Origin: Ancylobacter sp. WKF20
GTDB lineage: Bacteria > Pseudomonadota > Alphaproteobacteria > Rhizobiales > Xanthobacteraceae
Length of the DNA: 64,000 nucleotides
Assembly: GCF_029760895.1 (NCBI RefSeq)
Contig: NZ_CP121679.1
Coordinates: forward strand, 1,984,001 to 2,048,000
Direction of reading: 5' to 3'
Part shown: positions 1 through 64,000 of the stretch, one piece after another
How the letters are laid out: each line of letters opens with the position of its first letter
Position numbering within the stretch: position 1 is the stretch's first letter
Position numbers and translations under genes: made by a program
Notes under the pieces: generated by a model
Databases searched by the model: none
What the model was told of the DNA's origin: nothing
What the model saw: only the letters and a program-made list of their open reading frames with translations

Positions 1-765
<765 letters not shown>

Positions 766-771
766 ACGAAG

Positions 772-1062
772 TCAGGCGGCGCGCGGTGTGATCGCCGCAA
801 TGTCCGGCGCCGCCGCCACCGTGATTGCGAGATCATAGGCGGACTGAAGATTCATCCAGAATTCCGGCCCGGTGCCGAAATAGCGGCCGAGCCGGAGCGC
901 GGTGTCGGCCGTGACCGGCGCCTCCTCGCGCGCCAGCCGCTCGATTCGCGTGCGCGGCACGTGCAGTGCCTTGGCAAGGCCGTAAGGCTTGAGACCCATC
1001 GGCGCGAGAAACTCCTCGCGCAGGACCTCGCCGGGATGAATAGGCGGGTTCGGGCCGATCAT
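772..1062 (-). CDS. higA: HigA-family antitoxin, XRE helix-turn-helix
   Basis: A 96-residue protein beginning MIGPNPPIHPGEVLREEFL, the characteristic HigA/VapI opening. An XRE-type helix-turn-helix follows (roughly residues 20-60) and then the family motif GTGPEFWMNLQSAYDL. The start at 1062 was chosen because the family motif begins there; a longer frame exists upstream but overlaps the toxin gene. The antitoxin binds and neutralises HigB and represses the pair's own promoter. Order is toxin first, antitoxin second, as usual for higBA. The gap from higB is 10 bases. Transcription runs leftward from the palindrome at 1382-1406. Confidence 0.88.
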   Translation of the reverse strand: MIGPNPPIHPGEVLREEFLAPMGLKPYGLAKALHVPRTRIERLAREEAPVTADTALRLGRYFGTGPEFWMNLQSAYDLAITVAAAPDIAAITPRAA

Positions 1063-1072
1063 GGCGCGCTCC

Positions 1073-1354
1073 TCAGTGATAGTCGGTGATCTCGACGTCG
1101 GCGGCATGGCCGTCGCGCCAGATGAAGCAGATGCGGAACTGATCATTGATGCGGATGGAGTGCTGGCCGGCACGATCACCCTTCAGAACCTCAAGCCGAT
1201 TGGCCGGGGGCGCCCGCAAAGCGTCGAGCGTCACCGCAGCGTGAATCATCGCCAGCTTGCGCTGCGCGCCGCGCACTAGATCGGCCGGGAAGCCCTTGCC
1301 GACCTGGCCGGCCCAGACCGCGGCGGTACGTTTGTCCCGGAAGTTGAGGATCAT
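1073..1354 (-). CDS. higB: HigB-family toxin (RelE/ParE-like mRNA interferase)
   Basis: A 93-residue RelE/ParE-superfamily protein of the HigB branch. Recognisable are the N-terminal ILNFRDKRTAAVW, the central NRLEVLKGDRAGQHSIRIN and the C-terminal FRICFIWRDGHAADVEITDYH, which carry the basic and histidine residues typical of ribosome-dependent mRNA cleavage. The length is normal for the family. It is followed by higA and preceded by a perfect inverted repeat that is the likely HigA operator. Function is inferred from family membership. Confidence 0.88.
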   Translation of the reverse strand: MILNFRDKRTAAVWAGQVGKGFPADLVRGAQRKLAMIHAAVTLDALRAPPANRLEVLKGDRAGQHSIRINDQFRICFIWRDGHAADVEITDYH

Positions 1355-1381
1355 TACCCCTCCCCGCAGACGCGGACAGGT

Positions 1382-1406
1382 TAACGTATCATATAACGAT
1401 ACGTTA
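1382..1406. promoter_or_regulatory. Inverted repeat, probable HigA operator
   Basis: A perfect dyad: TAACGTATC, a 7-base spacer (ATATAAC), then GATACGTTA. It lies 28 bases upstream of the higB start, in an AT-rich island between higB and the 3' end of cca. Position and symmetry fit autoregulation by the HigA helix-turn-helix. No experimental support is visible. Confidence 0.65.
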
Positions 1407-1414
1407 GCAACGCC

Positions 1415-2626
1415 CTACCCCACCGCCTCGCGCACGATCCCGTCCAGCACCGCGCGGTCGATCGGGAAGCCGGCCTCGATCCACGCCTCTTCCGCTTGCT
1501 TGAGCGCGGCGCCGAGCGCCGGGCCGGGCTTCAGGCCGCGCGCGAGGAAATCGGCGGCCTTGAGCGGGAAGACGGGAATGTCCCAACTGGCCGCCAGCGC
1601 CAGCAGCTCGCGCCAGCCTTCATCCTCCAGCGGCGCACCCGAGCGGGCGAAGGCGATGAGGGCGCGGTCGGTATAGGTCGCCCGGCCCATGCGGTAGATG
1701 AAGGCCTTCTGCCCCTTCGCGCACATGGCCGGGGCGGGCGCGGGGCCGGCGAGCGCTTCGAGCCGCGCCGCCTCGCCATTGGAGAGTCGCAGCCCCTCGC
1801 GCAGCGCGCGCGCACCCGCCTCCTCGCGCACCGCCAGCGCGCCGAGCCGGCGGATGGCGTCGGGAGCCAGTCCCAGCGCCGCCTCAATAGCGGCAAGCCG
1901 GGTGAACACCGCGACATCCCCCGCCCGGCCGAGCACCGGCGCCAGAAGCCCCGCGCCGTCCATCGCCGTGAGTGTCGGCGCCGCGCCGGGGGCAACCAGC
2001 AGCTTGAGCAGTTCCGTGCGCACCCGCTCGCGCGACAGCTGATCGAGCCCCCCACGGTTGCGCATCGCCGCCGCCAGCGCCTCGGGATCGACCGGGCCGT
2101 GGCCGAAGGCGGCATGGAAGCGGAACAGGCGCAGGATGCGCAGATAATCCTCGCGGATGCGCCGGTCGGCCTCGCCGATGAAGCGCACGCGGCCCGCGCG
2201 GGCATCCGCCTCGCCGCCGACGTGGTCGATCAGCGCGCCCTCGCGCGTGAGGTAGAGCGCGTTCATGGTGAAGTCGCGCCGCGCCGCGTCATGCGCCCAG
2301 TCGCGGCCGAAGACGACGCGGGCGCGGCGCCCGTCGGTCTCCACATCCTCGCGCAGCGTCGTCACCTCATAGGGCTCGCCCTCGGCGACGATGGTGATGG
2401 TGCCATGCTCGATACCGGTCGGCACCGGCTTCAGCCCGGCGGCAAGGGCGCGGCGCGTCACCTCGTCGGGGAGCGCCGTGGTGGCGATGTCGACATCCGA
2501 GCGCGCGCCGCGCCCGATCAGCCAGTCGCGCACCGCGCCGCCGACGATGCGGGCTTCCTCGCCCTCCCCGTTCAGCGCGTCGAGCACGCGGGCAAGGCCC
2601 GGCCGGTGCTGGGTGAGCGGGTTCAT
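1415..2626 (-). CDS. cca: CCA tRNA nucleotidyltransferase
   Basis: A 403-residue class II CCA-adding enzyme / poly(A) polymerase-type nucleotidyltransferase. The N-terminal palm has RIVGGAVRDWLIGR followed by the metal-binding DVDIATT. The RRDFTMNALY motif and the RIREDYLRILRLFRF segment that recognises ATP/CTP are also clear. It restores or adds the 3' CCA of tRNAs. The start at 2626 (MNPLTQHRPGLARVL) overlaps the DUF6111 stop by 4 bases, so it is translationally coupled; the longer upstream frame is the shadow of that gene. It is the last gene of a four-gene minus-strand unit. Confidence 0.95.
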   Translation of the reverse strand: MNPLTQHRPGLARVLDALNGEGEEARIVGGAVRDWLIGRGARSDVDIATTALPDEVTRRALAAGLKPVPTGIEHGTITIVAEGEPYEVTTLREDVETDGRRARVVFGRDWAHDAARRDFTMNALYLTREGALIDHVGGEADARAGRVRFIGEADRRIREDYLRILRLFRFHAAFGHGPVDPEALAAAMRNRGGLDQLSRERVRTELLKLLVAPGAAPTLTAMDGAGLLAPVLGRAGDVAVFTRLAAIEAALGLAPDAIRRLGALAVREEAGARALREGLRLSNGEAARLEALAGPAPAPAMCAKGQKAFIYRMGRATYTDRALIAFARSGAPLEDEGWRELLALAASWDIPVFPLKAADFLARGLKPGPALGAALKQAEEAWIEAGFPIDRAVLDGIVREAVG

Positions 2627-2883
2627 TCGATATGGCCGGGGATCAGCACGCCATCCTGCCAGGTCGGCGGCACATAGCGCCCGGTGGTCGGCCCACGTTG
2701 GGCGCTCTCGAACAGATAGAGGCTGCCGGCCAGCAGCACGATACCGATGCCTGAGCACACCAGCAGCGCCCGCACCGACCAGCCGGCGAAGATGCTGTCC
2801 ACCCGCCGGCCGTAGCGCAGATAGAGCGCGAAGGCGAGGAAGGGCAAAAGGAAGAGCAGAACCTGACCGATGATGCGCGCCAT
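2623..2883 (-). CDS. DUF6111 small membrane protein
   Basis: An 86-residue protein with two predicted membrane segments (about residues 5-22 and 36-58) and a short polar C-terminus containing PTWQDGVLIPG, which resembles the DUF6111 family. No function is known. It sits between the NUDIX hydrolase and cca with 1-base and 4-base overlaps, an arrangement repeatedly seen in Hyphomicrobiales, so it is very likely a real co-translated gene. Confidence 0.8.
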   Translation of the reverse strand: MARIIGQVLLFLLPFLAFALYLRYGRRVDSIFAGWSVRALLVCSGIGIVLLAGSLYLFESAQRGPTTGRYVPPTWQDGVLIPGHIE

Positions 2884-3584
2884 CAGAGATACACCCTCTC
2901 ATAGAGGCTGCGCAGTATGCCGGCGGTGACACCCCAGATGCGCCGCCGCTCATAGATCATGGCGTGAAAGGTGCGCATCAGCCCCTGCGATTCGCGCGTC
3001 TCCTGAATGTGATTGTCGGCGTTCATCAGAAAATGGAGCGGCACCTCGAACGCCTCGTCCACCTCTCCGGGATTGAGCGTCAGCCCGAAATCCGGCTGGA
3101 CGATGCCGACCACCGGCACGATGCGGAAGCCGGTGCGGGTGAGGTACGGGTCGAGATAGCCGAGCGGTTCGACAAGCCCACGCGCCAGCCCCACCTCCTC
3201 CTCCGCCTCACGCAGCGCGGCGCCGAGCGGGCCGTCATCCTGCGGGTCGATCTTGCCGCCGGGAAAGGCGATCTGGCCGGGATGGTTCGGCAGATTGGCG
3301 GAGCGCAGCGTCAGCAGCACCGTCGGCTGTTCGCGCGCGACGACCGGGATCAGCACCGCCGCCCCGCGCAGCGGCAGCGTTTCGACGAGGCCGCGATACT
3401 GCGGTGTCAGCTCATGGTCGCCGCGGACGGGATCACCGGCGAGGTCCGGCGCCACCGCGAGGCGCTGCCGGGCGCGGGCACGGAAATGCTCCAGCCCGAG
3501 CGGCGCAGCCGGCGGCAGTTCGCGCAGCGCGCTAGGCAAGGCATCGTTCATCGCCTCGGTCATGCGGTCGGTCAGGGCGTTCAT
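2883..3584 (-). CDS. NUDIX hydrolase, CoA pyrophosphatase type
   Basis: A 233-residue protein with a full NUDIX box (GGKIDPQDDG, then REAEEEVGL) at about residues 105-130, preceded by the NudL/YeaB-type motif LRSANLPNHPGQIAFPGG that marks coenzyme A pyrophosphatases. It should cleave CoA or related nucleotides to 4'-phosphopantetheine and 3',5'-ADP, using Mg2+ or Mn2+ bound by the glutamates. The start overlaps the DUF1285 stop by 4 bases. Substrate specificity is inferred from the motif, not shown. Confidence 0.88.
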   Translation of the reverse strand: MNALTDRMTEAMNDALPSALRELPPAAPLGLEHFRARARQRLAVAPDLAGDPVRGDHELTPQYRGLVETLPLRGAAVLIPVVAREQPTVLLTLRSANLPNHPGQIAFPGGKIDPQDDGPLGAALREAEEEVGLARGLVEPLGYLDPYLTRTGFRIVPVVGIVQPDFGLTLNPGEVDEAFEVPLHFLMNADNHIQETRESQGLMRTFHAMIYERRRIWGVTAGILRSLYERVYL

Positions 3585-4237
3585 CGCGTCGCGTCACCGT
3601 CGGCTGTAGCGTCATCCACCGGGGCGAGCACGAAGAACTCGGCTCCCGAGGCGACTCCATAGACGGCGCGTCGCGCGCCATCCCCCGTCTCGACCTCGCG
3701 CTCCTCCACCCGTTCGGCGAGGTCGAGGAAGACCGCGCGGGTGAGCCGGGCCCACAGGCCCCGCCGCACATGGATATAGGGCCGGATCGCCTCCGCGCCG
3801 CCCTCGCCGCGCGCCTGTGCGTCGAAACGCAGCGGATGCTCGCGATCGCAGCGCACGAAATCGTCGAGATTGGTGCGGAACACCAGCACCGGCCCCGCCC
3901 CCGCCCCCGCCCCCGCCGGCTCCACCGCCGCCTCCTCCACCGCCATGTCGACGGCGAGGAACGGCGCGTCCTCCACGCGGATGCCCAGTTTCTCGGCCGG
4001 TGTCACCAGCACATGGCGCGCGCCCTCGCGGGTGAGAACGGAGGCGAACAGCTTCACCAGCGTCTCGCGGCGGATCGGCCGGCCCTCATGGTGCCACACG
4101 CCCTCGCGGTCGATCACGATGTCGATGTCGCCACAATCGGGCGGATTCCAGCGCTCAATCGGCGGCAGCGGGCGTCCGGGGCTTGTCCCCACCGCGCGCA
4201 CCAATTCGTCAAGTCGCCCGGAAGCTTCTGAATTCAC
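3581..4237 (-). CDS. DUF1285 domain protein
   Basis: A 218-residue protein. The motif PPIERWNPPDCGDIDIVIDREGVWHHEGRPI near residues 25-55, followed by R(E)TLVKLFASVLTRE, identifies the DUF1285 family. No enzymatic role is established. An alanine/glycine-rich low-complexity loop (about residues 108-122) makes the opposite strand look like a proline-rich ORF, which is a shadow. It is the first gene of the unit that continues into NUDIX, DUF6111 and cca, so its promoter lies in the 260-base gap shared divergently with the moxR operon. Confidence 0.85.
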   Translation of the reverse strand: MNSEASGRLDELVRAVGTSPGRPLPPIERWNPPDCGDIDIVIDREGVWHHEGRPIRRETLVKLFASVLTREGARHVLVTPAEKLGIRVEDAPFLAVDMAVEEAAVEPAGAGAGAGPVLVFRTNLDDFVRCDREHPLRFDAQARGEGGAEAIRPYIHVRRGLWARLTRAVFLDLAERVEEREVETGDGARRAVYGVASGAEFFVLAPVDDATADGDATR

Positions 4238-4497
4238 TTAAAAATCTCTGTCACACAGGGGTAATCGCGGCTTCGTGATCCCCCGCCCGATAGTCGACGC
4301 GGTCGCAAGATAGCGTAAGCTGACCTAAGCGAAAGTCCGCAACGGCCGGCCGCGTTCCCCGCGCCCGGCCCGCGCGGCCTCCGGCCGGGCGCATTGCATC
4401 GGGTCTTGTTGCGGTGCACCATGAGCCGGCGGCGGGCAGTAGGGTCGAGAAGGGGCCGGGGCGCACGCTCTGGCTCCGGGATTTGAAGGAGCACGGC

Positions 4498-5508
<1,011 letters not shown>

Positions 5509-5582
5509 GGCGTGATTGCGGGGCGGACCTCCGTCCCGCCGACTTGCCGGCTTGTTGAGCCGGGCGAAGGAGAGTTGAGCGC

Positions 5583-6536
5583 GTGGAGTTCGACGCCGAC
5601 ACCGCCGTGAGAAGCGCCGCGCAGGATGCGGCCGGTCTGGTCGCGGCCATGCCGCGCCTCGTGCTGGAGGCGCGCAAGATCGCCGCCAGCGTCTATCATG
5701 GGCTGCATGGGCGCCGGCGCGCCGGCACCGGCGAGAATTTCTGGCAGTACCGCCGCTTCATGGATGGCGAGCCCTCCGCCCGCGTCGACTGGCGCCGCTC
5801 GGCACGCGACGACCATCTGTATGTCCGCGAGCGCGAATGGGAAGCCGCCCACACCGTGTGGATCTGGCCGGACCTCTCCACCTCGATGGTCTTCGCCTCC
5901 CCGCTGGTGTGGGAGACCAAGCGCGACCGCGCGCTGATCCTCGCTTTCGCGCTGGCCGAGCTTCTGGTGCGCGGGGGCGAGCGCGTCGGCATTCCCGGCG
6001 TCATGCGTCCCTCCGCCGCCCGCAACATCGTGGAGAAGATGGCCGAATCCCTCGTCCACGCCCCCAGCCTGCCGCAGAGCCTGCCGCCGGCCTTCGCGCC
6101 CTCGCCGCTGGCGGAAGTGGTGCTGCTCGGCGACCTCTGGAGCCCGACCGCCGAGGTGGTGGAAAGCCTCGCCGGCGTCTCCGCCTCCGGGGCGCATGGC
6201 CATGTCGTGCAGATCTGCGATCCGGCGGAGGAGACCTTCCCCTTCTCCGGCCGCGTCGAGTTCCGCGAGCCGGAAAGCGGCGCCGTGCTCACCATCGGCC
6301 GGGCCGAGACGGTGCGCGAGGATTATGTCGCCCGCGTCGCCACCCACCGCGCCATCATCCGCCGCGAGGCCGAGCGCCGCACCTGGAGCTTCCTCGTCCA
6401 CCGCACCGACCGCCCGGCGAGCGAGCTCCTGCTCGCGCTCCATGCCCGGATGAGCGGCGGCAGCTTCGGCGTCACCGCCCACCCGGAGGGCCAGCCGGCC
6501 GATCCGGCGGTCGCGACAACCGGAAGCCCGGCATGA
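5583..6536 (+). CDS. DUF58 domain protein (MoxR partner)
   Basis: A 317-residue protein with the DUF58 core at about residues 40-90: GRRRAGTGENFWQYRRF, DGEPSARVDWRRSARDDHLYVRERE. A VWA-like fold follows, with WIWPDLSTSMVF resembling a degenerate metal-ion-dependent adhesion site (DxSxS). The GTG start at 5583 is preceded by GAAGGAGAG, a strong ribosome site. DUF58 proteins are almost always encoded next to MoxR and are thought to be its clients. The gap to the downstream BatA/DUF4159 gene is 10 bases. Confidence 0.9.
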   Translation: MEFDADTAVRSAAQDAAGLVAAMPRLVLEARKIAASVYHGLHGRRRAGTGENFWQYRRFMDGEPSARVDWRRSARDDHLYVREREWEAAHTVWIWPDLSTSMVFASPLVWETKRDRALILAFALAELLVRGGERVGIPGVMRPSAARNIVEKMAESLVHAPSLPQSLPPAFAPSPLAEVVLLGDLWSPTAEVVESLAGVSASGAHGHVVQICDPAEETFPFSGRVEFREPESGAVLTIGRAETVREDYVARVATHRAIIRREAERRTWSFLVHRTDRPASELLLALHARMSGGSFGVTAHPEGQPADPAVATTGSPA

Positions 6537-6546
6537 GGAGCGCGCG

Positions 6547-9429
6547 ATGAGCGGCCTGTTCGGTCTTCCCCTCGCCTTTACCACCCCGCTGCTGCTCTCG
6601 GCGCTCATCGGCCTGCCGCTGCTGTGGTTCCTGCTGCGCCTTGTGCCGCCGCGCCCGCGCCGCATCGCCTTCGCCCCGATGCGGCTGCTGCTGGACATTC
6701 CGCCGAAGGAAGAGACCCCGGCGCGCACGCCCTGGTGGCTCACCGCGCTGCGCCTCCTGCTCGCCGCCGTCATCATCATCGCCGCCGCCGGGCCGGTGTG
6801 GAATCCCCCGGTCGCCGGCCCCGCCTCCAGCGGTCCCGTGGTGCTGCTGATCGATTCCGGCTGGCCCGCCGCCGCCGGCTGGACCGCGCGCCGCGCCAGC
6901 GCCGAGGGCGTTGTCGCCGATGCCGACCTTGAAGGGCGCGGCGTCATTCTTATTCCCACCGGCGAACCGCCGCTGGAGCCGCGCGTGATGTCGCCGCGCG
7001 AGGCGAGAGAGCGGCTGCGCTCGCTCGCCCCTGTCGCCTTCGTGCCGGACCGGGCGCCGGCGCTCGCCAGCCTGCGCAAGGCCATCGCCGGCGCGCCGCA
7101 GGCCTCGGTGATCTATCTCTCGGATGGCGTCGGGCTGGAGGGCACCGCGGGCGTGCCCGCCGACATCGCCGCCGCCGTGGGCGATCGCCCGCTCACCACG
7201 CTGGCCGACGGCGTGCGCGAGCCGCTGGCGCTGGTTGCCGCGGACAACGCCATCGACGCGCTCACCGTGAAGGTCATCCGCGCCGACCGCGAGACCGTGG
7301 CGCGCGCCGGCACGGTGCGGGCCTTCGATATGCGCGGCCTGGCGCTCGGCGAAGCCCGCTTCGCCTTCGAGCCCGGCGCCCGCGAGACCGAGGCGCGCTT
7401 CGACCTGCCGGTGGAGATCCGCAACGACGTCGCCCGGCTCGACATTGCGGATGAAGCCTCCGCCGGCGCGGTGCAGCTGCTCGACAAGCGCTGGCGCCGC
7501 CGCACGGTCGGCCTCGTCTCCGGCACGGCGGCGGACCAGCGCCAGCCCCTGCTCGCCTCGTCCTACTACCTCACCCGCGCGCTCGCGCCCTTCGCCGATG
7601 TGCGCACCGCCGAGGGCGCCGGCAGCGCCGAGGCGGTGGACCGCTTCATCAACGACAAGCTGCCGGTCATCATCCTCTCCGACATCGGCAACCTGCCGCC
7701 CGAGACCCATGCCCGCCTCGCCCGCTGGATCGAGGGTGGCGGCGTGCTCATCCGCTTCGCCGGCCCGCGCCTCGCCAATGGCTCGGACGATCTCGTGCCG
7801 GTCACGCTGCGCCGCGGCGGGCGCGTGCTCGGCGGCTCGCTCTCCTGGGAGCAGCCGCAGGCGCTGGGCAGCTTCACGCCCGAGAGCCCGTTCCGCGATG
7901 TCACCGTACCCAATGATGTGAGCGTGCAACGCCAGGTTCTCGCCGAACCGGACGGGCTGCTCGGCTCGCGCACCTGGGCGACGCTGACCGATGGCACGCC
8001 GCTGGTCACCGGCGAGCGACGCGGGGCCGGCACGCTGGTGCTGTTCCATGTCACCGCCGACACCTCCTGGTCGAACCTGCCGCTCTCCGGCGCCTTCGTC
8101 GACATGCTCCGCCGCGTCGTGGCGCTGGGCGGGTCGAGCGCGGCGGAAGTCGCCGCCGATGGCAGCACCGGCACTGTGCTGGCCGGCGAGACCGTGCCGC
8201 CGAGCCGCATTCTCGACGGCTTCGGCGCCTTCCGGCCGGTGACGCCCACCGCCAAGGCGATCCCGCTCGGCTTCAACGGCCGCGCCAGCGCCGACCATCC
8301 GCCTGGCTTCTACGGCCCGCCCGAGGGGCTGGTCGCGGTCAACGCCCTTTTGCCGCGCGACCGGCTGGTGGCGCTGGATCTGACCAGCCTCGGCCGGCTC
8401 GAACCCTATCGCGACGCCACCCCGCGCGATCTGCGCGCGCCGCTGCTGCTCGCCCTCCTCGCCCTCCTGCTGATTGATGCCATGATCGTCTTCCTGCTGG
8501 CCGGCGGCCTGTCGCGCCTCACCACGCGCCGCGCCGCCACCAGCGCCGTGCTGGCGCTTGCCGCTTTGCTCGCCGCCGCGCCGGTTAGCGATCTCCGCGC
8601 CCAGACGGCCGCTCCGGCCCAAGCGGCCCCCGCCCCCGCTGCCAAGCGGGCGGACACGCCGATGACCCCGGCCGAGATCGACTTCGCGGTGAAGGCGACC
8701 AATGCGACGCGCCTCGCCTATGTCATCACCGGCGACGCCACCACCGACGAGGTCAGCCGCGCCGGGCTCAAGGGCCTGACCGACTTCCTCGGCGACCGCA
8801 CGGCGCTCGAAGCCGGCGACCCGATGGGCGTCGATCTCTCGCGCGACGAGCTGTCCTTCTTCCCGCTGATCTACTGGCCGATCATCCCCGGCGCGCCGCG
8901 CCCGACGCCGCAGACGCTGTCGCGCATCGACGCCTTCATGAAGCAGGGCGGCACCATCATCTTCGATACGCGCGACGCCGAGACCACCATTCCCGGCGCC
9001 AATGGCGCGGGCACACCGGCCAATGAGACGCTGCGCGCTATCCTGTCCGGGCTCGACATTCCCGAGCTGGAGCCGGTGCCGCGCGACCATGTGCTGACCA
9101 AGGCGTTCTACCTGCTGCGCGATTTCCCCGGCCGCTTCACCGGCGGGCAGACCTGGGTCGAGGCGCTGCCGGCGACGCCGGACGATGAGGAACGCCCGGC
9201 CCGCGCCGGCGACGGCGTCTCGCCGGTGGTCATCACCTCCAACGACCTCGCCGGCGCCTGGGCGGTGGGCGAGGACGGGCGCCCGCTGCTGCCCATGTCC
9301 GGCACCAGCCCGCGCCAACGCGAACTCGCCTACCGCGCCGGCGCCAATCTCGTGATGTATGTGCTCACCGGCAACTACAAGGCCGACCAGGTGCACGTGC
9401 CCGCGCTGCTCGAAAGGTTGGGGCAGTGA
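6547..9429 (+). CDS. BatA / DUF4159 membrane protein
   Basis: A 960-residue protein. The N-terminus has the BatA aerotolerance-type membrane pair (residues about 8-30 and 58-82, with the RRIAFAPMRLLLDIPPKEE loop). A large periplasmic part includes a glutamine-amidotransferase-like segment. Another membrane helix lies near residue 640 (LLLALLALLLIDAMIVFLLAG), and the C-terminal about 220 residues (from AEIDFAVKATNATRLAYVITG) form DUF4159. It works with MoxR and DUF58 in an envelope complex of unknown biochemical activity. The minus-strand 974-residue frame opposite it is a codon-bias shadow. Confidence 0.88.
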   Translation: MSGLFGLPLAFTTPLLLSALIGLPLLWFLLRLVPPRPRRIAFAPMRLLLDIPPKEETPARTPWWLTALRLLLAAVIIIAAAGPVWNPPVAGPASSGPVVLLIDSGWPAAAGWTARRASAEGVVADADLEGRGVILIPTGEPPLEPRVMSPREARERLRSLAPVAFVPDRAPALASLRKAIAGAPQASVIYLSDGVGLEGTAGVPADIAAAVGDRPLTTLADGVREPLALVAADNAIDALTVKVIRADRETVARAGTVRAFDMRGLALGEARFAFEPGARETEARFDLPVEIRNDVARLDIADEASAGAVQLLDKRWRRRTVGLVSGTAADQRQPLLASSYYLTRALAPFADVRTAEGAGSAEAVDRFINDKLPVIILSDIGNLPPETHARLARWIEGGGVLIRFAGPRLANGSDDLVPVTLRRGGRVLGGSLSWEQPQALGSFTPESPFRDVTVPNDVSVQRQVLAEPDGLLGSRTWATLTDGTPLVTGERRGAGTLVLFHVTADTSWSNLPLSGAFVDMLRRVVALGGSSAAEVAADGSTGTVLAGETVPPSRILDGFGAFRPVTPTAKAIPLGFNGRASADHPPGFYGPPEGLVAVNALLPRDRLVALDLTSLGRLEPYRDATPRDLRAPLLLALLALLLIDAMIVFLLAGGLSRLTTRRAATSAVLALAALLAAAPVSDLRAQTAAPAQAAPAPAAKRADTPMTPAEIDFAVKATNATRLAYVITGDATTDEVSRAGLKGLTDFLGDRTALEAGDPMGVDLSRDELSFFPLIYWPIIPGAPRPTPQTLSRIDAFMKQGGTIIFDTRDAETTIPGANGAGTPANETLRAILSGLDIPELEPVPRDHVLTKAFYLLRDFPGRFTGGQTWVEALPATPDDEERPARAGDGVSPVVITSNDLAGAWAVGEDGRPLLPMSGTSPRQRELAYRAGANLVMYVLTGNYKADQVHVPALLERLGQ

Positions 9430-9460
9430 GGATGTTGCGCACAGACGCGGACATGAGCGC

Positions 9461-9563
9461 CGTCATGCCCGGCCTTGGGCCGGGCATCCACGACGTGGCC
9501 ACCAACCGGCACGGCCCCGCCCGCCAGAAGGCGTGGATGGCCGGGCCAAGCCCGGCCATGACG
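9461..9563. repeat. Type A dyad repeat (GTCATG...CATGAC)
   Basis: A complex inverted repeat: CGTCATGCCCGGC at the left and GCCCGGCCATGACG at the right, with inner arms containing GGGCATCCACG and CGTGGATGGCC. The same family recurs at 19316, 21305 and 21524. It lies inside the moxR operon, between the DUF4159 gene and the next membrane-protein gene. It can fold into a long RNA hairpin and may affect downstream expression. Confidence 0.8.
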
Positions 9564-9591
9564 GCCCCTCTGGCGGGACGGGTCGCCCCAC

Positions 9592-9683
9592 CGTCATCCC
9601 GGCCGGCGGCGACGCCGACGATCCGGGATCGCATCCCATCCGGCTCACGATCCCGGCTCGGCCATTGGCCGTCCGGGATGACG
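9592..9683. repeat. Type B dyad repeat (GTCATCCCGG...CCGGGATGAC)
   Basis: Outer arms CGTCATCCCGGCC and GTCCGGGATGACG with inner GATCCGGGATCG / CGATCCCGG elements. Second repeat family of the window; other copies at 19209, 22387 and 23315. It lies 28 bases after the type A copy in the same intra-operon gap. Confidence 0.8.
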
Positions 9684-9712
9684 ATCCCGGCCGCTGACGA
9701 AGGAGCCGCCGC

Positions 9713-11785
9713 ATGAATTTCGGCCTCGCCTTCGATCCGCTGATCCCGTTGCCCTGGCTCATCGGCGCCGCCGTTATCGCCGCGCTGGTCGCGCTGCTGG
9801 TCATCGTCTCGCGCACCCGTGGTTCGCTGCTGCGCGCGCTCGCCATCGCCCTCGCGGTGCTCGCGCTCGCCAATCCCTCGCTGACGCGGGAGGAGCGCGA
9901 GCCGCTCTCCACGGTCGTCGCCGTGGTGGTGGACCGCAGCGCCAGCCAGGATTTCGGCGACCGCACGCAGATGACCGACGCCGCCCGCGCCGAGCTTGAA
10001 ACCCGCCTCGCCCGACTGAAGGAACAGGGCGCCGAGGTGCGCTTCATCGACGCCGGTGGCGGTGCCGGCGAGGTGGACGGCACGCGCCTGTTCACCGCCC
10101 TCTCCGCCGGCCTCGCCGATGTTCCGCCCGAGCGGGTGGCCGGCGCCATCTTCCTCACCGATGGGCGGGTGCACGACATCCCCGCCACCATCGCCGCGCT
10201 CGGCTTCCGCGCGCCCGTCCACGCCATCATTTCCGGCAAGGCGGGCGAGCGCGACCGGCGCGTGGCGCTGACCTCGACGCCGCGCTTCGGCATTGTCGGC
10301 CAGCCCCAGACCATCGGCTACCGGGTCGAGGATGAGGGCGCCCCGGCCGGGGCGCGCGTCGCCGTCACCGTGCGGCGCGACGGCGAAGTGGTGGCGCGTC
10401 CCATCGTCACCGCCGGCCAACCGGCCGAGGTCGATGTCGAGATCACCCATGCGGGGGCCAACATCGTCGAGATCGAGGCCGCCGCGCTGGAGGGCGAACT
10501 GACCCCGGTGAACAACCGCGCGGCCGTCTCCATCGACGGCGTGCGTGACAAGCTGCGCGTGCTGCTGGTCTCCGGCGAGCCGCATGTCGGCGAGCGCACC
10601 TGGCGCAACCTGCTGAAGTCTGACGCCAATGTGGACCTCGTGCACTTCACCATCCTGCGCCCGCCGGAGAAGCAGGACGGCACGCCGATCAACGAGCTGT
10701 CGCTCATCGCCTTCCCGACGCGCGAGCTATTCCAGCAGAAGATCAAGGATTTCGATCTGATCATCTTCGACCGCTACGCCCAGCAGGGCGTGCTGCCGAT
10801 GATCTATTTCGACAACATCGTGCGCTATGTGGAGGAAGGCGGCGCGCTGCTGGTCGCCGCCGGCACCGACTATGTCTCCGACGGCTCGGTCTACAACACG
10901 CCGCTGGAAGCCATCCTGCCGGCCGCCCCGACCGGCCAGATGAGCGAGACGCCCTATCGCCCTAAGCTCACCGAGGCCGGCCAGCGCCACCCCGTCACCC
11001 GCGCCTTGCCGGGCTCGCAGAGCGACCCGCCGGCCTGGGCGCGCTTTTTCCGCGTCATCGACACCCAGGGCGCGCGCGGCACCAGCGTGATGGACGGGCC
11101 GGACGGCAAGCCGGTCGTGCTGCTCGATCGCGTCGGCGAGGGCCGCGTGGCGCTGCTGCTCTCCGACCATTTCTGGCTGTGGGCACGCGGCTTCGAGGGC
11201 GGCGGGCCCTATATCGACCTGCTGCGCCGCCTCTCGCACTGGCTGATGAAGGAGCCGGACCTCGAAGAGGAGCGCCTGCGCATGGTCGCGCGCGGCGGCG
11301 ACATCGTCGTCGAGCGCCAGACCATGGGCGATGCCGCCCCGCCGGTGACCATCACCACGCCGACCGGCGCGACGCGCAGCCTGACGCTCGCCAGCGCCGA
11401 GCCCGGCCTGTTCCGCGCCACCTTCCCGGCCGACACGTTGGGTCTCTGGCGGGCGAGCGACGGCACGCACACCGCGCTGGTCAATGTCGGCCCGCTCAAC
11501 CCGCGCGAATTCGCCGAGGTCACCTCAACCACCGAGACGCTGCGTCCGACGATTCAGGCGACGGGCGGCGGCATCTGGCGCATGGCGGATCTCGCCGGCG
11601 GCGTGCCGCGCGTCGTCGCCGTGCGCTCGGGCGAACGCTTCGCCGGGGAGGACTGGATGGGCCTGCAGATGCGCGACGTGTCGGTGGTGCGCGGGCTCGG
11701 CCTTTTCCCGCTCTTCGCCGGCCTGTCGGGCCTGCTGATCCTGCTCGCCGGCGTCGCCGCCGCCTGGGCGCGCGAGGGCCGCTAG
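9713..11785 (+). CDS. Large membrane protein with VWA/glutamine-amidotransferase-like regions
   Basis: A 690-residue protein with two N-terminal membrane helices (about residues 12-50), a large periplasmic domain and a C-terminal helix (about residues 662-685), ending in a short cytoplasmic tail. AVVVDRSASQDFGDRTQMTD at residues 62-81 resembles a VWA metal site. The region around residues 275-420 (LRVLLVSGEPHVGERTWRNLL, YVEEGGALLVAAGTDY) looks like a class I glutamine-amidotransferase fold without an obvious nucleophile. It is the fourth gene of the moxR operon but is separated from the third by a 283-base gap filled with type A and B repeats. The start has GAAGGAG upstream. Function is unknown. 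Confidence 0.85.
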   Translation: MNFGLAFDPLIPLPWLIGAAVIAALVALLVIVSRTRGSLLRALAIALAVLALANPSLTREEREPLSTVVAVVVDRSASQDFGDRTQMTDAARAELETRLARLKEQGAEVRFIDAGGGAGEVDGTRLFTALSAGLADVPPERVAGAIFLTDGRVHDIPATIAALGFRAPVHAIISGKAGERDRRVALTSTPRFGIVGQPQTIGYRVEDEGAPAGARVAVTVRRDGEVVARPIVTAGQPAEVDVEITHAGANIVEIEAAALEGELTPVNNRAAVSIDGVRDKLRVLLVSGEPHVGERTWRNLLKSDANVDLVHFTILRPPEKQDGTPINELSLIAFPTRELFQQKIKDFDLIIFDRYAQQGVLPMIYFDNIVRYVEEGGALLVAAGTDYVSDGSVYNTPLEAILPAAPTGQMSETPYRPKLTEAGQRHPVTRALPGSQSDPPAWARFFRVIDTQGARGTSVMDGPDGKPVVLLDRVGEGRVALLLSDHFWLWARGFEGGGPYIDLLRRLSHWLMKEPDLEEERLRMVARGGDIVVERQTMGDAAPPVTITTPTGATRSLTLASAEPGLFRATFPADTLGLWRASDGTHTALVNVGPLNPREFAEVTSTTETLRPTIQATGGGIWRMADLAGGVPRVVAVRSGERFAGEDWMGLQMRDVSVVRGLGLFPLFAGLSGLLILLAGVAAAWAREGR

Positions 11786-11828
11786 CTTCTAGTTGGCCTG
11801 CTGCCGGCAGGCGGGGCGTTGCCCCGCC

Positions 11829-12071
11829 TCAGCCCGTATAGGGCACTTCCTGCTTCTCGAAGGTCTGCGACGCGATGTTCGGGCGCAGGATGCAGCAATA
11901 TTGCCGGGCGATGTCGCTGATGAGCGCGGCGCGGCTGGCACGGGTACCGTCGATGCGGCGCTCCAGCCACTCATCCGGGACGGTGAGCTGCATCCCCGGC
12001 GCCATGCGGCCGAGAATGGTCTTCAGATCGTCCACATGCATGGCGGCCACCGCCTTGCGCGCCTCGTCCAT
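11829..12071 (-). CDS. Small hypothetical protein
   Basis: An 80-residue protein with no domain I recognise. Support for a real gene is the strong ribosome site GAGGGAGA a few bases before the ATG at 12071 and normal codon use. It contains two cysteines (QYCCILRP). It is convergent with the end of the moxR operon and lies downstream of, and on the same strand as, the GNAT gene 43 bases away. Confidence 0.6.
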   Translation of the reverse strand: MDEARKAVAAMHVDDLKTILGRMAPGMQLTVPDEWLERRIDGTRASRAALISDIARQYCCILRPNIASQTFEKQEVPYTG

Positions 12072-12114
12072 CCCCGCTCTCCCTCAACATGGGGCCGGTT
12101 GACCGGCCGCCGCT

Positions 12115-12657
12115 TCACCCCGCCGCGCGCTCGGGCACGGCGGAAAATCCCTTGCGCACCGGGCCGCGCACCGCCTCAAGCGGCGTGGCGTCCAGCGGGC
12201 AGACCAGCACGCGCGCCGGATCCACCGGGCCCGGCAGGCTCACCTGGCCGTGCGGCACGCGCTTGAAGCCCATCCGGCCATAATAGGGCTCGTCGCCGAC
12301 CAGCAGCACGAGGCGCGCCGCGCCTTCGCCACCGCTCTGGCCCCGCGCCACCTCCAGCGCCTTCTCAACCAGCCGCCGGCCGATGCCGTGCGAGCGGAAG
12401 GGCGGCTCGACGGTGAGCGGGCCGAGCAGCAGGGCGGAAATGTCGCCGATGAGAATAGGCGTCAGCCGCACCGAGCCGACCAGCATGGTGCCGATATAGG
12501 CGGTGAAGGACAGGTCGCGCCGGTGCGGGTTGCCCTCGCGCAGCCGGTAGGCCGTGCGCGCGAAGCGGCCGGGGCCGAAGGTGCGGGCCACCAGCCGCTC
12601 GATGGCGGCATCGTCGGCGGGATTTTCGGGAAACAGCGAAACGGAAAGATCGGTCAT
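12115..12657 (-). CDS. GNAT N-acetyltransferase (YhbS-like)
   Basis: A 180-residue GNAT-fold acetyltransferase. The acetyl-CoA pocket motif A is visible as LTVEPPFRSHGIGRRLVEKALEVA (RxxGxG/A type), followed by LVLLVGDEPYYGRMGFKRVP, which is typical of the YhbS group. The acceptor substrate is unknown. The gene is divergent from the XRE-cupin regulator, with about 300 bases between them, so both could be under that regulator's control. Confidence 0.85.
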   Translation of the reverse strand: MTDLSVSLFPENPADDAAIERLVARTFGPGRFARTAYRLREGNPHRRDLSFTAYIGTMLVGSVRLTPILIGDISALLLGPLTVEPPFRSHGIGRRLVEKALEVARGQSGGEGAARLVLLVGDEPYYGRMGFKRVPHGQVSLPGPVDPARVLVCPLDATPLEAVRGPVRKGFSAVPERAAG

Positions 12658-12936
12658 GGGGCCACTCGGCGCTCAGAGGTCGGCAGGCTCGCCCGAGCGC
12701 GGCAGGCGTTGATCACGAGACGTGCATCACGGCCGCGGGCGGGCGCAGGCGAACGGGATCGCGCGCGCAAAGGCGCGGCGGGTCCGCTCGTCTCGTCGTC
12801 GCTGGGCCGGCAACCGGATCATGTCCATCCCCATGAAGGGCGCCCGGATAGCACAGGGGGAACGCAAGGTGAAGCGGCATGGCAGGGGGCGACGGGCAGA
12901 ACGCGGCATCGGAGGCCCGTTGCCGAGAGCGCGAGC

Positions 12937-12972
12937 GTCCATTATAAGAGATTTATGTCTCTTTTAATGGAC
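12937..12972. promoter_or_regulatory. 15-bp-arm palindrome over the XRE-cupin start codon
   Basis: Arms at 12937-12951 (GTCCATTATAAGAGA) and 12958-12972 (TCTCTTTTAATGGAC) pair with a single mismatch across a 6-base spacer. The spacer contains the first candidate ATG (12955) and the right arm contains the second (12967). It is the only AT-rich stretch in the region. The most likely role is an autoregulatory operator for the XRE protein encoded here. Confidence 0.7.
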
Positions 12973-13518
12973 GATACCACCCACCGCCTCGCCCATCGCC
13001 TGCGCCTCGAGCGGGAGGCGCGGGGCTGGTCGCTGGCCGATCTTGCCGCCCGTTCCGGCGTCGGGAAAGCCACGATCAGCAAGATCGAGCGCGAGGAAAT
13101 GAGCCCCACCGCCGCCACGCTGGTGCGCCTCGCCGCGGCCTTCGATCTCACCCTCGCGGGTCTTCTCCTGCGGGCGGAGGGCGGCGAGCGTCTGTCGCGC
13201 GCCGCCGACCAGCCGCTCTGGCGCGATCCCGAGACCGGCTATACGCGCCGGCAGATCTTCGCCCGGCCGGATCATCCCGTCGAGATGGTCGAGGTCGAAC
13301 TGCCGCCCGGCGCCCGTATCCTGCTGCCGGCCTCCACCTACGGCCATATCCGCCAAATCCTGCAGGTGCGCGCGGGCACGCTGACCCTCACCGAGGGCAA
13401 CGACCGCCACGTGCTGGAGGCCGGCGACTGCCTCGGCTTCGGCCCCCCGGCGGACGTCACCTTCGCCAATGAGAGCGGCGCCCCCTGCCGTTACATCGTC
13501 ACCCTGACCCGCCTGTGA
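12955..13518 (+). CDS. XRE-family transcriptional regulator with cupin domain
   Basis: A 187-residue regulator. Residues 12-66 form an XRE helix-turn-helix (LRLEREARGWSLADLAARSGVGKATISKIERE). Residues 105-185 form a cupin-2 domain (ILQVRAGTLTLTEGNDRHVLEAGDCLGFGPP), the usual ligand sensor in this family. Start at 12955 or 12967, both inside the palindrome. The frame is open for 700 bases further upstream, but that part shows no protein-like sequence. A GNAT gene follows with a 4-base GTGA overlap, so it is probably co-regulated. The ligand is unknown. Confidence 0.88.
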   Translation: MSLLMDDTTHRLAHRLRLEREARGWSLADLAARSGVGKATISKIEREEMSPTAATLVRLAAAFDLTLAGLLLRAEGGERLSRAADQPLWRDPETGYTRRQIFARPDHPVEMVEVELPPGARILLPASTYGHIRQILQVRAGTLTLTEGNDRHVLEAGDCLGFGPPADVTFANESGAPCRYIVTLTRL

Positions 13519-14051
13519 GCCTTTCCATGCCGACCGCCGCCGCAAAAATCCGCCCGCTCGCCACCGCCGATGCGCCTGCCCTCGCCAGCCTGCTGGTCGA
13601 GACTGTCGCCTCAGGCGGCTCCGTCAGCTTCATGCACCCGCTCGATCCGGCGCGGGCGCTGGCCTTCTGGCAGGCGGGGCTGGAGCGGGCGGCTCGGGGC
13701 GAACTCATCATCCTGGGCGCCTTCGTTGGGCAGGAGCTCGTCGCCACCGTCACCCTCGTGCTCGGCCTGCCGGAGAACCAGCCGCACCGCGCCGAGATCG
13801 CCAAGATGATGACCGCGCGCGCCCATCGCGGCCGGGGCTTTGCGCGCGCGCTGCTGATCGAGGCCGAGCGCCACGCCATCGCCGCCGGACGCAGCCTGCT
13901 GGTGCTCGACACGGCGAGCGACGAAGGCGCGGCCGGGCTCTATGAGAAGCAGGGCTTCATGTTGTCCGGCGAGATCCCCGACTATGCGCTCAAGCCCCAT
14001 GGCGGCCTCACCGGCACCCTGATCTATTACAAGCGCCTGCCGCCCGGCTGA
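13515..14051 (+). CDS. GNAT N-acetyltransferase
   Basis: A 178-residue acetyltransferase of the GNAT superfamily. Motif A is seen in IAKMMTARAHRGRGFARALLIEAERHA, followed by LLVLDTASDEGAAGLYEKQGF, a typical motif B. The GTG start at 13515 overlaps the regulator's stop (GTGA), implying translational coupling; ATG 13527 is the alternative. The pairing of an XRE-cupin regulator with a GNAT is common and suggests that the enzyme modifies a small amine or toxic compound sensed by the cupin. The substrate is not known. Confidence 0.85.
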   Translation: MSLSMPTAAAKIRPLATADAPALASLLVETVASGGSVSFMHPLDPARALAFWQAGLERAARGELIILGAFVGQELVATVTLVLGLPENQPHRAEIAKMMTARAHRGRGFARALLIEAERHAIAAGRSLLVLDTASDEGAAGLYEKQGFMLSGEIPDYALKPHGGLTGTLIYYKRLPPG

Positions 14052-14160
14052 GGGAGCGCGGCGGAGGCAGAGCTGCAAAGACGCCCGCGCGCCCGCGCAC
14101 ACGCTTTTGCCTGTCACCGGCCGTCCCGCGCGCTACGTTGAGCCTAACAGGGAGGACGCG

Positions 14161-15129
14161 ATGGGACTGCTGGTCGACGGCCAATGGGTCGACAAATGGT
14201 ACGACACCTCGAGCACCGGCGGGCGCTTCGTGCGCACCACCACGCGCTTCCGCAACTGGGTGACGCCGGACGGCGCCCCCGGCCCCTCCGGCGAGGGCGG
14301 CTTTCCCGCCGAGGCCGGGCGCTACCACCTTTATGTCTCGCTCGCCTGCCCCTGGGCCCACCGCACCCTCATCATGCGCACGCTGAAGAAGCTGGAAGGC
14401 GTCATCTCCGTCTCGGTGGTCGATCCCCATATGGGGCATGAAGGTTGGGTCTTCGCCGACCATGCCGCGCGCCGCACGCCGGGCGCGACGACGGATTCTC
14501 TGCTCGGCAAGCAGCGGCTCTACGAAGTCTATCTCGCCGCCGACCCTGCCTTTTCCGGCCGCGTCACCGTGCCCGTGCTGTGGGACCGCACGCGCGGCAC
14601 CATCGTCAGCAATGAATCGGCAGAGATCATCCGCATGCTCAACAGCGCCTTCGACGCCTTCACGGAGGATCGGCACGATTACTACCCGGCCGCGCTCGCC
14701 GAGGCGATCGACGCGCTCAATGCCCGCATCTATGACGCGGTAAATAACGGGGTCTACAAGGCCGGTTTCGCCACCGCGCAGGATGCCTATGAGGAGGCCG
14801 TCACCGCCCTCTTCACCATGCTCGACGAGCTGGAAGCGCGGCTCGACGGCCAGTCCTGGCTGATGGGTGAGGTGCTGACCGAGGCCGATATCCGCCTCTT
14901 CACCACGCTGATCCGCTTCGATCCGGTCTATGTCGGCCACTTCAAGTGCAACATCCGCCGGATCGTCGATTACCCGAACCTGAAGCGCTTCGTGCGCGCG
15001 CTGTACCACCGCGAGGGCGTCGCCGGCACAGTCGATTTTACTCACATCAAGCGCCACTATTACGAGAGCCACGCCACCATCAACCCGACCGGCATCGTGC
15101 CGGTGGGACCGGATATGGGCTGGCTGTAA
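14161..15129 (+). CDS. Glutathionyl-hydroquinone reductase (YqjG/ECM4 family GST)
   Basis: A 322-residue omega-like glutathione S-transferase. The catalytic CPWAHRTL motif (about residues 63-70) and the extended N-terminus (WVDKWYDTSSTGGRFVRTTTRFRNWV) are diagnostic of S-glutathionyl-(chloro)hydroquinone reductases. The C-terminal helical domain (GEVLTEADIRLFTTLIRFDPVYVGHFKCNIRRI) also fits. The enzyme removes glutathione from glutathionylated hydroquinones. The start at 14161 was chosen for AGGGAGGA just upstream; an ATG-less 18-codon extension is open but unlikely. Confidence 0.92.
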   Translation: MGLLVDGQWVDKWYDTSSTGGRFVRTTTRFRNWVTPDGAPGPSGEGGFPAEAGRYHLYVSLACPWAHRTLIMRTLKKLEGVISVSVVDPHMGHEGWVFADHAARRTPGATTDSLLGKQRLYEVYLAADPAFSGRVTVPVLWDRTRGTIVSNESAEIIRMLNSAFDAFTEDRHDYYPAALAEAIDALNARIYDAVNNGVYKAGFATAQDAYEEAVTALFTMLDELEARLDGQSWLMGEVLTEADIRLFTTLIRFDPVYVGHFKCNIRRIVDYPNLKRFVRALYHREGVAGTVDFTHIKRHYYESHATINPTGIVPVGPDMGWL

Positions 15130-15204
15130 CCCGGCATCCGCGAAAGACGCTTCCCCACCGCGCCGGGCAAAACACATGCAGGGCGCGGTGGAACCGGGCG
15201 GCGG

Positions 15205-16572
15205 GTGCGGGGGATGGACATGGCGGGACGGCATCACAGGAGCCTCAGGGAACAGGCGGTGCTGCTGCCCCTTCTCGTCCTCGCTTTGCCCGCGCTGGCC
15301 CACGCGGACGACGCGCCGGCGAGCGACTGGCTCACCCGCACGACCCTCACCGGCGACTGGAACGGCGCCCGCCCCGCCCTTGCCGCCAAGGGCCTCAGTT
15401 TCCAGGCCAACTGGATCGCCGACGTGATGGGCAATGTCGCCGGCGGCATGCGGCAGGGCCTCGGCGGCGACGGGGAACTCGAGGTCACCGCGACGCTCGA
15501 CCTCGACAAGCTCGCCGGCTGGCAGGGCACGCAGGTTGTGGCCAGCCTCTATTGGCTGCAGGGCCACGGCCTCTCGGCCGACTATGTCGGCAATCTGCTC
15601 ACCGTCACCAATATCGAGCTTCAGCCCGAGCTGCGCCTCGGCGACCTCTATCTCGAGCATGACAGCGCGGACGGGGTCTGGTCGCTGCGCCTCGGCCAGA
15701 TCGGCATCGACGATGATTTCGCCATCAGCCCCACCGCCGGGCTGTTCGTGAATTCCACCTTCGGCTGGCCGGGCCTCGGTGCCATCGACCTGCCGGGCGG
15801 CGGCCCGGCCGAGCCGCTGCCGACCCCCGGAGCGCGCCTGCGCTGGACCCCCAACGCGACCTGGTCGGTGCAGGGCGCCGTGTTCAACGGAAATCCCGAT
15901 GGCGACACCGGCAACACGGACGGGCTCGACTTCCCGCTCGACAATGGCGTCCTCGCCATCGCCGAGATCACCTATACCCACGCCCCCAAGGGCGGCCTGA
16001 CCGGCATCTACCGGTTTGGCGGCTGGTACCTGTCGGAAGGCTCCAGCTCGCTCACCACCGCCAGCAACGGCCTTCCCCTCAGCGCGCCGGGCGCCGACGC
16101 CCCTCTGCCCCTGCCGGGCAGCTACGCGCTCTACGCCATCGCCGACCAGCAGCTCCTGCAAAAGGGCGACGCGACATTGGCCGGCTTCGTGCGCCTCGCC
16201 GTCGCCCCGCAGATCGACCGCAACGAAGCGAGTTTCTATGTCGATGCCGGCCTCACCCTCACCGGCCCGCTCCCCGGCCGCCCGAACGATGTCGCGGGCA
16301 TCGCTTTCGCCTATGCGAAGATCAGCCCCGACCTCGCCGACGCCGACCGCGCCCGCAACGCGGAAACGGGGATCGACGGGCCGGTAATGGACTATGAAGC
16401 GGTGGTGGAAGTCACCTATCAGGCGGCGGTCACCCCCTGGCTAAGCGTGCAGCCCTTCTTCCAATACATTATCCACCCCGGCGGCAACGTCCCCCAACCG
16501 GACGGCAGCGCCCCGACAGAGCCCCTGCGCAACGCCACGGTGATCGGGCTGCGCACGAGGGTGGTGTTTTGA
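15205..16572 (+). CDS. Carbohydrate-selective porin, OprB family
   Basis: A protein of about 455 residues with a signal peptide (hydrophobic LLPLLVLALPALAHADD near residues 19-35). A mature beta-barrel follows, opening with LTGDWNGARPALAAKGLSF, the hallmark of OprB porins. It ends in aromatic VVF, as expected for BAM-dependent outer-membrane insertion. It should allow diffusion of sugars or other small solutes. The start is uncertain: GTG 15205, ATG 15214 and ATG 15220 are all in frame and all leave a workable signal peptide. It stands alone, 75 bases after the GST gene. Confidence 0.88.
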   Translation: MRGMDMAGRHHRSLREQAVLLPLLVLALPALAHADDAPASDWLTRTTLTGDWNGARPALAAKGLSFQANWIADVMGNVAGGMRQGLGGDGELEVTATLDLDKLAGWQGTQVVASLYWLQGHGLSADYVGNLLTVTNIELQPELRLGDLYLEHDSADGVWSLRLGQIGIDDDFAISPTAGLFVNSTFGWPGLGAIDLPGGGPAEPLPTPGARLRWTPNATWSVQGAVFNGNPDGDTGNTDGLDFPLDNGVLAIAEITYTHAPKGGLTGIYRFGGWYLSEGSSSLTTASNGLPLSAPGADAPLPLPGSYALYAIADQQLLQKGDATLAGFVRLAVAPQIDRNEASFYVDAGLTLTGPLPGRPNDVAGIAFAYAKISPDLADADRARNAETGIDGPVMDYEAVVEVTYQAAVTPWLSVQPFFQYIIHPGGNVPQPDGSAPTEPLRNATVIGLRTRVVF

Positions 16573-16594
16573 GGCGAACAGGCCGAGGCTCGCC

Positions 16595-17293
16595 TCACCC
16601 CGCCAGCGCGACCAGCTCCGGCTCATCGGCGCCTGCCGCCGCGATCTCGGCGGCGCTGCGCTTCTTGAAGCGCACCATCGTGTACATGCCGAGCGCGACG
16701 TCACGGGGGATGGGCAGGTCGACGGTGCCGTTGGCCAGCGCCCAGTTGCGCAGGCGGGCGAACTGGAATTCCGGGCGCCAGCCGAGCTTACGGGCCTTGC
16801 GGGCGAACCAGCGCTCGAACACGGCGCGCGGGCCGTCCTCGGCGCCGAGATGGTTGACGAGGATGATCTCGCCGCCGGGCTTCAGCACGCGGGCCATCTC
16901 GTCCAGCGTCTCCTCCGGGTGCGGCACCACGGTGATGACGAACTGCGCGATCACCACGTCGAAGCTGGCATCGGCGAAGCCCATATGGGCGCCGTCCATC
17001 AGGCACAGGCCCTCGACATGGGAGAGGTTTTCCTTCTCCACCTTCTCGCGGGCCTTCTGCAGCATGGGCTCGGAAATATCGACGCCGACGATGCGGTTGG
17101 AGCGCTTATAGGCGGGCAGCGCGAAGCCGGTGCCGACGCCGAAATCGAGGATGCGCCCGCCGATCCGTTCCGCCGCCTTCATCGCCACCTTGCGGCCGGG
17201 CTCGAACACCGCGCCGAACACCACGTCATAAACCGGCGCCCAGCGGGCATAGGCTTCCTCAACGGTGGCGCGATCGAGATCGGTCGGCATCAT
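16595..17293 (-). CDS. pmtA: Phosphatidylethanolamine N-methyltransferase-type SAM methyltransferase
   Basis: A 232-residue class I methyltransferase. Motif I is ILDFGVGTGFALP, motif post-I is IVGVDISEPMLQ and motif IV is FDVVIAQFVITVVP. The opening PTDLDRATVEEAYARWAPVYDVVFG and the tail LKPGGEIILVNHLGAEDGPR match the Bradyrhizobium-type PmtA, which converts phosphatidylethanolamine toward phosphatidylcholine. The start at 17293 has a second ATG directly behind it. Assignment to PmtA rather than a generic methyltransferase is from sequence resemblance only. Confidence 0.78.
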   Translation of the reverse strand: MMPTDLDRATVEEAYARWAPVYDVVFGAVFEPGRKVAMKAAERIGGRILDFGVGTGFALPAYKRSNRIVGVDISEPMLQKAREKVEKENLSHVEGLCLMDGAHMGFADASFDVVIAQFVITVVPHPEETLDEMARVLKPGGEIILVNHLGAEDGPRAVFERWFARKARKLGWRPEFQFARLRNWALANGTVDLPIPRDVALGMYTMVRFKKRSAAEIAAAGADEPELVALAG

Positions 17294-17349
17294 GCGTGTC
17301 CCCTGCCCTGTCACCCGGCCGCAGCGCGGCCTGCCCTGTAAACTGCGAT

Positions 17350-18549
17350 TCACGCGGTACGCGACACCATCTCAATGTCGCGTGTCACCGGCGTGAAGGT
17401 CTCGCGCGCCCGGCGGATGACCCCGCCGCCGAGCAGACGCGCCGAGGGCGCGCCATCCTCGTAGAAGACGCAGGCCTGGCCGGGCGCAACGCCCTCCTCG
17501 GCCATGGCCAGATGCACGTCGATGCCGCCATCGGCCGCGCGGGCGAGATGGCCCGGCACCGGGGCGCGCGCCGAGCGCACCTTCACATAGACCTCGCGCT
17601 CGGCCCCCGCCGCGTCTTCCAACGTTTCATCGCCGATCCAGTTCACCTCATCGACGCGGATGACGGTGACGCCCAGCGCCTCGCGCGGGCCGACCAGCAC
17701 GCGCCGGGCGCGCGCATCGATGCCGACCACATAAAGCGGCTCAGCGGCGGCGATGCCGAGGCCTTTGCGCTGGCCGATCGTGTAGCGCATCACGCCGGCA
17801 TGGCGGCCCAGCACCCGCCCGTCGAGATGCACGATGTCGCCCGGCTCGGCGGCCTCGGGGCGCAGCTTCTCGACGATGGCCGTGTAATGGCCGTTCGGCA
17901 CGAAGCAGATGTCCTGGCTGTCCGGCTTGTCCGCCACCTTGAGGCCGAAGCTCTCGGCCAGCGCGCGCACTTCCGGCTTGCTGGTCTCGCCGAGCGGGAA
18001 GCGCAGCATGTCGATCTGCGCCTGGGTGGTGGCGTAGAGGAAATAGCTCTGGTCGCGGCTCTCATCGAGCGGGCGGAACAGCGCGCGCCGGCCATTGGAC
18101 AGCGGGCGGCTGGTCACATAATGGCCGGTGGCGAGAATGTCGGCGCCGAGGTCGCGCGCGGTCTCCAGGAGGTCGCGGAACTTCACCGTGCGGTTGCAGT
18201 CGACACAGGGGATCGGCGTCTCGCCGGCGGCGTAGGCATCGGCGAAGCGCTCGATCACCGCATGGCGGAAGCGGCTCTCATAGTCGAGCACGTAATGGGG
18301 AATGCCCAGCCGCTCGGCCACGGTGCGCGCGTCATAGATGTCCTGGCCGGCGCAGCAGGCGCCCGGCCGGTGGTGCATCGCCTCGCCATGGTCGTAGAGC
18401 TGCAGCGTCACGCCCAGCACATCATAGCCCGCCTGCGCGTACAGCGCGGCGACCACGGAGGAATCCACGCCGCCGGACATGGCCACGACCACACGGGTCT
18501 CGGCGGGGGAGCGGCCGGGAAAGCTTGAAGCGTCGTCGAGGCGGATCAT
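17350..18549 (-). CDS. mnmA: tRNA 2-thiouridine(34) synthase MnmA
   Basis: A 399-residue thiouridylase. The PP-loop [25 protein letters not shown] is near the N-terminus. The two catalytic cysteines lie in [14 protein letters not shown] and [12 protein letters not shown]. The TGHYV and RDQSYFLY motifs are also present. It thiolates U34 of tRNAs for Lys, Glu and Gln with sulfur from a persulfide relay. The start at 18549 begins [12 protein letters not shown]; an upstream extension of 60 codons is open but shows no family similarity. It is divergent from sciP, with which it shares a 286-base AT-richer intergenic region. Confidence 0.95.
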
Positions 18550-18835
18550 GCGGCGGGCGCGGACCGTGTGCGAGGACAGGGGCGGAAACGGGAAGGCATT
18601 GACCCCCGTTATATAGGGCACCGTGGCGCTTCTATGAACCCTTGTCGTGCGACAAGGCCCGGTCGGCCTCGGGATACCTCTTCCGCTGGGGCGGCAAAGG
18701 TAAACAAAGTCCTGCGCAACTATTAACAAGCTCCTACGTGTCGCGACTTCACCAGAGCGTGATTCGCTTAGGGAAATATTTAAGCCTCGGCAGGTAACCT
18801 GCTCTCATTGATCGCGTGTATTGAGTGAGCGTAAC

Positions 18836-19111
18836 ATGACCGAGCCCTACCGCCCGAGGGTGAAATATGTAATCGGGCCGGACGGAAGTCCGTTAACCAT
18901 TGCCGATCTGCCCCCGCCCAACACCCGGCGGTGGGTTATCCGCCGCAAGGCGGAGGTCGTTGCCGCCGTGCGCGGCGGTCTTCTCAGTCTTGAGGAGGCC
19001 TGCAAGCGCTACACTCTGACGACCGAGGAGTTCCTGTCCTGGCAGGCCTCGATCGACCGCCACGGCCTCGCCGGCCTGCGCACCACTCGTATCCAGCAAT
19101 ACCGCCAGTAA
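18836..19111 (+). CDS. sciP: SciP, CtrA inhibitor (DUF1153)
   Basis: A 91-residue protein that is essentially all DUF1153: RPRVKYVIGPDGSPLTIADLPPP, then RRWVIRRKAEVVAAVRGGLLSLEEACKRY and TTEEFLSWQ. The second half forms a helix-turn-helix. In Caulobacter this protein binds CtrA and blocks transcription at CtrA-dependent promoters, so it is a cell-cycle regulator. The ATG at 18836 gives the conserved length; a TTG at 18821 would add five residues. A GANTC site (18761-18765) lies upstream. A strong terminator follows at 19140. Confidence 0.93.
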   Translation: MTEPYRPRVKYVIGPDGSPLTIADLPPPNTRRWVIRRKAEVVAAVRGGLLSLEEACKRYTLTTEEFLSWQASIDRHGLAGLRTTRIQQYRQ

Positions 19112-19139
19112 TCGGCGCCGTTTTACTTTCATGCAGCTC

Positions 19140-19176
19140 AGGGCCGGCCGGGAACACTTTCCCGCCGGCCCTTTTT
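19140..19176 (+). terminator. Rho-independent terminator after sciP
   Basis: Stem AGGGCCGGCCGGGAA (19140-19154) pairs with TTCCCGCCGGCCCT (19159-19172) with a one-base bulge and a 4-base loop, followed by a T run to 19176. It lies 28 bases after the sciP stop. Confidence 0.9.
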
Positions 19177-19208
19177 CTTGCGCGGCATGGGGTGGCTGCC
19201 ATCCAAGG

Positions 19209-19301
19209 GTCATCCCGGCCAAGCGAAGCGCAGAGCCGGGATCGCGTCCCGCGCCTCACTTGCGCGCGATCCCGGATCGACCTTCGGCCGTCCGGGATGA
19301 C
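19209..19301. repeat. Type B dyad repeat
   Basis: Outer arms GTCATCCCGGCC and TCCGGGATGAC with inner GAGCCGGGATCGCG / CGCGATCCCGG. With the next type A copy it fills the gene-free stretch 19177-19476 between the sciP terminator and the 3' end of phnN. Nothing else is visible in that gap. Confidence 0.8.
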
Positions 19302-19315
19302 GACAAAATGTTGAC

Positions 19316-19409
19316 CGTCATGGCCGGGCTTGACCCGGCCATCCACGTCTTCCCCTCCGGCCGTACCCGGTCCAAGTCGTGGATCCCCGGGCCAAGCCCG
19401 GGGATGACG
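19316..19409. repeat. Type A dyad repeat
   Basis: Outer CGTCATGGCCGGGC / GCCCGGGGATGACG with inner CCGGCCATCCACG / CGTGGATCCCCGGG. Member of the same family as 9461, 21305 and 21524. It lies 68 bases downstream of the phnN stop and could act as a 3' hairpin for the phn transcript. Confidence 0.8.
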
Positions 19410-19476
19410 GCGTTCTGGGAGGGGATGACGGTCGGGATGTAGGAATGTCCGAGCGGGGGCGAGCGAACCGCCCCCC

Positions 19477-20061
19477 TCACAGCCCCTGCAGAAACGCCGC
19501 CAGCCGTTCGCCGGCGGCGTCCACCGCGTCGACATTGAGGATGCGCAGTTCCGGCGGGGCGTCGAGCGCCGGTTCGCGGGCGAGGCGGGCGAGCACTTCG
19601 CTCTCGCTCTCGCGGCCCCGCGCGGCGATGCGGGCGGCGAGCACCTCGGGCGGGGCGGTCACATGCACCACCTTGAGACGGGCGAAGCGCGCCCGCGCCT
19701 CCGCCACCGCGGCGCGCGAGCCATTGGCGACGACGGTACGGCCGGCGGCGATGGCCGCGCCCACCTCCTCGCCCAGCGCATAGGCGAGGCCATTGGCGCA
19801 CCAGTGCAGCGGGAAACGGCCCTGCGCCACGCCCTCGTCATAGGCGGCGGTGTCGATGGCGATATGGTCCTCGGTGGCGTCCACCGGGCGGGTGATGCGG
19901 CGGCGGGCGAAGACGAGGTCGTCCCGCCCCGCGAGCCGGGCGCGAGCATAAGCGAGTAGCGTGTCCTTGCCGGCGCCGGAGGGGCCGACCACCAGCACCA
20001 GCACGCCCGGCCCGAGCCGGGCCGGCGCCGTCCGCTCCTGAACCTCGTCCGCCCCGCTCAT
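19477..20061 (-). CDS. phnN: Ribose 1,5-bisphosphokinase PhnN
   Basis: A 194-residue guanylate-kinase-like P-loop kinase. Walker A is VVGPSGAGKDTLL. The motif FARRRITRPVDATEDHIAI and the ANGLAYALG segment match PhnN. It phosphorylates ribose 1,5-bisphosphate to PRPP, the last carbon-side step of the C-P lyase pathway. Its start overlaps the phnM stop by 4 bases. It is the last gene of the operon. E. coli PhnN is of similar length (185). Confidence 0.93.
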   Translation of the reverse strand: MSGADEVQERTAPARLGPGVLVLVVGPSGAGKDTLLAYARARLAGRDDLVFARRRITRPVDATEDHIAIDTAAYDEGVAQGRFPLHWCANGLAYALGEEVGAAIAAGRTVVANGSRAAVAEARARFARLKVVHVTAPPEVLAARIAARGRESESEVLARLAREPALDAPPELRILNVDAVDAAGERLAAFLQGL

Positions 20062-21197
20062 GCGATCCGCGCCCCCGCGCGCCAGACTTCCCGCACCGCC
20101 GGCGCCGGGCCGGAATCGGCCACGCGCACCATGTCGGCCCGCAGCCCTTCGGCCAGCCGGCCGCGATCCGTCAAGCCCGCCGCGTCCGCCGGGTTGGCGC
20201 TGACCATGCGCACGGCCTGCGGCAGGGTGATGCCCGGAACGCGGCTCGGCAGCTCGAAGGCCGCCAGCAGCAGGCTGCCGGGCACATAATCGGAGGAGAG
20301 GATGTCGAGCACGCCGCGCTGCGCCAGCGTCTGCGCCGCGACATTGCCGGTGTGCGAACCGCCGCGCACGATATTCGGCGCGCCCATCAGCACGCGGATG
20401 CCGGCCTTGTGCGAGCCATCCGCCGCCGCGTCGGTGGTGGGGAACTCGGCGATGGCGACGCCATCGGCGATGGCTTCCGCCACATGCGCGTCGCTCGCAT
20501 CGTCATGGCTCGCCAGCACGATGCCCTGCGCGCGCGCCAACTCCACCAGCCGCGCCCGGTTGGGGCGGGCAAGGCGCGCATGGGCGTCGAGCCGGTCGGC
20601 GACGACGATGTCCATCTCGGTATCGGTCATGCCGCTCTTCTTCTTGTAGTAGCTGCGGAACTGCTCGACGGTGAGGAACTGGCGCTGGCCCGGCGTGTGG
20701 TCCATCAGCGAGATCAGCCGCACATCGGCGCTGTCCATCAGCGCGTGGGCATCCTCCACCACGCCATCGGCCGCCACTTCGCAGCGCAGATGGATGTGGT
20801 GCTCGGCGCGCAGCAATCCCGCCTCCTGCGCCTGCCGCATCGTGGCGGCGAGCAGCGGCGCGTCGCCATCCATGCCGACCGCCTTCTTGTCCGGCCAGAC
20901 GCGCAGCGAATCGAACACGGTGGTGATGCCGGAGGTGGCGATCTGCGCGTCATAGGCGGTCACCGCCGCGAAGGCGTTCCAGGTGACGCGCGGGCGCGGG
21001 TAGAGATGGCCCTCCACCGCGTCGGTATGCAGCTCGACAAAGCCCGGCAGCAGATAGTCGCCGCCCATGTCCAGCGCCGTGCGGGGGACGCTGCCCTCGC
21101 CGATCTCCGCGATCACCCCGTCGCGCACCACGATGTGCCCGGCGCGCACCGCGTCGGCCAGCACCAGCCGCGCATTGGCATAGACCGTCTCGTTCAT
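20058..21197 (-). CDS. phnM: PhnM, RPnTP hydrolase (amidohydrolase superfamily)
   Basis: A 379-residue metal-dependent hydrolase that removes pyrophosphate from alkyl-phosphonate ribose triphosphate. Features include the metal-site motif FVELHTDAVEGH (variant HxH), LISLMDHTPGQRQF and ASHDDASDAHV. LSSDYVPGSLLLAAF also fits. E. coli PhnM has 378 residues. The start was set at ATG 21197 because GTGAGGGA lies at proper distance; an ATG is also found one codon before it, and a 13-codon longer frame is open. A 467-base repeat-filled gap separates it from phnL. Confidence 0.94.
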   Translation of the reverse strand: MNETVYANARLVLADAVRAGHIVVRDGVIAEIGEGSVPRTALDMGGDYLLPGFVELHTDAVEGHLYPRPRVTWNAFAAVTAYDAQIATSGITTVFDSLRVWPDKKAVGMDGDAPLLAATMRQAQEAGLLRAEHHIHLRCEVAADGVVEDAHALMDSADVRLISLMDHTPGQRQFLTVEQFRSYYKKKSGMTDTEMDIVVADRLDAHARLARPNRARLVELARAQGIVLASHDDASDAHVAEAIADGVAIAEFPTTDAAADGSHKAGIRVLMGAPNIVRGGSHTGNVAAQTLAQRGVLDILSSDYVPGSLLLAAFELPSRVPGITLPQAVRMVSANPADAAGLTDRGRLAEGLRADMVRVADSGPAPAVREVWRAGARIA

Positions 21198-21237
21198 CAT
21201 TCCCTCACGCCTGCCAGTCACGGACGCACGCTTCACA

Positions 21238-21668
21238 CCACGGCTCGCGCCGCACTCATTTCGTCACACCGTCATGGCCGGCACGCGGCCAGTCACCCTC
21301 ACGCCGTCATGGCCGGGCTTGGCCCGGCCATCCACGTCTTCCTGCCCGCCGCGCCCCCAAGTCGTGGATCCCCGGGTCAAGCCCGGGGATGACGGCAGGG
21401 AGGCGGAGGGCGGCAGCGTGGAGAGAGGGAGGTCGGCGGCGCCAAAAGAGCAACCGCCCACCCCTCACGCCTGCCATTCGCCGCCTGCAAGCCACGGCTC
21501 GCGCCGCACTCATTCCGTCACACCGTCATGGCCGGGCTTGGCCCGGCCATCCACGTTTTCCTGCTCGCCGCGCTCCCAAGTCGTGGATCCCCGGGCCAAG
21601 CCCGGGGATGACGGTCGGGAGGCGGTGGGCGGCGGCGTGGAGAGAGGCAGCAACCGCCCGCCCCTTAC
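21238..21668. repeat. Imperfect tandem duplication carrying two type A repeats
   Basis: Two units begin CCACGGCTCGCGCCGCACTC at 21238 and at 21492 (period 254). Each continues through CGTCACACCGTCATGG, a full type A dyad (21305-21394 and 21524-21613) and a tail with GGCGGCGTGGAGAGAGG-like sequence. The first unit has about 35 extra bases and a longer tail. The block fills the phnL-phnM intergenic space (21198-21664). No gene is visible in it. Confidence 0.75.
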
Positions 21669-22372
21669 GCCGCCTGCCGGCCGAATTCGGTCACGTCGAT
21701 CACCCGGTCGCACACCGCCTCCCGCACCTCGGCATCGTGGAAGATGCCGAGAATGGCGACGCCGGCGCGCTTTTTCTCCTCGATCAGCTCCACCACCACC
21801 TGCCGGTTGGCGGCGTCGAGCGAGGCGGTGGGCTCGTCCATCAGCAAGAGCGGGCGATGGGCGATCAGACCGCGGGCGATGTTCACCCGCTGCTGCTCGC
21901 CACCGGAGAAGGTCGCCGGCGGCAGGCTCCACAGCCGCTCCGGCAAGTTCAGCCGGGCGAGCAGCGCACCGGCCCGCGCCGTCGCCTCCTCGCGGGCGAC
22001 GCCATCGCCGATCAGCGGCTCGGCCACCACATCGCGCGCCCCGACGCGGGGGATCACCCGCAGGAACTGGCTGACATAGCCCATGGTCTGCCCGCGCAGC
22101 CGGATCAGCCAGCGCGGCTCGGCGGTGGCGACATCCACCGTCTCGTCGCCATCGCGCACCTGTATGGTGCCGGCATCGACGCGGTAATTGCCGTAGACCA
22201 TCTTCAAGAGCGAGCTTTTGCCCGCCCCCGAGGGCCCGCCCAACGCCACGCATTCCCCGGCGAACAGTTCGAATCCGGCCCCGGCCACCACCGGCAGCCG
22301 CGCCCCCTCGCGCAGGTGCAGGATGAAGGTCTTGGTGAGGCCGGCGACGGTGAGGATGGGATCATGCGCCAT
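21665..22372 (-). CDS. phnL: PhnL, C-P lyase ABC-type ATPase subunit
   Basis: A 235-residue ABC ATPase-like protein. Walker A is GGPSGAGKSSLL, the signature region is FSGGEQQRVNIARGLI and Walker B is LLLMDEPTASLD. Length and the N-terminal LTVAGLTKTFILHLREGARLPV match PhnL, which is needed for phosphonate attachment to ribose although no transport is involved. It is preceded by a type B repeat gap from phnK and followed by the duplicated repeat block. Confidence 0.93.
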   Translation of the reverse strand: MAHDPILTVAGLTKTFILHLREGARLPVVAGAGFELFAGECVALGGPSGAGKSSLLKMVYGNYRVDAGTIQVRDGDETVDVATAEPRWLIRLRGQTMGYVSQFLRVIPRVGARDVVAEPLIGDGVAREEATARAGALLARLNLPERLWSLPPATFSGGEQQRVNIARGLIAHRPLLLMDEPTASLDAANRQVVVELIEEKKRAGVAILGIFHDAEVREAVCDRVIDVTEFGRQAA

Positions 22373-22386
22373 ATCGAGTCTCGCTT

Positions 22387-22491
22387 GTCATCCCGGCCGT
22401 AGCGAAGCGGAGAGCCGGGATCGCGGGCCGACCGCGCGCTCCCGTCAGCAGACGATCCCGGCTCGGCGCGTGCCGCGCCGTCCGGGATGAC
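22387..22491. repeat. Type B dyad repeat between phnK and phnL
   Basis: Outer arms GTCATCCCGGCC / TCCGGGATGAC, inner AGCCGGGATCGCG / CGATCCCGGCTC. Occupies most of the 141-base phnK-phnL gap. Confidence 0.8.
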
Positions 22492-22513
22492 GGCGAAGAA
22501 GAGGTGACCATCC

Positions 22514-23299
22514 TCACGCCGCCAGAACCGAGGACACGAGCAATTGCGTGTAAGGCTCGCGCGGGTCGTCGAGCACCTGGTCGGTGATCCCGGTCTCGAT
22601 CACCCGCCCCTGCCGCATCACCACCATGCGGTGGGAGAGCAGCCGGGCCACGGCGAGGTCGTGGGTGACGATGATGACCGCCAGCCCCAGCTCCGCCACC
22701 AGCTGGCGGATGAGGTCGAGCAGGCGCGCCTGCACCGAGACATCCAGCCCCCCGGTCGGCTCGTCCATGAAAACGAGGCGCGGGCGCGTCACCAGATTGC
22801 GGGCGATCTGCAAGCGCTGGCGCATGCCGCCGGAAAAGGCGCGCGGGTCGTCGTCGATCCGGTCGCCGGCGATTTCCACCTTGGCGAGCCAGTCCAGCGC
22901 CTCCTGGCGGATGTCGCCATAGTGGCGCCAGCCGACCGCCATCAGCCGCTCGCCGACATTGCCGCCGGCCGAGACCGCCATGCGCAGCCCCTCCGCCGGG
23001 TTCTGCCGCACGAAGCCCCAATCGGTGCGCATCAAGAGCCGCCGCTCGGCCGCGCCGAGGCTGGCGAGGTCCGCCAGCCGCCCGTCGCGCATCCGGTAGG
23101 AGACGTGCCCGGCGCTGGGCGCGAGTTCGGTGGACAAGAGGCCGAGCAGGGTCGACTTGCCGGACCCACTCTCGCCTACCACCGCCAGCACCTCGCCGGG
23201 ATGGACGGTGAGCGAAACGTCGCGACAGCCGATACGCGCGCCGTAATTCTTCGACAGGCCCTCGGCGATGAGGAGGGGGTGGTCGTACTGCGTGGTCAT
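22514..23299 (-). CDS. phnK: PhnK, C-P lyase ABC-type ATPase subunit
   Basis: A 261-residue ABC ATPase with Walker A GESGSGKSTLL, signature FSGGMRQRLQIARNLV and Walker B LVFMDEPTGGLDVSVQ. It carries the PhnK-specific N-terminus (PLLIAEGLSKNYGARIGCRDVSL). PhnK binds the PhnGHIJ core, at PhnJ. The start codon overlaps the phnJ stop by 4 bases, so translation should be coupled, although the phnJ 3' end is built from repeats. Confidence 0.94.
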   Translation of the reverse strand: MTTQYDHPLLIAEGLSKNYGARIGCRDVSLTVHPGEVLAVVGESGSGKSTLLGLLSTELAPSAGHVSYRMRDGRLADLASLGAAERRLLMRTDWGFVRQNPAEGLRMAVSAGGNVGERLMAVGWRHYGDIRQEALDWLAKVEIAGDRIDDDPRAFSGGMRQRLQIARNLVTRPRLVFMDEPTGGLDVSVQARLLDLIRQLVAELGLAVIIVTHDLAVARLLSHRMVVMRQGRVIETGITDQVLDDPREPYTQLLVSSVLAA

Positions 23300-24459
23300 A
23301 TCGTCCCCTCCCTCGTCATCCCGGCCGAAGGCGAAGCCTTCGAGCCGGGATCGTCGGCAGAAACAGGTGCATCATCGTCCCGCGATCCCGGCTCTGCGCC
23401 GCGGTGCGGCTCCGGCCGGGATGACGGCATGGGCACGCCAGAAGGCCCCTCACCCGGCCCTTCGGGCCGACCTTTCCCCGACGGGGAGAGGTGAAGACTG
23501 GCGCCTTCCACTCCCTCTCCCCGTTGGGGAGAGGGTTGGGGTGAGGGGAAACCGCCGCCCGGCACGCCCAGCGTCCCGACATGGCCCTGCGCCTGCCGGT
23601 CGTTGCAGTAATCCGTGTCCGAACACACGAACATCCGCCCGCCCCGGTCGTCGAGGATCACCTCGTCGAGATAGACACCCGTGGCCGCGCAGAGCGCGCA
23701 GGGCTGGGCGAAGCGCTGCACCTTGAAGGGGTGGTCCTCGAAGTCCAGCGAGCGCACCTTCGTGTAGGGCGGGATGGCGTAGATGCGCTTTTCCCGCCCC
23801 GCGCCGAACAATTGCAGCGCCGGGCAGTCGTCCATCTTCGGGTTGTCGAATTTCGGGATCGGCGAGGGGTCCATCACATAGCGGCCCGCCACCTCCACCG
23901 GATAGGCATAGGTGGTGGCGATATGGCCGTGCCGGGCAATGTCCTCATAGAGCTTGACATGCATGAGGCCATATTCGGCCAGCGCGTGAAGCTGGCGCGT
24001 CTCGGTCTCGCGCGGCTCGAGAAAGCGCAGCGGCTCGGGGATCGGCACCTGATAGACGAGGATCTGGTTCTCGTTCAGCGCCGTCTCCGGGATGCGGTGG
24101 CGGGTCTGGATGATGGTCGCTTCCGTCGTGGCGGTGGTGGTCGCCACCCGCGCGGTCTTCTCGAAGAAGCCGCGAATGGCCACGGCGTTCGTCGTGTCGT
24201 CCGCCCCCTGGTCGATGACCTTCAGCACGTCTTCCGGGCCAAGCACGGCGGCGGTGACCTGCACGCCGCCGGTGCCCCAGCCATAGGGCATCGGCATTTC
24301 GCGCGCGGCGAACGGCACCTGATAGCCGGGAATGGCGATCGCCTTGAGGATCGCCCGGCGGATCATCCGTTTGGTCTGCTCATCGAGATAGGCGAAATTG
24401 TAGGTGATGTCGGGCATGCCGCTGGTGGCGGCGCGGGCCTCGTGAACCGGGGCGTTCAT
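23296..24459 (-). CDS. phnJ: PhnJ, C-P lyase catalytic subunit with repeat-derived C-terminal extension
   Basis: A radical-SAM-type enzyme that breaks the C-P bond of 5-phosphoribosyl-1-phosphonate, releasing the alkane and a cyclic phosphate. Residues 1 to about 291 match PhnJ throughout (NFAYLDEQTKRMIRRAILKA, YGWGTGGVQVTAAV, PSPIPKFDNPKMD). The four cysteines of the cluster region are present (PCALC and FVCSDTDYC). The family normally ends within about 10-15 residues after the last cysteine (E. coli 281 aa). Here the frame runs on to 387 residues: the last roughly 90 are translated from a type C and a type B palindromic repeat (Pro/Gly/Ser-rich) and then stop in a 4-base overlap with phnK. 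Confidence 0.93.
   Translation of the reverse strand: MNAPVHEARAATSGMPDITYNFAYLDEQTKRMIRRAILKAIAIPGYQVPFAAREMPMPYGWGTGGVQVTAAVLGPEDVLKVIDQGADDTTNAVAIRGFFEKTARVATTTATTEATIIQTRHRIPETALNENQILVYQVPIPEPLRFLEPRETETRQLHALAEYGLMHVKLYEDIARHGHIATTYAYPVEVAGRYVMDPSPIPKFDNPKMDDCPALQLFGAGREKRIYAIPPYTKVRSLDFEDHPFKVQRFAQPCALCAATGVYLDEVILDDRGGRMFVCSDTDYCNDRQAQGHVGTLGVPGGGFPSPQPSPQRGEGVEGASLHLSPSGKGRPEGPGEGPSGVPMPSSRPEPHRGAEPGSRDDDAPVSADDPGSKASPSAGMTREGTI
23315..23425. repeat. Type B dyad repeat inside the phnJ 3' end
   Basis: Outer arms GTCATCCCGGCCGAAG / CCGGCCGGGATGAC, inner GAGCCGGGATCG / CGATCCCGGCTC. It lies wholly within the extended phnJ reading frame and is therefore translated. Confidence 0.8.
23446..23548. 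repeat. Type C dyad repeat inside the phnJ 3' end
   Basis: CCCCTCACCCGGCC at the left and GGGTTGGGGTGAGGGG at the right, with inner CCGACGGGGAGAGGTG / TCCCTCTCCCCGTTGG elements. This is a separate family from A and B and the only copy in the window. It is read through by phnJ, giving the peptide FPSPQPSPQRGEG at its start. Confidence 0.8.
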
Positions 24460-25589
24460 TCCGCGGCCTCCTTCATCTCGCTCTCATGTTCGGCGCGCAT
24501 GCGGCGCACCAGATCGAGCTCGGCCTGGAAGTCGACATAGTGTGGCAGCTTCAGATGCTCGACGAAGCCGGTGGCCTGCACATTGTCGCAATGGGAGAGC
24601 ACGAATTCCTCGTCCTGCGCCGGGGCGCCGGGCTCCTCGCCCAGCTCCTTCCAGCGCAGCGCCCGCTCGACCAGCGCCATCGACATCGCCTTGCGCTCGC
24701 ATTGCCCGAAGACGAGGCCATAGCCGCGGGTGAACTGCGGTGGCACCTCGGCCGAGCCCTTGAACTGGTTCACCATCTGGCACTCGGTGAGCTGCACCAG
24801 GCCGAGCGAGACGGCAAAGCCGAGCTCGGGCAGCTCGAACATCACCTCGACATCGCCGAAGCGGATTTCGCCGACAAAGGGGTGCGAGCGGGCATAGCCG
24901 CGCTGGGTGGAGTAACCGAGCGCGAGGAGATACCCCTCGTCGCCGCGCGTCAGAGTCTGCAGGCGGGTTGCCCGATCCACCGGGAAGGACACCGGCGCGC
25001 GGGTGATGTCGAAGGGCTCGGAGCCGTCGTCCGTTGGCGAAGGCTCGACCAGCCCCTCACGCCCGAGCAGGTCGGTCACGCGCGGCATCGCAATCGGCTT
25101 GGACGCATCGGCCTGACCCGCCACGATGTCGGACACACTGGCCTGATCGTCCACCTCACTGCACTGACCAGTCACCGGATTTTCACTACCCAGAGACGTA
25201 TCGAGCAGCCGGTGCGTGTAGTCGAACGTGGGGCCGAGAAGCTGCCCGCCGGGCAGATCCTTGTAGGTGGCGGAGACGCGCCGGCGCACCAGCATCTGCG
25301 CGGTGTCGAGCGGTATAGTGGCACCAAAACGGGGCAGCGTGGTGCGGAAGGCACGGATGAGGAAGATCGCCTCTATCAAATCGCCGCGCGCCTGCTTCAC
25401 CGCCAGAGCGGCGAGTTCGACATCGTAGAGCGAGCCTTCCGCCATCACCCGATCGACCGCCAAGGTGAGCTGCCCGGCGATCTGCTCCAGCGTGATCGCG
25501 GGCAAATTCGTCTTTCCGCGCCGACGCTTGGCCAGAAGCTGGTGGGCGTTGCGGATGGCCTTCTCGCCGCCTTTTGCCGCGACATACAT
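24456..25589 (-). CDS. phnI: PhnI, C-P lyase core subunit
   Basis: A 377-residue protein opening MYVAAKGGEKAIRNAHQLLAKRRRG, the diagnostic PhnI start, followed by EQIAGQLTLAVDRVMAEGSLYD and the C-terminal FVLSHCDNVQATGFVEHLKLPHYVDFQAEL. With PhnG, H and L it transfers phosphonate onto the ribose of ATP (nucleosidase activity). It is slightly longer than the E. coli protein (354). It overlaps phnJ by 4 bases and follows phnH by 5 bases. Confidence 0.95.
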   Translation of the reverse strand: MYVAAKGGEKAIRNAHQLLAKRRRGKTNLPAITLEQIAGQLTLAVDRVMAEGSLYDVELAALAVKQARGDLIEAIFLIRAFRTTLPRFGATIPLDTAQMLVRRRVSATYKDLPGGQLLGPTFDYTHRLLDTSLGSENPVTGQCSEVDDQASVSDIVAGQADASKPIAMPRVTDLLGREGLVEPSPTDDGSEPFDITRAPVSFPVDRATRLQTLTRGDEGYLLALGYSTQRGYARSHPFVGEIRFGDVEVMFELPELGFAVSLGLVQLTECQMVNQFKGSAEVPPQFTRGYGLVFGQCERKAMSMALVERALRWKELGEEPGAPAQDEEFVLSHCDNVQATGFVEHLKLPHYVDFQAELDLVRRMRAEHESEMKEAAE

Positions 25590-25594
25590 GAGCC

Positions 25595-26191
25595 TCAGCC
25601 CTCCCGGACGGTGACGGAACGCGGCAGCCCGACCACCGCGCCGGCGCCCGCCAGCAGGAGATCGACGCCGAGCGGAAACAGACGGCGGTTCGCCGCGAGT
25701 TGAGAGGTAAAATGATGCGGCAGCGGCGCTGCGCCGAGCCCGATCATTCCCTGTATGCCCGGCCCTTCGAGCCAGAAGCCCTCCGCGCCCAGCGTCTCCA
25801 CCTGCAGGATCAGCGTTGCGGACGCGTCCGGGAATTCCGGCGTGCCGGCGGCGAAGGCGGAAAGCTCCGGCACTTCAAGGGGATCGGCGATCACCGCGAA
25901 GCGCGCCAAAGCGGGGTCGCTGACAAGCGGCGCCCCGGTATGGAAGCGCAGGAAGTCCGCCACCGCCGGCACGCCGGCGAGCGTGGCGTCCAGCCAGAGC
26001 GGAGTCTCGAAGTCGCACAGCGCCAGCACCAGCGCCGCCGCCTCGCGGTTCAGCGGCGCGGGCGGGGTGAGATCGGTGGCGAGCGGCGCCGGCCGGCCGG
26101 GGCGCGACAGCGCCCACATGCTCGCGCGGAAGGCGGCCTGCAAGTCGAAGACGGGATCGGCAAAGCCGGCAGCAAGTGTCTGAAGCGACAT
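25595..26191 (-). CDS. phnH: PhnH, C-P lyase core subunit
   Basis: A 198-residue protein beginning MSLQTLAAGFADPVFDLQAAFRASMWALSRPG, the PhnH signature, and containing GPGI and LPHHFTSQLAANRRLFPLGVDLLLA near the end. PhnH resembles PLP-dependent transferases in fold but lacks that activity; it is a structural part of the PhnGHIJ core. The start at 26191 follows the phnG stop by one base. A 24-codon upstream extension is only the shadow of phnG. Confidence 0.94.
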   Translation of the reverse strand: MSLQTLAAGFADPVFDLQAAFRASMWALSRPGRPAPLATDLTPPAPLNREAAALVLALCDFETPLWLDATLAGVPAVADFLRFHTGAPLVSDPALARFAVIADPLEVPELSAFAAGTPEFPDASATLILQVETLGAEGFWLEGPGIQGMIGLGAAPLPHHFTSQLAANRRLFPLGVDLLLAGAGAVVGLPRSVTVREG

Positions 26192-26192
26192 A

Positions 26193-26657
26193 TCAATCCT
26201 CGCCGCGCACAAGGGTGAAGAAGTCCACCTTGGTGGCCGCGGTCTCCGCGCGCACCGCCGCATCCTCGGCGGCGAGGCGCGCCTTCACTGGGGCGAGCGC
26301 GGCATCCACCGCCGCCCGGCGCGGCGCTTCCTGCCAGAGCGCGTCGATCAGCGCCGCGACGCGGGCGGCGCGGACATCGCGGCCCAGCCGGTAGCAAAAT
26401 CCTACCGCTCCGCTATCCAGCCGGACGGTCGCCCGGCTCACCGTCGCCTCGCCCAGATTGAACGGCGCGCCATCGCCGCCGGTGCGCCCGCGCAGCATCA
26501 CCAGCCCGGTCTCCGGCGGGCGCAGATCCCGCGCCGCCGGCACCGGATCGAGCTTGGCGAGAGCGTGTGCCAGCTCGGCGAAACTCGCCCGCGCCAGCAC
26601 CGCCATGACAGCCGGCCGCGCCGCTACATCGTTGAATTCGTTCAGGGATTTTTCCAT
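26193..26657 (-). CDS. phnG: PhnG, C-P lyase core subunit
   Basis: A 154-residue protein with the family segments AVLARASFAELAHAL, RPPETGLVMLRGRTGGDGAPFNLGEATV and GFCYRLGRDVRAARVAALIDALW. It forms the heart of the C-P lyase complex with PhnH, I and J. It is the first gene of the operon, so the promoter and operator should lie in 26658-26760, shared with divergent phnF. Confidence 0.94.
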   Translation of the reverse strand: MEKSLNEFNDVAARPAVMAVLARASFAELAHALAKLDPVPAARDLRPPETGLVMLRGRTGGDGAPFNLGEATVSRATVRLDSGAVGFCYRLGRDVRAARVAALIDALWQEAPRRAAVDAALAPVKARLAAEDAAVRAETAATKVDFFTLVRGED

Positions 26658-26702
26658 CGCCGCCTTCAGCTCCCCTTAGGAGAGCCGCCAAGAAACGGGT
26701 TT

Positions 26703-26737
26703 ACTTGCCGGCAAGTTTGTATAATGATCTATACAAA
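26703..26737. promoter_or_regulatory. Two adjacent palindromes in the phnG-phnF divergent region, probable PhnF operators
   Basis: A perfect 14-base palindrome ACTTGCCGGCAAGT at 26703-26716 abuts a perfect dyad, TTTGTATA (26716-26723), spacer ATGATC, TATACAAA (26730-26737). The second has the GTxTA...TAxAC character of HutC-type GntR operators. An additional GGCAAG half-site follows at 26740. A perfect TATAAT lies at 26720-26725 inside the second dyad. Occupancy would block both directions. No Pho box was seen. Confidence 0.65.
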
Positions 26738-26760
26738 TAGGCAAGAGCGGTTCTGACCCG

Positions 26761-27555
26761 ATGGCGAAGATCATGGCCGGCAGCGACGACAGCGCGATGA
26801 CGCAGGAGGCGGGCTCGGAGACGGAGGCGGCGGCCGATGTCGCCCGCGGCACCGGCATTTCGCTGTGGAAGCAGATCGTCGAGCGCATCGAGGCGGACAT
26901 CACCGAAGGGCGGCTCGCGCCGGGCACCCGCCTGCCGACGGAAATGGAGCTGGCCGAGCGCTTCGGCGTGAACCGCCACACGCTGCGCCGCGCCCTCTCA
27001 ACCCTTGCGGAACAAGGACTTATCGAGGCAACGCCGGGGCGTGGCACCTTCGTGAAGGAGCCGCCGATCCGCTACCCGATCGGCCCGCGCACCCGCTTCT
27101 CCGAGATCGTCTCCGGCGAGGGCCGCGCGCCCAGCGGGCGCCTCGTCGCCTCGCAGGTGGAGATTGCGTCGGCCGACATCGCCAGCGCGCTCAAGCTCGC
27201 GCCGGGTGCCGAGGTGCTGCGCATCGAGATGCTGCGCGAAGCCGACGGCGTACCCATCACCTATGGCACGCATTGGTATGAAGCTACCGCCTGCCGCGAT
27301 CTCGATTTGCTGGTCGCCGCCACCGGCTCGGTGACGCGGGCGCTGGAGACGCTCGGCCTCGGCGATTACCGCCGGCTGGAAACCCGCATCACCGCCCGCC
27401 CCGCCGACGAGAAGGAGCGCCGCCTGCTCAGCCTCCCCATGGGCCGCACCGTCATGGTGGTGGAGGCGGTGAATGGCGATGCGCGGCGCCGGCCGATCCA
27501 GTTTTCGCGTGCGTCCTTCGCCGCGGATCGTGTACAGCTTGTCATCAAAAGCTGA
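26761..27555 (+). CDS. phnF: PhnF, GntR/HutC-family regulator of phosphonate metabolism
   Basis: A 264-residue regulator. The GntR winged helix occupies residues 32-100 (LWKQIVERIEADITEGRLAPGTRLPTE, ELAERFGVNRHTLRRALSTL). The UTRA effector domain follows (ILRI-type LRIEMLREADGVPITYGTHWYE). It is a likely repressor of phnGHIJKLMN and of itself, binding the palindromes just upstream. The ATG at 26761 has no clear ribosome site; in-frame ATGs at 26773 and 26797 are alternatives. A PPOX-type flavoprotein follows 29 bases later. Confidence 0.92.
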   Translation: MAKIMAGSDDSAMTQEAGSETEAAADVARGTGISLWKQIVERIEADITEGRLAPGTRLPTEMELAERFGVNRHTLRRALSTLAEQGLIEATPGRGTFVKEPPIRYPIGPRTRFSEIVSGEGRAPSGRLVASQVEIASADIASALKLAPGAEVLRIEMLREADGVPITYGTHWYEATACRDLDLLVAATGSVTRALETLGLGDYRRLETRITARPADEKERRLLSLPMGRTVMVVEAVNGDARRRPIQFSRASFAADRVQLVIKS

Positions 27556-27584
27556 TCGTTCTCAAAGTCTTAGAGGAGCCGCAA

Positions 27585-28193
27585 ATGGCCGCCATTACCT
27601 CGCTCGACGCGCTGCGCGCGCTCTACCCGCCGGTGCGCGAGCGCAGCCGGCTGAAGGTTCTGCCCGCGCTGGACGGGCATGGCCGCCGCTTCATCGGGCT
27701 CTCGCCGCTGGTCATGGTGGCGAGCTTCGGCAGCGACGGGCGGGCCGATGTCACCCCGCGCGGCGACCTGCCCGGCTTTGTCGTCCTCGAGGATGAGCGC
27801 ACCCTGCTGCTTCCCGACCGGCCGGGCAATAACCGCCTGGATACGCTCACCAATCTGCTGGGTAACCCGGCCATTGGCCTGCTCTTCCTCATCCCCGGCG
27901 TCGACGAGACGCTGCGGGTGAACGGCCGCGCCCAGATCCGCGACGATGCCGATCTGCTGGCCCGCTTCGCCGTGGGCGAGAAGCCGCCGGCGACCGTGCT
28001 GCGCGTCACCGTCGAGGAAGCCTATCTGCACTGCGCCAAGGCGTTCATGCGTTCCGGCGCCTGGGATCCGGCACGCCATATCGACCGGGCGAGCCTGCCG
28101 AGCATGGGCGAAATGCTGCGCGACCAACTCGGCCTCGCCACCGCCGAGACGCAGGCGGAAATGCTGGAACGCTACAAGGCGACGCTCTACTAG
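27585..28193 (+). CDS. PPOX-type FMN-binding flavoprotein (MSMEG_1061-like)
   Basis: A 202-residue pyridoxamine 5'-phosphate oxidase-fold protein. Typical segments are MVASFGSDGRADVTPRGD, VVLEDERTLLLPDRPGNNRLDTLTNLLGNPAIGLLFLIPG and LRVNGRA. The C-terminal CAKAFMRSGAWDP fits the MSMEG_1061 subgroup. Such proteins bind FMN or F420 and reduce or detoxify small molecules; the substrate is unknown. AGAGGAG precedes the ATG. It lies 29 bases after phnF and is probably co-transcribed with it, which is a reason to suspect a link with organophosphorus metabolism. Confidence 0.87.
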   Translation: MAAITSLDALRALYPPVRERSRLKVLPALDGHGRRFIGLSPLVMVASFGSDGRADVTPRGDLPGFVVLEDERTLLLPDRPGNNRLDTLTNLLGNPAIGLLFLIPGVDETLRVNGRAQIRDDADLLARFAVGEKPPATVLRVTVEEAYLHCAKAFMRSGAWDPARHIDRASLPSMGEMLRDQLGLATAETQAEMLERYKATLY

Positions 28194-29299
28194 GCGCCGC
28201 CGCCCTCGCGGTTCCATATTACCGCCGGACCGATATCGGCCAGCGTGGCGCAGCCGGTCAGCACCATGGCGATCTCGAACTCGCTGCGCAGCAAGTGCAG
28301 CACATGCGCCACGCCCGCCGGCCCGGCGACCGCCAGGCCGTACAGATAAGGCCGGCCGACCAGCACCGCGCTCGCCCCCAGCGCCAGCGCCTTCAGCACA
28401 TCCGTCCCGCGCCGGATTCCGCCATCGAGCAGCACCGGCACGCGCCCGGCGACCGTGCGGGCGATGGCGGGCAGCACGTCAAGCGTGGCCGGCACGCTGT
28501 CCAGCACCCGCCCGCCATGGTTGGAAACGATGAGCCCGTCGACGCCCAGCGCCAGCGCCCGCTCGGCATCCTCCGGCGTCATGATGCCCTTGAGAATCAA
28601 CGGCAAGCGCGTCCATTCGCGCAGCCGGGCAATGTCGTCCCAGCGCGCGGTGACATCAAGAAAGCCCCGAAACATCAGGCTTTCGCCGAGTTCCGCCGCC
28701 GCGATATGGCGCGTGTGCAGCCCGCGCAGATTGGCATGCTCAGAGAGCTTGGGCGGCACATAGCCCGCCCGCTGCTCGCGGTTGCGGAAGGCATGGATCG
28801 GCGCATCCACCGTCACCACCAGCGCGCCATAGCCGGCCGCCTCCGCCCGGCGCACCAGCGCCTGCGTGAAGACGCGGTCATGCTGGACATAGAGCTGGAA
28901 CCACAGCGGCGTGCGCGCCGCCTGGGCGATCTCCTCCAGCGTCACATCGGCCTCGGTGCTCACCACCATCCCCGCCCGCCCACCCGCCGCGCCGATCACG
29001 GTGGCGATCTCCGCCTCCGGCAAGGCAAGGCCATGATGGGCGGTGGGGGCGAGCAGGATGGGGTGTTCGAAGGTCTGGCCGAACAGCGTCAACATAGTAC
29101 CGCCGCCGGCGAAATCGGTGAGCACGCGCGGGCGCAGCTTCACCCGGTCGAACGCCTCCCGGTTCCAGCCAACCGTCAGCTCATCCGCCGCCCCGCCGCT
29201 GTAATAGGCAAAGGCGGCCGGCGACAGGATTTCGCGCGCCAGCGGCTCGTAATCCGCGACCGCAACCACACCGGGGGGAATCTCGAAACGTTGCGCCAT
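28190..29299 (-). CDS. FMN-dependent alpha-hydroxy-acid oxidase / L-lactate dehydrogenase family
   Basis: A 369-residue TIM-barrel flavoenzyme. The active-site signature SNHGGRVLDSVPATLDVLP (catalytic His and Arg) is near residue 260, with LDGGIRRGTDVLKALALGA and VLVGRPYLYGL binding FMN phosphate. The tyrosine at FAYYSGGAADE is also conserved. It oxidises a 2-hydroxy acid such as lactate, glycolate or mandelate; the substrate is not determinable here. It is convergent with the PPOX gene (4-base overlap of the 3' ends). Confidence 0.92.
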   Translation of the reverse strand: MAQRFEIPPGVVAVADYEPLAREILSPAAFAYYSGGAADELTVGWNREAFDRVKLRPRVLTDFAGGGTMLTLFGQTFEHPILLAPTAHHGLALPEAEIATVIGAAGGRAGMVVSTEADVTLEEIAQAARTPLWFQLYVQHDRVFTQALVRRAEAAGYGALVVTVDAPIHAFRNREQRAGYVPPKLSEHANLRGLHTRHIAAAELGESLMFRGFLDVTARWDDIARLREWTRLPLILKGIMTPEDAERALALGVDGLIVSNHGGRVLDSVPATLDVLPAIARTVAGRVPVLLDGGIRRGTDVLKALALGASAVLVGRPYLYGLAVAGPAGVAHVLHLLRSEFEIAMVLTGCATLADIGPAVIWNREGGGA

Positions 29300-29446
29300 G
29301 CCGCTTCATAGCCTCTCGCGCGAGCGCGTGCAGCCACCAAACCCACCGCAAACCCAACGACGCATTAACCCGGCGGGGGTACACTCTCCCCTGCCGCGGG
29401 CACCGACAGGACGGGCGAGGCGGCGGAAACGGGGTTGGGGACAGGC

Positions 29447-30061
29447 ATGGACGATAGCGAGCGCCACGGCGGCGACACGCCCGGCCTCTCCCTGCGCGAG
29501 GCCATCCGCGCCGCGCGGATCGAAGCGGCCGAACGCTCCGGCGTGATCGTGGAACTGCGCGATGCCAGCCTCGCGCGGCTGTCCATGCTCAACGAGATGC
29601 TGGACCCGATCTTCGAGGACGTGCCGCTCGACCATGCCGATCTGTTCGATCGCGGCCTGATGCCGGGCGAGACGCCGCGCCTGTTCGTCGACATGGTCGC
29701 CCATGTGGCGCTGGGGCGTGACCGTCGCACCTTCCGCTTCCTGCAGGACACCCGCGCCGGCCGGCGCGTGCTGGCCGAGAGCACCAATCCGAATGATATT
29801 GTTGACGCGGTAACGCGTTACATCGCCCGCCGGCTCATCGCCCGCGAACAGGCGATGGTCTCCAGCCTCACGCCGTCCGAGGCGGAGCCGATCCCCCACC
29901 CCGCGCCGCACCACCCTGCCCCGCCCGCGCCGGAGGCCCCGCTGGGCCAGCGAGATGCGCCGCGCGGACGGTTCGGCATGTTCCTGCTAGGTCTCGTGAT
30001 CGGCGCCGTCGCCGCGATCGGCCTGTCGGCGCTCTACGGCCTGCCCGTCAGCCTGCGCTGA
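29447..30061 (+). CDS. Hypothetical protein with C-terminal membrane anchor
   Basis: A 204-residue protein. The N-terminal 140 residues look soluble and mostly helical (LREAIRAARIEAAERSGVIVELRDASLARL, DMVAHVALGRDRRTFRFLQDTRAGRRVLAE). A proline/histidine-rich linker (about 150-175) and one C-terminal helix (FGMFLLGLVIGAVAAIGLSAL) follow, so it is probably tail-anchored. The start at 29447 was chosen for GGGGACAGG upstream; a TTG 12 bases earlier is possible. I do not recognise a family. Its 3' end overlaps that of the convergent phosphatase by 14 bases. Confidence 0.7.
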   Translation: MDDSERHGGDTPGLSLREAIRAARIEAAERSGVIVELRDASLARLSMLNEMLDPIFEDVPLDHADLFDRGLMPGETPRLFVDMVAHVALGRDRRTFRFLQDTRAGRRVLAESTNPNDIVDAVTRYIARRLIAREQAMVSSLTPSEAEPIPHPAPHHPAPPAPEAPLGQRDAPRGRFGMFLLGLVIGAVAAIGLSALYGLPVSLR

Positions 30062-30977
30062 GCGAGCCGCTCAGCACGCGGCGGGTGCGAGTGTCCACCG
30101 CCACCTCGCCACGCTGGAAGCCTCGCGCCTCCAGCGTGCAGCGCCAGGGAAACGGCGCGTCGGCCACCCGCTCGATCCGGTAGAGATGATAGCCGCCCGG
30201 CCAGTGCCGGTCTTCCGGCCCCGCCGCGAAGGACGGCGCTTCGACCACCGGTATCAATCCACCGCTGGGCCCCGGCAGCATCTCGACCATGGGCACATGG
30301 TCGTGGCCGCAGATCACCAGCTCCGCCCCATAGCGGGCGAGCACGGCGCGCACCTCGGCCTCGTCGATGAGCCGCTTGTGGCCGGCGCGCAGGCCGCAGG
30401 GCGGGTGGTGTATCAATACCACGCGGAACAGCCCTTCCGCCCCGAGCTGCTCCAGCGCCTGCGCCAGGCGCTCGCGCTGGGGGCGGCCGACCTTGCCGGT
30501 CGCCATGAAGGGCCGGGTGGGAATGGCCGTTGAGACACCGATCAGCGCCACGCCGTCGCGCCGGCGGATGAAGGGAAAGGCGCTCTCGTCGGTCACGTCG
30601 CCATTCACGCCATCGCCGCGCATATAGTCGCCCCAGTTCAGCAGCGAGTGATGCGCGGTGGAGCGGACATAGGCGTCGTGATTGCCGGGCACGACGGTAA
30701 CATCCTGCCCCTCGCCCAGCGATTTCAGGAAGTTGAGGCCGGTCGCGTACTCAGCGGCGAGGCCGACATTCACCAGATCGCCGGTCACGGCGATATGGTC
30801 CGGCGCCATCGCCTTGATGTCGGCCACCAGCAGGTCGATGGTGGCGACATTGAAACGGTGCTGGCGGCCGCGCCGCCAGTTCAGCACGCCAAGGGCGCGC
30901 TTGCCGGCGAGCTCGGCGAAGCGGGCGCGCGGCAGCGGACCAAGATGGGCGTCGGTGAGATGAGCAAGGACAAACAC
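30048..30977 (-). CDS. Metallophosphoesterase (calcineurin-like)
   Basis: A 309-residue phosphoesterase with all binuclear metal motifs in order: [10 protein letters not shown] (D-x-H), VTGDLVN (GD), [10 protein letters not shown] (GNHD), LIHHPP (H) and [10 protein letters not shown] (GHxH). Substrates may be cyclic nucleotides or other phosphodiesters. The start is a GTG at 30977, supported by AAGGAG six bases before it; the frame is open a further 71 codons upstream without similarity. It is divergent from the following NUDIX gene, with about 30 bases between the starts. Confidence 0.9.
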
Positions 30978-31007
30978 GGGGGTCTCCTTATCAGCCCCGG
31001 CGCCGCG

Positions 31008-31508
31008 ATGGAATGCGCCGCGGACATGCCTTCCGTGCAAAAGCCCGGCATGGGACCGCGCCTTTTCACCCGGATGGTACATGGCTGGGGACGGCTCACG
31101 CGCGGCATGACGCTGGGGGTCAAGGCGCTGGTGATCGACGAGGCCGGCCACATCCTGCTCGCGCGCCACGGCTATGTGCCGGGCTGGCATCTGCCCGGCG
31201 GCGGGGTCGAGGTTGGGGAAACGGCGGAGGAAGCGCTGGCGCGCGAGCTACGCGAGGAAACCGGCATCCTTGCACTCGGCCGGCCGCGCCTGCACGGCCT
31301 GCTGCTCAACCGCAACCTCGCCCGGCGCGATCATGTCGCGGTCTATGTCGTCGAGCAGTTCGACAGAGGTGCTATTCCACCGCCGAACCGCGAGATCGCC
31401 GAGATCGGCGTCTTCGCGCCGGATCGCCTGCCGGAGACGACGACCGGCCCGACGCGGCGGCGCATCCACGAAGTCATCACCAACTCCCCGCCGGCGGCGC
31501 ACTGGTGA
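31008..31508 (+). CDS. NUDIX hydrolase
   Basis: A protein of about 166 residues with a complete NUDIX box, [23 protein letters not shown], preceded by [22 protein letters not shown]. It hydrolyses a nucleoside diphosphate linked to another group; the specific substrate is not predictable. The start is uncertain: ATG 31008, 31026 and 31050 are in frame and no strong ribosome site marks one. It is the last host gene before the tRNA and the integrated element. Confidence 0.85.
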
Positions 31509-31550
31509 GGCAAGTTCTGAGGAAAGAGCCCGCCTCGCGCACCTGCCGCC

Positions 31551-31580
31551 TTGACACCATCCGCCCCCCTTCCTTATATC
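31551..31580 (+). promoter_or_regulatory. Promoter of tRNA-Met
   Basis: TTGACA at 31551-31556, an 18-base spacer and TATATC at 31575-31580, ending 36 bases before the tRNA. A near-consensus housekeeping promoter. Confidence 0.75.
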
Positions 31581-31616
31581 GCGCCACTCTGCGAACGGCC
31601 TCCGGGCCGGGCGTGT

Positions 31617-31693
31617 GGCGGGGTAGCTCAGCTGGTTAGAGCACGGGAATCATAATCCTGGGGTCGGGGGTTCAAGTCCCTCTCCCGCTACCA
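31617..31693 (+). tRNA. tRNA-Met (anticodon CAT), integration target
   Basis: A 77-base cloverleaf with encoded CCA. The acceptor begins GGCGGGG, the D-arm is GCTC...GAGC, the anticodon loop ATCATAA sits on a CGGGA/TCCTG stem, and the T-arm is GGGGG-TTCAAGT-CCCTC. The CAT anticodon could mean elongator Met, initiator Met or lysidine-modified Ile; the acceptor and D-arm resemble alphaproteobacterial elongator Met, and this is my choice. Its 3' 46 bases form the left copy of the att repeat, so the gene remains complete after integration. Confidence 0.93.
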
Positions 31694-31694
31694 C
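31648..31694. repeat. attL: left copy of 47-bp att direct repeat
   Basis: The sequence from the anticodon loop to one base past CCA is repeated perfectly at 50026-50072. The duplication marks site-specific integration into the 3' half of the tRNA. Confidence 0.93.
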
Positions 31695-31758
31695 ATTTCT
31701 CAGAGTTTTCAGTGACTTAGCGAGACGATAGGGCGATAGACGCCCTGCCCGGCGGTTG

Positions 31759-31778
31759 AAGTCAGCACCAAGTCAGCA
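31759..31778. other. Left arm-type integrase site
   Basis: AAGTCAGCACCAAGTCAGCA, two AAGTCAGCA units 11 bases apart. An identical 20-base sequence in the same orientation is at 49876. Its placement 65 bases inside attL fits an integrase or excisionase arm site. The rest of the 31694-31796 gap shows nothing. Confidence 0.7.
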
Positions 31779-31796
31779 CAGCGAGAAGCCCGACCT

Positions 31797-32240
31797 TCAG
31801 AAGAAGATCGGGAAGAGTTGGGAATTGTCGGCGACCGAGAAATCGAGTGCGCTTTCAAAAGCCGGCGTCATCTCGGGCGGGAAGACAATCAGCGTCATCG
31901 ACACGCGCGTGATGCCGGTTGCTGGCGAGGTGTACTCCGGCGGGTCACCAGAGAGCTGCACCAGGCGCCGCTCATAGGTGGAGCCGTTCACGCTCACGGG
32001 CATCACCCAGCGAGCGGACAGGCCCGCCGTTTCAGCAACGAACGCCTCGAAGGCCTCCATCTCCCCTTCCTTGAAGATCCGCGACCACCGCATGGTCGCG
32101 ACATCATCACCAGGGCGGCGCCGGTTGCGAACGTTCCCGCCCTCCATGGTGGTCTGGCGGAAGGGACGGAAGGGCTGAAGCTGCCAGTCCGCAGCGGCGG
32201 AGGCATACGGCAGCGAGGAAGGCCACTCGACATAGCTCAT
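31797..32240 (-). CDS. Probable distal/minor tail protein
   Basis: A 147-residue protein opening MSYVEWPSSLPYASAAADWQ. I do not recognise a named domain. It follows the tape-measure gene with a 4-base overlap, the position of the first tail-tip genes (lambda gpM-like) in siphoviruses, and its beta-rich character (ARWVMPVSVNGSTYERRLVQLSG) fits. It is the last gene of the structural operon; only about 100 bases separate its stop from the tRNA. In an ordinary phage four or more tail-tip genes, then lysis genes, would come next. Confidence 0.65.
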   Translation of the reverse strand: MSYVEWPSSLPYASAAADWQLQPFRPFRQTTMEGGNVRNRRRPGDDVATMRWSRIFKEGEMEAFEAFVAETAGLSARWVMPVSVNGSTYERRLVQLSGDPPEYTSPATGITRVSMTLIVFPPEMTPAFESALDFSVADNSQLFPIFF

Positions 32241-34144
32241 CGGCCCTGTCCTTTCGCGGGGTTGGCTCCGTAGCGGGATTCGATGGCGCGCCCGATGTCG
32301 CCGCGCGTCATGATGTCGGACGCCACGGCGCGCTTGACCTGATTGATGACCACATCCACCGATGTGGTGCCGTCGGCCTGTCTCGTCGGCGCGCTTACCT
32401 CGGCGGTGGTTCCTGGCAGGGTGTGAACGTTCACGGTCAGCTTGGCGGGCGCGGCAGTGCCCTGCCCCATGGCGTCGTTCGGAATGATGAACCCGCTCTG
32501 TCGCGGCACCAGCATTTCCGGCCCGCGCTCGCCGACCACATAGGCTTTGCCGGCCGCCACCGGCCCGCCGCTGGCTTTGTAACCGCCGAAGATGCTGGAC
32601 AGCACCCCACCCAAGGCCCCGCCGTTGGTCGTGCCAGAGGCCCCGAACAGTCCCGTGAGAGCGCTCTGCAGCGCGATGTCGATGAGCCGGTCCATCACCG
32701 TGTCGAGCGCGTTGGCGAGCGCGTCCGATGCGTCGACACCCGCGCGGATGTCGTCGACAAAGCCGGAAAGCGCGTCATAGGACGTGCCCCGCAGCATATC
32801 GAGCCGGTCGATCAACGCGGCCTGCGCCATGGCGGCCTGCTCCAGCGCGGCCGCGGCAGCACCGGAGCGTTCGGCGATCTCGTTCAGCTTGTCCGCCTGC
32901 TCCGCTGTGAGCGTGATGCCGGCGCGCTGCGCCTCATTCAACAGATCCTGCTTCACCCGCAGCCGCTCTGCTTCGGCTGTTGTGAGCCCCAATGCCTGCT
33001 GCTCGACGCCCATCTGCGTGATGCGCTGCTCGGCAGCCGTCACAATCTGCCGGTAGGACTCGGCGAGCTGGTCGGCCTTCTTGGTGCTCGCCGTCTCGAT
33101 CTTAGACAGATCGCCGAGGCCGCCGGGCTTGTTGACTGTGAGGCTGGTCTTGGGGCGGCTGTCGAGCTGTGCCTGAAGCTGGTCACGCTCGGCGAGGCGG
33201 GAGGCGATACCGGCATCACCGCCGATTGCCATGAAGGCCAGGCTGCTCTTGCGGGCGTTCGCCACGGCTGCGTCAATGAGGTCGATGCGCCGCTTCAGGG
33301 TGTCGGCGCTCTGCGTCTCCGTCCGGTTGAGCATGTCGGAGAAGTCGCGCATCAGCGCGACGACACCGACGAGCGCCCCCTTCAGGTTTGTGCCGACGGT
33401 GGTGGAGAGCCTGGCGAAGGCCCGGTCAATCTCTGCGGCGCGCTGCACCAGTTCGGCGTCGAGCACGTTTCCGGTGTCGCGCGCCTCCTGCCGCATCTTC
33501 GCGATGTAGCCATTGCCTCGGTCCAGGAGCCGGACGAACTGCTCACCGCCGGTGCCGCCGAATAGCTCGTCTGCGATGCGGATTTGCGCCGCCTTGTCGA
33601 GCCGCCCCAGCTTCCCGATGATTTCCTCGAAGAGCGCCGCCGGATCGGCGAGCTTCTCCTTGAGCTCATCGGCCGTGTAGCCCAGCCGCTGGAACGCCTC
33701 CGCCCCACCGCCAGCCCCGGTGACGATGAATTCATCAGCGCGAAGCTGCATCTCCTTCAGGCCATCGGTGAGCGCGTCGATGTCGACAAGCGCGCCCTGC
33801 GCCGCGTAGCCCAGTTCCTGAAATGCCTCGACACCAACGCCCGCCTTCTGCGCCTCTGCCGCCACGCGCGCCAGATCGGCCGCCGCCGTCTTGGCGCCAG
33901 CGAATAGCCCCGCGATGCCCAGCCCACTGATGCCGGCCGTCGCACCGATAGCGCCGAAGGCTGCGCCGGTGCCGCGCCCCAGATTGGCGAAGGTCTGCGA
34001 CACGACACCGGCGGATCGCTTGGCGCGGTCCTCGATGGCCTTGAACTTCCGATCCGCCGTCTTCTGCGCCCTGTCGAAGTTGCGCTCGAAATCCCGGATG
34101 CGGGCCTCCAGCGCGACCACGAGCCGCTCTTCATCAACTGCCAT
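32237..34144 (-). CDS. Phage tail tape measure protein
   Basis: A 635-residue protein. The N-terminal ALEARIRDFERNFDRAQKTADRKFKAIEDRAKRS is a coiled coil. A hydrophobic alanine/glycine stretch (about 55-90, GAIGATAGISGLGIAGLFAGAK) follows, then long helical repeats. The C-terminus has the common tape-measure tail AYVVGERGPEMLVPRQSGFIIPNDA. Tape-measure length sets tail length; at about 1.5 angstrom per residue this predicts a tail somewhat under 100 nm. Its presence means that the element can specify a tail tube as well as a head. Confidence 0.9.
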   Translation of the reverse strand: MAVDEERLVVALEARIRDFERNFDRAQKTADRKFKAIEDRAKRSAGVVSQTFANLGRGTGAAFGAIGATAGISGLGIAGLFAGAKTAAADLARVAAEAQKAGVGVEAFQELGYAAQGALVDIDALTDGLKEMQLRADEFIVTGAGGGAEAFQRLGYTADELKEKLADPAALFEEIIGKLGRLDKAAQIRIADELFGGTGGEQFVRLLDRGNGYIAKMRQEARDTGNVLDAELVQRAAEIDRAFARLSTTVGTNLKGALVGVVALMRDFSDMLNRTETQSADTLKRRIDLIDAAVANARKSSLAFMAIGGDAGIASRLAERDQLQAQLDSRPKTSLTVNKPGGLGDLSKIETASTKKADQLAESYRQIVTAAEQRITQMGVEQQALGLTTAEAERLRVKQDLLNEAQRAGITLTAEQADKLNEIAERSGAAAAALEQAAMAQAALIDRLDMLRGTSYDALSGFVDDIRAGVDASDALANALDTVMDRLIDIALQSALTGLFGASGTTNGGALGGVLSSIFGGYKASGGPVAAGKAYVVGERGPEMLVPRQSGFIIPNDAMGQGTAAPAKLTVNVHTLPGTTAEVSAPTRQADGTTSVDVVINQVKRAVASDIMTRGDIGRAIESRYGANPAKGQGR

Positions 34145-35756
34145 AGAGAGCCCCTATCAGGTCGTTCACCGCTCCCTCGTCGTCGAGAAAACTGGTGGTC
34201 TCGGATGCCGCGGCGCGCGCCACGGCCATGGCGCAGGCCACAGCACCGTCGATGCGGTCCCGGCTCTTGCCCTTGTGGAACATGCGATTGCCGGCGCTGT
34301 CGGTGTGGACCGCCACGTTGTCGAAGCACCAGCGCAGGACCGGGTGCCCGCCATGAGTGAACCGGCGGCCAACAATGGCGCGTTCCAGCTCCTTCACGGC
34401 CGGCGCCATCGTCACCCAGCCCTGCCGCATCTCGACGGCCGGCAGGCCATCGTCGAGCAGATCGTTGAGCATGTTTCGGGCGAGGTGCGGATCGAAGGCG
34501 ATCTCCTGCACCGCGTAGCGATCGCACAAGCCGCGGATGGTCTCTTCCACCCTGCGGAAGTCCACCACGTTGCCGGGCGTCGGGATGATGAACCCTTTCT
34601 CCGCCCACTGCGGATAGGGCACCCCGTCGCGATCCGCTCGCAGGCGAAGATTGTCCTCGGGGCAGAAGAACCACGGGTGAACGATGAAGCCGTCCTCCCC
34701 GGCGCGCCATGCCGCCACCACACAGGTGAGGTCGCCATTGCTCGACAGATCGACGCCCAGCCAACAAGGCTGGCTCTCCAGCGCGTCTAGATCGACGGGC
34801 GCGGCGCCCTCGTCATAGACGGACATCTCGACGAAGGGCGAGGTGGAGTGATCGAGCCAGACGTTGAGGTTGTATTGCAGGAAGGAGTCGCGGTCGCTCG
34901 GCGAGTTGATGGCCTTCCGGGCCTTGTCCCGGTAGCTCGCCAGGTCGGGATAGCCGTGCCGCATTCCGGGGTTCACCCGGTGCCATAACGCCTCATCGGT
35001 CCAGTCGTCCGCCTTCTCCGCCATGAAGATGACAGGCAAGGTGGCCGGATCGTCGATCTCGCCCTTCTGCACCTTGATCGCGTATTCGATGGTTCGCCAG
35101 GCGAGGTTCTCTTGCCCGCGGCCGGCGGTGCTGGCGACAACCATGAGCGTGCCGGGGATCTTCACCAGCGCGGAATCAAGCGCCTCCCACTGCTTCCGGC
35201 CGGCGGCACCCTCCCACGCGTGCAACTCGTCGGCGATGACGACATTCGGCGTTTTGCCGTGCTGGACCTTGCCGTCCGACGCCACGGCGACATAGCGGCT
35301 CCGCTCACGCTGGAAGGCTATAGAGGAATGGTAGTTGCGCACGGTGAGGTGCTTATCGAGCCGGGCGTCGGCCTCGACGATCAGCGCCACCTCGTTGAAC
35401 AGCTCCATAGCCTGCTCATGCGCCGAAGCCGCCGACACGGTGAGGCCACCGGGCTGACGCTCAGGACCGACCAGGTGCAGGAGCGTGATAGCGGCGCAGA
35501 GCGAGGTCTTACGGTTTCCGCGCGGCAGGAGCAGCACGACGCGGCGCACGATGCGGCTGCCGTCTTCATGACGCGGACCATAGAGCCGGCGGATGATCCG
35601 CTCCTGAAACGGGTCAAGCTGGAATGGATGCCCGCGCGCCGGGTTCTTCGGATGCTTCAGCCGCCGGAGCCACTGCACATTCCGTTCACCACAGCCCAGC
35701 GGATCGGGGATTTCGCTGCCGTCTTCAATCCACGAGGGTATCAGCATCGTCGTCAT
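34134..35756 (-). CDS. terL: Phage terminase large subunit
   Basis: A 540-residue packaging motor. The ATPase Walker A variant is LLPRGNRKTSL, Walker B is NVVIADELHAWEG and the coupling motif is MVVASTAG. The nuclease domain carries LGVDLSSNGDLT (first acidic residue) and ends with KSRDRIDGAVACAMAV (last Asp). It overlaps terS by 32 bases and the tape measure by 11. The position immediately before the tape measure is unusual: terminase genes normally precede the portal gene. Confidence 0.93.
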   Translation of the reverse strand: MTTMLIPSWIEDGSEIPDPLGCGERNVQWLRRLKHPKNPARGHPFQLDPFQERIIRRLYGPRHEDGSRIVRRVVLLLPRGNRKTSLCAAITLLHLVGPERQPGGLTVSAASAHEQAMELFNEVALIVEADARLDKHLTVRNYHSSIAFQRERSRYVAVASDGKVQHGKTPNVVIADELHAWEGAAGRKQWEALDSALVKIPGTLMVVASTAGRGQENLAWRTIEYAIKVQKGEIDDPATLPVIFMAEKADDWTDEALWHRVNPGMRHGYPDLASYRDKARKAINSPSDRDSFLQYNLNVWLDHSTSPFVEMSVYDEGAAPVDLDALESQPCWLGVDLSSNGDLTCVVAAWRAGEDGFIVHPWFFCPEDNLRLRADRDGVPYPQWAEKGFIIPTPGNVVDFRRVEETIRGLCDRYAVQEIAFDPHLARNMLNDLLDDGLPAVEMRQGWVTMAPAVKELERAIVGRRFTHGGHPVLRWCFDNVAVHTDSAGNRMFHKGKSRDRIDGAVACAMAVARAAASETTSFLDDEGAVNDLIGALYGS

Positions 35757-36120
35757 CCCTCATCGCCGGCCGGCTCCGCGATGTCGGCGTGAGCCCCAGC
35801 TCGCCAGCGAGCAATCGAGCCTGCGCCATGGCGCCCTGTTGAATGGCCACGGCCGGGTGTTTCCGGGGGCCGTGAGGTCCGTTGAAAGTCAGCCCCTCCT
35901 TGCTGATGATCTCTGCCGCCTGCGCCACCTGGCCGACGGCGATGCAGTAGCTTTGAAGGGTTGCGACATCGCCCGTGGTCAGCACCTTCCGTTCCTGGGT
36001 GAGGATCGGCGCTACCCGCTTCCATTCGGCCTTTGCGTGCCGGTCGAACCACGAAGGCGGCGCCGGCGTCTCCATCGCCTGTGCGGCCGCCACGAGGTTT
36101 TGCGGACGGCGCCCCCTCAT
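35725..36120 (-). CDS. terS: Phage terminase small subunit, P27 family
   Basis: A 131-residue protein beginning MRGRRPQNLVAAAQAMETPAPPSWFDRHAKAEW. GDVATLQSYCIAVGQVAQAAEIISKEGLTF and GPRKHPAVAIQQGAMAQARLLAGELGLTP are the typical P27-type DNA-recognition and oligomerisation helices. The ATG at 36120 overlaps the head-closure stop by 4 bases. It selects element DNA for packaging. Confidence 0.88.
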   Translation of the reverse strand: MRGRRPQNLVAAAQAMETPAPPSWFDRHAKAEWKRVAPILTQERKVLTTGDVATLQSYCIAVGQVAQAAEIISKEGLTFNGPHGPRKHPAVAIQQGAMAQARLLAGELGLTPTSRSRPAMRDDDDADTLVD

Positions 36121-36434
36121 GTCCCAATCCTCTCGCAACGGATTTCCAGGCCCTTGCGACGGCCCAACTCCTTCAGCTCGACAATGTTGAAGGCGGCACC
36201 GTCATAGGTGACGCGATCCTGCGTCGTGATGCCGTCCAGCCATCGGGTGCGGAAGGCGAACACCCGCTCGGTGGATGCGCCATAGCTGCGCATGAACTCG
36301 GCGGTAGTCGACTGCACAAGCTGCGCTCGCAACGTGGCCAGCGCCGCCCATGTCAGGGTGACGGCGCCATACTGATCAGGCGTCTCGGTGGACCGCTCGA
36401 CGATGATGGTGCGATCAAGAGACCCCGCCCTCAT
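36117..36434 (-). CDS. Phage head closure / head-tail adaptor protein
   Basis: A 105-residue protein of the SPP1 gp16 / HK97 gp7-like type: MRAGSLDRTIIVERSTETPDQYG at the start, then WAALATLRAQLVQSTTAEF and RTRWLDGITTQDRVTYDGAAFNIVELKELGRR. It joins the portal-connector to the tail. It is displaced: in most phages it directly follows the gp6-like connector, but here six genes intervene. Confidence 0.85.
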   Translation of the reverse strand: MRAGSLDRTIIVERSTETPDQYGAVTLTWAALATLRAQLVQSTTAEFMRSYGASTERVFAFRTRWLDGITTQDRVTYDGAAFNIVELKELGRRKGLEIRCERIGT

Positions 36435-36841
36435 GAGGGGAACTCCTCAACCAGCGCCTCGAAGGTCAGCACCCCATGGCCGGTTTCGCCGTCAGGGTCT
36501 CGCGTGAAGCGCGCGCCCGTGTAGCGGGCCGACACCACCGGCACCGCCCCGAACGCACGCCCTCGGAGGGCAGCCCCGACCGTTCCCGCGATCCGGCGGG
36601 CACCAATGAGCGCCCCGTCTCGGGTCCAGACGTGGATCGTCTGATAGAGGCGCACATGGTTGTCAGCCAGGGTCAGGTCTTCGCGAACCGTCTGCCCCTC
36701 GCCGAGGATGATGCAGGGGAACCGTTCCGGCCTGGCGTGCCGGTCGAAGATGTTGGCGGACGGGACAAGCGCGAGCACATCGGTGCTGGCTTTCAGCTTT
36801 GCGACGATGGCCTCCTGAAGATTCAACGACACGTCCGTCAT
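36431..36841 (-). CDS. DUF3168 tail completion/terminator protein
   Basis: A 136-residue protein. LQEAIVAKLKASTDVLALVPSANIFDRHA at the N-terminus and DGALIGARRIAGTVGAALRG with a C-terminal GHGVLTFEALVEE match DUF3168, which corresponds to tail-terminator proteins at the head-tail junction. It overlaps both neighbours by 4 bases. Confidence 0.85.
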   Translation of the reverse strand: MTDVSLNLQEAIVAKLKASTDVLALVPSANIFDRHARPERFPCIILGEGQTVREDLTLADNHVRLYQTIHVWTRDGALIGARRIAGTVGAALRGRAFGAVPVVSARYTGARFTRDPDGETGHGVLTFEALVEEFPS

Positions 36842-37083
36842 GGCCTGACCTTTCTCGCGCCGAGGCTTGTCATAAGGGCGCGGACGCCCTTGCCATCCTT
36901 CGCCGACACCAGCCCCGGATCGGGCTTCTCACCGCCGCCGTGGATCGCTCGGAGCATGTCCAGCTTGCCGTCATAGGCGAGGCGTAGCTCCCGCATGGTG
37001 CAGCCCATCACGACGGCGGGAGGCCAGCCGAGCCAGCCCGTGCCGATCTTGAAGAGCCATTCGAGATATTCCCCGAAGGTCAC
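36838..37083 (-). CDS. Phage tail assembly chaperone-like protein
   Basis: An 81-residue protein with GTGWLGWPPAVVMGCTMRELRLAYDGKLDMLRAI, which resembles the short tail assembly chaperones (TAC) of alphaproteobacterial phages and gene transfer agents. It starts with a 4-base overlap after the previous chaperone-like gene, the position where many siphoviruses place the second, frameshifted product. No slippery site is obvious, so it appears to be a separate overlapping gene. Confidence 0.65.
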   Translation of the reverse strand: MTFGEYLEWLFKIGTGWLGWPPAVVMGCTMRELRLAYDGKLDMLRAIHGGGEKPDPGLVSAKDGKGVRALMTSLGARKVRP

Positions 37084-37418
37084 TCGCCGAAAGGGCGCGG
37101 CGGTTCCTTGGCCTCCGCTTCATCACCGGACGGCGCGCGCCCGCCATTCGCCAGCACAATGACGAAGCGCACCAGATCGGGCGTGAGGGTCATCAGGCCA
37201 GCGCCGAAGACCTGCGCCGTGGTCGCCTCGCGTTCGTCCACCGGGCGATTGAGGCCCGCCAGAACGACATCCACGGCTGCATTCAGGTCGTACCGCTCCA
37301 GCGCGGCGAGCAGGTTCATAAGCCCGCCGTGCCGTTTGTTGAGGTCCAACGCGGCGCCGAGCGTCGGCAAGAGCACCTCTTCCCGGTCGCCTATGCGGAT
37401 GGTGAGCCCCTCCAGCAT
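37080..37418 (-). CDS. Gene-transfer-agent-family / tail assembly chaperone protein
   Basis: A 112-residue protein, LTIRIGDREEVLLPTLGAALDLNKRHGGLMNLLAALERYDLNAAVDVVLAGL, matching the GTA-TAC type (gp10-like) encoded right after the tail tube in rhizobial phages. It should chaperone the tape measure during tail assembly. It overlaps the tail-tube stop by 1 base. Confidence 0.75.
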   Translation of the reverse strand: MLEGLTIRIGDREEVLLPTLGAALDLNKRHGGLMNLLAALERYDLNAAVDVVLAGLNRPVDEREATTAQVFGAGLMTLTPDLVRFVIVLANGGRAPSGDEAEAKEPPRPFGE

Positions 37419-37891
37419 CAGGCTTCCTCTTCCGCCGGCAGCTCAAGGATGGCGGAATTGATGCCGATGTTGAACGTGGTCCGAACGACGTTGTTCTGCT
37501 GGCCGTAGTTGTCGCGGGCGGACATCACCAAGCCGCGGAAGTAGTAGATCGAATTGGTGTGATCGGCGTCCGGCGCATCGTTGGCGACGACCTTGAAGTT
37601 GTACTCGAAGGTGTTTTTCTCGGCGCTGCGCATGGCAATCTGGCCGGGGTCCAGCGGGTCACGGCCGACCACCAGCACCAGCGTGCCGGCATCGCGCGCG
37701 CCCTTCAGCTTCTTCACGCGGGCGTCGCCGAGTGCCGCGAAGCTGATCGCCTCGCTCTCGTCGCCAAGCTCGCCGAGGTCTTCCACCTCCTTGACTTCGA
37801 CATAGGTGTCAGCGGCGAACTGGGTCTCGTTCGTCGCCGCGGTGGTGGTGCCGATATAGATCTTCGTGCCGGCAGCGGATTTGATGCTCAT
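37418..37891 (-). CDS. Phage major tail tube protein
   Basis: A 157-residue protein: MSIKSAAGTKIYIGTTTAATNET, VEVKEVEDLGELGDESEAISFAALGDARVKKLKGARDAG and a C-terminal RTTFNIGINSAILELP. This pattern matches the tail tube proteins of the lambda gpV / TP901 group. The start at 37891 was chosen because the first 48 codons of the longer frame overlap the gp10 gene and show no similarity. Its length-determining partner, the tape measure, is also present. Confidence 0.87.
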   Translation of the reverse strand: MSIKSAAGTKIYIGTTTAATNETQFAADTYVEVKEVEDLGELGDESEAISFAALGDARVKKLKGARDAGTLVLVVGRDPLDPGQIAMRSAEKNTFEYNFKVVANDAPDADHTNSIYYFRGLVMSARDNYGQQNNVVRTTFNIGINSAILELPAEEEA

Positions 37892-37904
37892 GACGGTCTC
37901 TCGC

Positions 37905-38312
37905 TCATGTCTTGGTGGATCGAACCGCCTTGGCGACGGCGCGCTTGATGCCGCTGGCCGCCTTCTTCCGGTGCAGCCGGAAGGCAGGCCAGAAGAACGG
38001 TTGAGCCGGGGCCTCAGCGGTCCCGTGCTCGACAAGGTGCGGATAGCGAACCTCGGTGTTCCCCGCCGTGATCAGGACGGCATTTGACGGGGCAACGGCG
38101 GAACCGCCGGGCTGCGAATAGGGCGGGGTCGACTGGCCGGGCGGCGTGACGGCGATGCTGTCCCTCAGCGCGCCGGTATCCTCCGGCGCGAGCTGGCGCA
38201 TGGTGTCGGCCATCTCATTCGCGGCCTTGATCAGAGCCGGCGTCACCGCCGCCACCGCCGCGCGAGGTATCGCCTGCAGGCGCCGCTTGAGCCGTTCGGA
38301 TTGGGCGCTCAT
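37905..38312 (-). CDS. HK97 gp10-family phage protein
   Basis: A 135-residue head-tail junction protein: RLKRRLQAIPRAAVAAVTPALIKAANEMADTMRQLAPEDTGALRDSIAV is diagnostic, ending with VEHGTAEAPAQPFFWPAFRLHRKKA. It probably acts as a tail-completion factor. The gap to the tail tube is 13 bases. Confidence 0.88.
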   Translation of the reverse strand: MSAQSERLKRRLQAIPRAAVAAVTPALIKAANEMADTMRQLAPEDTGALRDSIAVTPPGQSTPPYSQPGGSAVAPSNAVLITAGNTEVRYPHLVEHGTAEAPAQPFFWPAFRLHRKKAASGIKRAVAKAVRSTKT

Positions 38313-38313
38313 G

Positions 38314-38613
38314 TCAGAATACCCACGCGCGATAGGGCTCGATCAGATCGTGGAAGCCGAACGGCACCTCCGTGACAGCACCCTGGCCGATGAAGCTGGC
38401 CTCCCGCGCCTCATAGAGGTGGCCGACGAGTAGCTTGATTGCAGCGACCACATCAGCCGGCACCTCGTCGAAATCCTCGAGCGGGCCGATCCATTTCTCG
38501 ACATGCCGGCACGCCGCGGACAGCATTCCGGTGAGCAGCGCGTCGTCATCGCCGCCGGTGATGTTGAGGTGCGCCTTAAGATCGGCGAGCGGAATGATGT
38601 CAATGTCAGCCAT
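38314..38613 (-). CDS. Phage head-tail connector protein (gp6-like)
   Basis: A 99-residue protein: IPLADLKAHLNITGGDDDALLTGMLSAACRHVEKWIG and DVVAAIKLLVGHLYEAREAS are typical of the gp6/gp15-like connector that extends the portal ring. It overlaps the HNH gene end by 8 bases. Confidence 0.87.
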   Translation of the reverse strand: MADIDIIPLADLKAHLNITGGDDDALLTGMLSAACRHVEKWIGPLEDFDEVPADVVAAIKLLVGHLYEAREASFIGQGAVTEVPFGFHDLIEPYRAWVF

Positions 38614-39061
38614 CTGATTTCCTCATCGCGCGGCGACTTCCATCGAAATTCGCTATTTGGGGAAAATCGTGCGCTGTCTTCCCCCCGCCGGTCCCTGGGG
38701 CCTCTGGGAAGTTGCGAACCACCCCCCGGGCCTCGTCGGCCTGCTTGGCTCGGCTGTGGCAGGGCGTGCAGAGCGGCTGCCAGTTGGACCGGGACCAGAA
38801 CAGCTTGCGGTCTCCACGGTGAGGGACGACGTGATCCACCACGGTGGCGGGCTGGCCGCACCGCTTGCAGGTCGGGTGCGCCTTCAGGAACGCGGCGCGC
38901 TCGGTCTGCCACTTCCCGTCATAGCCACGCTCGCGGGCTGATGGCCGGTTCTGGTCTGCCCTGGCCTTGCGGTCGGCAGCACGGCGCGCCTCGCAGGGGC
39001 ACTGCACCCCTGACGCTACCTTGTGCCCACATCCGCAGATCCTCGGCGCTCTCACCGGCAT
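38606..39061 (-). CDS. Phage HNH endonuclease
   Basis: A protein of about 151 residues. Zinc-binding cysteines lie in RICGCGH and VQCPCEARR. The HNH core is HPTCKRCGQPATVVDHVVPHRGDRKLFWSRSNWQPLCTPCHSRAK. Such HNH proteins partner the terminase in DNA cleavage at cos sites of HK97-type phages. ATG 39061 (MPVRAPRICGCG) matches the usual start and has AGGGAAC upstream; ATG 39094 also has a good site. Here it lies between capsid and connector genes, far from terS/terL (nine genes away). Confidence 0.87.
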   Translation of the reverse strand: MPVRAPRICGCGHKVASGVQCPCEARRAADRKARADQNRPSARERGYDGKWQTERAAFLKAHPTCKRCGQPATVVDHVVPHRGDRKLFWSRSNWQPLCTPCHSRAKQADEARGVVRNFPEAPGTGGGKTAHDFPQIANFDGSRRAMRKSDG

Positions 39062-39266
39062 GACGTTCCCTGTGTGTGAATGGGAGGTGGGCATCCACCC
39101 ACCTCCCGATGAACCCTTGGCCGATGAAGGAGGCACCGGCTGGTGCTCGCGACCTTCCCCGCCTTGTCTCCCCTCTGAAGCCCATAGGGCGGGCGCCGGA
39201 GAGGCGGGGTTACCGTTGTTGGACAGGCCGCTACGTGCCCTCAAATGACAGGCGCCCTAAGCTGGA

Positions 39267-39647
39267 TCAGGCGACGGGCGAGCGAGCGGGGTCGCCCTTG
39301 AGCGCGACGGCGCCGAGTGCGATGGACGTGCCGCCGGCCTTGGTGAGCGACAGGCGGGCGTACCGCTTGAAGCCGATGTAGCCGAGCTTGTAGGCGCTCG
39401 CCGCTGCAAGGGTCGCGGGCACCGTGCCGAGCACAGCCGAAGCCGCCGCGTCCGTGAAGGTCGATCCGTCGTCCGACTCCTGCACCTTGATGCCGAAGTC
39501 ACCCGAACCGACGATGGCGCCGGTGTTGATGGCGAAGGCGACGCGATTGAAGCCCTTCAGGTCGATGGCAAGGCCATCGCCGGCAGCGGACTGAACAGCC
39601 GGCGCGAAGGCCGGGACGATACCGATATTGGAAACCAGGTCGCGCAT
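39267..39647 (-). CDS. Phage structural protein, possible capsid decoration protein
   Basis: A 126-residue beta-rich protein (FNRVAFAINTGAIVGSGDFGIKVQESDDGSTF; KLGYIGFKRYARLSLTKAGGT). I do not recognise a named family. It lies 10 bases after the capsid gene and its size and position fit a decoration or head-fibre-base protein. A 205-base gap without a gene (39062-39266) follows. Confidence 0.6.
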   Translation of the reverse strand: MRDLVSNIGIVPAFAPAVQSAAGDGLAIDLKGFNRVAFAINTGAIVGSGDFGIKVQESDDGSTFTDAAASAVLGTVPATLAAASAYKLGYIGFKRYARLSLTKAGGTSIALGAVALKGDPARSPVA

Positions 39648-39657
39648 GGGTTCTTCC

Positions 39658-41211
39658 TCAGCTTGCGGCCATCTTGAGCTTGCGGAGCGCCTTGGCCTGC
39701 ACCACGGCCGCGCCGGTGCGGCGGGTCGCGTGAATGCGCGTCATGCCGTTGGTCGCGAGCAGGTACGGGTTGACGAGGATCGAGAGTGCCAGCCTATCGG
39801 AGATACGATAGGCGGTCGCGAAGTCACCGAACATGATCGGGAAGGCGCCGGAGGCGACATCGGGCATGTCGACGGCTTCCGTCACCGGGCGACCGAGGAT
39901 CATCTCGGGCTGACCGGCCTGATAGCTCGGCTGCCAGAGATAGTTGCCCTGACCGTCCTTCAGCTTGCGGATGACAGCGAGCGTGCCGCCATTCATCAGC
40001 CAGGAGCCACGGGCGCGGTAGGCAGCCGGCAGCGCGTACATCAGGGTGACGAGCGCATCCGCCGAGAGGTTGGTGGCATGGCCGTTGATGGTCTCGCCGA
40101 TGCCGCTGGCCGTGAGCAGGCCCTCCGGCTCCAGCACGCCATTACCGGACACGAAGGCCAGGCCTTCTTTTGCGCCGAAGTCCTCGGCGAGGGCTAGACG
40201 CACCTCCGCCTCAGCGGTGCCGCCGCTGTCGGCCAGGAGCTGGTTACTCACATCGACATAGGTGTTCACCTCGCGGATCGGGATCTCCACCTGGCCGAAG
40301 CTCGGCTCGCTGCCCTCCTGCGCCTGCGTCTCACCCTTCCACTTGGCGTTCGTGATGCCGGTGCGCTTGGGATAGCTCACCGAGGGCGCCGAGGTCGTGC
40401 GGACGGTGGCGAGGGTGCGGATCGGCGAGAACTCCACCAGATCACGGATGAACTCGCTCGACATCTCCGCCGGCGCCAGGAAGCCGCCCTGCGGATCGCT
40501 GGAGACGGTCAGGGCCTTCAGCTCATCCGGGCCGGCCTCCTTGCCGTGGCGCAGATAGGCGGTGAACGCCTTGCGCTCGACGCTCGGCTCATCCTTGGTC
40601 TCGGCGCCGTTCGGGCGGTTCACCTTGGCCTCGATCTTGTCCAGGCGATCCGTGAGGCCCTTGGTGACGGGCTCCAGCGCCTTGGTGACGAGGGCGGCCA
40701 CGTCCGGTTCGGCCGCCTTGTGTTCCGGCACGGCCGGAGTGGTCGGTTCGGTCATCTGTTCGGTCTCCGCACCCTTGATGGTCGTCACGCGAGCGCCGGG
40801 GTGCGCGGGCACGCTCACGAGGGAAATTTCAGCGAGGTCGACGAAGGGAATGGTTCGCCCGCCGCCGGGGCGAGGCGTGGCGCCCTTGGCGGCGAAGCCG
40901 ATGGAGAGGCCGCGCACCGCGCCGGCCATGATTTTGGCGCGCATCTCCTTGGCGCCGGGCACATCGTCGATGAGAAGCCGGCCCTTCACGTGCAGGCCCG
41001 CTTCCGTCTCGGTCACGCTGTCCCACACGCCGATGACAGCGCGCTGGTTATGGCCGTCCAGCATCGGCAGCGGGGCACGCGCCGAGGCGAACGCGCCCTT
41101 GGTGATCAGGTCGCCGACGCGATCCGGGGAGCCGAAAGGCCAGGCGATGCCCTCAATCGTGCCAGCCTCGCCAGCGGTGAACTTGGTCTCAAGGAACAGG
41201 CTTTCCATCAC
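39658..41211 (-). CDS. HK97-type prohead protease fused to major capsid protein
   Basis: A 517-residue fusion. Residues 1 to about 150 are the prohead protease: MLDGHNQRAVIG (catalytic His) and AVRGLSIGFAAKG (catalytic Ser), then FVDLAEISLVSVPAHPGA. Residues about 150-225 form an alanine/lysine/proline-rich coiled linker equivalent to the HK97 delta/scaffold domain. From about 235 the HK97 capsid fold follows (SSDPQGGFLAPAEMSSEFIRDLVEFSPIRTLATV, PYLLATNGMTRIHATRRTGAAVVQAKALRKLKM). In HK97 these are separate proteins. It overlaps the portal gene by 4 bases. Confidence 0.92.
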   Translation of the reverse strand: MMESLFLETKFTAGEAGTIEGIAWPFGSPDRVGDLITKGAFASARAPLPMLDGHNQRAVIGVWDSVTETEAGLHVKGRLLIDDVPGAKEMRAKIMAGAVRGLSIGFAAKGATPRPGGGRTIPFVDLAEISLVSVPAHPGARVTTIKGAETEQMTEPTTPAVPEHKAAEPDVAALVTKALEPVTKGLTDRLDKIEAKVNRPNGAETKDEPSVERKAFTAYLRHGKEAGPDELKALTVSSDPQGGFLAPAEMSSEFIRDLVEFSPIRTLATVRTTSAPSVSYPKRTGITNAKWKGETQAQEGSEPSFGQVEIPIREVNTYVDVSNQLLADSGGTAEAEVRLALAEDFGAKEGLAFVSGNGVLEPEGLLTASGIGETINGHATNLSADALVTLMYALPAAYRARGSWLMNGGTLAVIRKLKDGQGNYLWQPSYQAGQPEMILGRPVTEAVDMPDVASGAFPIMFGDFATAYRISDRLALSILVNPYLLATNGMTRIHATRRTGAAVVQAKALRKLKMAAS

Positions 41212-42392
41212 GGCACCTCGACAACGGGCTGATCAGCGCCGGGCTGGCTGCTGCCGGTGTTGGGATTGGCGTATTCGTCGCCGCCGGCGCGGGGCGGCAG
41301 GCCCAGCCAGTCGCGGCCCTCATTCGGGTTGAGCACGCGCGCCGATATCAGGCTGGAAATGGCCGTCGCGCGGGCCGTGAGGTCGGCGCGGGTGAGGTCG
41401 TCGCGGTCAAAGGTGATGCGGTAGCCCTGCCGGCGCTCATCATCGGAGAGCAGTGCCCATGTGAGGGCACCCTCCAGCGCGCGAAGCCACGGCTCTAGCG
41501 AGTAGCTCAGGAACTCCTTGCCCTGCTGCTCGCCGTTGGACCAGGTGGCGCGATCAAGGTCGTAGATCATGGCCGGCGGCACGCGGAAAGCGCGGCACAC
41601 CTCCAGCGTCTGGAACTTCCGCAGCTCCAGAAACTGCGCATCGACGCTGGTGATGGTCAGCGGGTAGAACCGTGCCTCGTCATCAAGGAAGGCGGTGCGG
41701 CCGGACTTGCCGCCACCATGCGCGGCTTCCCAGAACATGGCCGCGGCTCGGATGGCTTCCGGGGCCTTCCGGCCCTTGAACGACACCATGCCGGAGGGCT
41801 TGGCGCCGTCCTTGAAGAGCCGGCCGACATGCCCCTCCATCAGCTTCGCGGCGCCGATGGCATCCGCAGCGAGAGACAGGGGCGAGCGCGAGAACGGCGA
41901 GCGGAGGTGAACCACATCGGCCGGATTCACCGGGACGTTGTTGATGCGGTAGCTCGGTTCCATCCGGCCATCGCCGGAATAGTCGACGACGAAGTGAGCC
42001 GCCTCATAGCGCACCAGCTCGACGACGCGGCCATTGACCTTGTTCGCCAGCGCCAGCGCGCCCTTGTCGGTGACCAGCGCGGCCGCAACCATGTCGCGCA
42101 CCAGCGTGAAGGCATCGGTCCAGTCGTTCGGGCGCTCGGTGAGCAGCGACACCACCGGGTGATCGGCGGCCTCGGTGTCGGTGTTGCCGACGCGGCGCAT
42201 CACCTTCAGGTCCAGGCAGGCCGCCGCCTCGGAGAGAAGGCGAACGGCGGACTGCACCGCCGGCAGCGTGAGGGCCTGTTCGGGAGAGACGGACAGCGCG
42301 CCGTTGGATATGCCAAACACAGACAGCAAATCGCCGTCCGGGGCGGACAGCGACTTACGGGTCAGGAAGCTGCGCAGGTATCCATAAAGCAT
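41208..42392 (-). CDS. HK97-family phage portal protein
   Basis: A 394-residue portal: LTLPAVQSAVRLLSEAAACLDLKVM, HPVVSLLTERPNDWTDAFTLVRDMVAAAL, DVVHLRSPFSRSPLSLAADAIGAA and CRAFRVPPAMIYDLDRATWSNGEQQGKEFL are diagnostic. It forms the dodecameric packaging vertex. It begins the structural operon 99 bases downstream of the early genes, after a pentanucleotide repeat. Confidence 0.93.
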   Translation of the reverse strand: MLYGYLRSFLTRKSLSAPDGDLLSVFGISNGALSVSPEQALTLPAVQSAVRLLSEAAACLDLKVMRRVGNTDTEAADHPVVSLLTERPNDWTDAFTLVRDMVAAALVTDKGALALANKVNGRVVELVRYEAAHFVVDYSGDGRMEPSYRINNVPVNPADVVHLRSPFSRSPLSLAADAIGAAKLMEGHVGRLFKDGAKPSGMVSFKGRKAPEAIRAAAMFWEAAHGGGKSGRTAFLDDEARFYPLTITSVDAQFLELRKFQTLEVCRAFRVPPAMIYDLDRATWSNGEQQGKEFLSYSLEPWLRALEGALTWALLSDDERRQGYRITFDRDDLTRADLTARATAISSLISARVLNPNEGRDWLGLPPRAGGDEYANPNTGSSQPGADQPVVEVP

Positions 42393-42453
42393 CCAACTAA
42401 GGGCGGCGCAGTCGAACCCAAAGTCAACGCGCGCGCGTCAAGGTCTTCGGACT

Positions 42454-42484
42454 TTGATTTGATTGGATTGGATTAGATTAGATT
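42454..42484. repeat. Pentanucleotide tandem repeat (GATTN)6
   Basis: Six consecutive GATT-plus-one-base units (GATTT, GATTG, GATTG, GATTA, GATTA, GATT) in an otherwise GC-rich region. It sits in the 99-base gap between the early and structural operons, 160 bases from the ACTGAC iteron cluster. It is AT-rich and could be a DNA unwinding element or part of a promoter region. Confidence 0.7.
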
Positions 42485-42491
42485 GCCGTGA

Positions 42492-42866
42492 CTACACAGA
42501 AGACTGCATCAACTGGATCACATGCTCACGCGCAAGCTGCTCGGCTTCGGCGCGGGGTAGGCCCTCGTCATGCTCCAGGATCGCGGCGCGCTCCTCATAG
42601 GTCGCCTGCCAGTCCTCACCGTCCCAACCGGAGCGATCCAGAGAAAAAACGCGAAAACGCTCTGACGGGTCACTGACAAAACTGACAGAACCTCCGGCGG
42701 CCTCGGCGCGCTCCGGCACAGAAAAATTCTGAATTCGCTCCACTGACGCACTGACAGAACTGACAAAACCTACCTGGGTAGAGGTTTCGTCAGTTTTGTC
42801 CGTGCTCCGCTCATGCGTATCGTGAATTTTTTCGGGTTGGAGCAGGCGTGCTGTCCACCGCCCCAT
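42492..42866 (-). CDS. Conserved prophage hypothetical protein with VSFVS motifs
   Basis: A 124-residue protein. The N-terminal half is low-complexity (STDKTDETSTQVGFVSSVSASVE, GGSVSFVSDPSERFRVFSLDRS). The C-terminal half is conserved-looking: GWDGEDWQATYEERAAILEHDEGLPRAEAEQLAREHVIQLM. The start follows the stop of the DUF3987 gene by 2 bases. Function is unknown. The gene doubles as a DNA repeat region: it contains six ACTGAC/GTCAGT hexamers and one copy of a 53-base repeat found again after the integrase gene. Confidence 0.65.
   Translation of the reverse strand: MGRWTARLLQPEKIHDTHERSTDKTDETSTQVGFVSSVSASVERIQNFSVPERAEAAGGSVSFVSDPSERFRVFSLDRSGWDGEDWQATYEERAAILEHDEGLPRAEAEQLAREHVIQLMQSSV
42643..42695. 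repeat. 53-bp repeat, copy 1 (inverted with respect to 48505-48557)
   Basis: From GAAAAAAC at 42643 to ACCTCC at 42695. Aligned with the reverse complement of 48505-48557 it matches at 48 of 53 positions. It contains the core CACTGACAAAACTGAC. In this copy it encodes GSVSFVSDPSERFRVFS of the overlapping gene. Confidence 0.85.
42672..42794. repeat. ACTGAC hexamer cluster, iteron-like
   Basis: ACTGAC at 42672, 42681, 42742, 42750 and 42759 and its complement GTCAGT at 42789: six copies in 123 bases. Pairs are arranged as ACTGAC-3 bases-ACTGAC. They lie next to the gene of the putative replication protein. This may be a replication origin, or may only reflect repeated VSxVS coding. Confidence 0.5.
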
Positions 42867-42868
42867 GA

Positions 42869-44368
42869 TCAGGCACTCTCGGCGAGGCAGGGATTCCACC
42901 GGTACACCGTAGACGGGCGGCCGCCTCTGATGTCTGGCTCCTGCGGCAGCTCGCGGCAATGGTGGGTGACGATGAGGAGGTCCAGCGCCGAGGCAACCGT
43001 CTCACGGTCGGCAAGGCCGCTCCACTGCTTACGCTGCACATCCCGCGCGGTGAACTCCTTCGGCAACTGCTTGCGCCGCTCCAAGATGAGCCGGGCGCCT
43101 TCCTCGGCGAGCGTCTGGCCGGCGGAGTAAATGCGATTGGCGTGGGAGCGCAGATAGTCCGCCCAATCGAGCGCCCGCGCCGTCGTCTCCGCATCCACTG
43201 CCGTGGTGCCGCCGCCGACCAACTCGAAGATCAGCGCCAGGCTCGCGACCGTCTTCGGCATCTTCAGGATGTGGCTCTCCATTATCTGCGAGAGCCGGCC
43301 GGAGCGGGCATCGCGCTGGTTCTCCTCCATCCACTCCCGGAACAAGGCTTGCGCCTTCGGCGTGAACCGCAGGGCGGTATAGCCCCCTTCCCCGTCGCCA
43401 AGCTCCAAGCCATGCAGGCGACGGAAGGCGCTCTCATAGTCGTCACGCGCGATAAGGCTCGGGTGCCGGTCCACCCACTGCCAGGAGCCGACATCATCCG
43501 GCCAGACGGCGAGCTGAAGACGCTGGATCAACCCGTCATTGCTCAACCCTGACACCGCGCCCTGCACGATAGGAGCGAGGCGCGAGGGCTGCATCCCGCC
43601 GATGATGGACAAGGTGCAACTGTCGATCGTGACGGTGCCGCGCCCGATCCGGTCATAGGTAAAACGGCCATCGCCGTTGAACGCCTCCAGATAGAAGGCC
43701 CGCTCCGATGCGTATTCCTCGCTCTCCATGCGCGCGAGGAAGCCGGGCAACTCATCGCGCACCAGCATGAGGCCACGCGGATTCTCGTTGAGCAGCTCGC
43801 CCAATTTTTCGACCGTCGCGTCGTTCACGATGAGGCGCGGGCACGGCGTTTCACCTCCATCGTCCTCGGCGAGGGAAGCGAGCAACTCGCGCGCCCCGGC
43901 GCGGTCTCCTTCCTTGAGCGCCTTTGCGGCCCGCTTCTTGGCGTCCTTCGCATCGATCTCGGAGAGCACATCATCGACAGCAGCCTCCCGCTCGGCTTCC
44001 TCCCACTTCCGCCGCATGTCGTCCTGCAGGGCATAGACAGGCGAAAGGGCGGACTGCATCGCGGGGGATTTCATGGCGCTCGGCCGTCCGATAATGGCGC
44101 CCCAGAGATTGGGCACCACCTGCCAGTCGTCATGCTGCTTTGGCCGGATGCGCACCCTGTTGCCCAGCGCCGCGGCGAGGCCGCACACCGCCGTGACGGC
44201 CGCGAAGTCAGGGGGCGATTGCTGCCGGTCGGCGATGTCCACCACATAGGCCCGGAGCGCCGCCGGCAGAAGATCGGGATCGAACGGCATCACCGCAGGC
44301 AGCGCGATCTTGAGCGGACGCGGGCGAGGCCACGCTTCCCGTTCGGCCTTCTCCAGAGACACCAGCAT
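42869..44368 (-). CDS. DUF3987/YfjI-type replication protein (primase-helicase-like)
   Basis: A 499-residue protein. A P-loop variant WGAIIGRPSAMKSPAMQSAL is near residue 95. RLIVNDATVEKLGELLNENPRGLMLVRDELPGFLARME and GTVTIDSCTLSIIGGMQPSRLAPIV are typical of DUF3987/YfjI proteins of prophages and islands. These are related to primase-associated helicases and are thought to start element replication. The predicted coiled region DAKDAKKRAAKALKEGDRAGARELLAS lies near 140-170. It overlaps the upstream gene by one base. Confidence 0.85.
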   Translation of the reverse strand: MLVSLEKAEREAWPRPRPLKIALPAVMPFDPDLLPAALRAYVVDIADRQQSPPDFAAVTAVCGLAAALGNRVRIRPKQHDDWQVVPNLWGAIIGRPSAMKSPAMQSALSPVYALQDDMRRKWEEAEREAAVDDVLSEIDAKDAKKRAAKALKEGDRAGARELLASLAEDDGGETPCPRLIVNDATVEKLGELLNENPRGLMLVRDELPGFLARMESEEYASERAFYLEAFNGDGRFTYDRIGRGTVTIDSCTLSIIGGMQPSRLAPIVQGAVSGLSNDGLIQRLQLAVWPDDVGSWQWVDRHPSLIARDDYESAFRRLHGLELGDGEGGYTALRFTPKAQALFREWMEENQRDARSGRLSQIMESHILKMPKTVASLALIFELVGGGTTAVDAETTARALDWADYLRSHANRIYSAGQTLAEEGARLILERRKQLPKEFTARDVQRKQWSGLADRETVASALDLLIVTHHCRELPQEPDIRGGRPSTVYRWNPCLAESA

Positions 44369-44868
44369 CAGGCAGCCACCTTGTGATCGGGTGAGCGAAC
44401 GAAGACGGTCGCGGCCGGCGGGGCCGCGAGGCGCTGCACCTCCCGCGCATGATCCACATCTTCAGCGATAAGGGCGTGAGCCTCGGCGAGCCGTCGCCAC
44501 GCCTTGGCGCGGTCCAGAATGACGATGCCGGTGCAGCCGTCGGCGAGCCATGCCAGAGGGGTGCGATGCACCACCACGCCAGGGTCAAGGGTCGCCTCGT
44601 CGAGCGCAGACTCGCCGAGCAGGACGGCGCGCCCCTCCAAGGTCCAGCACGCGGCCGGATCATCGGTGAGCCACGCCAGAAGGTCGACCACATCGCCGAA
44701 GCGATCCTCGACGGCGAGCACAAAGGCCCGCCGCCCCTCGGTGGTGTCCACCGCCTTGAGCGGGTGAACCATCAAAATGGCCTGCGAAATGCCGGCGCAG
44801 CGTAGCGCCGACATCTCTTCGCGGGACGGAAAGGGCATAGCGAGGTGCTCGTCTTCTAGAAGGGTCAA
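44368..44868 (-). CDS. Conserved prophage protein upstream of the replication gene
   Basis: A 166-residue protein of unknown function, with REEMSALRCAGISQAILMVHPLKAVDTTEGRRAFVLAVEDRFGD and WLADGCTGIVILDRAKAWRRLAEAHALIAEDV. The TTG start at 44868 is inferred because TTGA overlaps the upstream stop by 4 bases and GGAGGG lies just before it. The next ATG (residue 11) would lose the coupling. Its fixed position before DUF3987 suggests a role in replication, but nothing in the sequence shows it. Confidence 0.65.
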   Translation of the reverse strand: MTLLEDEHLAMPFPSREEMSALRCAGISQAILMVHPLKAVDTTEGRRAFVLAVEDRFGDVVDLLAWLTDDPAACWTLEGRAVLLGESALDEATLDPGVVVHRTPLAWLADGCTGIVILDRAKAWRRLAEAHALIAEDVDHAREVQRLAAPPAATVFVRSPDHKVAA

Positions 44869-45083
44869 GCCAGCCCTCCATGGAGAAGGTGCCGGCGCGC
44901 ATCCTCGGCGCTGGCGAACCACTGGAACCCGACGAAGGTCCGGCCATCCATGACGGCCAAAAAGGTTGAACCCGATCCGGTGTTGTGGTTCATATGAGGG
45001 ACCGAGGACTTGCCAGTGCTACGGTGATTTTTGCGAACGCTCCGGTTGCCGCCGGGGCGTTTTGCTTTGGTGGGCACGGTCAT
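44865..45083 (-). CDS. Small prophage protein
   Basis: A 72-residue protein. The N-terminal 30 residues are strongly basic (TVPTKAKRPGGNRSVRKNHRSTGK) and could bind nucleic acid. The rest, GSTFLAVMDGRTFVGFQWFASAEDARRHLLHGGLA, looks folded. It starts within a 4-base ATGA overlap and ends in a TTGA overlap, so it is part of a tightly packed operon. No family is recognised. Confidence 0.6.
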   Translation of the reverse strand: MTVPTKAKRPGGNRSVRKNHRSTGKSSVPHMNHNTGSGSTFLAVMDGRTFVGFQWFASAEDARRHLLHGGLA

Positions 45084-45388
45084 GCAGAGCCTCCTTCTGC
45101 GTCCCACGCGTCGGCGAGGGCGGTGAATCGGTCGATGAAGCTGTCGACGGCGATCTCTTGGGCCTTGGCGATCATCTTCTGATCGGTCACGCCATTGGCG
45201 AGCATCACCGCTGCGATGCCGTTCCGCAGATCGCGCAGGGCGGTGTCCCACGCATCCTCGAAGACAATCGACGGCGTTTCCTCCGGCCAACTGGCTTCGA
45301 CAGCGAAGAGCGAGCGCGCGATCTCGGAGCCGGCTGACTGAAAAATCCACGAGAAATGAGCTTCGGCCTCCTTTTGCGTGAAGGTCAC
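45080..45388 (-). CDS. Small prophage protein
   Basis: A 102-residue, mainly helical acidic protein (FTQKEAEAHFSWIFQSAGSEIARSLFAVEASWPEE; AIAAVMLANGVTDQKMIAKAQEIAVDSFIDRFTALADAWDAE). No domain is recognised. It has 4-base overlaps on both sides. Probably an early regulatory or accessory function of the element. Confidence 0.62.
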   Translation of the reverse strand: MTFTQKEAEAHFSWIFQSAGSEIARSLFAVEASWPEETPSIVFEDAWDTALRDLRNGIAAVMLANGVTDQKMIAKAQEIAVDSFIDRFTALADAWDAEGGSA

Positions 45389-45675
45389 GGCGTCACCTCG
45401 CGCTCGCTGCTCGATCCGCAGAGGGGGCCGATCTTCTCGGCGGCCCAGCGGTCAAGCTCCTCCCTGGGATAAAGCGGGGACCGGTTGCAGTACTGCACCG
45501 CCGGCCCGCCGCCGGTTACGATGAGCTTCGCCAGCGTCGAGACCTTGAAGGACAGCCCGTGCGCCAGCGCGAGGTACTCGCTGGCCTCGGAGCGGCGCAG
45601 GCGCGGCTTGCGAAGGTGGGGCGGGAGGCAAAGCTCCGCCGTCCCCGCCAAGGCGGGTTTGGTGAACTCGGTCAT
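45385..45675 (-). CDS. AlpA-like helix-turn-helix DNA-binding protein
   Basis: A 96-residue protein whose core RKPRLRRSEASEYLALAHGLSFKVSTLAKLIVTGGGPAVQYCNRSPLYPREELDRWAAEKIG is the AlpA/MerR-type HTH_17 arrangement used by excisionases and satellite regulators. The start at 45675 has GGAG about 10 bases upstream. In P4 and PICI-type satellites AlpA-like proteins activate excision and replication genes, and this one heads the operon leading to the DUF3987 protein. Confidence 0.72.
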   Translation of the reverse strand: MTEFTKPALAGTAELCLPPHLRKPRLRRSEASEYLALAHGLSFKVSTLAKLIVTGGGPAVQYCNRSPLYPREELDRWAAEKIGPLCGSSSEREVTP

Positions 45676-45688
45676 TTTCGGATGCTCC

Positions 45689-46288
45689 TCAGCCGTTCGC
45701 CGCTGTGACTTCGCCAATCCACTTGAGCAGTGCTGGCGTGGCTGTGTGCGTTACATAATGGAAGCCGTTACCAGACGAGTTGGTCGCGCCCGAGAAGCTA
45801 ACCTCTCCACGCAGGGCAAGCCTCTTGGTCCGGTCGCTCGGCTGCCAGTTCATGTCGAACTGCAACTCAACAATCGCTCCATCTGTTACCTCCAGATAGA
45901 CGAAATTGTCGCGACCGAGAGCATCGGATGCCATGCGGGTGCAAAGGATGGTCAGCAGATCGAGCAGCGGTTTCTTGGACAGCTCACCTAAGTTGCTGTC
46001 CAGTCCGAAGGTGTGATGAAACGCGGCCATCGGCTGCTCGCCGGCGCCGGGGACCATCTTGAAGCGCGCAAGATCGGAGGCGGCGTTGTGGGCTTCCGTT
46101 GCTGGGTGCCCGCTCATGAAGGCCAGAAGCAGCAGGACCGCTTCCTCAGTGCTGAGGTCAGGCGCGTGTCGGCCGCGCGCCTTGCGGCGGAACCCGGCCT
46201 CCGCAAGCGTCCGGTCGAAGATCAAAATGGCGTTCGGCTCTTTGTTGAGCCGAACGGCCAGCTCTCGGCAGAAGACGGCGGCATTCAT
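45689..46288 (-). CDS. Prophage early hypothetical protein
   Basis: A 199-residue protein of unknown function, opening MNAAVFCRELAVRLNKEPNAILIFDRTLAEAGFRRKARGRHAPDLS, possibly a small helical DNA-binding N-terminus, followed by a beta-rich C-terminal half. It is the first gene after a promoter flanked by two 23-base operators (46314-46370). The longer frame upstream to 46444 would run through the operators, so the ATG at 46288 is preferred. Confidence 0.7.
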   Translation of the reverse strand: MNAAVFCRELAVRLNKEPNAILIFDRTLAEAGFRRKARGRHAPDLSTEEAVLLLLAFMSGHPATEAHNAASDLARFKMVPGAGEQPMAAFHHTFGLDSNLGELSKKPLLDLLTILCTRMASDALGRDNFVYLEVTDGAIVELQFDMNWQPSDRTKRLALRGEVSFSGATNSSGNGFHYVTHTATPALLKWIGEVTAANG

Positions 46289-46313
46289 GGCAAGGCTCTC
46301 GGTTGCTTCGATC

Positions 46314-46370
46314 TCCACTGATAGCGAATCGATGGAGAATATGCAAGTCCATTGATTTCGAATCGGTGGA
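46314..46370 (-). promoter_or_regulatory. Early promoter with two 23-bp palindromic operators
   Basis: Near-identical partial palindromes at 46314-46336 and 46348-46370 share 19 of 23 bases (TCCA-y-TGAT ... CGAATCG-r-TGGA), with centres 34 bases apart. On the minus strand TTGCAT (46346-46341), a 17-base spacer and TATCAG (46323-46318) form a plausible promoter: the -35 lies between the operators and the -10 inside the proximal one. Repressor binding would block RNA polymerase. The binding protein is not identified. Confidence 0.65.
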
Positions 46371-46385
46371 CGGCGCCAAGGCCTA

Positions 46386-46637
46386 TTATTTTCCGCACAG
46401 ATGGAAGTGCCCGCGGGCCTCATACCCTTCCTCGGGATAGGCACCGACCATGATGAGCCCGGTGCTCACCCGCAGGCTGGCGTGACCGGTGACGCAGTGT
46501 GCCGGGTAAAGCTCGGCGAGCGCCGCCTTGATCTCGGCGAGCGCAGCTTCGATGCGACCCTGTGGCGTGGGGGTGGTTTGGCCGATAGAGGCCAGCGCAT
46601 GGGTGCCGGCGGCGTTGCATGGTAAGCGACGGTTCAT
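46386..46637 (-). CDS. Small prophage protein
   Basis: An 83-residue protein: PTPQGRIEAALAEIKAALAELYPAHCVTGHASLRVSTGLIMVGAYPEEGYEARGHFHL. No known family is recognised. It overlaps the upstream gene by 4 bases and is the last of three coupled genes that begin at 47238. It ends about 15 bases before the operator pair of the next early unit. Confidence 0.6.
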   Translation of the reverse strand: MNRRLPCNAAGTHALASIGQTTPTPQGRIEAALAEIKAALAELYPAHCVTGHASLRVSTGLIMVGAYPEEGYEARGHFHLCGK

Positions 46638-46843
46638 CGGCCTGCCTCCTTAATCTTCATTTCGTCCAGGCGCTCCATCGCGCTTTTGACGTGACGGTCA
46701 ACATTGGCGAACAAGGCCGCCAAGGCGTCGCACTGATCGGTGTTCGGCACCATGTCGTCCGTGAGGAGCATGGCCGCTCTGATGATGTGGCTGGCGATGC
46801 GCAACTCGGACTGCGCACATTCCTTGAGGCCTGACAGGCTCAT
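46634..46843 (-). CDS. Small prophage protein
   Basis: A 69-residue, predominantly helical protein (SGLKECAQSELRIASHIIRAAMLLTDDM; DALAALFANVDRHVKSAMERLDEMKIKEAGR). No domain is recognised. It is coupled to both neighbours by 1- and 4-base overlaps. Confidence 0.58.
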   Translation of the reverse strand: MSLSGLKECAQSELRIASHIIRAAMLLTDDMVPNTDQCDALAALFANVDRHVKSAMERLDEMKIKEAGR

Positions 46844-47238
46844 CAGATTCGCTCCCCTCGATAAAACGAGCCCTGCTCATTGGTGATCCATCCGACGGAC
46901 GGCTCTCCGTCCGCGTCCGGCTCAAGGTCGTCCCGGTTGTCCTCGGCGTCGTGCCCATCCTCGGGCGGATCATCCTCTTCCGCGAAATCATCCAGCTCCG
47001 CCGGGTCATCGTCCTCGGCGTCATCGTTGGCGGCGAGCATGTCGAACCGGCGCCAGCCTTCCGGGGCGCTGGTGTCCAGTTCGTCCCCGGTCGGCTCCAG
47101 GTCGGGATCACCGCCTAGTTCGTCGAGCGCGGCGAGCAGGGCCTCGACGGCGCGCTCCATGCGGCGCCGGAGCGCCGTCGTCTCGATCATCTCGAAGGTG
47201 CGGGCAAGGCTGGGGCGTTCGCCCGAATGCATGTGCAT
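46843..47238 (-). CDS. Highly acidic prophage protein, first leftward early gene
   Basis: A 131-residue protein. Residues 1-45 form a charged helix (RRRMERAVEALLAALDELGGD). Residues about 70-115 are extremely rich in Asp and Glu (ANDDAEDDDPAELDDF, EEDDPPEDGHDAEDN). The C-terminus ends EPSVGWITNEQGSFYRGERI. AGGAGA lies before the ATG at 47238. It is the first gene under the two CI-type operators, a position typical of anti-defence or anti-repressor genes. Acidic DNA mimicry is possible but unproven. Confidence 0.65.
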   Translation of the reverse strand: MHMHSGERPSLARTFEMIETTALRRRMERAVEALLAALDELGGDPDLEPTGDELDTSAPEGWRRFDMLAANDDAEDDDPAELDDFAEEDDPPEDGHDAEDNRDDLEPDADGEPSVGWITNEQGSFYRGERI

Positions 47239-47263
47239 CGGCGTTCTCCTGTGGTAGATAGGG

Positions 47264-47307
47264 TGTTTACAGGGTGAACATGCCAGCAGGTGTTTACAGT
47301 GTCAACA
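47264..47307. promoter_or_regulatory. Pair of 17-bp operators at the divergent XRE switch
   Basis: TGTTTACAGGGTGAACA at 47264-47280 and TGTTTACAGTGTCAACA at 47291-47307: partial palindromes (TGTTTAC / GTnAACA), 27 bases apart, same consensus. On the minus strand the second contains a perfect TTGACA (47305-47300). They lie between the acidic leftward gene and the rightward XRE gene, and the second overlaps the first codons of the XRE frame. Confidence 0.7.
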
Positions 47308-47547
47308 GGCTCCCCAATCATCCCGGCCCAATGCAAGATGGCGCGAGCCGCCTTAGGCCTCGGCGTGCGCGATCTAGCGGCACTTGCTGGGGTCTCGGCT
47401 ATGACCGTGACGCGATTTGAAAACGGTCACACCGGCGGGGCACCCGACACGCTCGCCGCGATCCAGCGCGCACTGGAAGTTGCAGGCGTCGAATTCATCG
47501 CTGAGAATGGCGGTGGTGCTGGTGTCAGGCTGAGGAAGGCAACATAG
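47290..47547 (+). CDS. XRE-family repressor-like protein (CI/Cro type)
   Basis: An 85-residue protein consisting almost entirely of an XRE helix-turn-helix: IIPAQCKMARAALGLGVRDLAALAGVSAMTVTRFENGHTGG, then DTLAAIQRALEVAGVEFIAENGGG. The start is uncertain: GTG 47290 and GTG 47299 lie in or next to the second operator, and ATG 47338 would remove part of the first helix. It is the best candidate for the element's own switch protein. It is separated from the next gene by the stop codon only. Confidence 0.82.
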   Translation: MFTVSTGSPIIPAQCKMARAALGLGVRDLAALAGVSAMTVTRFENGHTGGAPDTLAAIQRALEVAGVEFIAENGGGAGVRLRKAT

Positions 47548-47832
47548 ATGTTTGAAGTAGGCAAACATTATGAATTTCGCTGCATCGAAGATGGTAGCGA
47601 GTGTACTTTTTGGGGTGCTATCGAGCGTTACGAGCATCCGCTGATAAAGCTCATGGACACCCCACCGATGCGGATCACAATTGCTGGTTATGGCAGCAAT
47701 GAGGTGGCGAATACCCTTGAAACACGTGGTAGCAAGGGAAAAATCATTAACGTCACTTCCTTGAATTTCGTTAGCGCCGTGGAGAGGCCCGCGGAGACTA
47801 TTCAAGCTTCAGAAGAAGATGCGCAGTTATAG
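47548..47832 (+). CDS. Small prophage protein following the repressor
   Basis: A 94-residue protein (FEVGKHYEFRCIEDGSECTFWGAIERYEHPLIKLMD; INVTSLNFVSAVERP), beta-rich, possibly an SH3-like or OB-like small fold. Base composition is clearly lower in GC than the structural genes, suggesting separate acquisition. The ATG follows the repressor stop directly. Function is unknown. Moron-type cargo is one possibility. Confidence 0.65.
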   Translation: MFEVGKHYEFRCIEDGSECTFWGAIERYEHPLIKLMDTPPMRITIAGYGSNEVANTLETRGSKGKIINVTSLNFVSAVERPAETIQASEEDAQL

Positions 47833-47867
47833 TCGAGCCTCGTCCCTGAATCTGAAGGACCGCGCCG

Positions 47868-48080
47868 ATGGCGGACGGTGAGCAGGAAGAGGACCAGCGC
47901 CAGCCGGCGCTCGATCCAGACATTCATCGCCTCATCTGCGCCCTTGCCGATATGCAGGCACGCGCCGATCATGAGCGCGACAGGGCGCTTGCGCGCCAGG
48001 AAGCAGCCCGCTCCATTGGTAAGGGAGCGTCGTTCTCAACTTATCGAAGCTGCCAGACCCAAGGAGATATGAATGATTAA
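47868..48080 (+). CDS. Small prophage hypothetical protein
   Basis: A 70-residue, polar helical protein (PALDPDIHRLICALADMQARADHERDRALARQEAARSIG). No clear ribosome site and no known family. It overlaps the next gene by 8 bases (ATGATTAA arrangement). It may be real, but evidence is only the open frame and the operon position. Confidence 0.45.
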   Translation: MADGEQEEDQRQPALDPDIHRLICALADMQARADHERDRALARQEAARSIGKGASFSTYRSCQTQGDMND

Positions 48081-48456
48081 AGTAACTTTGGTCATCAGGG
48101 AGATCGGAAAGCTTGAGCCGGATTACTCCCTTGAGTTTAATCTTCCCGGGGTGCCGGCCGTCGGCGATTACATCTCGATACATCGTCCCGACAAGCCAGA
48201 ACCGTTTAGCGAAGATGTGATAGCCAGGAAGATTTGGTGGCGACTGAACCATCCAGAAACTGGGGGAATAGCCTCTTCGCCTCCGAAGATCGGCTCCGTT
48301 CACGAAATCATGGTTGAATGCGATCCTGCGATTGGCCCCTACGCGACTGATCACTGGCGGACAATGGCTGCAGCGGCAGCCAAGCGCGGCATTACCGTTG
48401 AAGAATTCGAGGTCGAGCGCTTTAGCGTGCGGGAAAAAGATCTTCGTGGGGAATAA
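48073..48456 (+). CDS. Small prophage hypothetical protein
   Basis: A 127-residue protein (KVTLVIREIGKLEPDYSLEFNLPGVPAVGDYISIHRPDKPEP; WRTMAAAAAKRGITVEEFEVERFSVREKD). AAGGAG lies 6 bases before the ATG, a strong start. Lower GC than the structural genes. No domain is recognised. It is the last of four plus-strand genes and is convergent with the integrase. Confidence 0.68.
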   Translation: MIKVTLVIREIGKLEPDYSLEFNLPGVPAVGDYISIHRPDKPEPFSEDVIARKIWWRLNHPETGGIASSPPKIGSVHEIMVECDPAIGPYATDHWRTMAAAAAKRGITVEEFEVERFSVREKDLRGE

Positions 48457-48504
48457 TGGTCATGACTCTTGCAGGCTCCCCGTACCTTAGGCCTGCGAGG
48501 ACGG

Positions 48505-48557
48505 GGAGGTTTCGTCAGTTTTGTCAGTGCCCCGCCAGAGCGTTTTCGTGTTTTTTC
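48505..48557. repeat. 53-bp repeat, copy 2, beside the integrase stop
   Basis: Reverse-complement match (48 of 53) to 42643-42695. It contains GTCAGT at 48514 and 48523 and abuts the integrase stop codon. Read on the plus strand it encodes GFVSFVSAPPERFRVFS, nearly the peptide encoded by copy 1, so it may be the remnant of a duplicated gene segment or a conserved DNA element. Confidence 0.85.
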
Positions 48558-49848
48558 ACTCCTCCGCGATACCCATGGCCCGCGCGATCCGCGCCGCGGT
48601 CCTGTCTGACACCGCCTTGATCGGGTCATCTCGGAGGTGGGCATAACCCTCGGTGGTGGTGGCGCGCTTGTGCCCCAGCACCTTGCCCACCAGGAACAGA
48701 GCCTCGCCGTCCGCCACGGCGAAGCTGGCGAAGGAATGCCGCAGATCGTGCAGGCGCAGCGCCGTCAGGTCCGGCGCCTCCGACACGGGCAAGCCCGCCT
48801 CTGCCGCCCGCTGCCGGGCGATCTCCGTCGCCTTATCCCTCACCCGCTGCCAGCCATGTTGCAGGCCGACCATGTGCCCCTCGCTCTCGCGAAGCGGTGG
48901 GAAGACGAACCGGCGGCCCTCCTGCCGCTCGATCCTGCGCAGGATGTCCACCGCCGGCACCGGCAGGGGCGTGACTTTGCTGCCGGTCTTGCTGTCCGGG
49001 AAGCGGATCACGCGCCGCTCGAAGTCGATCCACGCCCATTCCAGCCCCAGCACCTCACCCTTGCGGCAGCCGGTGAGCATCAGGAGCCTGATTGCATCGG
49101 CCATCGCAGGGTGCAGCTTCATTTCATCGACGCAGGCGGTGAGCGCCTCGGCGAGGAGCAGGACTTCGGCCTCGGAGAGGAACCGCTCGATCTTGTTCGG
49201 GGCATAGAGCTTGATGCCGCGGGCGGGGTTCTCGTCGATCAGCCCGCGCGCCACGGCGAAGGTGAGCGCGCCGCCAAGGCAGGCGACAGCGTGAGACGCG
49301 GCGCCCTTCCCTCCCTGCACCACGGCCAGGCCTCGCTTGCCGGTCTTGATCCGCGCCGCCGTCTTCCCCGCCGCAATGTCGCTCATCATCTTGGTGATGT
49401 CCTGCCGCCGCAGGGTCTTGAGCGGCTTCCGGCCGATGAGCGGCACGACGTGCCGGGTGAAATAAGCCCGGTCGCTGGCCCAGCTCACAGCCTTCTTGTT
49501 CGGCTTGTCCGCCGGCCCATCGGATAGATAGAGCTCGAGCAAGCCCGTCACGGTGAGCGCCTCGCGCGCGGCGCCCTTCGTCTCCAGCGGGTCGATGCCG
49601 GCGCGCACGTCGAGCAGGATCTTAGCCGCCCTCTCGCGCGCAAGCTCCGGCGTCCAGGGTGAACCGTGCTTGCCGATGGTCACCTCGCGCTGCCGGCCCT
49701 CGGCGGTGCGATAGGTCACGACATAGCTTTTCACCCCCGCCGGGGTGATGCGGAGGGCGAAACCCTTCAGGTCGGAATCCCACACCATGGTCTTGCGAGA
49801 CGGGTCGGCCGTGGCGGCATCGACGACCTTCTTGGTGATCCGGGGCAT
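48556..49848 (-). CDS. int: Tyrosine-type site-specific integrase
   Basis: A 430-residue phage integrase. The N-terminal DUF4102 arm-binding domain is recognisable (VDAATADPSRKTMVWDSDLKGFALRITPAGVKSYVVTYR). The catalytic domain has Arg in LMLTGCRKGEVLGLEW (about residue 260), HxLR in LRLHDLRHSFASFAV (about 367) and the nucleophile Tyr in TTTEGYAHL (about 401), all present. It recombines the 47-base att core in tRNA-Met. It is encoded at the right end, reading away from attR; the 177 bases between them hold its probable arm sites. Confidence 0.95.
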   Translation of the reverse strand: MPRITKKVVDAATADPSRKTMVWDSDLKGFALRITPAGVKSYVVTYRTAEGRQREVTIGKHGSPWTPELARERAAKILLDVRAGIDPLETKGAAREALTVTGLLELYLSDGPADKPNKKAVSWASDRAYFTRHVVPLIGRKPLKTLRRQDITKMMSDIAAGKTAARIKTGKRGLAVVQGGKGAASHAVACLGGALTFAVARGLIDENPARGIKLYAPNKIERFLSEAEVLLLAEALTACVDEMKLHPAMADAIRLLMLTGCRKGEVLGLEWAWIDFERRVIRFPDSKTGSKVTPLPVPAVDILRRIERQEGRRFVFPPLRESEGHMVGLQHGWQRVRDKATEIARQRAAEAGLPVSEAPDLTALRLHDLRHSFASFAVADGEALFLVGKVLGHKRATTTEGYAHLRDDPIKAVSDRTAARIARAMGIAEE

Positions 49849-49875
49849 GGTGGACTCGACTCCTGCATTTAAGCC

Positions 49876-49895
49876 AAGTCAGCACCAAGTCAGCA
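49876..49895. other. Right arm-type integrase site
   Basis: AAGTCAGCACCAAGTCAGCA, identical and in the same orientation as 31759-31778. It lies 28 bases upstream of the integrase start. Confidence 0.7.
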
Positions 49896-49908
49896 GCGTA
49901 TGGCAAGC

Positions 49909-50010
49909 TCGATCAAATTCGATCCAACTCGATCAAACATAGCAGCCCGACCTACCCCTTGAAATGTCTAAGCAAATCCAATCTTGGTAAACTCGGGTAA
50001 AGGTGGTAAA
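49909..50010. repeat. Clustered short repeats between integrase and attR
   Basis: Three in-phase 10-base units (CTCGATCAAA, TTCGATCCAA, CTCGATCAAA) at 49909-49938, then GGTAAA at 49986, 49996 and 50005 (9-10 base spacing). One-turn spacing suggests cooperative protein binding on one DNA face, for example by an excisionase. Together with the arm site they account for the gene-free stretch 49849-50025. Confidence 0.6.
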
Positions 50011-50025
50011 AGAGCCTAACCCCAA

Positions 50026-50072
50026 AATCATAATCCTGGGGTCGGGGGTTCAAGTCCCTCTCCCGCTACCAC
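50026..50072. repeat. attR: right copy of 47-bp att direct repeat
   Basis: Perfect copy of 31648-31694, lacking the 5' half of the tRNA, so it is not a functional tRNA gene. It marks the right boundary of the element. The following 99 bases up to the amidase stop hold no gene. Confidence 0.93.
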
Positions 50073-50171
50073 TTCTCGCAGAGTTCTTTTCAGGCAGATG
50101 ATGCAGACAGCCGGCCCCCAGGGGCGCGGCGGCTTTGATTGCACGGTTACGCCGCGCGGCGGACGGGCTCT

Positions 50172-51584
50172 CTAGGCGGTGAGAACCGGCGGGCGCCGTT
50201 GCGGCCAGCGCGTCGCCTGATGATAGACCTCGCCCGCCGCCAGCACGCGGGCATCCGCGCCGGCCCGTCCGATGAGCTGCATCCCCATCGGCAGGCCCTG
50301 CTCGCCGAAGCCGCAGGGCACGGCGAGGGATGGCAGGCCGATGAGGCTGACCGGCACCACCACCTCCATCCAGCGGTGATAGGTGTCCATCACCCGGCCA
50401 TTGATCTCACGCGGCCAGCGCCAGTCCGCCGGGAAGGGCCAAACCTGCGCCGAGGGCATCACCAGCAGGTCATAGGTGTCGAACAGTGTGGAGGCTACAT
50501 GATACCAGCGCGAGCGCATAAGGCTCGCCGCATAGGCGTCAGCAGCCGTCACGCTGCGGCCGAACTCGATTTCCCACACCGTCTCCGGCTTCAGCAGCGC
50601 CCGCTTGTCGGGGTCCGCCCAGAGCGCGCCCTTGCCACCGGCATTGAGGAAGCCACGCAGGTGAATCCACGCGGTCCACAGCTCCTCGGCCGGGAAAGGC
50701 GGCGGCACCTCGTCGATGGTGGTGCCAAGTTGCTCAAGCACCGCAAGGCCTTGCCGGCAGAGATCGAGAATGCCGGGCTCGCAAGGGTAGGCCCCGCCCC
50801 AGTCGCCGAGCCAGCCGACCCGCAGGCCGGCGAGATTGGCCGCAGGCCCCGGTTCATAGCGGAAGGCAGGGCGCGGGAAAGGCGCGGCGGGGTTCTCGCC
50901 GGACAGCGTTTCCAGAAGCCGGGCGACGTCCTCCACCGTGCGCCCCATCGGCCCGTCCGTGGCCATGGTCGCCATGAAGGTCTCGCCCTCCGCGTCAGAA
51001 GGCACAAGGCCCCAGCTCGGCCGGAAGCCATAGACGTTGCAGAAGGCGGCCGGGTTGCGCAGGCTCCCCATCATGTCCGAGCCATCGGCAACCGGCACCA
51101 GCCGCGCCGCCAGCGCCGCCGCCGCTCCGCCAGAGGAGCCACCCGCCGCGCGGGTAATATCATACGGATTGCGCGTCACACCGTAGACGGGATTGAAGCT
51201 GTGGCTGCCATGACCCCATTCCGGCGTATTGGTCTTGCCGGTGAAGATCGCCCCGGCCGCGCGCAGCCGGGCGGCGACGAGATCATCCGCCACCGGCACA
51301 TAGTCGCGGTGGAGCGGCGAGCCATAGGTCGTGCGCAGCCCGCGCACCGCCACCAGATCCTTCACTGCATGCGGCAGGCCATGCATCCAGCCACGCGGCG
51401 CGGCCTCATCGGCGGCGCGGGCCTCGTCCATCAGCACATCCGCGTCACGCGGGGCGACGATGGCGTTGATGGTATCATTTGCCGGAAGACGGTCGAGATA
51501 GGCGGCCATCACCTCCGACGGACGCACCTCGCGGGTGGCGATGAGGCGCGACAACTCGCTGGCCGTGAGGTCCATCAGTGACAT
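50172..51584 (-). CDS. Amidase, amidase-signature family
   Basis: A 470-residue amidase. The catalytic Lys is in HAVKDLVAVRG, the cis-Ser in AAGGSSGGAAAALAARLVPVADG and the nucleophile Ser in SDMMGSLRNPAAF (DMMGS rather than DxGGS, a known subgroup form). It hydrolyses an amide to acid and ammonia or amine. The start at 51584 was taken at MSLMDLTASEL; 15 more codons are open upstream. It is transcribed in the same direction as the pot-type transporter downstream of that cluster, and a second amidase lies at 57604, so it may act on the transported compound. Confidence 0.9.
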   Translation of the reverse strand: MSLMDLTASELSRLIATREVRPSEVMAAYLDRLPANDTINAIVAPRDADVLMDEARAADEAAPRGWMHGLPHAVKDLVAVRGLRTTYGSPLHRDYVPVADDLVAARLRAAGAIFTGKTNTPEWGHGSHSFNPVYGVTRNPYDITRAAGGSSGGAAAALAARLVPVADGSDMMGSLRNPAAFCNVYGFRPSWGLVPSDAEGETFMATMATDGPMGRTVEDVARLLETLSGENPAAPFPRPAFRYEPGPAANLAGLRVGWLGDWGGAYPCEPGILDLCRQGLAVLEQLGTTIDEVPPPFPAEELWTAWIHLRGFLNAGGKGALWADPDKRALLKPETVWEIEFGRSVTAADAYAASLMRSRWYHVASTLFDTYDLLVMPSAQVWPFPADWRWPREINGRVMDTYHRWMEVVVPVSLIGLPSLAVPCGFGEQGLPMGMQLIGRAGADARVLAAGEVYHQATRWPQRRPPVLTA

Positions 51585-51695
51585 GGGCGTGTCCACAAGC
51601 CGACCGAAGCGACAGGGAGTAGTACGCATTGCCTAAGGGCAGGATCAATCTACACTAGAATACGCGTACACGAATGCGCGCGGCGAAGATTTGCG

Positions 51696-51833
51696 ATGAC
51701 CCTGCTACGGTTTCAACTCGCGCTGATGCTGGTTCATCTGGCGGCCCTGGTGGCGCCAGCAAGTTTCCGGCCGCGCTTCATCACCTTGATCGAAAGTCTG
51801 CGCTCGATGGTGGAGATGCTCAATGAGCGTTGA
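51696..51833 (+). CDS. Possible 45-residue small protein
   Basis: Open frame MTLLRFQLALMLVHLAALVA followed by a polar PASFRPRFITLIESLRSMVEMLNER. It has one hydrophobic segment and an amphipathic tail, so it could be a small membrane protein. The ribosome site is weak. It is the only candidate in the 323-base gap between the amidase start and the binding-protein stop (51585-51907). No homology can be claimed. Confidence 0.3.
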   Translation: MTLLRFQLALMLVHLAALVAPASFRPRFITLIESLRSMVEMLNER

Positions 51834-51907
51834 GCAGTCCAACCTGATCGCTCTCATCGGGTAGAGATCCCGGCGAGCAAAGCCCGCCGGGATTGATCAG
51901 GCGGGTA

Positions 51908-52942
51908 TTACTTGTTCACGTCGGTCCAGATGCGCGCATAGAGGTCGGAAACCTCCGGCGGGCAGGTCGTGAGGAACTCGCCGGCCTTCTCGAACTGCGC
52001 CGGAACGTTCAGCTCCGGGGCATCCTTCATGTCGGCCGGGAAGAACTTCTCCGACCCCTTGATGCCGTTGGCATATTTGGCGAAGGCCGAGATCAGCGCG
52101 GCATTCTCCGGCTCCATGATGAAGTTCATGAACAGCTTGGCGTTCTCGACATTCTTGGCGTCCTTCACGATCGCCACGCTGTCCATGAACACCGGGTAGC
52201 CTTCCTTCGGATAGCCGAAGGCGATGTCCGGGTTCTTCAGGCGCGAGCGCAGGATGGCGCCGTTCCAGTAATACACCGCGGCATAGTCGCCCGAGGGCAG
52301 CTTCTCGGTCACGCTGTAGTCCATGGCAAGCCACTTGGGCTTGGCTTCCAGCAGCTTGTCGCGGACCTTCTTCAGCACCGCCTTGTCGGCCGTGCACCAG
52401 TCGCCGCCGACATATTTGATGGTGGCGAAGAGAACGTCGTTCATCTCCGGCTCGACATTGATCTTGCCGACCAGTTCCTTAGGCGGATCAAGGAAGATGG
52501 CGGAGGTGTTGATGTCGCCGCTATAGACCTTCTTGTTGATGCCGATGCCGCTCAGGCCCCACTGCCACGGCACCGAATAGTGACGGCCCGGATCCCACGG
52601 CACGTTCACCCAGCGCTCGTCGACATTCTTGAAGTTCGACATCTGGTCCGGGCGGGCCTCCAGCAGCAGGCCTTCCTTGATCCAGATCGGCAGATAGTTG
52701 GCCGAGGGCACCACGATGTCGAAGCCATGGCCGCCGGCGCGGATCTTGGCCAGCGCGGTATCGTTCGAGTCGTAGTCGGTGACGCTCACCTTGACCTTAT
52801 AGGTGTCCTCGAACTTCTTGATCAGCTCGGGGCTGGTGTAGTCGCCCCAGTTGTAGATGTTGAGGTTGCCCTCGGCCGCGGCGCTGCCGGCAAGACCCAG
52901 CAGGGCGAACGCCGCCGAGGCGGCCGTCATCTTCCAGTTCAT
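51908..52942 (-). CDS. Polyamine-type ABC transporter, periplasmic binding protein
   Basis: A 344-residue PotD/PotF-like protein. The signal peptide MNWKMTAASAAFALLGLAG ends near AAAEG. NLNIYNWGDYTSPELIKKFEDTYKVKV is the classical start of spermidine/putrescine-binding proteins, and later YWNGAILRSRLKNPDIAFGYPKEGYPVFMD and KLFMNFIMEPENAALISAF. The true ligand could be another cationic or amide compound. It is the last gene of the ABCD-ordered operon. Confidence 0.92.
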   Translation of the reverse strand: MNWKMTAASAAFALLGLAGSAAAEGNLNIYNWGDYTSPELIKKFEDTYKVKVSVTDYDSNDTALAKIRAGGHGFDIVVPSANYLPIWIKEGLLLEARPDQMSNFKNVDERWVNVPWDPGRHYSVPWQWGLSGIGINKKVYSGDINTSAIFLDPPKELVGKINVEPEMNDVLFATIKYVGGDWCTADKAVLKKVRDKLLEAKPKWLAMDYSVTEKLPSGDYAAVYYWNGAILRSRLKNPDIAFGYPKEGYPVFMDSVAIVKDAKNVENAKLFMNFIMEPENAALISAFAKYANGIKGSEKFFPADMKDAPELNVPAQFEKAGEFLTTCPPEVSDLYARIWTDVNK

Positions 52943-52970
52943 GTTCCGTCTCCGTAAGGTCTCGTTATCG

Positions 52971-53771
52971 TTAGGTCTTGCGGCGGTTGATGAAGAAGAA
53001 CGCCGTCACCAGAACCACCGACAGCGCCAGGAAGGCCGTGGCGATGGCGTTGATTTCGGGTGTCACGGCGCGGCGGATCTGGCCGAGCATGTAGGTCGGC
53101 AGGGTGTCCTGCCCGCCCGATTTGACGAACTCGGTGATGACCACGTCGTCCAGCGAGATGACGAAGGCGAGCATGAAGCCGGCGATGATGCCGGGCCTCA
53201 AGAGCGGCAGCGTCACCCGCCGGAAGGCCATCCACGGCGTCGCATAGAGATCGGCCGCCGCGCGCTCGAGCGTGGAGTCCATGCTCTCCAGACGCGCGCG
53301 GATCGGCAGATAGGCGAAGGGAATGCAGAAGGCGGTATGGGCGATGATCAGGTAGCCAAGCCCGGAATAGCCGGTCCACACCTTGATGCGCGAGAACACG
53401 ATCAGCAGCGCCACGGCGGTGACGATCTCCGGCACCATCAGCGGCGTGTTGATGAAGGCGTATTTGATCCCGAGCCCGCGATAGGGCGCCGTGCGGGTGG
53501 TGGCGATCGCGGCCATGGTGGCAGCGATGGTGGCGATGGTCGCCGCGCTCACCGCGATGATGAGCGAGCGCCACGCCGCATCCTGCACGGCGCGATTGTC
53601 CCACGCATCGGCGAACCAGCGCAGCGAGAAGCCGCCCCAGGTGGTGACGGATTCGCTCGCGTTGAAGGCGTAGGCGACCAGCGTCAGGATCGGCAGATAC
53701 AGCATCGCGAAGGTGAACATCGCGATGGTACCGAAGCCGGTCTGGGAGCGTATGTCGAAGTGCCTAGCCAT
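52971..53771 (-). CDS. Polyamine-type ABC transporter permease (PotC-like)
   Basis: A 266-residue inner-membrane protein with about six helices (the first at residues 14-35, MFTFAMLYLPILTLVAYAF). The permease loop with EAA-like sequence is AAADLYATPWMAFRRVTLPLLRPGI. The start MARHFDIRSQTG at 53771 overlaps the preceding permease gene by 8 bases; 11 upstream codons are open but belong to that gene's shadow. Confidence 0.92.
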   Translation of the reverse strand: MARHFDIRSQTGFGTIAMFTFAMLYLPILTLVAYAFNASESVTTWGGFSLRWFADAWDNRAVQDAAWRSLIIAVSAATIATIAATMAAIATTRTAPYRGLGIKYAFINTPLMVPEIVTAVALLIVFSRIKVWTGYSGLGYLIIAHTAFCIPFAYLPIRARLESMDSTLERAAADLYATPWMAFRRVTLPLLRPGIIAGFMLAFVISLDDVVITEFVKSGGQDTLPTYMLGQIRRAVTPEINAIATAFLALSVVLVTAFFFINRRKT

Positions 53772-54687
53772 GCTGCGCCCCCGTGCGTGCGGCGTTGCGC
53801 ACATAGAACAGCAGGGCCACCATCACCGCCGCCATGAGCGCGATGGAGAGCGCCGCGCCGAGCGGCCAGTTGCGGCCGGAGCCGAATTGCAGCTCGATCA
53901 AATTGCCGAGCATCATGTTCTTGCCGCCCCCCAGAACGCGCGGGATCACATAGGCGCCAAGCGAGGGAATGAAGACCAGGATCGAGCCGGCGATGATACC
54001 GGGCTTGACCAGCGGTATGATGATGCGGCGGAGCACGGCGAAGCGGCCGGCATAGAGATCATAGCCCGCCTCGACCAGCCGGAAGTCCAGCTTCTCCATG
54101 CTGGCATAGAGCGGCAGCACCATGAGCGGAAGGTAGACATACACCATGCCGAACAGGATGGCCCAGTCGGTGTACATGATCTGCAGGGGCTGATCGATGA
54201 CGTGCAGCCAGATCAGCAGCGTGTTGAGGATGCCCTCGTTGCGGATCACCTGCTGCATGGCGAAGGTGCGGATCAGCAGGTTGGTCCAGAACGGGATGGT
54301 CACGAGGAACACCCACATCTCCCGCGTATGCCGCGGCCGCGTCGCGATGAAATAGGCCGTCGGGAAACCGAGAGCGAGGGTCGCCAGCGTGGTGATCATC
54401 GACAGGCGCACCGAGCGCCAGATGATCGAGAGATGGGCGTCGGCGATGGCGACGGTGTCGTCGAACATGTCCCGCTGGAGAAAGACGGAGAACCATCCGT
54501 CGAGCGAGAACTGGCCGAATTTCACATCGCCATAATCGCCCTTCGCCATGAAGGAATAGGCGAGCATGACGAAGAGCGGGCCGATGGCGGCAACGAAGAT
54601 TATGGCGAGGGCCGGCAGCGAGAGCAGCCAGCGGCTGCGCACCCGTTCCCGTTCGGCCCTTTCGGCGGCTTCCGCAGCACTGGCCAT
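53764..54687 (-). CDS. Polyamine-type ABC transporter permease (PotB-like)
   Basis: A 307-residue permease. A charged N-terminus (AAEAAERAERERVRSRW) precedes six predicted helices. The EAA loop is VEAGYDLYAGRFAVLRRIIIPLVKPGI, and a large periplasmic loop occurs after the first helix (KGDYGDVKFGQFSLDGWFSVF), as in PotB. It forms the channel with the PotC-like subunit. It starts 2 bases after the ATPase gene stop. Confidence 0.92.
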   Translation of the reverse strand: MASAAEAAERAERERVRSRWLLSLPALAIIFVAAIGPLFVMLAYSFMAKGDYGDVKFGQFSLDGWFSVFLQRDMFDDTVAIADAHLSIIWRSVRLSMITTLATLALGFPTAYFIATRPRHTREMWVFLVTIPFWTNLLIRTFAMQQVIRNEGILNTLLIWLHVIDQPLQIMYTDWAILFGMVYVYLPLMVLPLYASMEKLDFRLVEAGYDLYAGRFAVLRRIIIPLVKPGIIAGSILVFIPSLGAYVIPRVLGGGKNMMLGNLIELQFGSGRNWPLGAALSIALMAAVMVALLFYVRNAARTGAQHG

Positions 54688-54689
54688 GG

Positions 54690-55796
54690 TCAGTCCCTCA
54701 GCACCTGGGCCGCATCCGCGGCGATGTCGATGCCAATGCGGTCGCCCACCACGAAGCCGCAGGACTGGCTGCGCGAGTTTTGCTGGCGCACCATGAACAC
54801 GGCGCCGTCGCTCAGCCGCGTATGGATATGCGTGTCGGTCCCGAAATAGACGACGTTCTCCACCGTGCCGGAAAGCTGGCCGCCCGTCGCCACCGCCCGC
54901 GCATGTTCGGGGCGCACCACAACGGTAACGCTGCTGGCGGGTGCGGCACCCTCGGCAACCGTCGCGTCGATCTCGGCGCCGGAGGAAAGACGCACCCGCG
55001 CCATGCCGCCGGACGTGCCGATAACGGCCGCCGTGAGGAGGTTGGTCTCGCCGATGAAGTCCGCGACGAAGCGATCGGCCGGCTTGTCATAGATGTCCCA
55101 GGGCGAGCCGATCTGCAGCACCTTGCCCTTGGACATGACCGCGATGCGGTCGGACATGGTGAGCGCTTCTTCCTGGTCATGCGTCACGAAGACGAAGGTG
55201 ATGCCGGTCTCGCTCTGCATCCGCTTGAGCTCGATCTGCATCTCCTTGCGCAGCTTGTAGTCGAGCGCCGAGAGCGGCTCGTCGAGCAGCAGCACCTTCG
55301 GGCTCGGCGCCAGCGCGCGGGCGAGCGCGACGCGCTGGGCCTGGCCACCGGAAATCTGGTCGGTGCGCCGGCCAGCCAGTTCCTCCATCCGCACAAGCTT
55401 CAGCATGGCGGCGACGCGGCTGGTGATCTCCGCCTTGGGCTTGCCGAGCATCTCCAACCCAAAGGCGATGTTCTCGCGCACGGTGAGGTGCGGAAACAGG
55501 GCGTAGCTCTGGAACACCGTGTTGATCGGCCGCTTAAAGGGCGGCAGGCCGGCAATGTCCTCGCCATGCAGCAGGATGGCGCCTTCGGTCGGATACTCGA
55601 AGCCGGCGATCATGCGCAGCAGTGTAGTTTTACCGCAGCCGGACGGTCCGAGGAGGGTGAAGAACTCATTCTCGCGAATCGCGATCGACACATTGTCGAG
55701 GGCCCGAAGCGCGGTCGGCCCCTGCCCGAACTCCTTGACGATCCCCCTTGCCTCAATGGCCACACGTTGTTCCCGCGCCAAGGAAGGGTCCGGCAT
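54690..55796 (-). CDS. Polyamine-type ABC transporter ATPase (PotA-like)
   Basis: A 368-residue ATPase with Walker [13 protein letters not shown], signature [19 protein letters not shown], Walker [13 protein letters not shown] and H-loop FVTHDQEEA. The C-terminal TOBE_2 domain ([10 protein letters not shown] and following) is typical of PotA/CysA-type importers. It energises uptake through the two permeases. It is the first gene of the four-gene operon and is divergent from the amidohydrolase across a 158-base region with an inverted repeat. Confidence 0.93.
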
Positions 55797-55919
55797 ACTC
55801 GCACCTGTTTTCGTCTGATCGCCGCTCTGCGGGCGCCGTGGAACCGGGCGCCCGTTATTGTTGAGGGGAGCCTATTAGACGGCTTGGCGGGCGACAAGGC
55901 GTCCGGCTAAGAATGTGAT

Positions 55920-55945
55920 CAAATTTTGGGACGGTCTAAAATTTG
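55920..55945. promoter_or_regulatory. Inverted repeat upstream of the amidohydrolase
   Basis: CAAATTTT (55920-55927), 10-base spacer, AAAATTTG (55938-55945), perfect 8-base arms in the transporter-amidohydrolase divergent region. The right arm ends only 9 bases before the ATG at 55955, suggesting a repressor site. The regulator is not in the window as far as can be seen. Confidence 0.55.
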
Positions 55946-55954
55946 GGAGCCGCC

Positions 55955-57625
55955 ATGCCGACCGCCGATCTCGTGATCGAAAATGCCCGCCTCATCACCC
56001 TTGATCCGACCCGCCCGCGGGCTGAGGCGATCGCGCTGAAGGACGGCCTCATTCTGGCGGTGGGCTCGCGCGCGGACATCGCGGAGATCGCCCCCACGGC
56101 CACCCGGCGGATCGATGCCGGGGGCGCTAGCGTGCTGCCGGGCTTCATCGACAGCCACATCCATCTCTTCACCGGCGGCGCGCAGCTCTCCAACCTGTCG
56201 CTCGCCGGTGTGACGGGCTTCGACGCCATCGCCGCGGCAGTGCGCGCCCGGGCGGCGGCCGAGCCGGGCGATGGCCTGCTCATGGTCGAGCAGGCCGCCT
56301 ATGCCATGTTTGGCGCCGATGAGCCGATCACCCGGCATATCCTCGACCGCGTGCTCCCCGATCGCCCCCTCGCCTTCTTCGCCAGCGACCATCACACCAT
56401 GTGGGCGAACACCCCGGCGCTGAAGCTCGCCGGCATCCTCACCGGCTATGCCACGCCGCCGGGCGCCGAGGTGGTGATGGGCGCCGATGGTCTCGCCACA
56501 GGCGAACTGTTGGAGTTCGAGGCCTTCGCGCCCATGGCGGCCCTCTCCCCGAGCGGTGGGCGCGACGCGCTGGGACTGCTCGGCAAGGAACCCGCCTCCC
56601 CGCCGACGGCCGCCCAGCGGGCCGTGGACCGCTCGCTCATCGAGCGTGGCCTCGCCTATTGCGCCTCGCTGGGCATCACCAGCTTCCACAACATGGACGG
56701 CAACTTCTATCAGCTGGAGCTGATGGAGGAGATCGAGCGCGCCGGCGGGATGATCGTGCGCGGACGCGTGCCCTTCCGCTACATCCCCGGCATGACGCTG
56801 GCCGATCTCGGCAAGGCCGAGGAGATGCGCCGGCGCTGGACGTCCGACCGGCTGAAGGCGGATTTCGTCAAGATCTTCATGGATGGCGTGGTGGAATCCT
56901 ACACCGCCCACATGTTCGAGGATTATTGCGGCCGGCCAGGCGTGAAGGGCTCGTCCTTCTTCGAGGCGGAGGAGTTCGATGCCATCTGCGTCGAGGCCGA
57001 CCGGCTCGGCTTCCAGATCGCTGTCCACGCCATTGGCGACGCGGCGGTCAACCGCACGCTGAACGGCTATGAGGCGGCCCGCCGCGCCAATGGCCCGCGC
57101 GACAGCCGGCACCGCATCGAACACATCGAACTGCTCGCCCCCGCAGATCTGCCGCGCTTCACCGAGCTCGGCGTCATCGCCTCGATGCAGCCGACCCATG
57201 CACCGGGCGGCGCCTACCCGACCGAGCCGATCCTCTCCATGATCGGCAAGGAACGGCTGAAGTTCGGTTACTCCTGGCAGACCATCCGCAACACCGGCGC
57301 GCGGCTCGTCTTCGCCAGCGACTGGCCGGTGGCCGCCCTCGATCCGCTCTATGGCATCAAGACCGCGATGACGCGCGGCCCGATCTTCGAGGGCGCGCCG
57401 GATGAACGGCAGTCGCTCATCGACTCGATCGCCGGCTTCACCGCGGATGGCGCCTTCACCGAGTTCACGGAAGACCGCAAGGGCGTGCTGAAGCCCAGCT
57501 ACATGGCCGACGTCGTGATCCTCTCCGGCGACATCGAGGCGACGGCGCCGGAGGCCATTGATGAGCTGAGGGTCGCCGCCACGATCTGCGGCGGCGACAT
57601 CACCTATGAGCGCAGCGCCGCGTAG
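55955..57625 (+). CDS. Amidohydrolase, YtcJ-like (amidohydrolase_3)
   Basis: A 556-residue metal-dependent hydrolase. The metal-binding HxH is in PGFIDSHIHLFTGG. A second set includes GFQIAVHAIGDAAVN (His), HRIEHIELLAP (His) and FASDWPVAALDP (Asp). The length suits the YtcJ/NfdA group, which hydrolyses N-acyl or N-formyl amines among other compounds. GGGAG lies before the ATG at 55955. The gene is divergent from the transporter and overlaps the convergent amidase by 22 bases at its 3' end. Confidence 0.9.
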   Translation: MPTADLVIENARLITLDPTRPRAEAIALKDGLILAVGSRADIAEIAPTATRRIDAGGASVLPGFIDSHIHLFTGGAQLSNLSLAGVTGFDAIAAAVRARAAAEPGDGLLMVEQAAYAMFGADEPITRHILDRVLPDRPLAFFASDHHTMWANTPALKLAGILTGYATPPGAEVVMGADGLATGELLEFEAFAPMAALSPSGGRDALGLLGKEPASPPTAAQRAVDRSLIERGLAYCASLGITSFHNMDGNFYQLELMEEIERAGGMIVRGRVPFRYIPGMTLADLGKAEEMRRRWTSDRLKADFVKIFMDGVVESYTAHMFEDYCGRPGVKGSSFFEAEEFDAICVEADRLGFQIAVHAIGDAAVNRTLNGYEAARRANGPRDSRHRIEHIELLAPADLPRFTELGVIASMQPTHAPGGAYPTEPILSMIGKERLKFGYSWQTIRNTGARLVFASDWPVAALDPLYGIKTAMTRGPIFEGAPDERQSLIDSIAGFTADGAFTEFTEDRKGVLKPSYMADVVILSGDIEATAPEAIDELRVAATICGGDITYERSAA

Positions 57626-59097
57626 CTGACGGGCGGGCGCTTGTCGAACCACGGCAGCGCCTCCTCGATGCGGGCGCTGAGGTTGATGAGCAGTTCGTCA
57701 TTGCCGAAGGCCGCGGCGATCTGCACGCCCACCGGCAGCCCGTCCGCCGTCCAGTGCAGCGGCAGCGAGGCGGCGGGCTGGCCGGAGGCGTTGAACGCGG
57801 CGGTGAAGGGCGAGTAGGCGAAAACCTGTCCGGGCCCCATGCGGTAGTCGACATAATCGTCGGAGCGATGGTTGAACCGCCCGAGCTGCGCCGGCGGCTC
57901 GGCCAAAGTCGCCGTCAGCAGCACGTCGTAGCGCTCGAAGAAGGTCGCCATCTCGCGCCCATAGGCGTGGACCTTGTTGATCGACTCGAGATAGTCCGCA
58001 CCGCTCACCGTGCGGGCATAGGCGATGGCGCCGCGCGCAATCCCCTCGATCTCGCCCTCTTCCAGCGGCCGGCCGCGCCGGCGCACGGCGCTCTCCACCG
58101 AGAGCGCGGAACCGCAGGCGACGATCTTGGTCCAGGCCGCCATCATGCCGGGCGTGTCGGACTGCGGCAGCGCCTCCTCTACGATATGGCCCATGCTCTC
58201 CAGCAGCTTCGCTGCCCTCTCTACCGCCGCCCGGCACTCGGGATGGATGGCTTCCCCGACCAGCGAGGTGGTGGCGAAGCCGACGCGCAGACGCCGGGTG
58301 GGCAGGTCCATCGCCTTGCGGTAGCCGGTCTCCAGCGGGGGAGCGACATAGGGAGCGCCGAGGTCCGGCCCCTGGCAGGCATCCAGCAGCACGGCGCTGT
58401 CGCGCACGGAGCGGGTGAGGAAGCCATCAATCGCCATGCCGGCCCAGCCTTCCCCGACATAGGGACCATCAGGCAGGCGGGCGCGCGTCGCCTTGAAGCC
58501 GTAGAGACCGCAGCTCGAGGCGGGAATGCGCACCGAGCCACCACCATCCGACCCATGCGCCGCCGGCAGGATGCCCGCCGCGACCGCCGCACCCGCTCCA
58601 CCCGAGGAGCCGCCGGGCGTGTGGGCGAGATTCCACGGATTATGGGTCGGCCCGCCATAGACGGCAGCCTCGGTTGTCGGCCCGACGCCGCCCTCGGGCG
58701 AGGTGGTGCGTCCGAAGGTCACCAGTCCCGCCGCCTTGATGCGGGCATAGATCGAGGAATCCTTGCCGTAATGGGTATCGGCGAAGAGCCGCGAGCCGTT
58801 GTTCGAGGGAAAATCGATCGCCTCGCAGCCGAGATCCTTGATAAGGAACGGCACGCCGCGCAGCGGACCCTCGCACAGCCCCTCACTGATCAGCCGGCGG
58901 GCGACATTCTCCCGCAACATGGTGACGGCGTTTAGCTTGGGGTTCAGCGCTTCCACGCGGCGCAACGCTTCGTCCAGCAACTCGCCGGGCGTGACCTCGC
59001 GCGTGCGGACCAGCTCGGCCAGCCCCACGGCGTCGCTGCGATCATAGAGAGTGGCAATATCCACGATTGAGATTTCCTGCCGAAGGCGGCCGCTCAT
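57604..59097 (-). CDS. Amidase, amidase-signature family
   Basis: A 497-residue amidase. Catalytic Lys is in VPFLIKDLGCE, cis-Ser in TPGGSSGGAGAAVAAGILPAAHG and nucleophile in SDGGGSVRIPASSCGLYGFKATR, the full consensus. It resembles aryl/acyl amidases and 6-aminohexanoate-type hydrolases. Possible starts are at 59097 and a few residues later. It shares little beyond the signature with the amidase at 50172, so the two are not a recent duplication. Confidence 0.92.
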   Translation of the reverse strand: MSGRLRQEISIVDIATLYDRSDAVGLAELVRTREVTPGELLDEALRRVEALNPKLNAVTMLRENVARRLISEGLCEGPLRGVPFLIKDLGCEAIDFPSNNGSRLFADTHYGKDSSIYARIKAAGLVTFGRTTSPEGGVGPTTEAAVYGGPTHNPWNLAHTPGGSSGGAGAAVAAGILPAAHGSDGGGSVRIPASSCGLYGFKATRARLPDGPYVGEGWAGMAIDGFLTRSVRDSAVLLDACQGPDLGAPYVAPPLETGYRKAMDLPTRRLRVGFATTSLVGEAIHPECRAAVERAAKLLESMGHIVEEALPQSDTPGMMAAWTKIVACGSALSVESAVRRRGRPLEEGEIEGIARGAIAYARTVSGADYLESINKVHAYGREMATFFERYDVLLTATLAEPPAQLGRFNHRSDDYVDYRMGPGQVFAYSPFTAAFNASGQPAASLPLHWTADGLPVGVQIAAAFGNDELLINLSARIEEALPWFDKRPPVSYAALRS

Positions 59098-59204
59098 CGT
59101 GTCGGCGCGCCGGACTCACGGGATGCCGACCGGAGAGGCGGCGCATCTTTGTGAGCCGGGCCGGTGCCGGACGCAATCCATGGCGTAGCGGAACGCCGCA
59201 ACAG

Positions 59205-59236
59205 AAAACGCCCGCCCTGCCTTGGCAGGACGGGCG
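59205..59236 (-). terminator. Rho-independent terminator for the BA14K gene
   Basis: On the minus strand the stem CGCCCGTCCTGCC / GGCAGGGCGGGCG (one mismatch, 3-base loop) is followed by TTTT. It lies 21 bases after the BA14K stop. Confidence 0.85.
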
Positions 59237-59256
59237 CTCATCTTGGTAAAAACGGA

Positions 59257-59736
59257 TCAGCTATAGGGCGAAACGCACTGCTGGCGCGGGCCGCCATAAG
59301 GCTGGAACGTGTTGTCCGAGGCGCGGTACGAGCGGTACTGCTGCGAGCACCACGACACATGTCCGCCGCCCCCGGCCGGGGCCGAATAGCTGGGCTGCGC
59401 GGCGATCGCGCCGCCGATCAGCGCGCCAGCCGCGAAGGCCCCAGCGGGGAACCACCAGCCATTATGCTGGCGATAGCCCGGACGGTAGTAATTATAGCCC
59501 CGCTGGCCATTGTAATAATGGCGGTTGGCCTGGCGGTAATAGCCGCGATTGGGCCGCTCCATGTGAGGGCCACGCCCGTAATGGCGGCCGGGCCGCGCCT
59601 GCGTGTGCTGAACGAGTTCGCTCATGCTGCCATTGCGCGAGGTACCCGTGTCATTCCATGGGGCGGCGACGGCGGGCGCGAGACTCGCCAAGAAAAGCGT
59701 CGCTGCAGCGGCGATGGCGACGGTAAATTTCTTCAT
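59257..59736 (-). CDS. BA14K family periplasmic protein
   Basis: A 159-residue protein. The signal peptide is KKFTVAIAAAATLFLASLAPAVA. A Tyr/Arg/Gly/Asn-rich central part (RGYYRQANRHYYNGQRGYNYY) precedes a hydrophobic glycine zipper (FPAGAFAAGALIGGAIAA). The C-terminal BA14K motif is HVSWCSQQYRSYRASDNTFQPYGGPRQQC. BA14K is an immunoreactive, lectin-like surface protein in Brucella, and the family is restricted mainly to Hyphomicrobiales. The start MKKF at 59736 was chosen for the signal peptide. Confidence 0.9.
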   Translation of the reverse strand: MKKFTVAIAAAATLFLASLAPAVAAPWNDTGTSRNGSMSELVQHTQARPGRHYGRGPHMERPNRGYYRQANRHYYNGQRGYNYYRPGYRQHNGWWFPAGAFAAGALIGGAIAAQPSYSAPAGGGGHVSWCSQQYRSYRASDNTFQPYGGPRQQCVSPYS

Positions 59737-59868
59737 GATTCTTATCCTCGAAGACAGCTTTCCGGACAGATACGATAATCTTAACGTCAGAAAAGAGCTC
59801 GTTTGGCGATCAATGCGACACAATTCTATGACGCACTTAATCGCCGGAGCGAGTGACTGTACCGAGAC

Positions 59869-59893
59869 AACTCCGTTAAAAGGAGTCGGTTCC
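59869..59893 (-). promoter_or_regulatory. Possible EcfG-type stress promoter upstream of the BA14K gene
   Basis: Minus strand GGAAC (59893-59889), 17 bases, GTT (59871-59869), close to the alphaproteobacterial general-stress consensus GGAAC-N16/17-cGTT. It lies about 130 bases before the BA14K start, in the lower-GC, otherwise featureless gap 59737-60083. A nearby GACTCC/GGAGTT dyad could be coincidental. Confidence 0.3.
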
Positions 59894-60083
59894 GCTAAAC
59901 TTTATCGAGAAGTTTCGCACCGCTTGAAACGAGCGGACAGTGACAAATTAAACTCCTATCGCGCGGCGTTGATGCCGCACGAATTGGGATAACGTGAGAG
60001 ACGACTTGATAGGGGGACGCGCACGCGTTTAGCGTCTTCCCGGGGAATGGGCAGGTGACAGCAGCCACAAGTGGGGCGGGGCT

Positions 60084-63000
60084 ATGACGCGTATAAACAG
60101 GAGCGGTCGCGGCGCACCGCAGCTTTTCACCACAGTCACGGTGGTGATGGGCGCTCTCCTTCTCGGCTCTCATGCGGGGCAGGCGCAGACACCAGGCTGC
60201 GGCAGCATGAACGCCTGCAACGAGATCTTGCTGGGCAACTTCGCCACCTTGGCGACAACCCCGGAGGGCCAGGCTGTGCTTCAGCAGAACGAGGCCACGG
60301 TGATCTCGATCTATGCCTCGTCAAGCTATGAACGCAAACAGACCGCCGCGCTCGACAGCCAGCTTCAAGGCACGGTGATCTATTACAATATCTGGAATCA
60401 TGCCGTTCCCGAGCTGAGCGACCTGATGAACGCTGGCTCGCTGCTGAACCCCGGGCCGAACGCACCGAGCGGCGCCTATCTCGGCGTAACGGACACGCTG
60501 ATGGGCGAACTCGGGCATTTGGCTGGCACGATGAAGACCTATTTCGCCGGGCTCCCCACGCCGACCTACAACGCGGCCTACACCGTGCTGCCGCAATATG
60601 TGGCGCAAAATCCGCTCGACCCCCGCCCCTTCGTGGTCTTCGACGCGATCAACAGCAATCCCTGGACCACAGAACAGACGTCCGCCCTCGCGGTCACGAT
60701 CCAGCAAAGCAGCGCCGTGCCGTCCGGCTATCAGGCGCAGGATTGGGGGGGCTACGTGACAAGCCCGGGCTTTCCGAGCGGGCATTCGACGGCCGGGAAC
60801 ACACTGGCCATCCTGACCGGCATCATGGCCCCGCAATACTACAAGGACTTCCTGATGGCGGGCATCGAGTTCGCCCTCTCCAGGAACATCTTCGGCGTCC
60901 ACCACCCGATCGACACCATCGGCGGCCGCCTGATCGCCACCTACAATATCGCCCGCTGGTTGAATGGCGACAGTTACAGCGTTCCGCTTTCGGAGCTGAC
61001 GGCTGCGAGCGCCGAGCTTCAGGGGCTCATTGGCGGCGGTAACGGGTCGCCCTATGCCGCGGCCTGTGCCGGCGATGTGGTGGGCTGCATCCGCGCCGGG
61101 GCCATTCCCACCGCCGCGGAGTTCGCCGCACCCCGCGACTACTACACCTACTACCTGACCTATGGCCTGCCCAGCATCGGCACGACCGGCCTCGCCCCCG
61201 TCGTGCCGCAAGGGGCGGAAGCGTTGATCGCCTCGCGTTTTCCCTACCTCTCGGCCGCCCAGCGCCGGGAAGTGCTGGTGACCACGGAGATCGATTCGGG
61301 CAGCCTGTTCGATAATGGATCGGGCTGGGCGCGGCTGAACCTCTACGCCGCTGCGGACGGCTTCGGCGCGCTCAATTGCGGTGGCGAAGGCGCGACGGGC
61401 TGCATCCAGGTCGTCACCATGAGCAGCGCCGCCGGGGGCTACAGCGCCTTCGATGTGTGGGCCAATGACATCGGTGGCGACGGCGGACTTGAGCTCGTCG
61501 GTGACGGCGCCCTCGTGCTCGCGGGCAACGCCTCCTACACCGGCGGCACGACTGTCAGCGGTGGCCTGCTGGCGGTGTCGGGCTCGCTGGTCGGCGCGGT
61601 CACGATCGCTCCCGGCGCCAGCTTCTACAATGCGGGAACCGTGACGGCGGTCGGCGGCAGCCTGATCGTCAATAACGGCGCGCTGCTGAATGACGGCACG
61701 CTGGCGAGTTCCGTCACCTCCTCCGGCAGCTTCAGCAACAACGGCACGGTGATCGGCAGCGTGACGAGCGACGGCCAGTATGGGGGCACCGGCGCCATTA
61801 CTGGAAATCTCGACATCCTCGCGGGCACCGTGGCACCCGGCAATTCCATCGGCACCGTCACGGTCGGCGGTAATGTCATCATCGCTCCCGGCGCCGTCTA
61901 TGCGGCCGAGATCGGGGCCGGGGGCTCCAGCGATCTCATCGCTGCGGGCGGGACCGCAACCGTCACGGGGGCGAGGCTCGAACTCATAGCGCAGCCCGGA
62001 ACGGTCGTCGGATTTTCGCGCTTCAGTGTGCTGAACGCCACCGGCGGTGTCATTGGGAGCTTCGCGACCGTGAACGACCCGTTCGGCGCTGCCTATCCGT
62101 TCCTCGACATCGCCCTCAGCTATGATGCGGGCGGCGTGACAGCTCAGAGCGTGCGCAGCGACGTGCCGCTGGCCTTGGCGGCGCGGACGCACAACCAGGT
62201 CGCCGTTGCCAACGCGCTTGAGACCATCCCGACCGACACGGCCACCAGCGGCCCCAGCCTTGCCGACGCGGTGTTCTCGCTGAATTTCGACACCGCTCCC
62301 TCGGCTCTCGCGCAGCTCGCCGGCGGCATCGGCCCCTCGACCGCCAGCGTTCTGGTGGGAGACAGCCACATCCTGCGCGACATGGCCGGCGCCCGTCTGC
62401 GCGCGGACGCGGATGGTTCGGCTCCGGCCGGGATGTCGGTCGCGCCGCTGTTCTACGCCACACCGCCGGCCTCCCCGGCTCCGTTCCCGACAAAGGCCGG
62501 AACCGAGGCCCCCGCCCCGGCGCTGGCGACGCTTTGGGCCCAAGGCTTCGGCGCCTGGTCGACCCTCGACGGCTCAAGCAATGCAGCAGGCGTCGCCAGC
62601 GATACGGGCGGCTTCGTCATGGGCGCGGACGCGGTGCTCGCCGATTGGCGGCTCGGCATTCTCGGCGGCTACAGCACCACCTCGGTCAATCTCGATGGTC
62701 AGGCCTCTGCCGCCGATGCCGATAGCTGGCACGCTGGCATCTATGCCGGCCGCGACTGGGGCGCGCTGGCGGTGCGGGCGGGAATCGCCAACAGCTGGAG
62801 CCAAATCGACACCAGCCGGAGCGTTGCCTTCAACGGCTTTGCGGAAACGCTGAGCGGCGCCTACGACGCGAGCCTGTTTCAGGCTTTCGGCGAGCTTGGC
62901 TACGGCGTCGAGATGGGCGCGCTACGGGCCGAGCCCTTCGCCAACCTCGCCTATGTCCGGTACGCGGCCGACAGCTACAGCGAGACGGGCGGCGAGGCCG

Positions 63001-63344
63001 CGCTTGACGTCGACAGCGCCGATGTCGCGACCACTTTCTCGACGCTTGGCCTGCGTGTGACCCAGGCGGTTCCCGTGGGTGGCGCGACCGGCCTGCTGTC
63101 GGCGGCCATCGGTTGGCAGCATGCCTTTGGCGACACGCTGCCCAGCCAGAGCCAGAGCTTCGCCATCGGCAGTTCGTCCTTCACCACCACCGGCGTCCCC
63201 ATCGCCGAGGACGCGGCTCTGGTGGAGGCAGGTATCGCCCTGCCCGTCGGCCCGCTCGGCCAGCTCGCGCTGGCCTATGGCGGCCAGTTCGGTGACGGGA
63301 CGACGCAGAACAGCGTCACCGCTGCCCTGCGCATCCGGTTCTAG
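60084..63344 (+). CDS. Secreted PAP2 phosphatase fused to an autotransporter beta-barrel
   Basis: A 1086-residue protein with a signal peptide (about residues 1-35, ending GSHAGQAQ). Residues about 40-310 are a PAP2 / class A acid phosphatase-like domain with FPSGHSTAGN (about 230) and SRNIFGVHHPIDTIGGR (about 270), the two core histidine motifs. Residues about 460-620 are beta-helical passenger repeats (YTGGTTVSGGLLAVSGSLVG; TVAPGNSIGTVTVGGN). Residues about 815-1086 are an autotransporter barrel (LWAQGFGAWSTLDGSS) ending in LRIRF. It should place a phosphatase on the cell surface. Neighbours give no pathway; it appears monocistronic. Confidence 0.9.
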   Translation: MTRINRSGRGAPQLFTTVTVVMGALLLGSHAGQAQTPGCGSMNACNEILLGNFATLATTPEGQAVLQQNEATVISIYASSSYERKQTAALDSQLQGTVIYYNIWNHAVPELSDLMNAGSLLNPGPNAPSGAYLGVTDTLMGELGHLAGTMKTYFAGLPTPTYNAAYTVLPQYVAQNPLDPRPFVVFDAINSNPWTTEQTSALAVTIQQSSAVPSGYQAQDWGGYVTSPGFPSGHSTAGNTLAILTGIMAPQYYKDFLMAGIEFALSRNIFGVHHPIDTIGGRLIATYNIARWLNGDSYSVPLSELTAASAELQGLIGGGNGSPYAAACAGDVVGCIRAGAIPTAAEFAAPRDYYTYYLTYGLPSIGTTGLAPVVPQGAEALIASRFPYLSAAQRREVLVTTEIDSGSLFDNGSGWARLNLYAAADGFGALNCGGEGATGCIQVVTMSSAAGGYSAFDVWANDIGGDGGLELVGDGALVLAGNASYTGGTTVSGGLLAVSGSLVGAVTIAPGASFYNAGTVTAVGGSLIVNNGALLNDGTLASSVTSSGSFSNNGTVIGSVTSDGQYGGTGAITGNLDILAGTVAPGNSIGTVTVGGNVIIAPGAVYAAEIGAGGSSDLIAAGGTATVTGARLELIAQPGTVVGFSRFSVLNATGGVIGSFATVNDPFGAAYPFLDIALSYDAGGVTAQSVRSDVPLALAARTHNQVAVANALETIPTDTATSGPSLADAVFSLNFDTAPSALAQLAGGIGPSTASVLVGDSHILRDMAGARLRADADGSAPAGMSVAPLFYATPPASPAPFPTKAGTEAPAPALATLWAQGFGAWSTLDGSSNAAGVASDTGGFVMGADAVLADWRLGILGGYSTTSVNLDGQASAADADSWHAGIYAGRDWGALAVRAGIANSWSQIDTSRSVAFNGFAETLSGAYDASLFQAFGELGYGVEMGALRAEPFANLAYVRYAADSYSETGGEAALDVDSADVATTFSTLGLRVTQAVPVGGATGLLSAAIGWQHAFGDTLPSQSQSFAIGSSSFTTTGVPIAEDAALVEAGIALPVGPLGQLALAYGGQFGDGTTQNSVTAALRIRF

Positions 63345-63352
63345 GCGGTAGC

Positions 63353-63790
63353 TCAGTCGGCGCCGGGGTCGCCAGCGAGCCCTGCCGCCGCGATGCCGGC
63401 GAGCGCCGCCGCCTCGTCATTCTCCGAGGTGTCGCCGGAAATGCCGACGGCGCCGACCAGCGCGCCCTGCCCATCGCGGATCAGCACGCCGCCCGGCACC
63501 GGCACCAGCGCGCCGCCGACCACGTGGCTGACCGCGCCGACGAAAAAGGCCTGCTCCTTGGCGCGCTTGAAGATGGAGCGCGAGCCCATGCCGAGCGAGA
63601 GCGCGCCATAGGCCTTGCCATGGGCGATCTCGAAACGCTTGAGGCTCGTGCCATCCTCGGAGGCGGCGGCCTTCACGGCGCCGCGCGCATCGAGCACGAC
63701 CACGGCCATCGGCTTGAAATTGCCGGCGCGGCACTGCTCCAGCGCGGTGGCGAGAATCGTCTGGGCGGCGGCAAGGCTGAGTTCGGACAT
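63353..63790 (-). CDS. GlcG/HbpS-family heme-binding-like protein
   Basis: A 145-residue protein: LSLAAAQTILATALEQCRAGNFKPMAVVVLDARGAVKAAASEDG and GGVLIRDGQGALVGAVGISGDTSENDEAAALAGI are typical of the GlcG/HbpS fold. GGGAGGG precedes the ATG at 63790. Some members bind heme and sense redox state; others are uncharacterised. There is no signal peptide, so it is probably cytoplasmic. It is convergent with the phosphatase-autotransporter (8 bases between stops). Confidence 0.87.
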   Translation of the reverse strand: MSELSLAAAQTILATALEQCRAGNFKPMAVVVLDARGAVKAAASEDGTSLKRFEIAHGKAYGALSLGMGSRSIFKRAKEQAFFVGAVSHVVGGALVPVPGGVLIRDGQGALVGAVGISGDTSENDEAAALAGIAAAGLAGDPGAD

Positions 63791-63871
63791 GATCCCTCCC
63801 CTGGGATGTCGTGGTTGTTCTGATGCCGCCCAATGCGCCCGGAACCGCGCGCCCGTCAACGGGCCGGCATG

Positions 63872-63901
63872 AAAAAGCCGGCGGTTCGCGAGCCGCCGGC
63901 T
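63872..63901 (-). terminator. Rho-independent terminator of the amino-acid binding protein gene
   Basis: Minus strand stem AGCCGGCGG / CCGCCGGCT with an 8-base loop and a following T run (63876-63872). It lies 25 bases after the stop of the partial gene at the right edge. Confidence 0.88.
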
Positions 63902-63926
63902 ATGGTGTTTCAGAGCGCCGCCAACT

Positions 63927-64000
63927 TCAGCGGATCGGCGGGGCGTACTGGATGCCGCCCATGCTCCAGAGCTGGTTGATGCCGCGCGGAATCCCGAGCT
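63927..64000 (-). CDS. Amino-acid ABC transporter binding protein, AapJ-like (last 23 codons, cut by window edge)
   Basis: Only the C-terminus is present: LGIPRGINQLWSMGGIQYAP then PIR and stop. This closely resembles the C-terminal end of AapJ-type general L-amino-acid binding proteins. The two other frames are not protein-like. A terminator follows directly. The rest of the gene is outside the window. Confidence 0.6.
   Translation of the reverse strand, partial: LGIPRGINQLWSMGGIQYAPPIR

What the first reader, a model, noticed from the sequence alone, without database searches (positions are those of the whole stretch)
31695..50025. Phage-like element that encodes head, packaging, tail tube and tape measure but no tail tip, adsorption or lysis genes
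Seen: an att-bounded 18.4 kb unit with intact, tightly overlapping frames for portal, protease-capsid, connectors, tail tube, chaperones, TerS, TerL, tape measure and one 147-residue distal gene, then only about 100 bases to the tRNA. Known: capsid-forming PICIs carry AlpA, a replication gene, HNH, terminase and capsid genes and borrow whole tails; siphophages carry the tail tip and lysis genes directly after the tape measure. Inference: this may be a third arrangement, a satellite that builds its own head and tail tube but borrows tail tip and lysis from a helper. The alternative is a siphovirus trimmed by deletion; the exact arm site and att at the truncated side make a random deletion less simple.
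Basis: partly seen in the sequence, partly recalled or inferred. Interest (0 to 1): 0.78.

Follow-up and report, generated by a model that had tools for sequence, protein, structure and literature searches.

The report
Satellite encoding head and tail tube
An 18.4 kb mobile element in a soil bacterium carries genes for a phage head and tail shaft but none for a host-binding tip or for lysis, and related elements share this plan, so it looks like a phage parasite that borrows only the tip of another phage.

Summary
A 47-bp att repeat bounds an 18,378-bp unit at tRNA-Met; the site is empty in two relatives. The unit encodes integrase, AlpA-like and DUF3987 genes, a full HK97-type head and packaging set, neck, tail tube protein, split tail chaperone, tail terminator, tape measure (TMP) and one distal protein with a lambda tail-tip-ring fold. 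No tip, fibre or lysis gene was found. A chance deletion is unlikely: 61 non-redundant elements, nearly all alphaproteobacterial, share portal-capsid-neck-terminase-TMP, and 38 carry the tube gene. Of 38 whose right side could be judged, none has a large tail-tip ORF inside the element (two automatic flags lay outside). Fifteen repeat-bounded units, 14 at tRNAs, measure 16.5-18.5 kb with or without tail genes. Tube and TMP genes look purified by selection. Best reading: a capsid-forming-PICI-like satellite that builds its own head and tail tube and borrows tip and lysis. Chimeric tails with satellite TMPs were shown for PLEs in 2026, and that paper shows some cf-PICIs with putative tmp genes; I found no report of a satellite-encoded tail tube. 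Helper dependence and particles are untested; no matching helper was found in this genome. New variant of a known kind.

The parts
31648..31694 (.). att core, tRNA side (3' part of tRNA-Met 31617-31693)
   Evidence: 47 bp identical to 50026-50072
50026..50072 (.). att core, integrase side
   Evidence: empty sites in G018 and G014
31759..31778 (.). arm-type repeat, copy 1
   Evidence: 20-mer identical to 49876-49895; arm role inferred
49876..49895 (.). arm-type repeat, copy 2
31797..32240 (-). g147, distal tail / tail-tip ring protein, lambda gpM-like fold
32237..34144 (-). tape measure protein, 635 aa
   Evidence: phrog_10574 3.3e-121
34134..35756 (-). terminase large subunit
   Evidence: PF20441, PF03354
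35725..36138 (-). terminase small subunit
   Evidence: PF05119; start uncertain
36117..36434 (-). head completion / head-tail adaptor
   Evidence: PF05521
36431..36841 (-). tail terminator, gp17-like
   Evidence: PF11367, phrog_176 tail terminator
36838..37083 (-). tail assembly chaperone, C half
   Evidence: aligns to the C half of 28 of 28 fused chaperone-like proteins; weak PF09550
37080..37418 (-). tail assembly chaperone, N half
   Evidence: aligns to the N half of 11 of 28 fused proteins; weak PF11836
37418..37897 (-). major tail (tube) protein
   Evidence: phrog_158 2.9e-25; 46% to annotated tail tube of Rhizobium phages
37905..38312 (-). HK97 gp10-like neck / tail completion protein
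   Evidence: PF04883, phrog_5
38314..38613 (-). head-tail adaptor Ad1
   Evidence: PF05135, phrog_40
38606..39004 (-). HNH endonuclease
   Evidence: PF01844
39267..39647 (-). Bbp16-like head protein (cement role inferred)
   Evidence: weak PF21190; phrog_5707 of unknown function
39658..41211 (-). protease-capsid fusion
   Evidence: PF04586 + PF05065
41208..42392 (-). portal
   Evidence: PF04860
42869..44368 (-). DUF3987 helicase-like replication protein (role inferred)
   Evidence: PF13148, phrog_2373 DNA helicase
45385..45717 (-). AlpA-like HTH (name inferred)
   Evidence: HTH_17 at E 0.005, below cut-off
47290..47547 (+). repressor-like HTH
   Evidence: weak transcriptional-regulator PHROGs
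48556..49848 (-). tyrosine-type integrase
   Evidence: phrog_1

Best explanation
A tRNA-integrated phage satellite related to the capsid-forming PICIs. Inferred working: when a helper siphophage grows in the cell, the satellite excises, replicates with its helicase-like protein and packages itself with its own terminase into its own head. Unlike a plain cf-PICI it also makes the tail shaft: tube protein polymerised on its own tape measure with its own chaperone, capped by its own terminator and closed at the far end by its own gpM-like ring (g147). The helper would supply only the tip beyond that ring (in related phages a DUF1833 protein, a ~140-aa protein and J) and lysis, giving a chimeric virion whose tail length the satellite sets. 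Shown: gene content, boundaries, empty sites, conservation, signs of purifying selection, kinship of the tail module with phages. Inferred: helper dependence, chimeric tails, and g147 as the join.
For: Att, arm sites and empty sites. 61 non-redundant elements with the same head-terminase-TMP order, 38 with a tube gene. No large tip ORF inside any of the 38 that could be judged; with a stricter 300-aa limit only L091 and L098 keep an unassigned ORF that may be in the element. Near-constant element length in 15 repeat-bounded units. dN/dS of window against G026: MTP 0.13, terminator 0.16, TMP 0.21, portal 0.30, TerL 0.29. Full Xanthobacter phages (L076, L141, L143) have a colinear homologous tail module ending g147-DUF1833-140 aa-J but an unlike head. 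Precedent: PLE chimeric tails (PMC12987554).
Against: No helper, induction or particle seen. No matching helper in this genome by Phage-tail_3, DUF1833, J or MTP, though the last three lacked a positive control in other genomes and an outside phage would not be seen. The 61 were found through a TMP search, so TMP is present by construction; in a TerL-seeded sample 11 of 20 have a TMP and only 2 of 20 the tube. My gene caller and labels are home-made; a tip made only of small ORFs could be missed (Mu-like loci L121-L125 pass the 600-aa test).
Confidence: 0.72

Rival explanations
1. A siphoprophage that lost its tail tip, fibre and lysis genes by deletion and is now inert.
For: The tail module is homologous to that of full siphophages, and the element lies in the chromosome with no sign of activity tested.
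Against: Same end in divergent elements at different tRNAs; intact att and arm sites on the short side; intact frames and low dN/dS; TerL order unlike the full phages with this tail.
Confidence: 0.06
2. A satellite that takes a whole tail from its helper; its own tube, chaperone and TMP serve to jam or out-compete helper tail assembly (interference), not to build its virion.
For: Sister elements in the same genus live without tail genes (8 of 20 in the TerL sample), so a borrowed tail suffices for them; PLE11 shows that tail assembly is a target of interference (PMC12987554).
Against: Tube, terminator, chaperone, TMP and distal ring are kept as a set next to the connectors; interference would not need all of them.
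Confidence: 0.12
3. The tip comes from the resident gene-transfer-agent-like cluster rather than from a phage.
For: The only Phage-tail_3 hit of this genome lies in such a cluster with hub-like genes at about 135-151 kb.
Against: The window MTP, TMP and g147 gave no hit there except gp17 (28%) among tail genes; g147 is closest to phages.
Confidence: 0.05
4. A complete miniature phage whose tip is made by unrecognised small genes.
For: Several small genes (p251, p184, p102, p127, p94) have no known function.
Against: 92% of the element is assigned to called genes, the largest unknown protein is 251 aa, the unknown genes lie in the regulation/replication block, and no lysis gene was found.
Confidence: 0.05

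Closest known systems
Capsid-forming PICIs (Alqurainy et al. 2023; paper not held, description seen in passages of PMC10690885)
   Same: Integrase at a tRNA, replication gene, own capsid, protease, portal, connectors, HNH, TerS and TerL; no tip or lysis
   Different: cf-PICIs are described as depending on the helper for tails; this element encodes tube, chaperone, terminator, TMP and a distal ring
PLE satellites of Vibrio cholerae (PMC12987554; section 8 read whole, passages of section 9 and legends)
   Same: Satellite-encoded TMP and chaperone, in PLE11 also a hub protein; remaining tail parts from the helper
   Different: PLEs take the helper's capsid and tail tube; here head and tube are the satellite's own, and the helper is unknown
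cf-PICIs with putative tmp genes (PMC12987554, legend of Extended Data Fig. 10b only)
   Same: Own capsid plus TMP
   Different: The legend names integrases and TMPs only; whether a tube gene is present is not stated
Siphoprophages of the L076/L141/L143 type (Xanthobacter and viral contigs)
   Same: Colinear homologous tail module gp10-chaperone-MTP-terminator-HCP-TMP-g147
   Different: Unlike head (TerL 22%), TerL before portal, and a tip (DUF1833, ~140 aa, J) after g147
Alphaproteobacterial gene transfer agents
   Same: HK97-type head and siphovirus-like tail genes
   Different: This element has integrase, att and empty sites; a separate GTA-like cluster exists in the genome

Membership tests
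cf-PICI | own capsid, protease, portal and head-tail connectors | tested here: met
cf-PICI | own packaging genes TerS, TerL and HNH | tested here: met
cf-PICI | integrase and attachment site | tested here: met
cf-PICI | tail taken entirely from the helper (no tail genes of its own) | tested here: not met
   tube, chaperone, terminator, TMP, distal ring
cf-PICI | induced and mobilised by a helper phage | not testable with these tools
   needs induction and transfer assays
PLE-type chimeric-tail satellite | satellite-encoded TMP and tail assembly chaperone | tested here: met
PLE-type chimeric-tail satellite | capsid taken from the helper | tested here: not met
   own capsid gene
PLE-type chimeric-tail satellite | virions with satellite TMP and helper tail parts | not testable with these tools
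   needs particles
Complete siphovirus prophage | tail tip, receptor-binding and lysis genes | tested here: not met
Gene transfer agent | cluster without integrase and att | tested here: not met
   integrase, att, empty sites

The most novel reading that the evidence does not exclude
A widespread class of tube-forming satellites, mainly in Alphaproteobacteria: they build head, tail tube, tape measure and, in some, the first tip ring, and take only the adsorption tip and lysis from phages. The border between own and borrowed parts lies at the distal ring. In this element the TMP C-terminus and g147 are of local phage type while the rest of the TMP is of satellite type, so the tip adaptor may be swapped to fit helpers and host range.
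Probability: 0.5. Interest if true: 0.8.

Novelty: new variant of a known kind. Interest (0 to 1): 0.68.

Why it matters
Satellites are described as stealing tails whole (cf-PICIs) or, in PLEs, as swapping a few tail parts. Here is a graded series: no tail genes, chaperone + TMP, chaperone + TMP + tube, and that plus a distal ring, in elements of almost constant length. It makes the question of which virion parts a parasite can afford to borrow, and what limits its helper range, testable by removing or exchanging single small genes between laboratory strains. It also means that tail genes alone cannot separate prophages from satellites: many 15-18 kb 'incomplete prophages' of Alphaproteobacteria may be satellites.

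Tried and rejected
Deletion of a siphoprophage: disfavoured by recurrence, intact att and arm sites and selection.

g147 as a stub cut by the att: rejected. Homologues of 476-485 aa exist, but the C-terminus matches a complete 146-aa phage homologue.

A helper in the same genome: searched with Phage-tail_3, a DUF1833-position protein, the L076 J protein and the window MTP; only a GTA-like cluster was found. The L076 J protein itself does not hit Phage-tail_3, so alone would miss that type; searches had no positive control.

Viral contigs searched with g147 alone: 1 stretch matched a pattern, no relative confirmed. PDB sequence search with the g147 profile: nothing.

A general rule that satellite TMP C-termini match phages: not supported. 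The best hit is a full phage for 7 of 63 C-termini and 6 of 63 N-terminal parts, so the chimeric TMP is claimed for the window and G026 only; the reference set was itself drawn with TMP patterns.

Decayed tip remnants after the TMP of L137: two small ORFs suggested them, L076 tip proteins gave no support.

Defence genes: no PADLOC hit in 10 element proteins. RNA families: only the tRNA.

Literature: nine searches listed no satellite with a tail tube gene; the lists were cut at 20 of 29 and 20 of 1,246 papers, and only open-licence PMC papers are held. PMC12846349 (passages) had nothing on satellite tails.

Weak points left in: the MTP tree has two very long branches, L100 and L128, whose MTP labels are weak (34 and 28 bits). 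In one search the window-G088 chaperone row (0.56) probably pairs different halves and is not used.

Full report
What is there. The sense strand of the element is the minus strand. From the integrase: integrase (48556-49848), a divergent repressor-like block on the plus strand, small genes, an AlpA-like HTH, a DUF3987 helicase-like gene, portal, protease-capsid fusion, Bbp16-like protein, HNH, Ad1, gp10-like neck, major tail protein, chaperone N and C halves, tail terminator, head completion protein, TerS, TerL, TMP, g147, and 103 bp later the att at tRNA-Met. The att core is 47 bp and the element 18,378 bp from core to core. The same flanks lie 290 bp apart in G018 and 339 bp apart in G014, so the insert here is 18,382 and 18,398 bp (compared by coordinates).

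Is it a deletion? A TMP search of 151 genomes (own included) matched in 48. TMP-profile scans gave 66 loci in public genomes and the best 80 of 167 in viral contigs. I called genes with my own script and labelled them with profiles iterated from window proteins and annotated phages. Of 138 TMP entries of 350 aa or more, 71 have TerL after portal; 61 remain after near-copies are removed; 38 of the 61 carry an MTP, 23 do not; 9 carry a recognised distal protein (g147 type, or the type that hits phrog_1302, distal tail protein). Of the 71, 31 have at least 5.5 kb after the TMP: 29 show no ORF of 600 aa and no J homologue within 7 kb. The two flags are a gene among bacterial genes (L071) and an ORF beyond the integrase (L187). 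If an integrase seen downstream also counts, 38 of the 61 can be judged, with the same two flags. At a 300-aa limit, 7 of 38 show such an ORF; by its place or the look of its sequence it is host DNA in five (window, L085, L088, L089, L094) and unassigned in L091 (318 aa) and L098 (345 aa). Of 11 entries with TerL before portal and enough sequence, 8 have a large tip ORF. Among entries where no head was recognised, 12 of 31 have one; that class mixes full phages, Mu-like loci whose tips are made of smaller ORFs (L121-L125), and satellites without a recognised terminase.

A view not seeded by TMP. Searching 101 related genomes by TerL gave 24 matches in 19 genomes; 20 (E <= 1e-140) are of satellite type. 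Eleven of the 20 have a TMP after TerL, 8 have none intact (one, the second element of this genome, keeps a TMP fragment), and one is cut by a contig end. Two of 20, the window and G026, carry the MTP (the G094 TMP was missed by my gene caller and is taken). So TMP is common in this group and the tube is the rarer step, while in the viral-contig set, rich in other Alphaproteobacteria, the tube is frequent.

Size. Direct repeats of 15-53 bp bound 15 of 23 regions tested, 14 of them at a tRNA (Met, Ala, Gln, Pro, Leu, Ser, Gly). Seven repeats are 39-53 bp; eight are only 15-19 bp and rest on their place at the tRNA or integrase, since chance repeats of that length occur in the same regions. Eight regions gave none, several because an end lay outside the stretch. 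Spans: 3 tube-bearing elements 17.6-18.5 kb, 6 with TMP but no tube 16.8-18.1 kb, 6 without an intact TMP 16.5-17.2 kb. The near-constant length suggests a packaging limit (inference).

Selection and exchange. NG86 dN/dS between the window and G026: MTP 0.13, terminator 0.16, TMP 0.21, chaperone C half 0.26, TerL 0.29, portal 0.30, capsid 0.46; against G088 the values are 0.19-0.43 once the mispaired chaperone row is left out; dS is about 0.6-1.5, so these are rough. In the MTP tree the three full phages sit inside the satellites, next to L077 and L136. Against L076, L141 and L143 the window's neck and tail proteins are 35-61% identical over the matched parts (TMP over 42% of its length), TerL 22%, portal 30%.

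Where the border lies. TMP residues 76-520 of the window are closest to a satellite (G018, 86-91%). Residues 521-635 are closest to a prophage of the genus (G013, 40%), then to a place of unknown context in G014 and to G007; satellites appear there only as short matches. g147 is closest to prophages of the genus (G019 50%, G009 44%, G015 44%). G026 shows the same for its TMP C-terminus. This fits a swap of the tip-facing end for a local phage type, but it is not a rule across the set (7 of 63 against 6 of 63). Eight elements have the window's own order, tube and split chaperone between gp10 and gp17 (window, G026C4, G088, L077, L135, L136, L137, L140); four of them carry a g147-type gene (window, L135, L136, L140), and the L135 and L140 stretches end just after it.

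Helper. The genome's only Phage-tail_3 hit lies in a cluster that looks like a gene transfer agent. Searches with a DUF1833-position protein and the L076 J protein found nothing, and the window MTP occurs in 2 of 30 genomes of the genus, itself included. g147 homologues occur in 8 of 30, itself included; five of these were read as prophages with a J-like gene (G002, G009, G013, G015, G019). A helper from outside remains possible.

Literature. PMC12987554 (section 8 whole; passages of section 9 and legends): PLEs encode TMP and TAC, PLE11 also a hub, and make functional chimeric tails; [quoted passage not shown] PMC10690885 (passages) describes cf-PICIs as depending on the helper only for tails. 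My nine searches listed no satellite with its own tail tube.

Verdict. A real and conserved satellite-like architecture: own head plus own tail shaft, no tip, no lysis. That it is mobilised by a helper and wears the helper's tip is inference.

Noticed in passing
L003/L004 (G000:C1, about 1872.5-1889.8 kb): A second satellite in the same genome at another tRNA-Met: portal, capsid (92% over part), HNH, Ad1, TerS, TerL (67-68%), cargo ORFs after TerL and a TMP C-terminal fragment.
   Followed up: partly
L215-L217 (G000:C1, about 135-151 kb): A cluster that looks like an Rhodobacter-type gene transfer agent, with a short TMP (196 aa) followed by 213, 286, 150 and 1302 aa genes.
   Followed up: partly
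L051/L052 (G012:C2); similar maps in L229, L082, L075, L205: Elements with integrase, capsid, protease, neck, chaperone-like gene and TMP but no recognised portal, terminase or tube (G012 checked; others from maps). They might resize both head and tail of a helper.
   Followed up: partly
L095, L098, L145, L164, L187, L142: Satellites with a distal tail protein of another family (phrog_1302 for L095) directly after the TMP, in L145 and L164 followed by a second tip gene: other places for the own/borrowed border.
   Followed up: partly
L173 12304-12639 and 3237-3623: Rhodobacterales-type satellites carry two chaperone-like genes, one between portal and capsid (phrog_313) and one after the TMP (PF23812).
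   Followed up: no
L037-L040 (G002:C1): Two satellites in one genome at different tRNAs give the same scores from terminator to TMP but differ in integrase and portal: recent exchange between satellites.
   Followed up: no
L261 (G019:C1, 1245-1265 kb): A satellite with a 784-aa TMP three genes after TerL, separated by 305- and 226-aa genes, so TMP need not abut TerL.
   Followed up: no
window 42781-42810 and 48506-48535: A 30-bp direct repeat, 93% identical, at both sides of the regulation/replication block.
   Followed up: no
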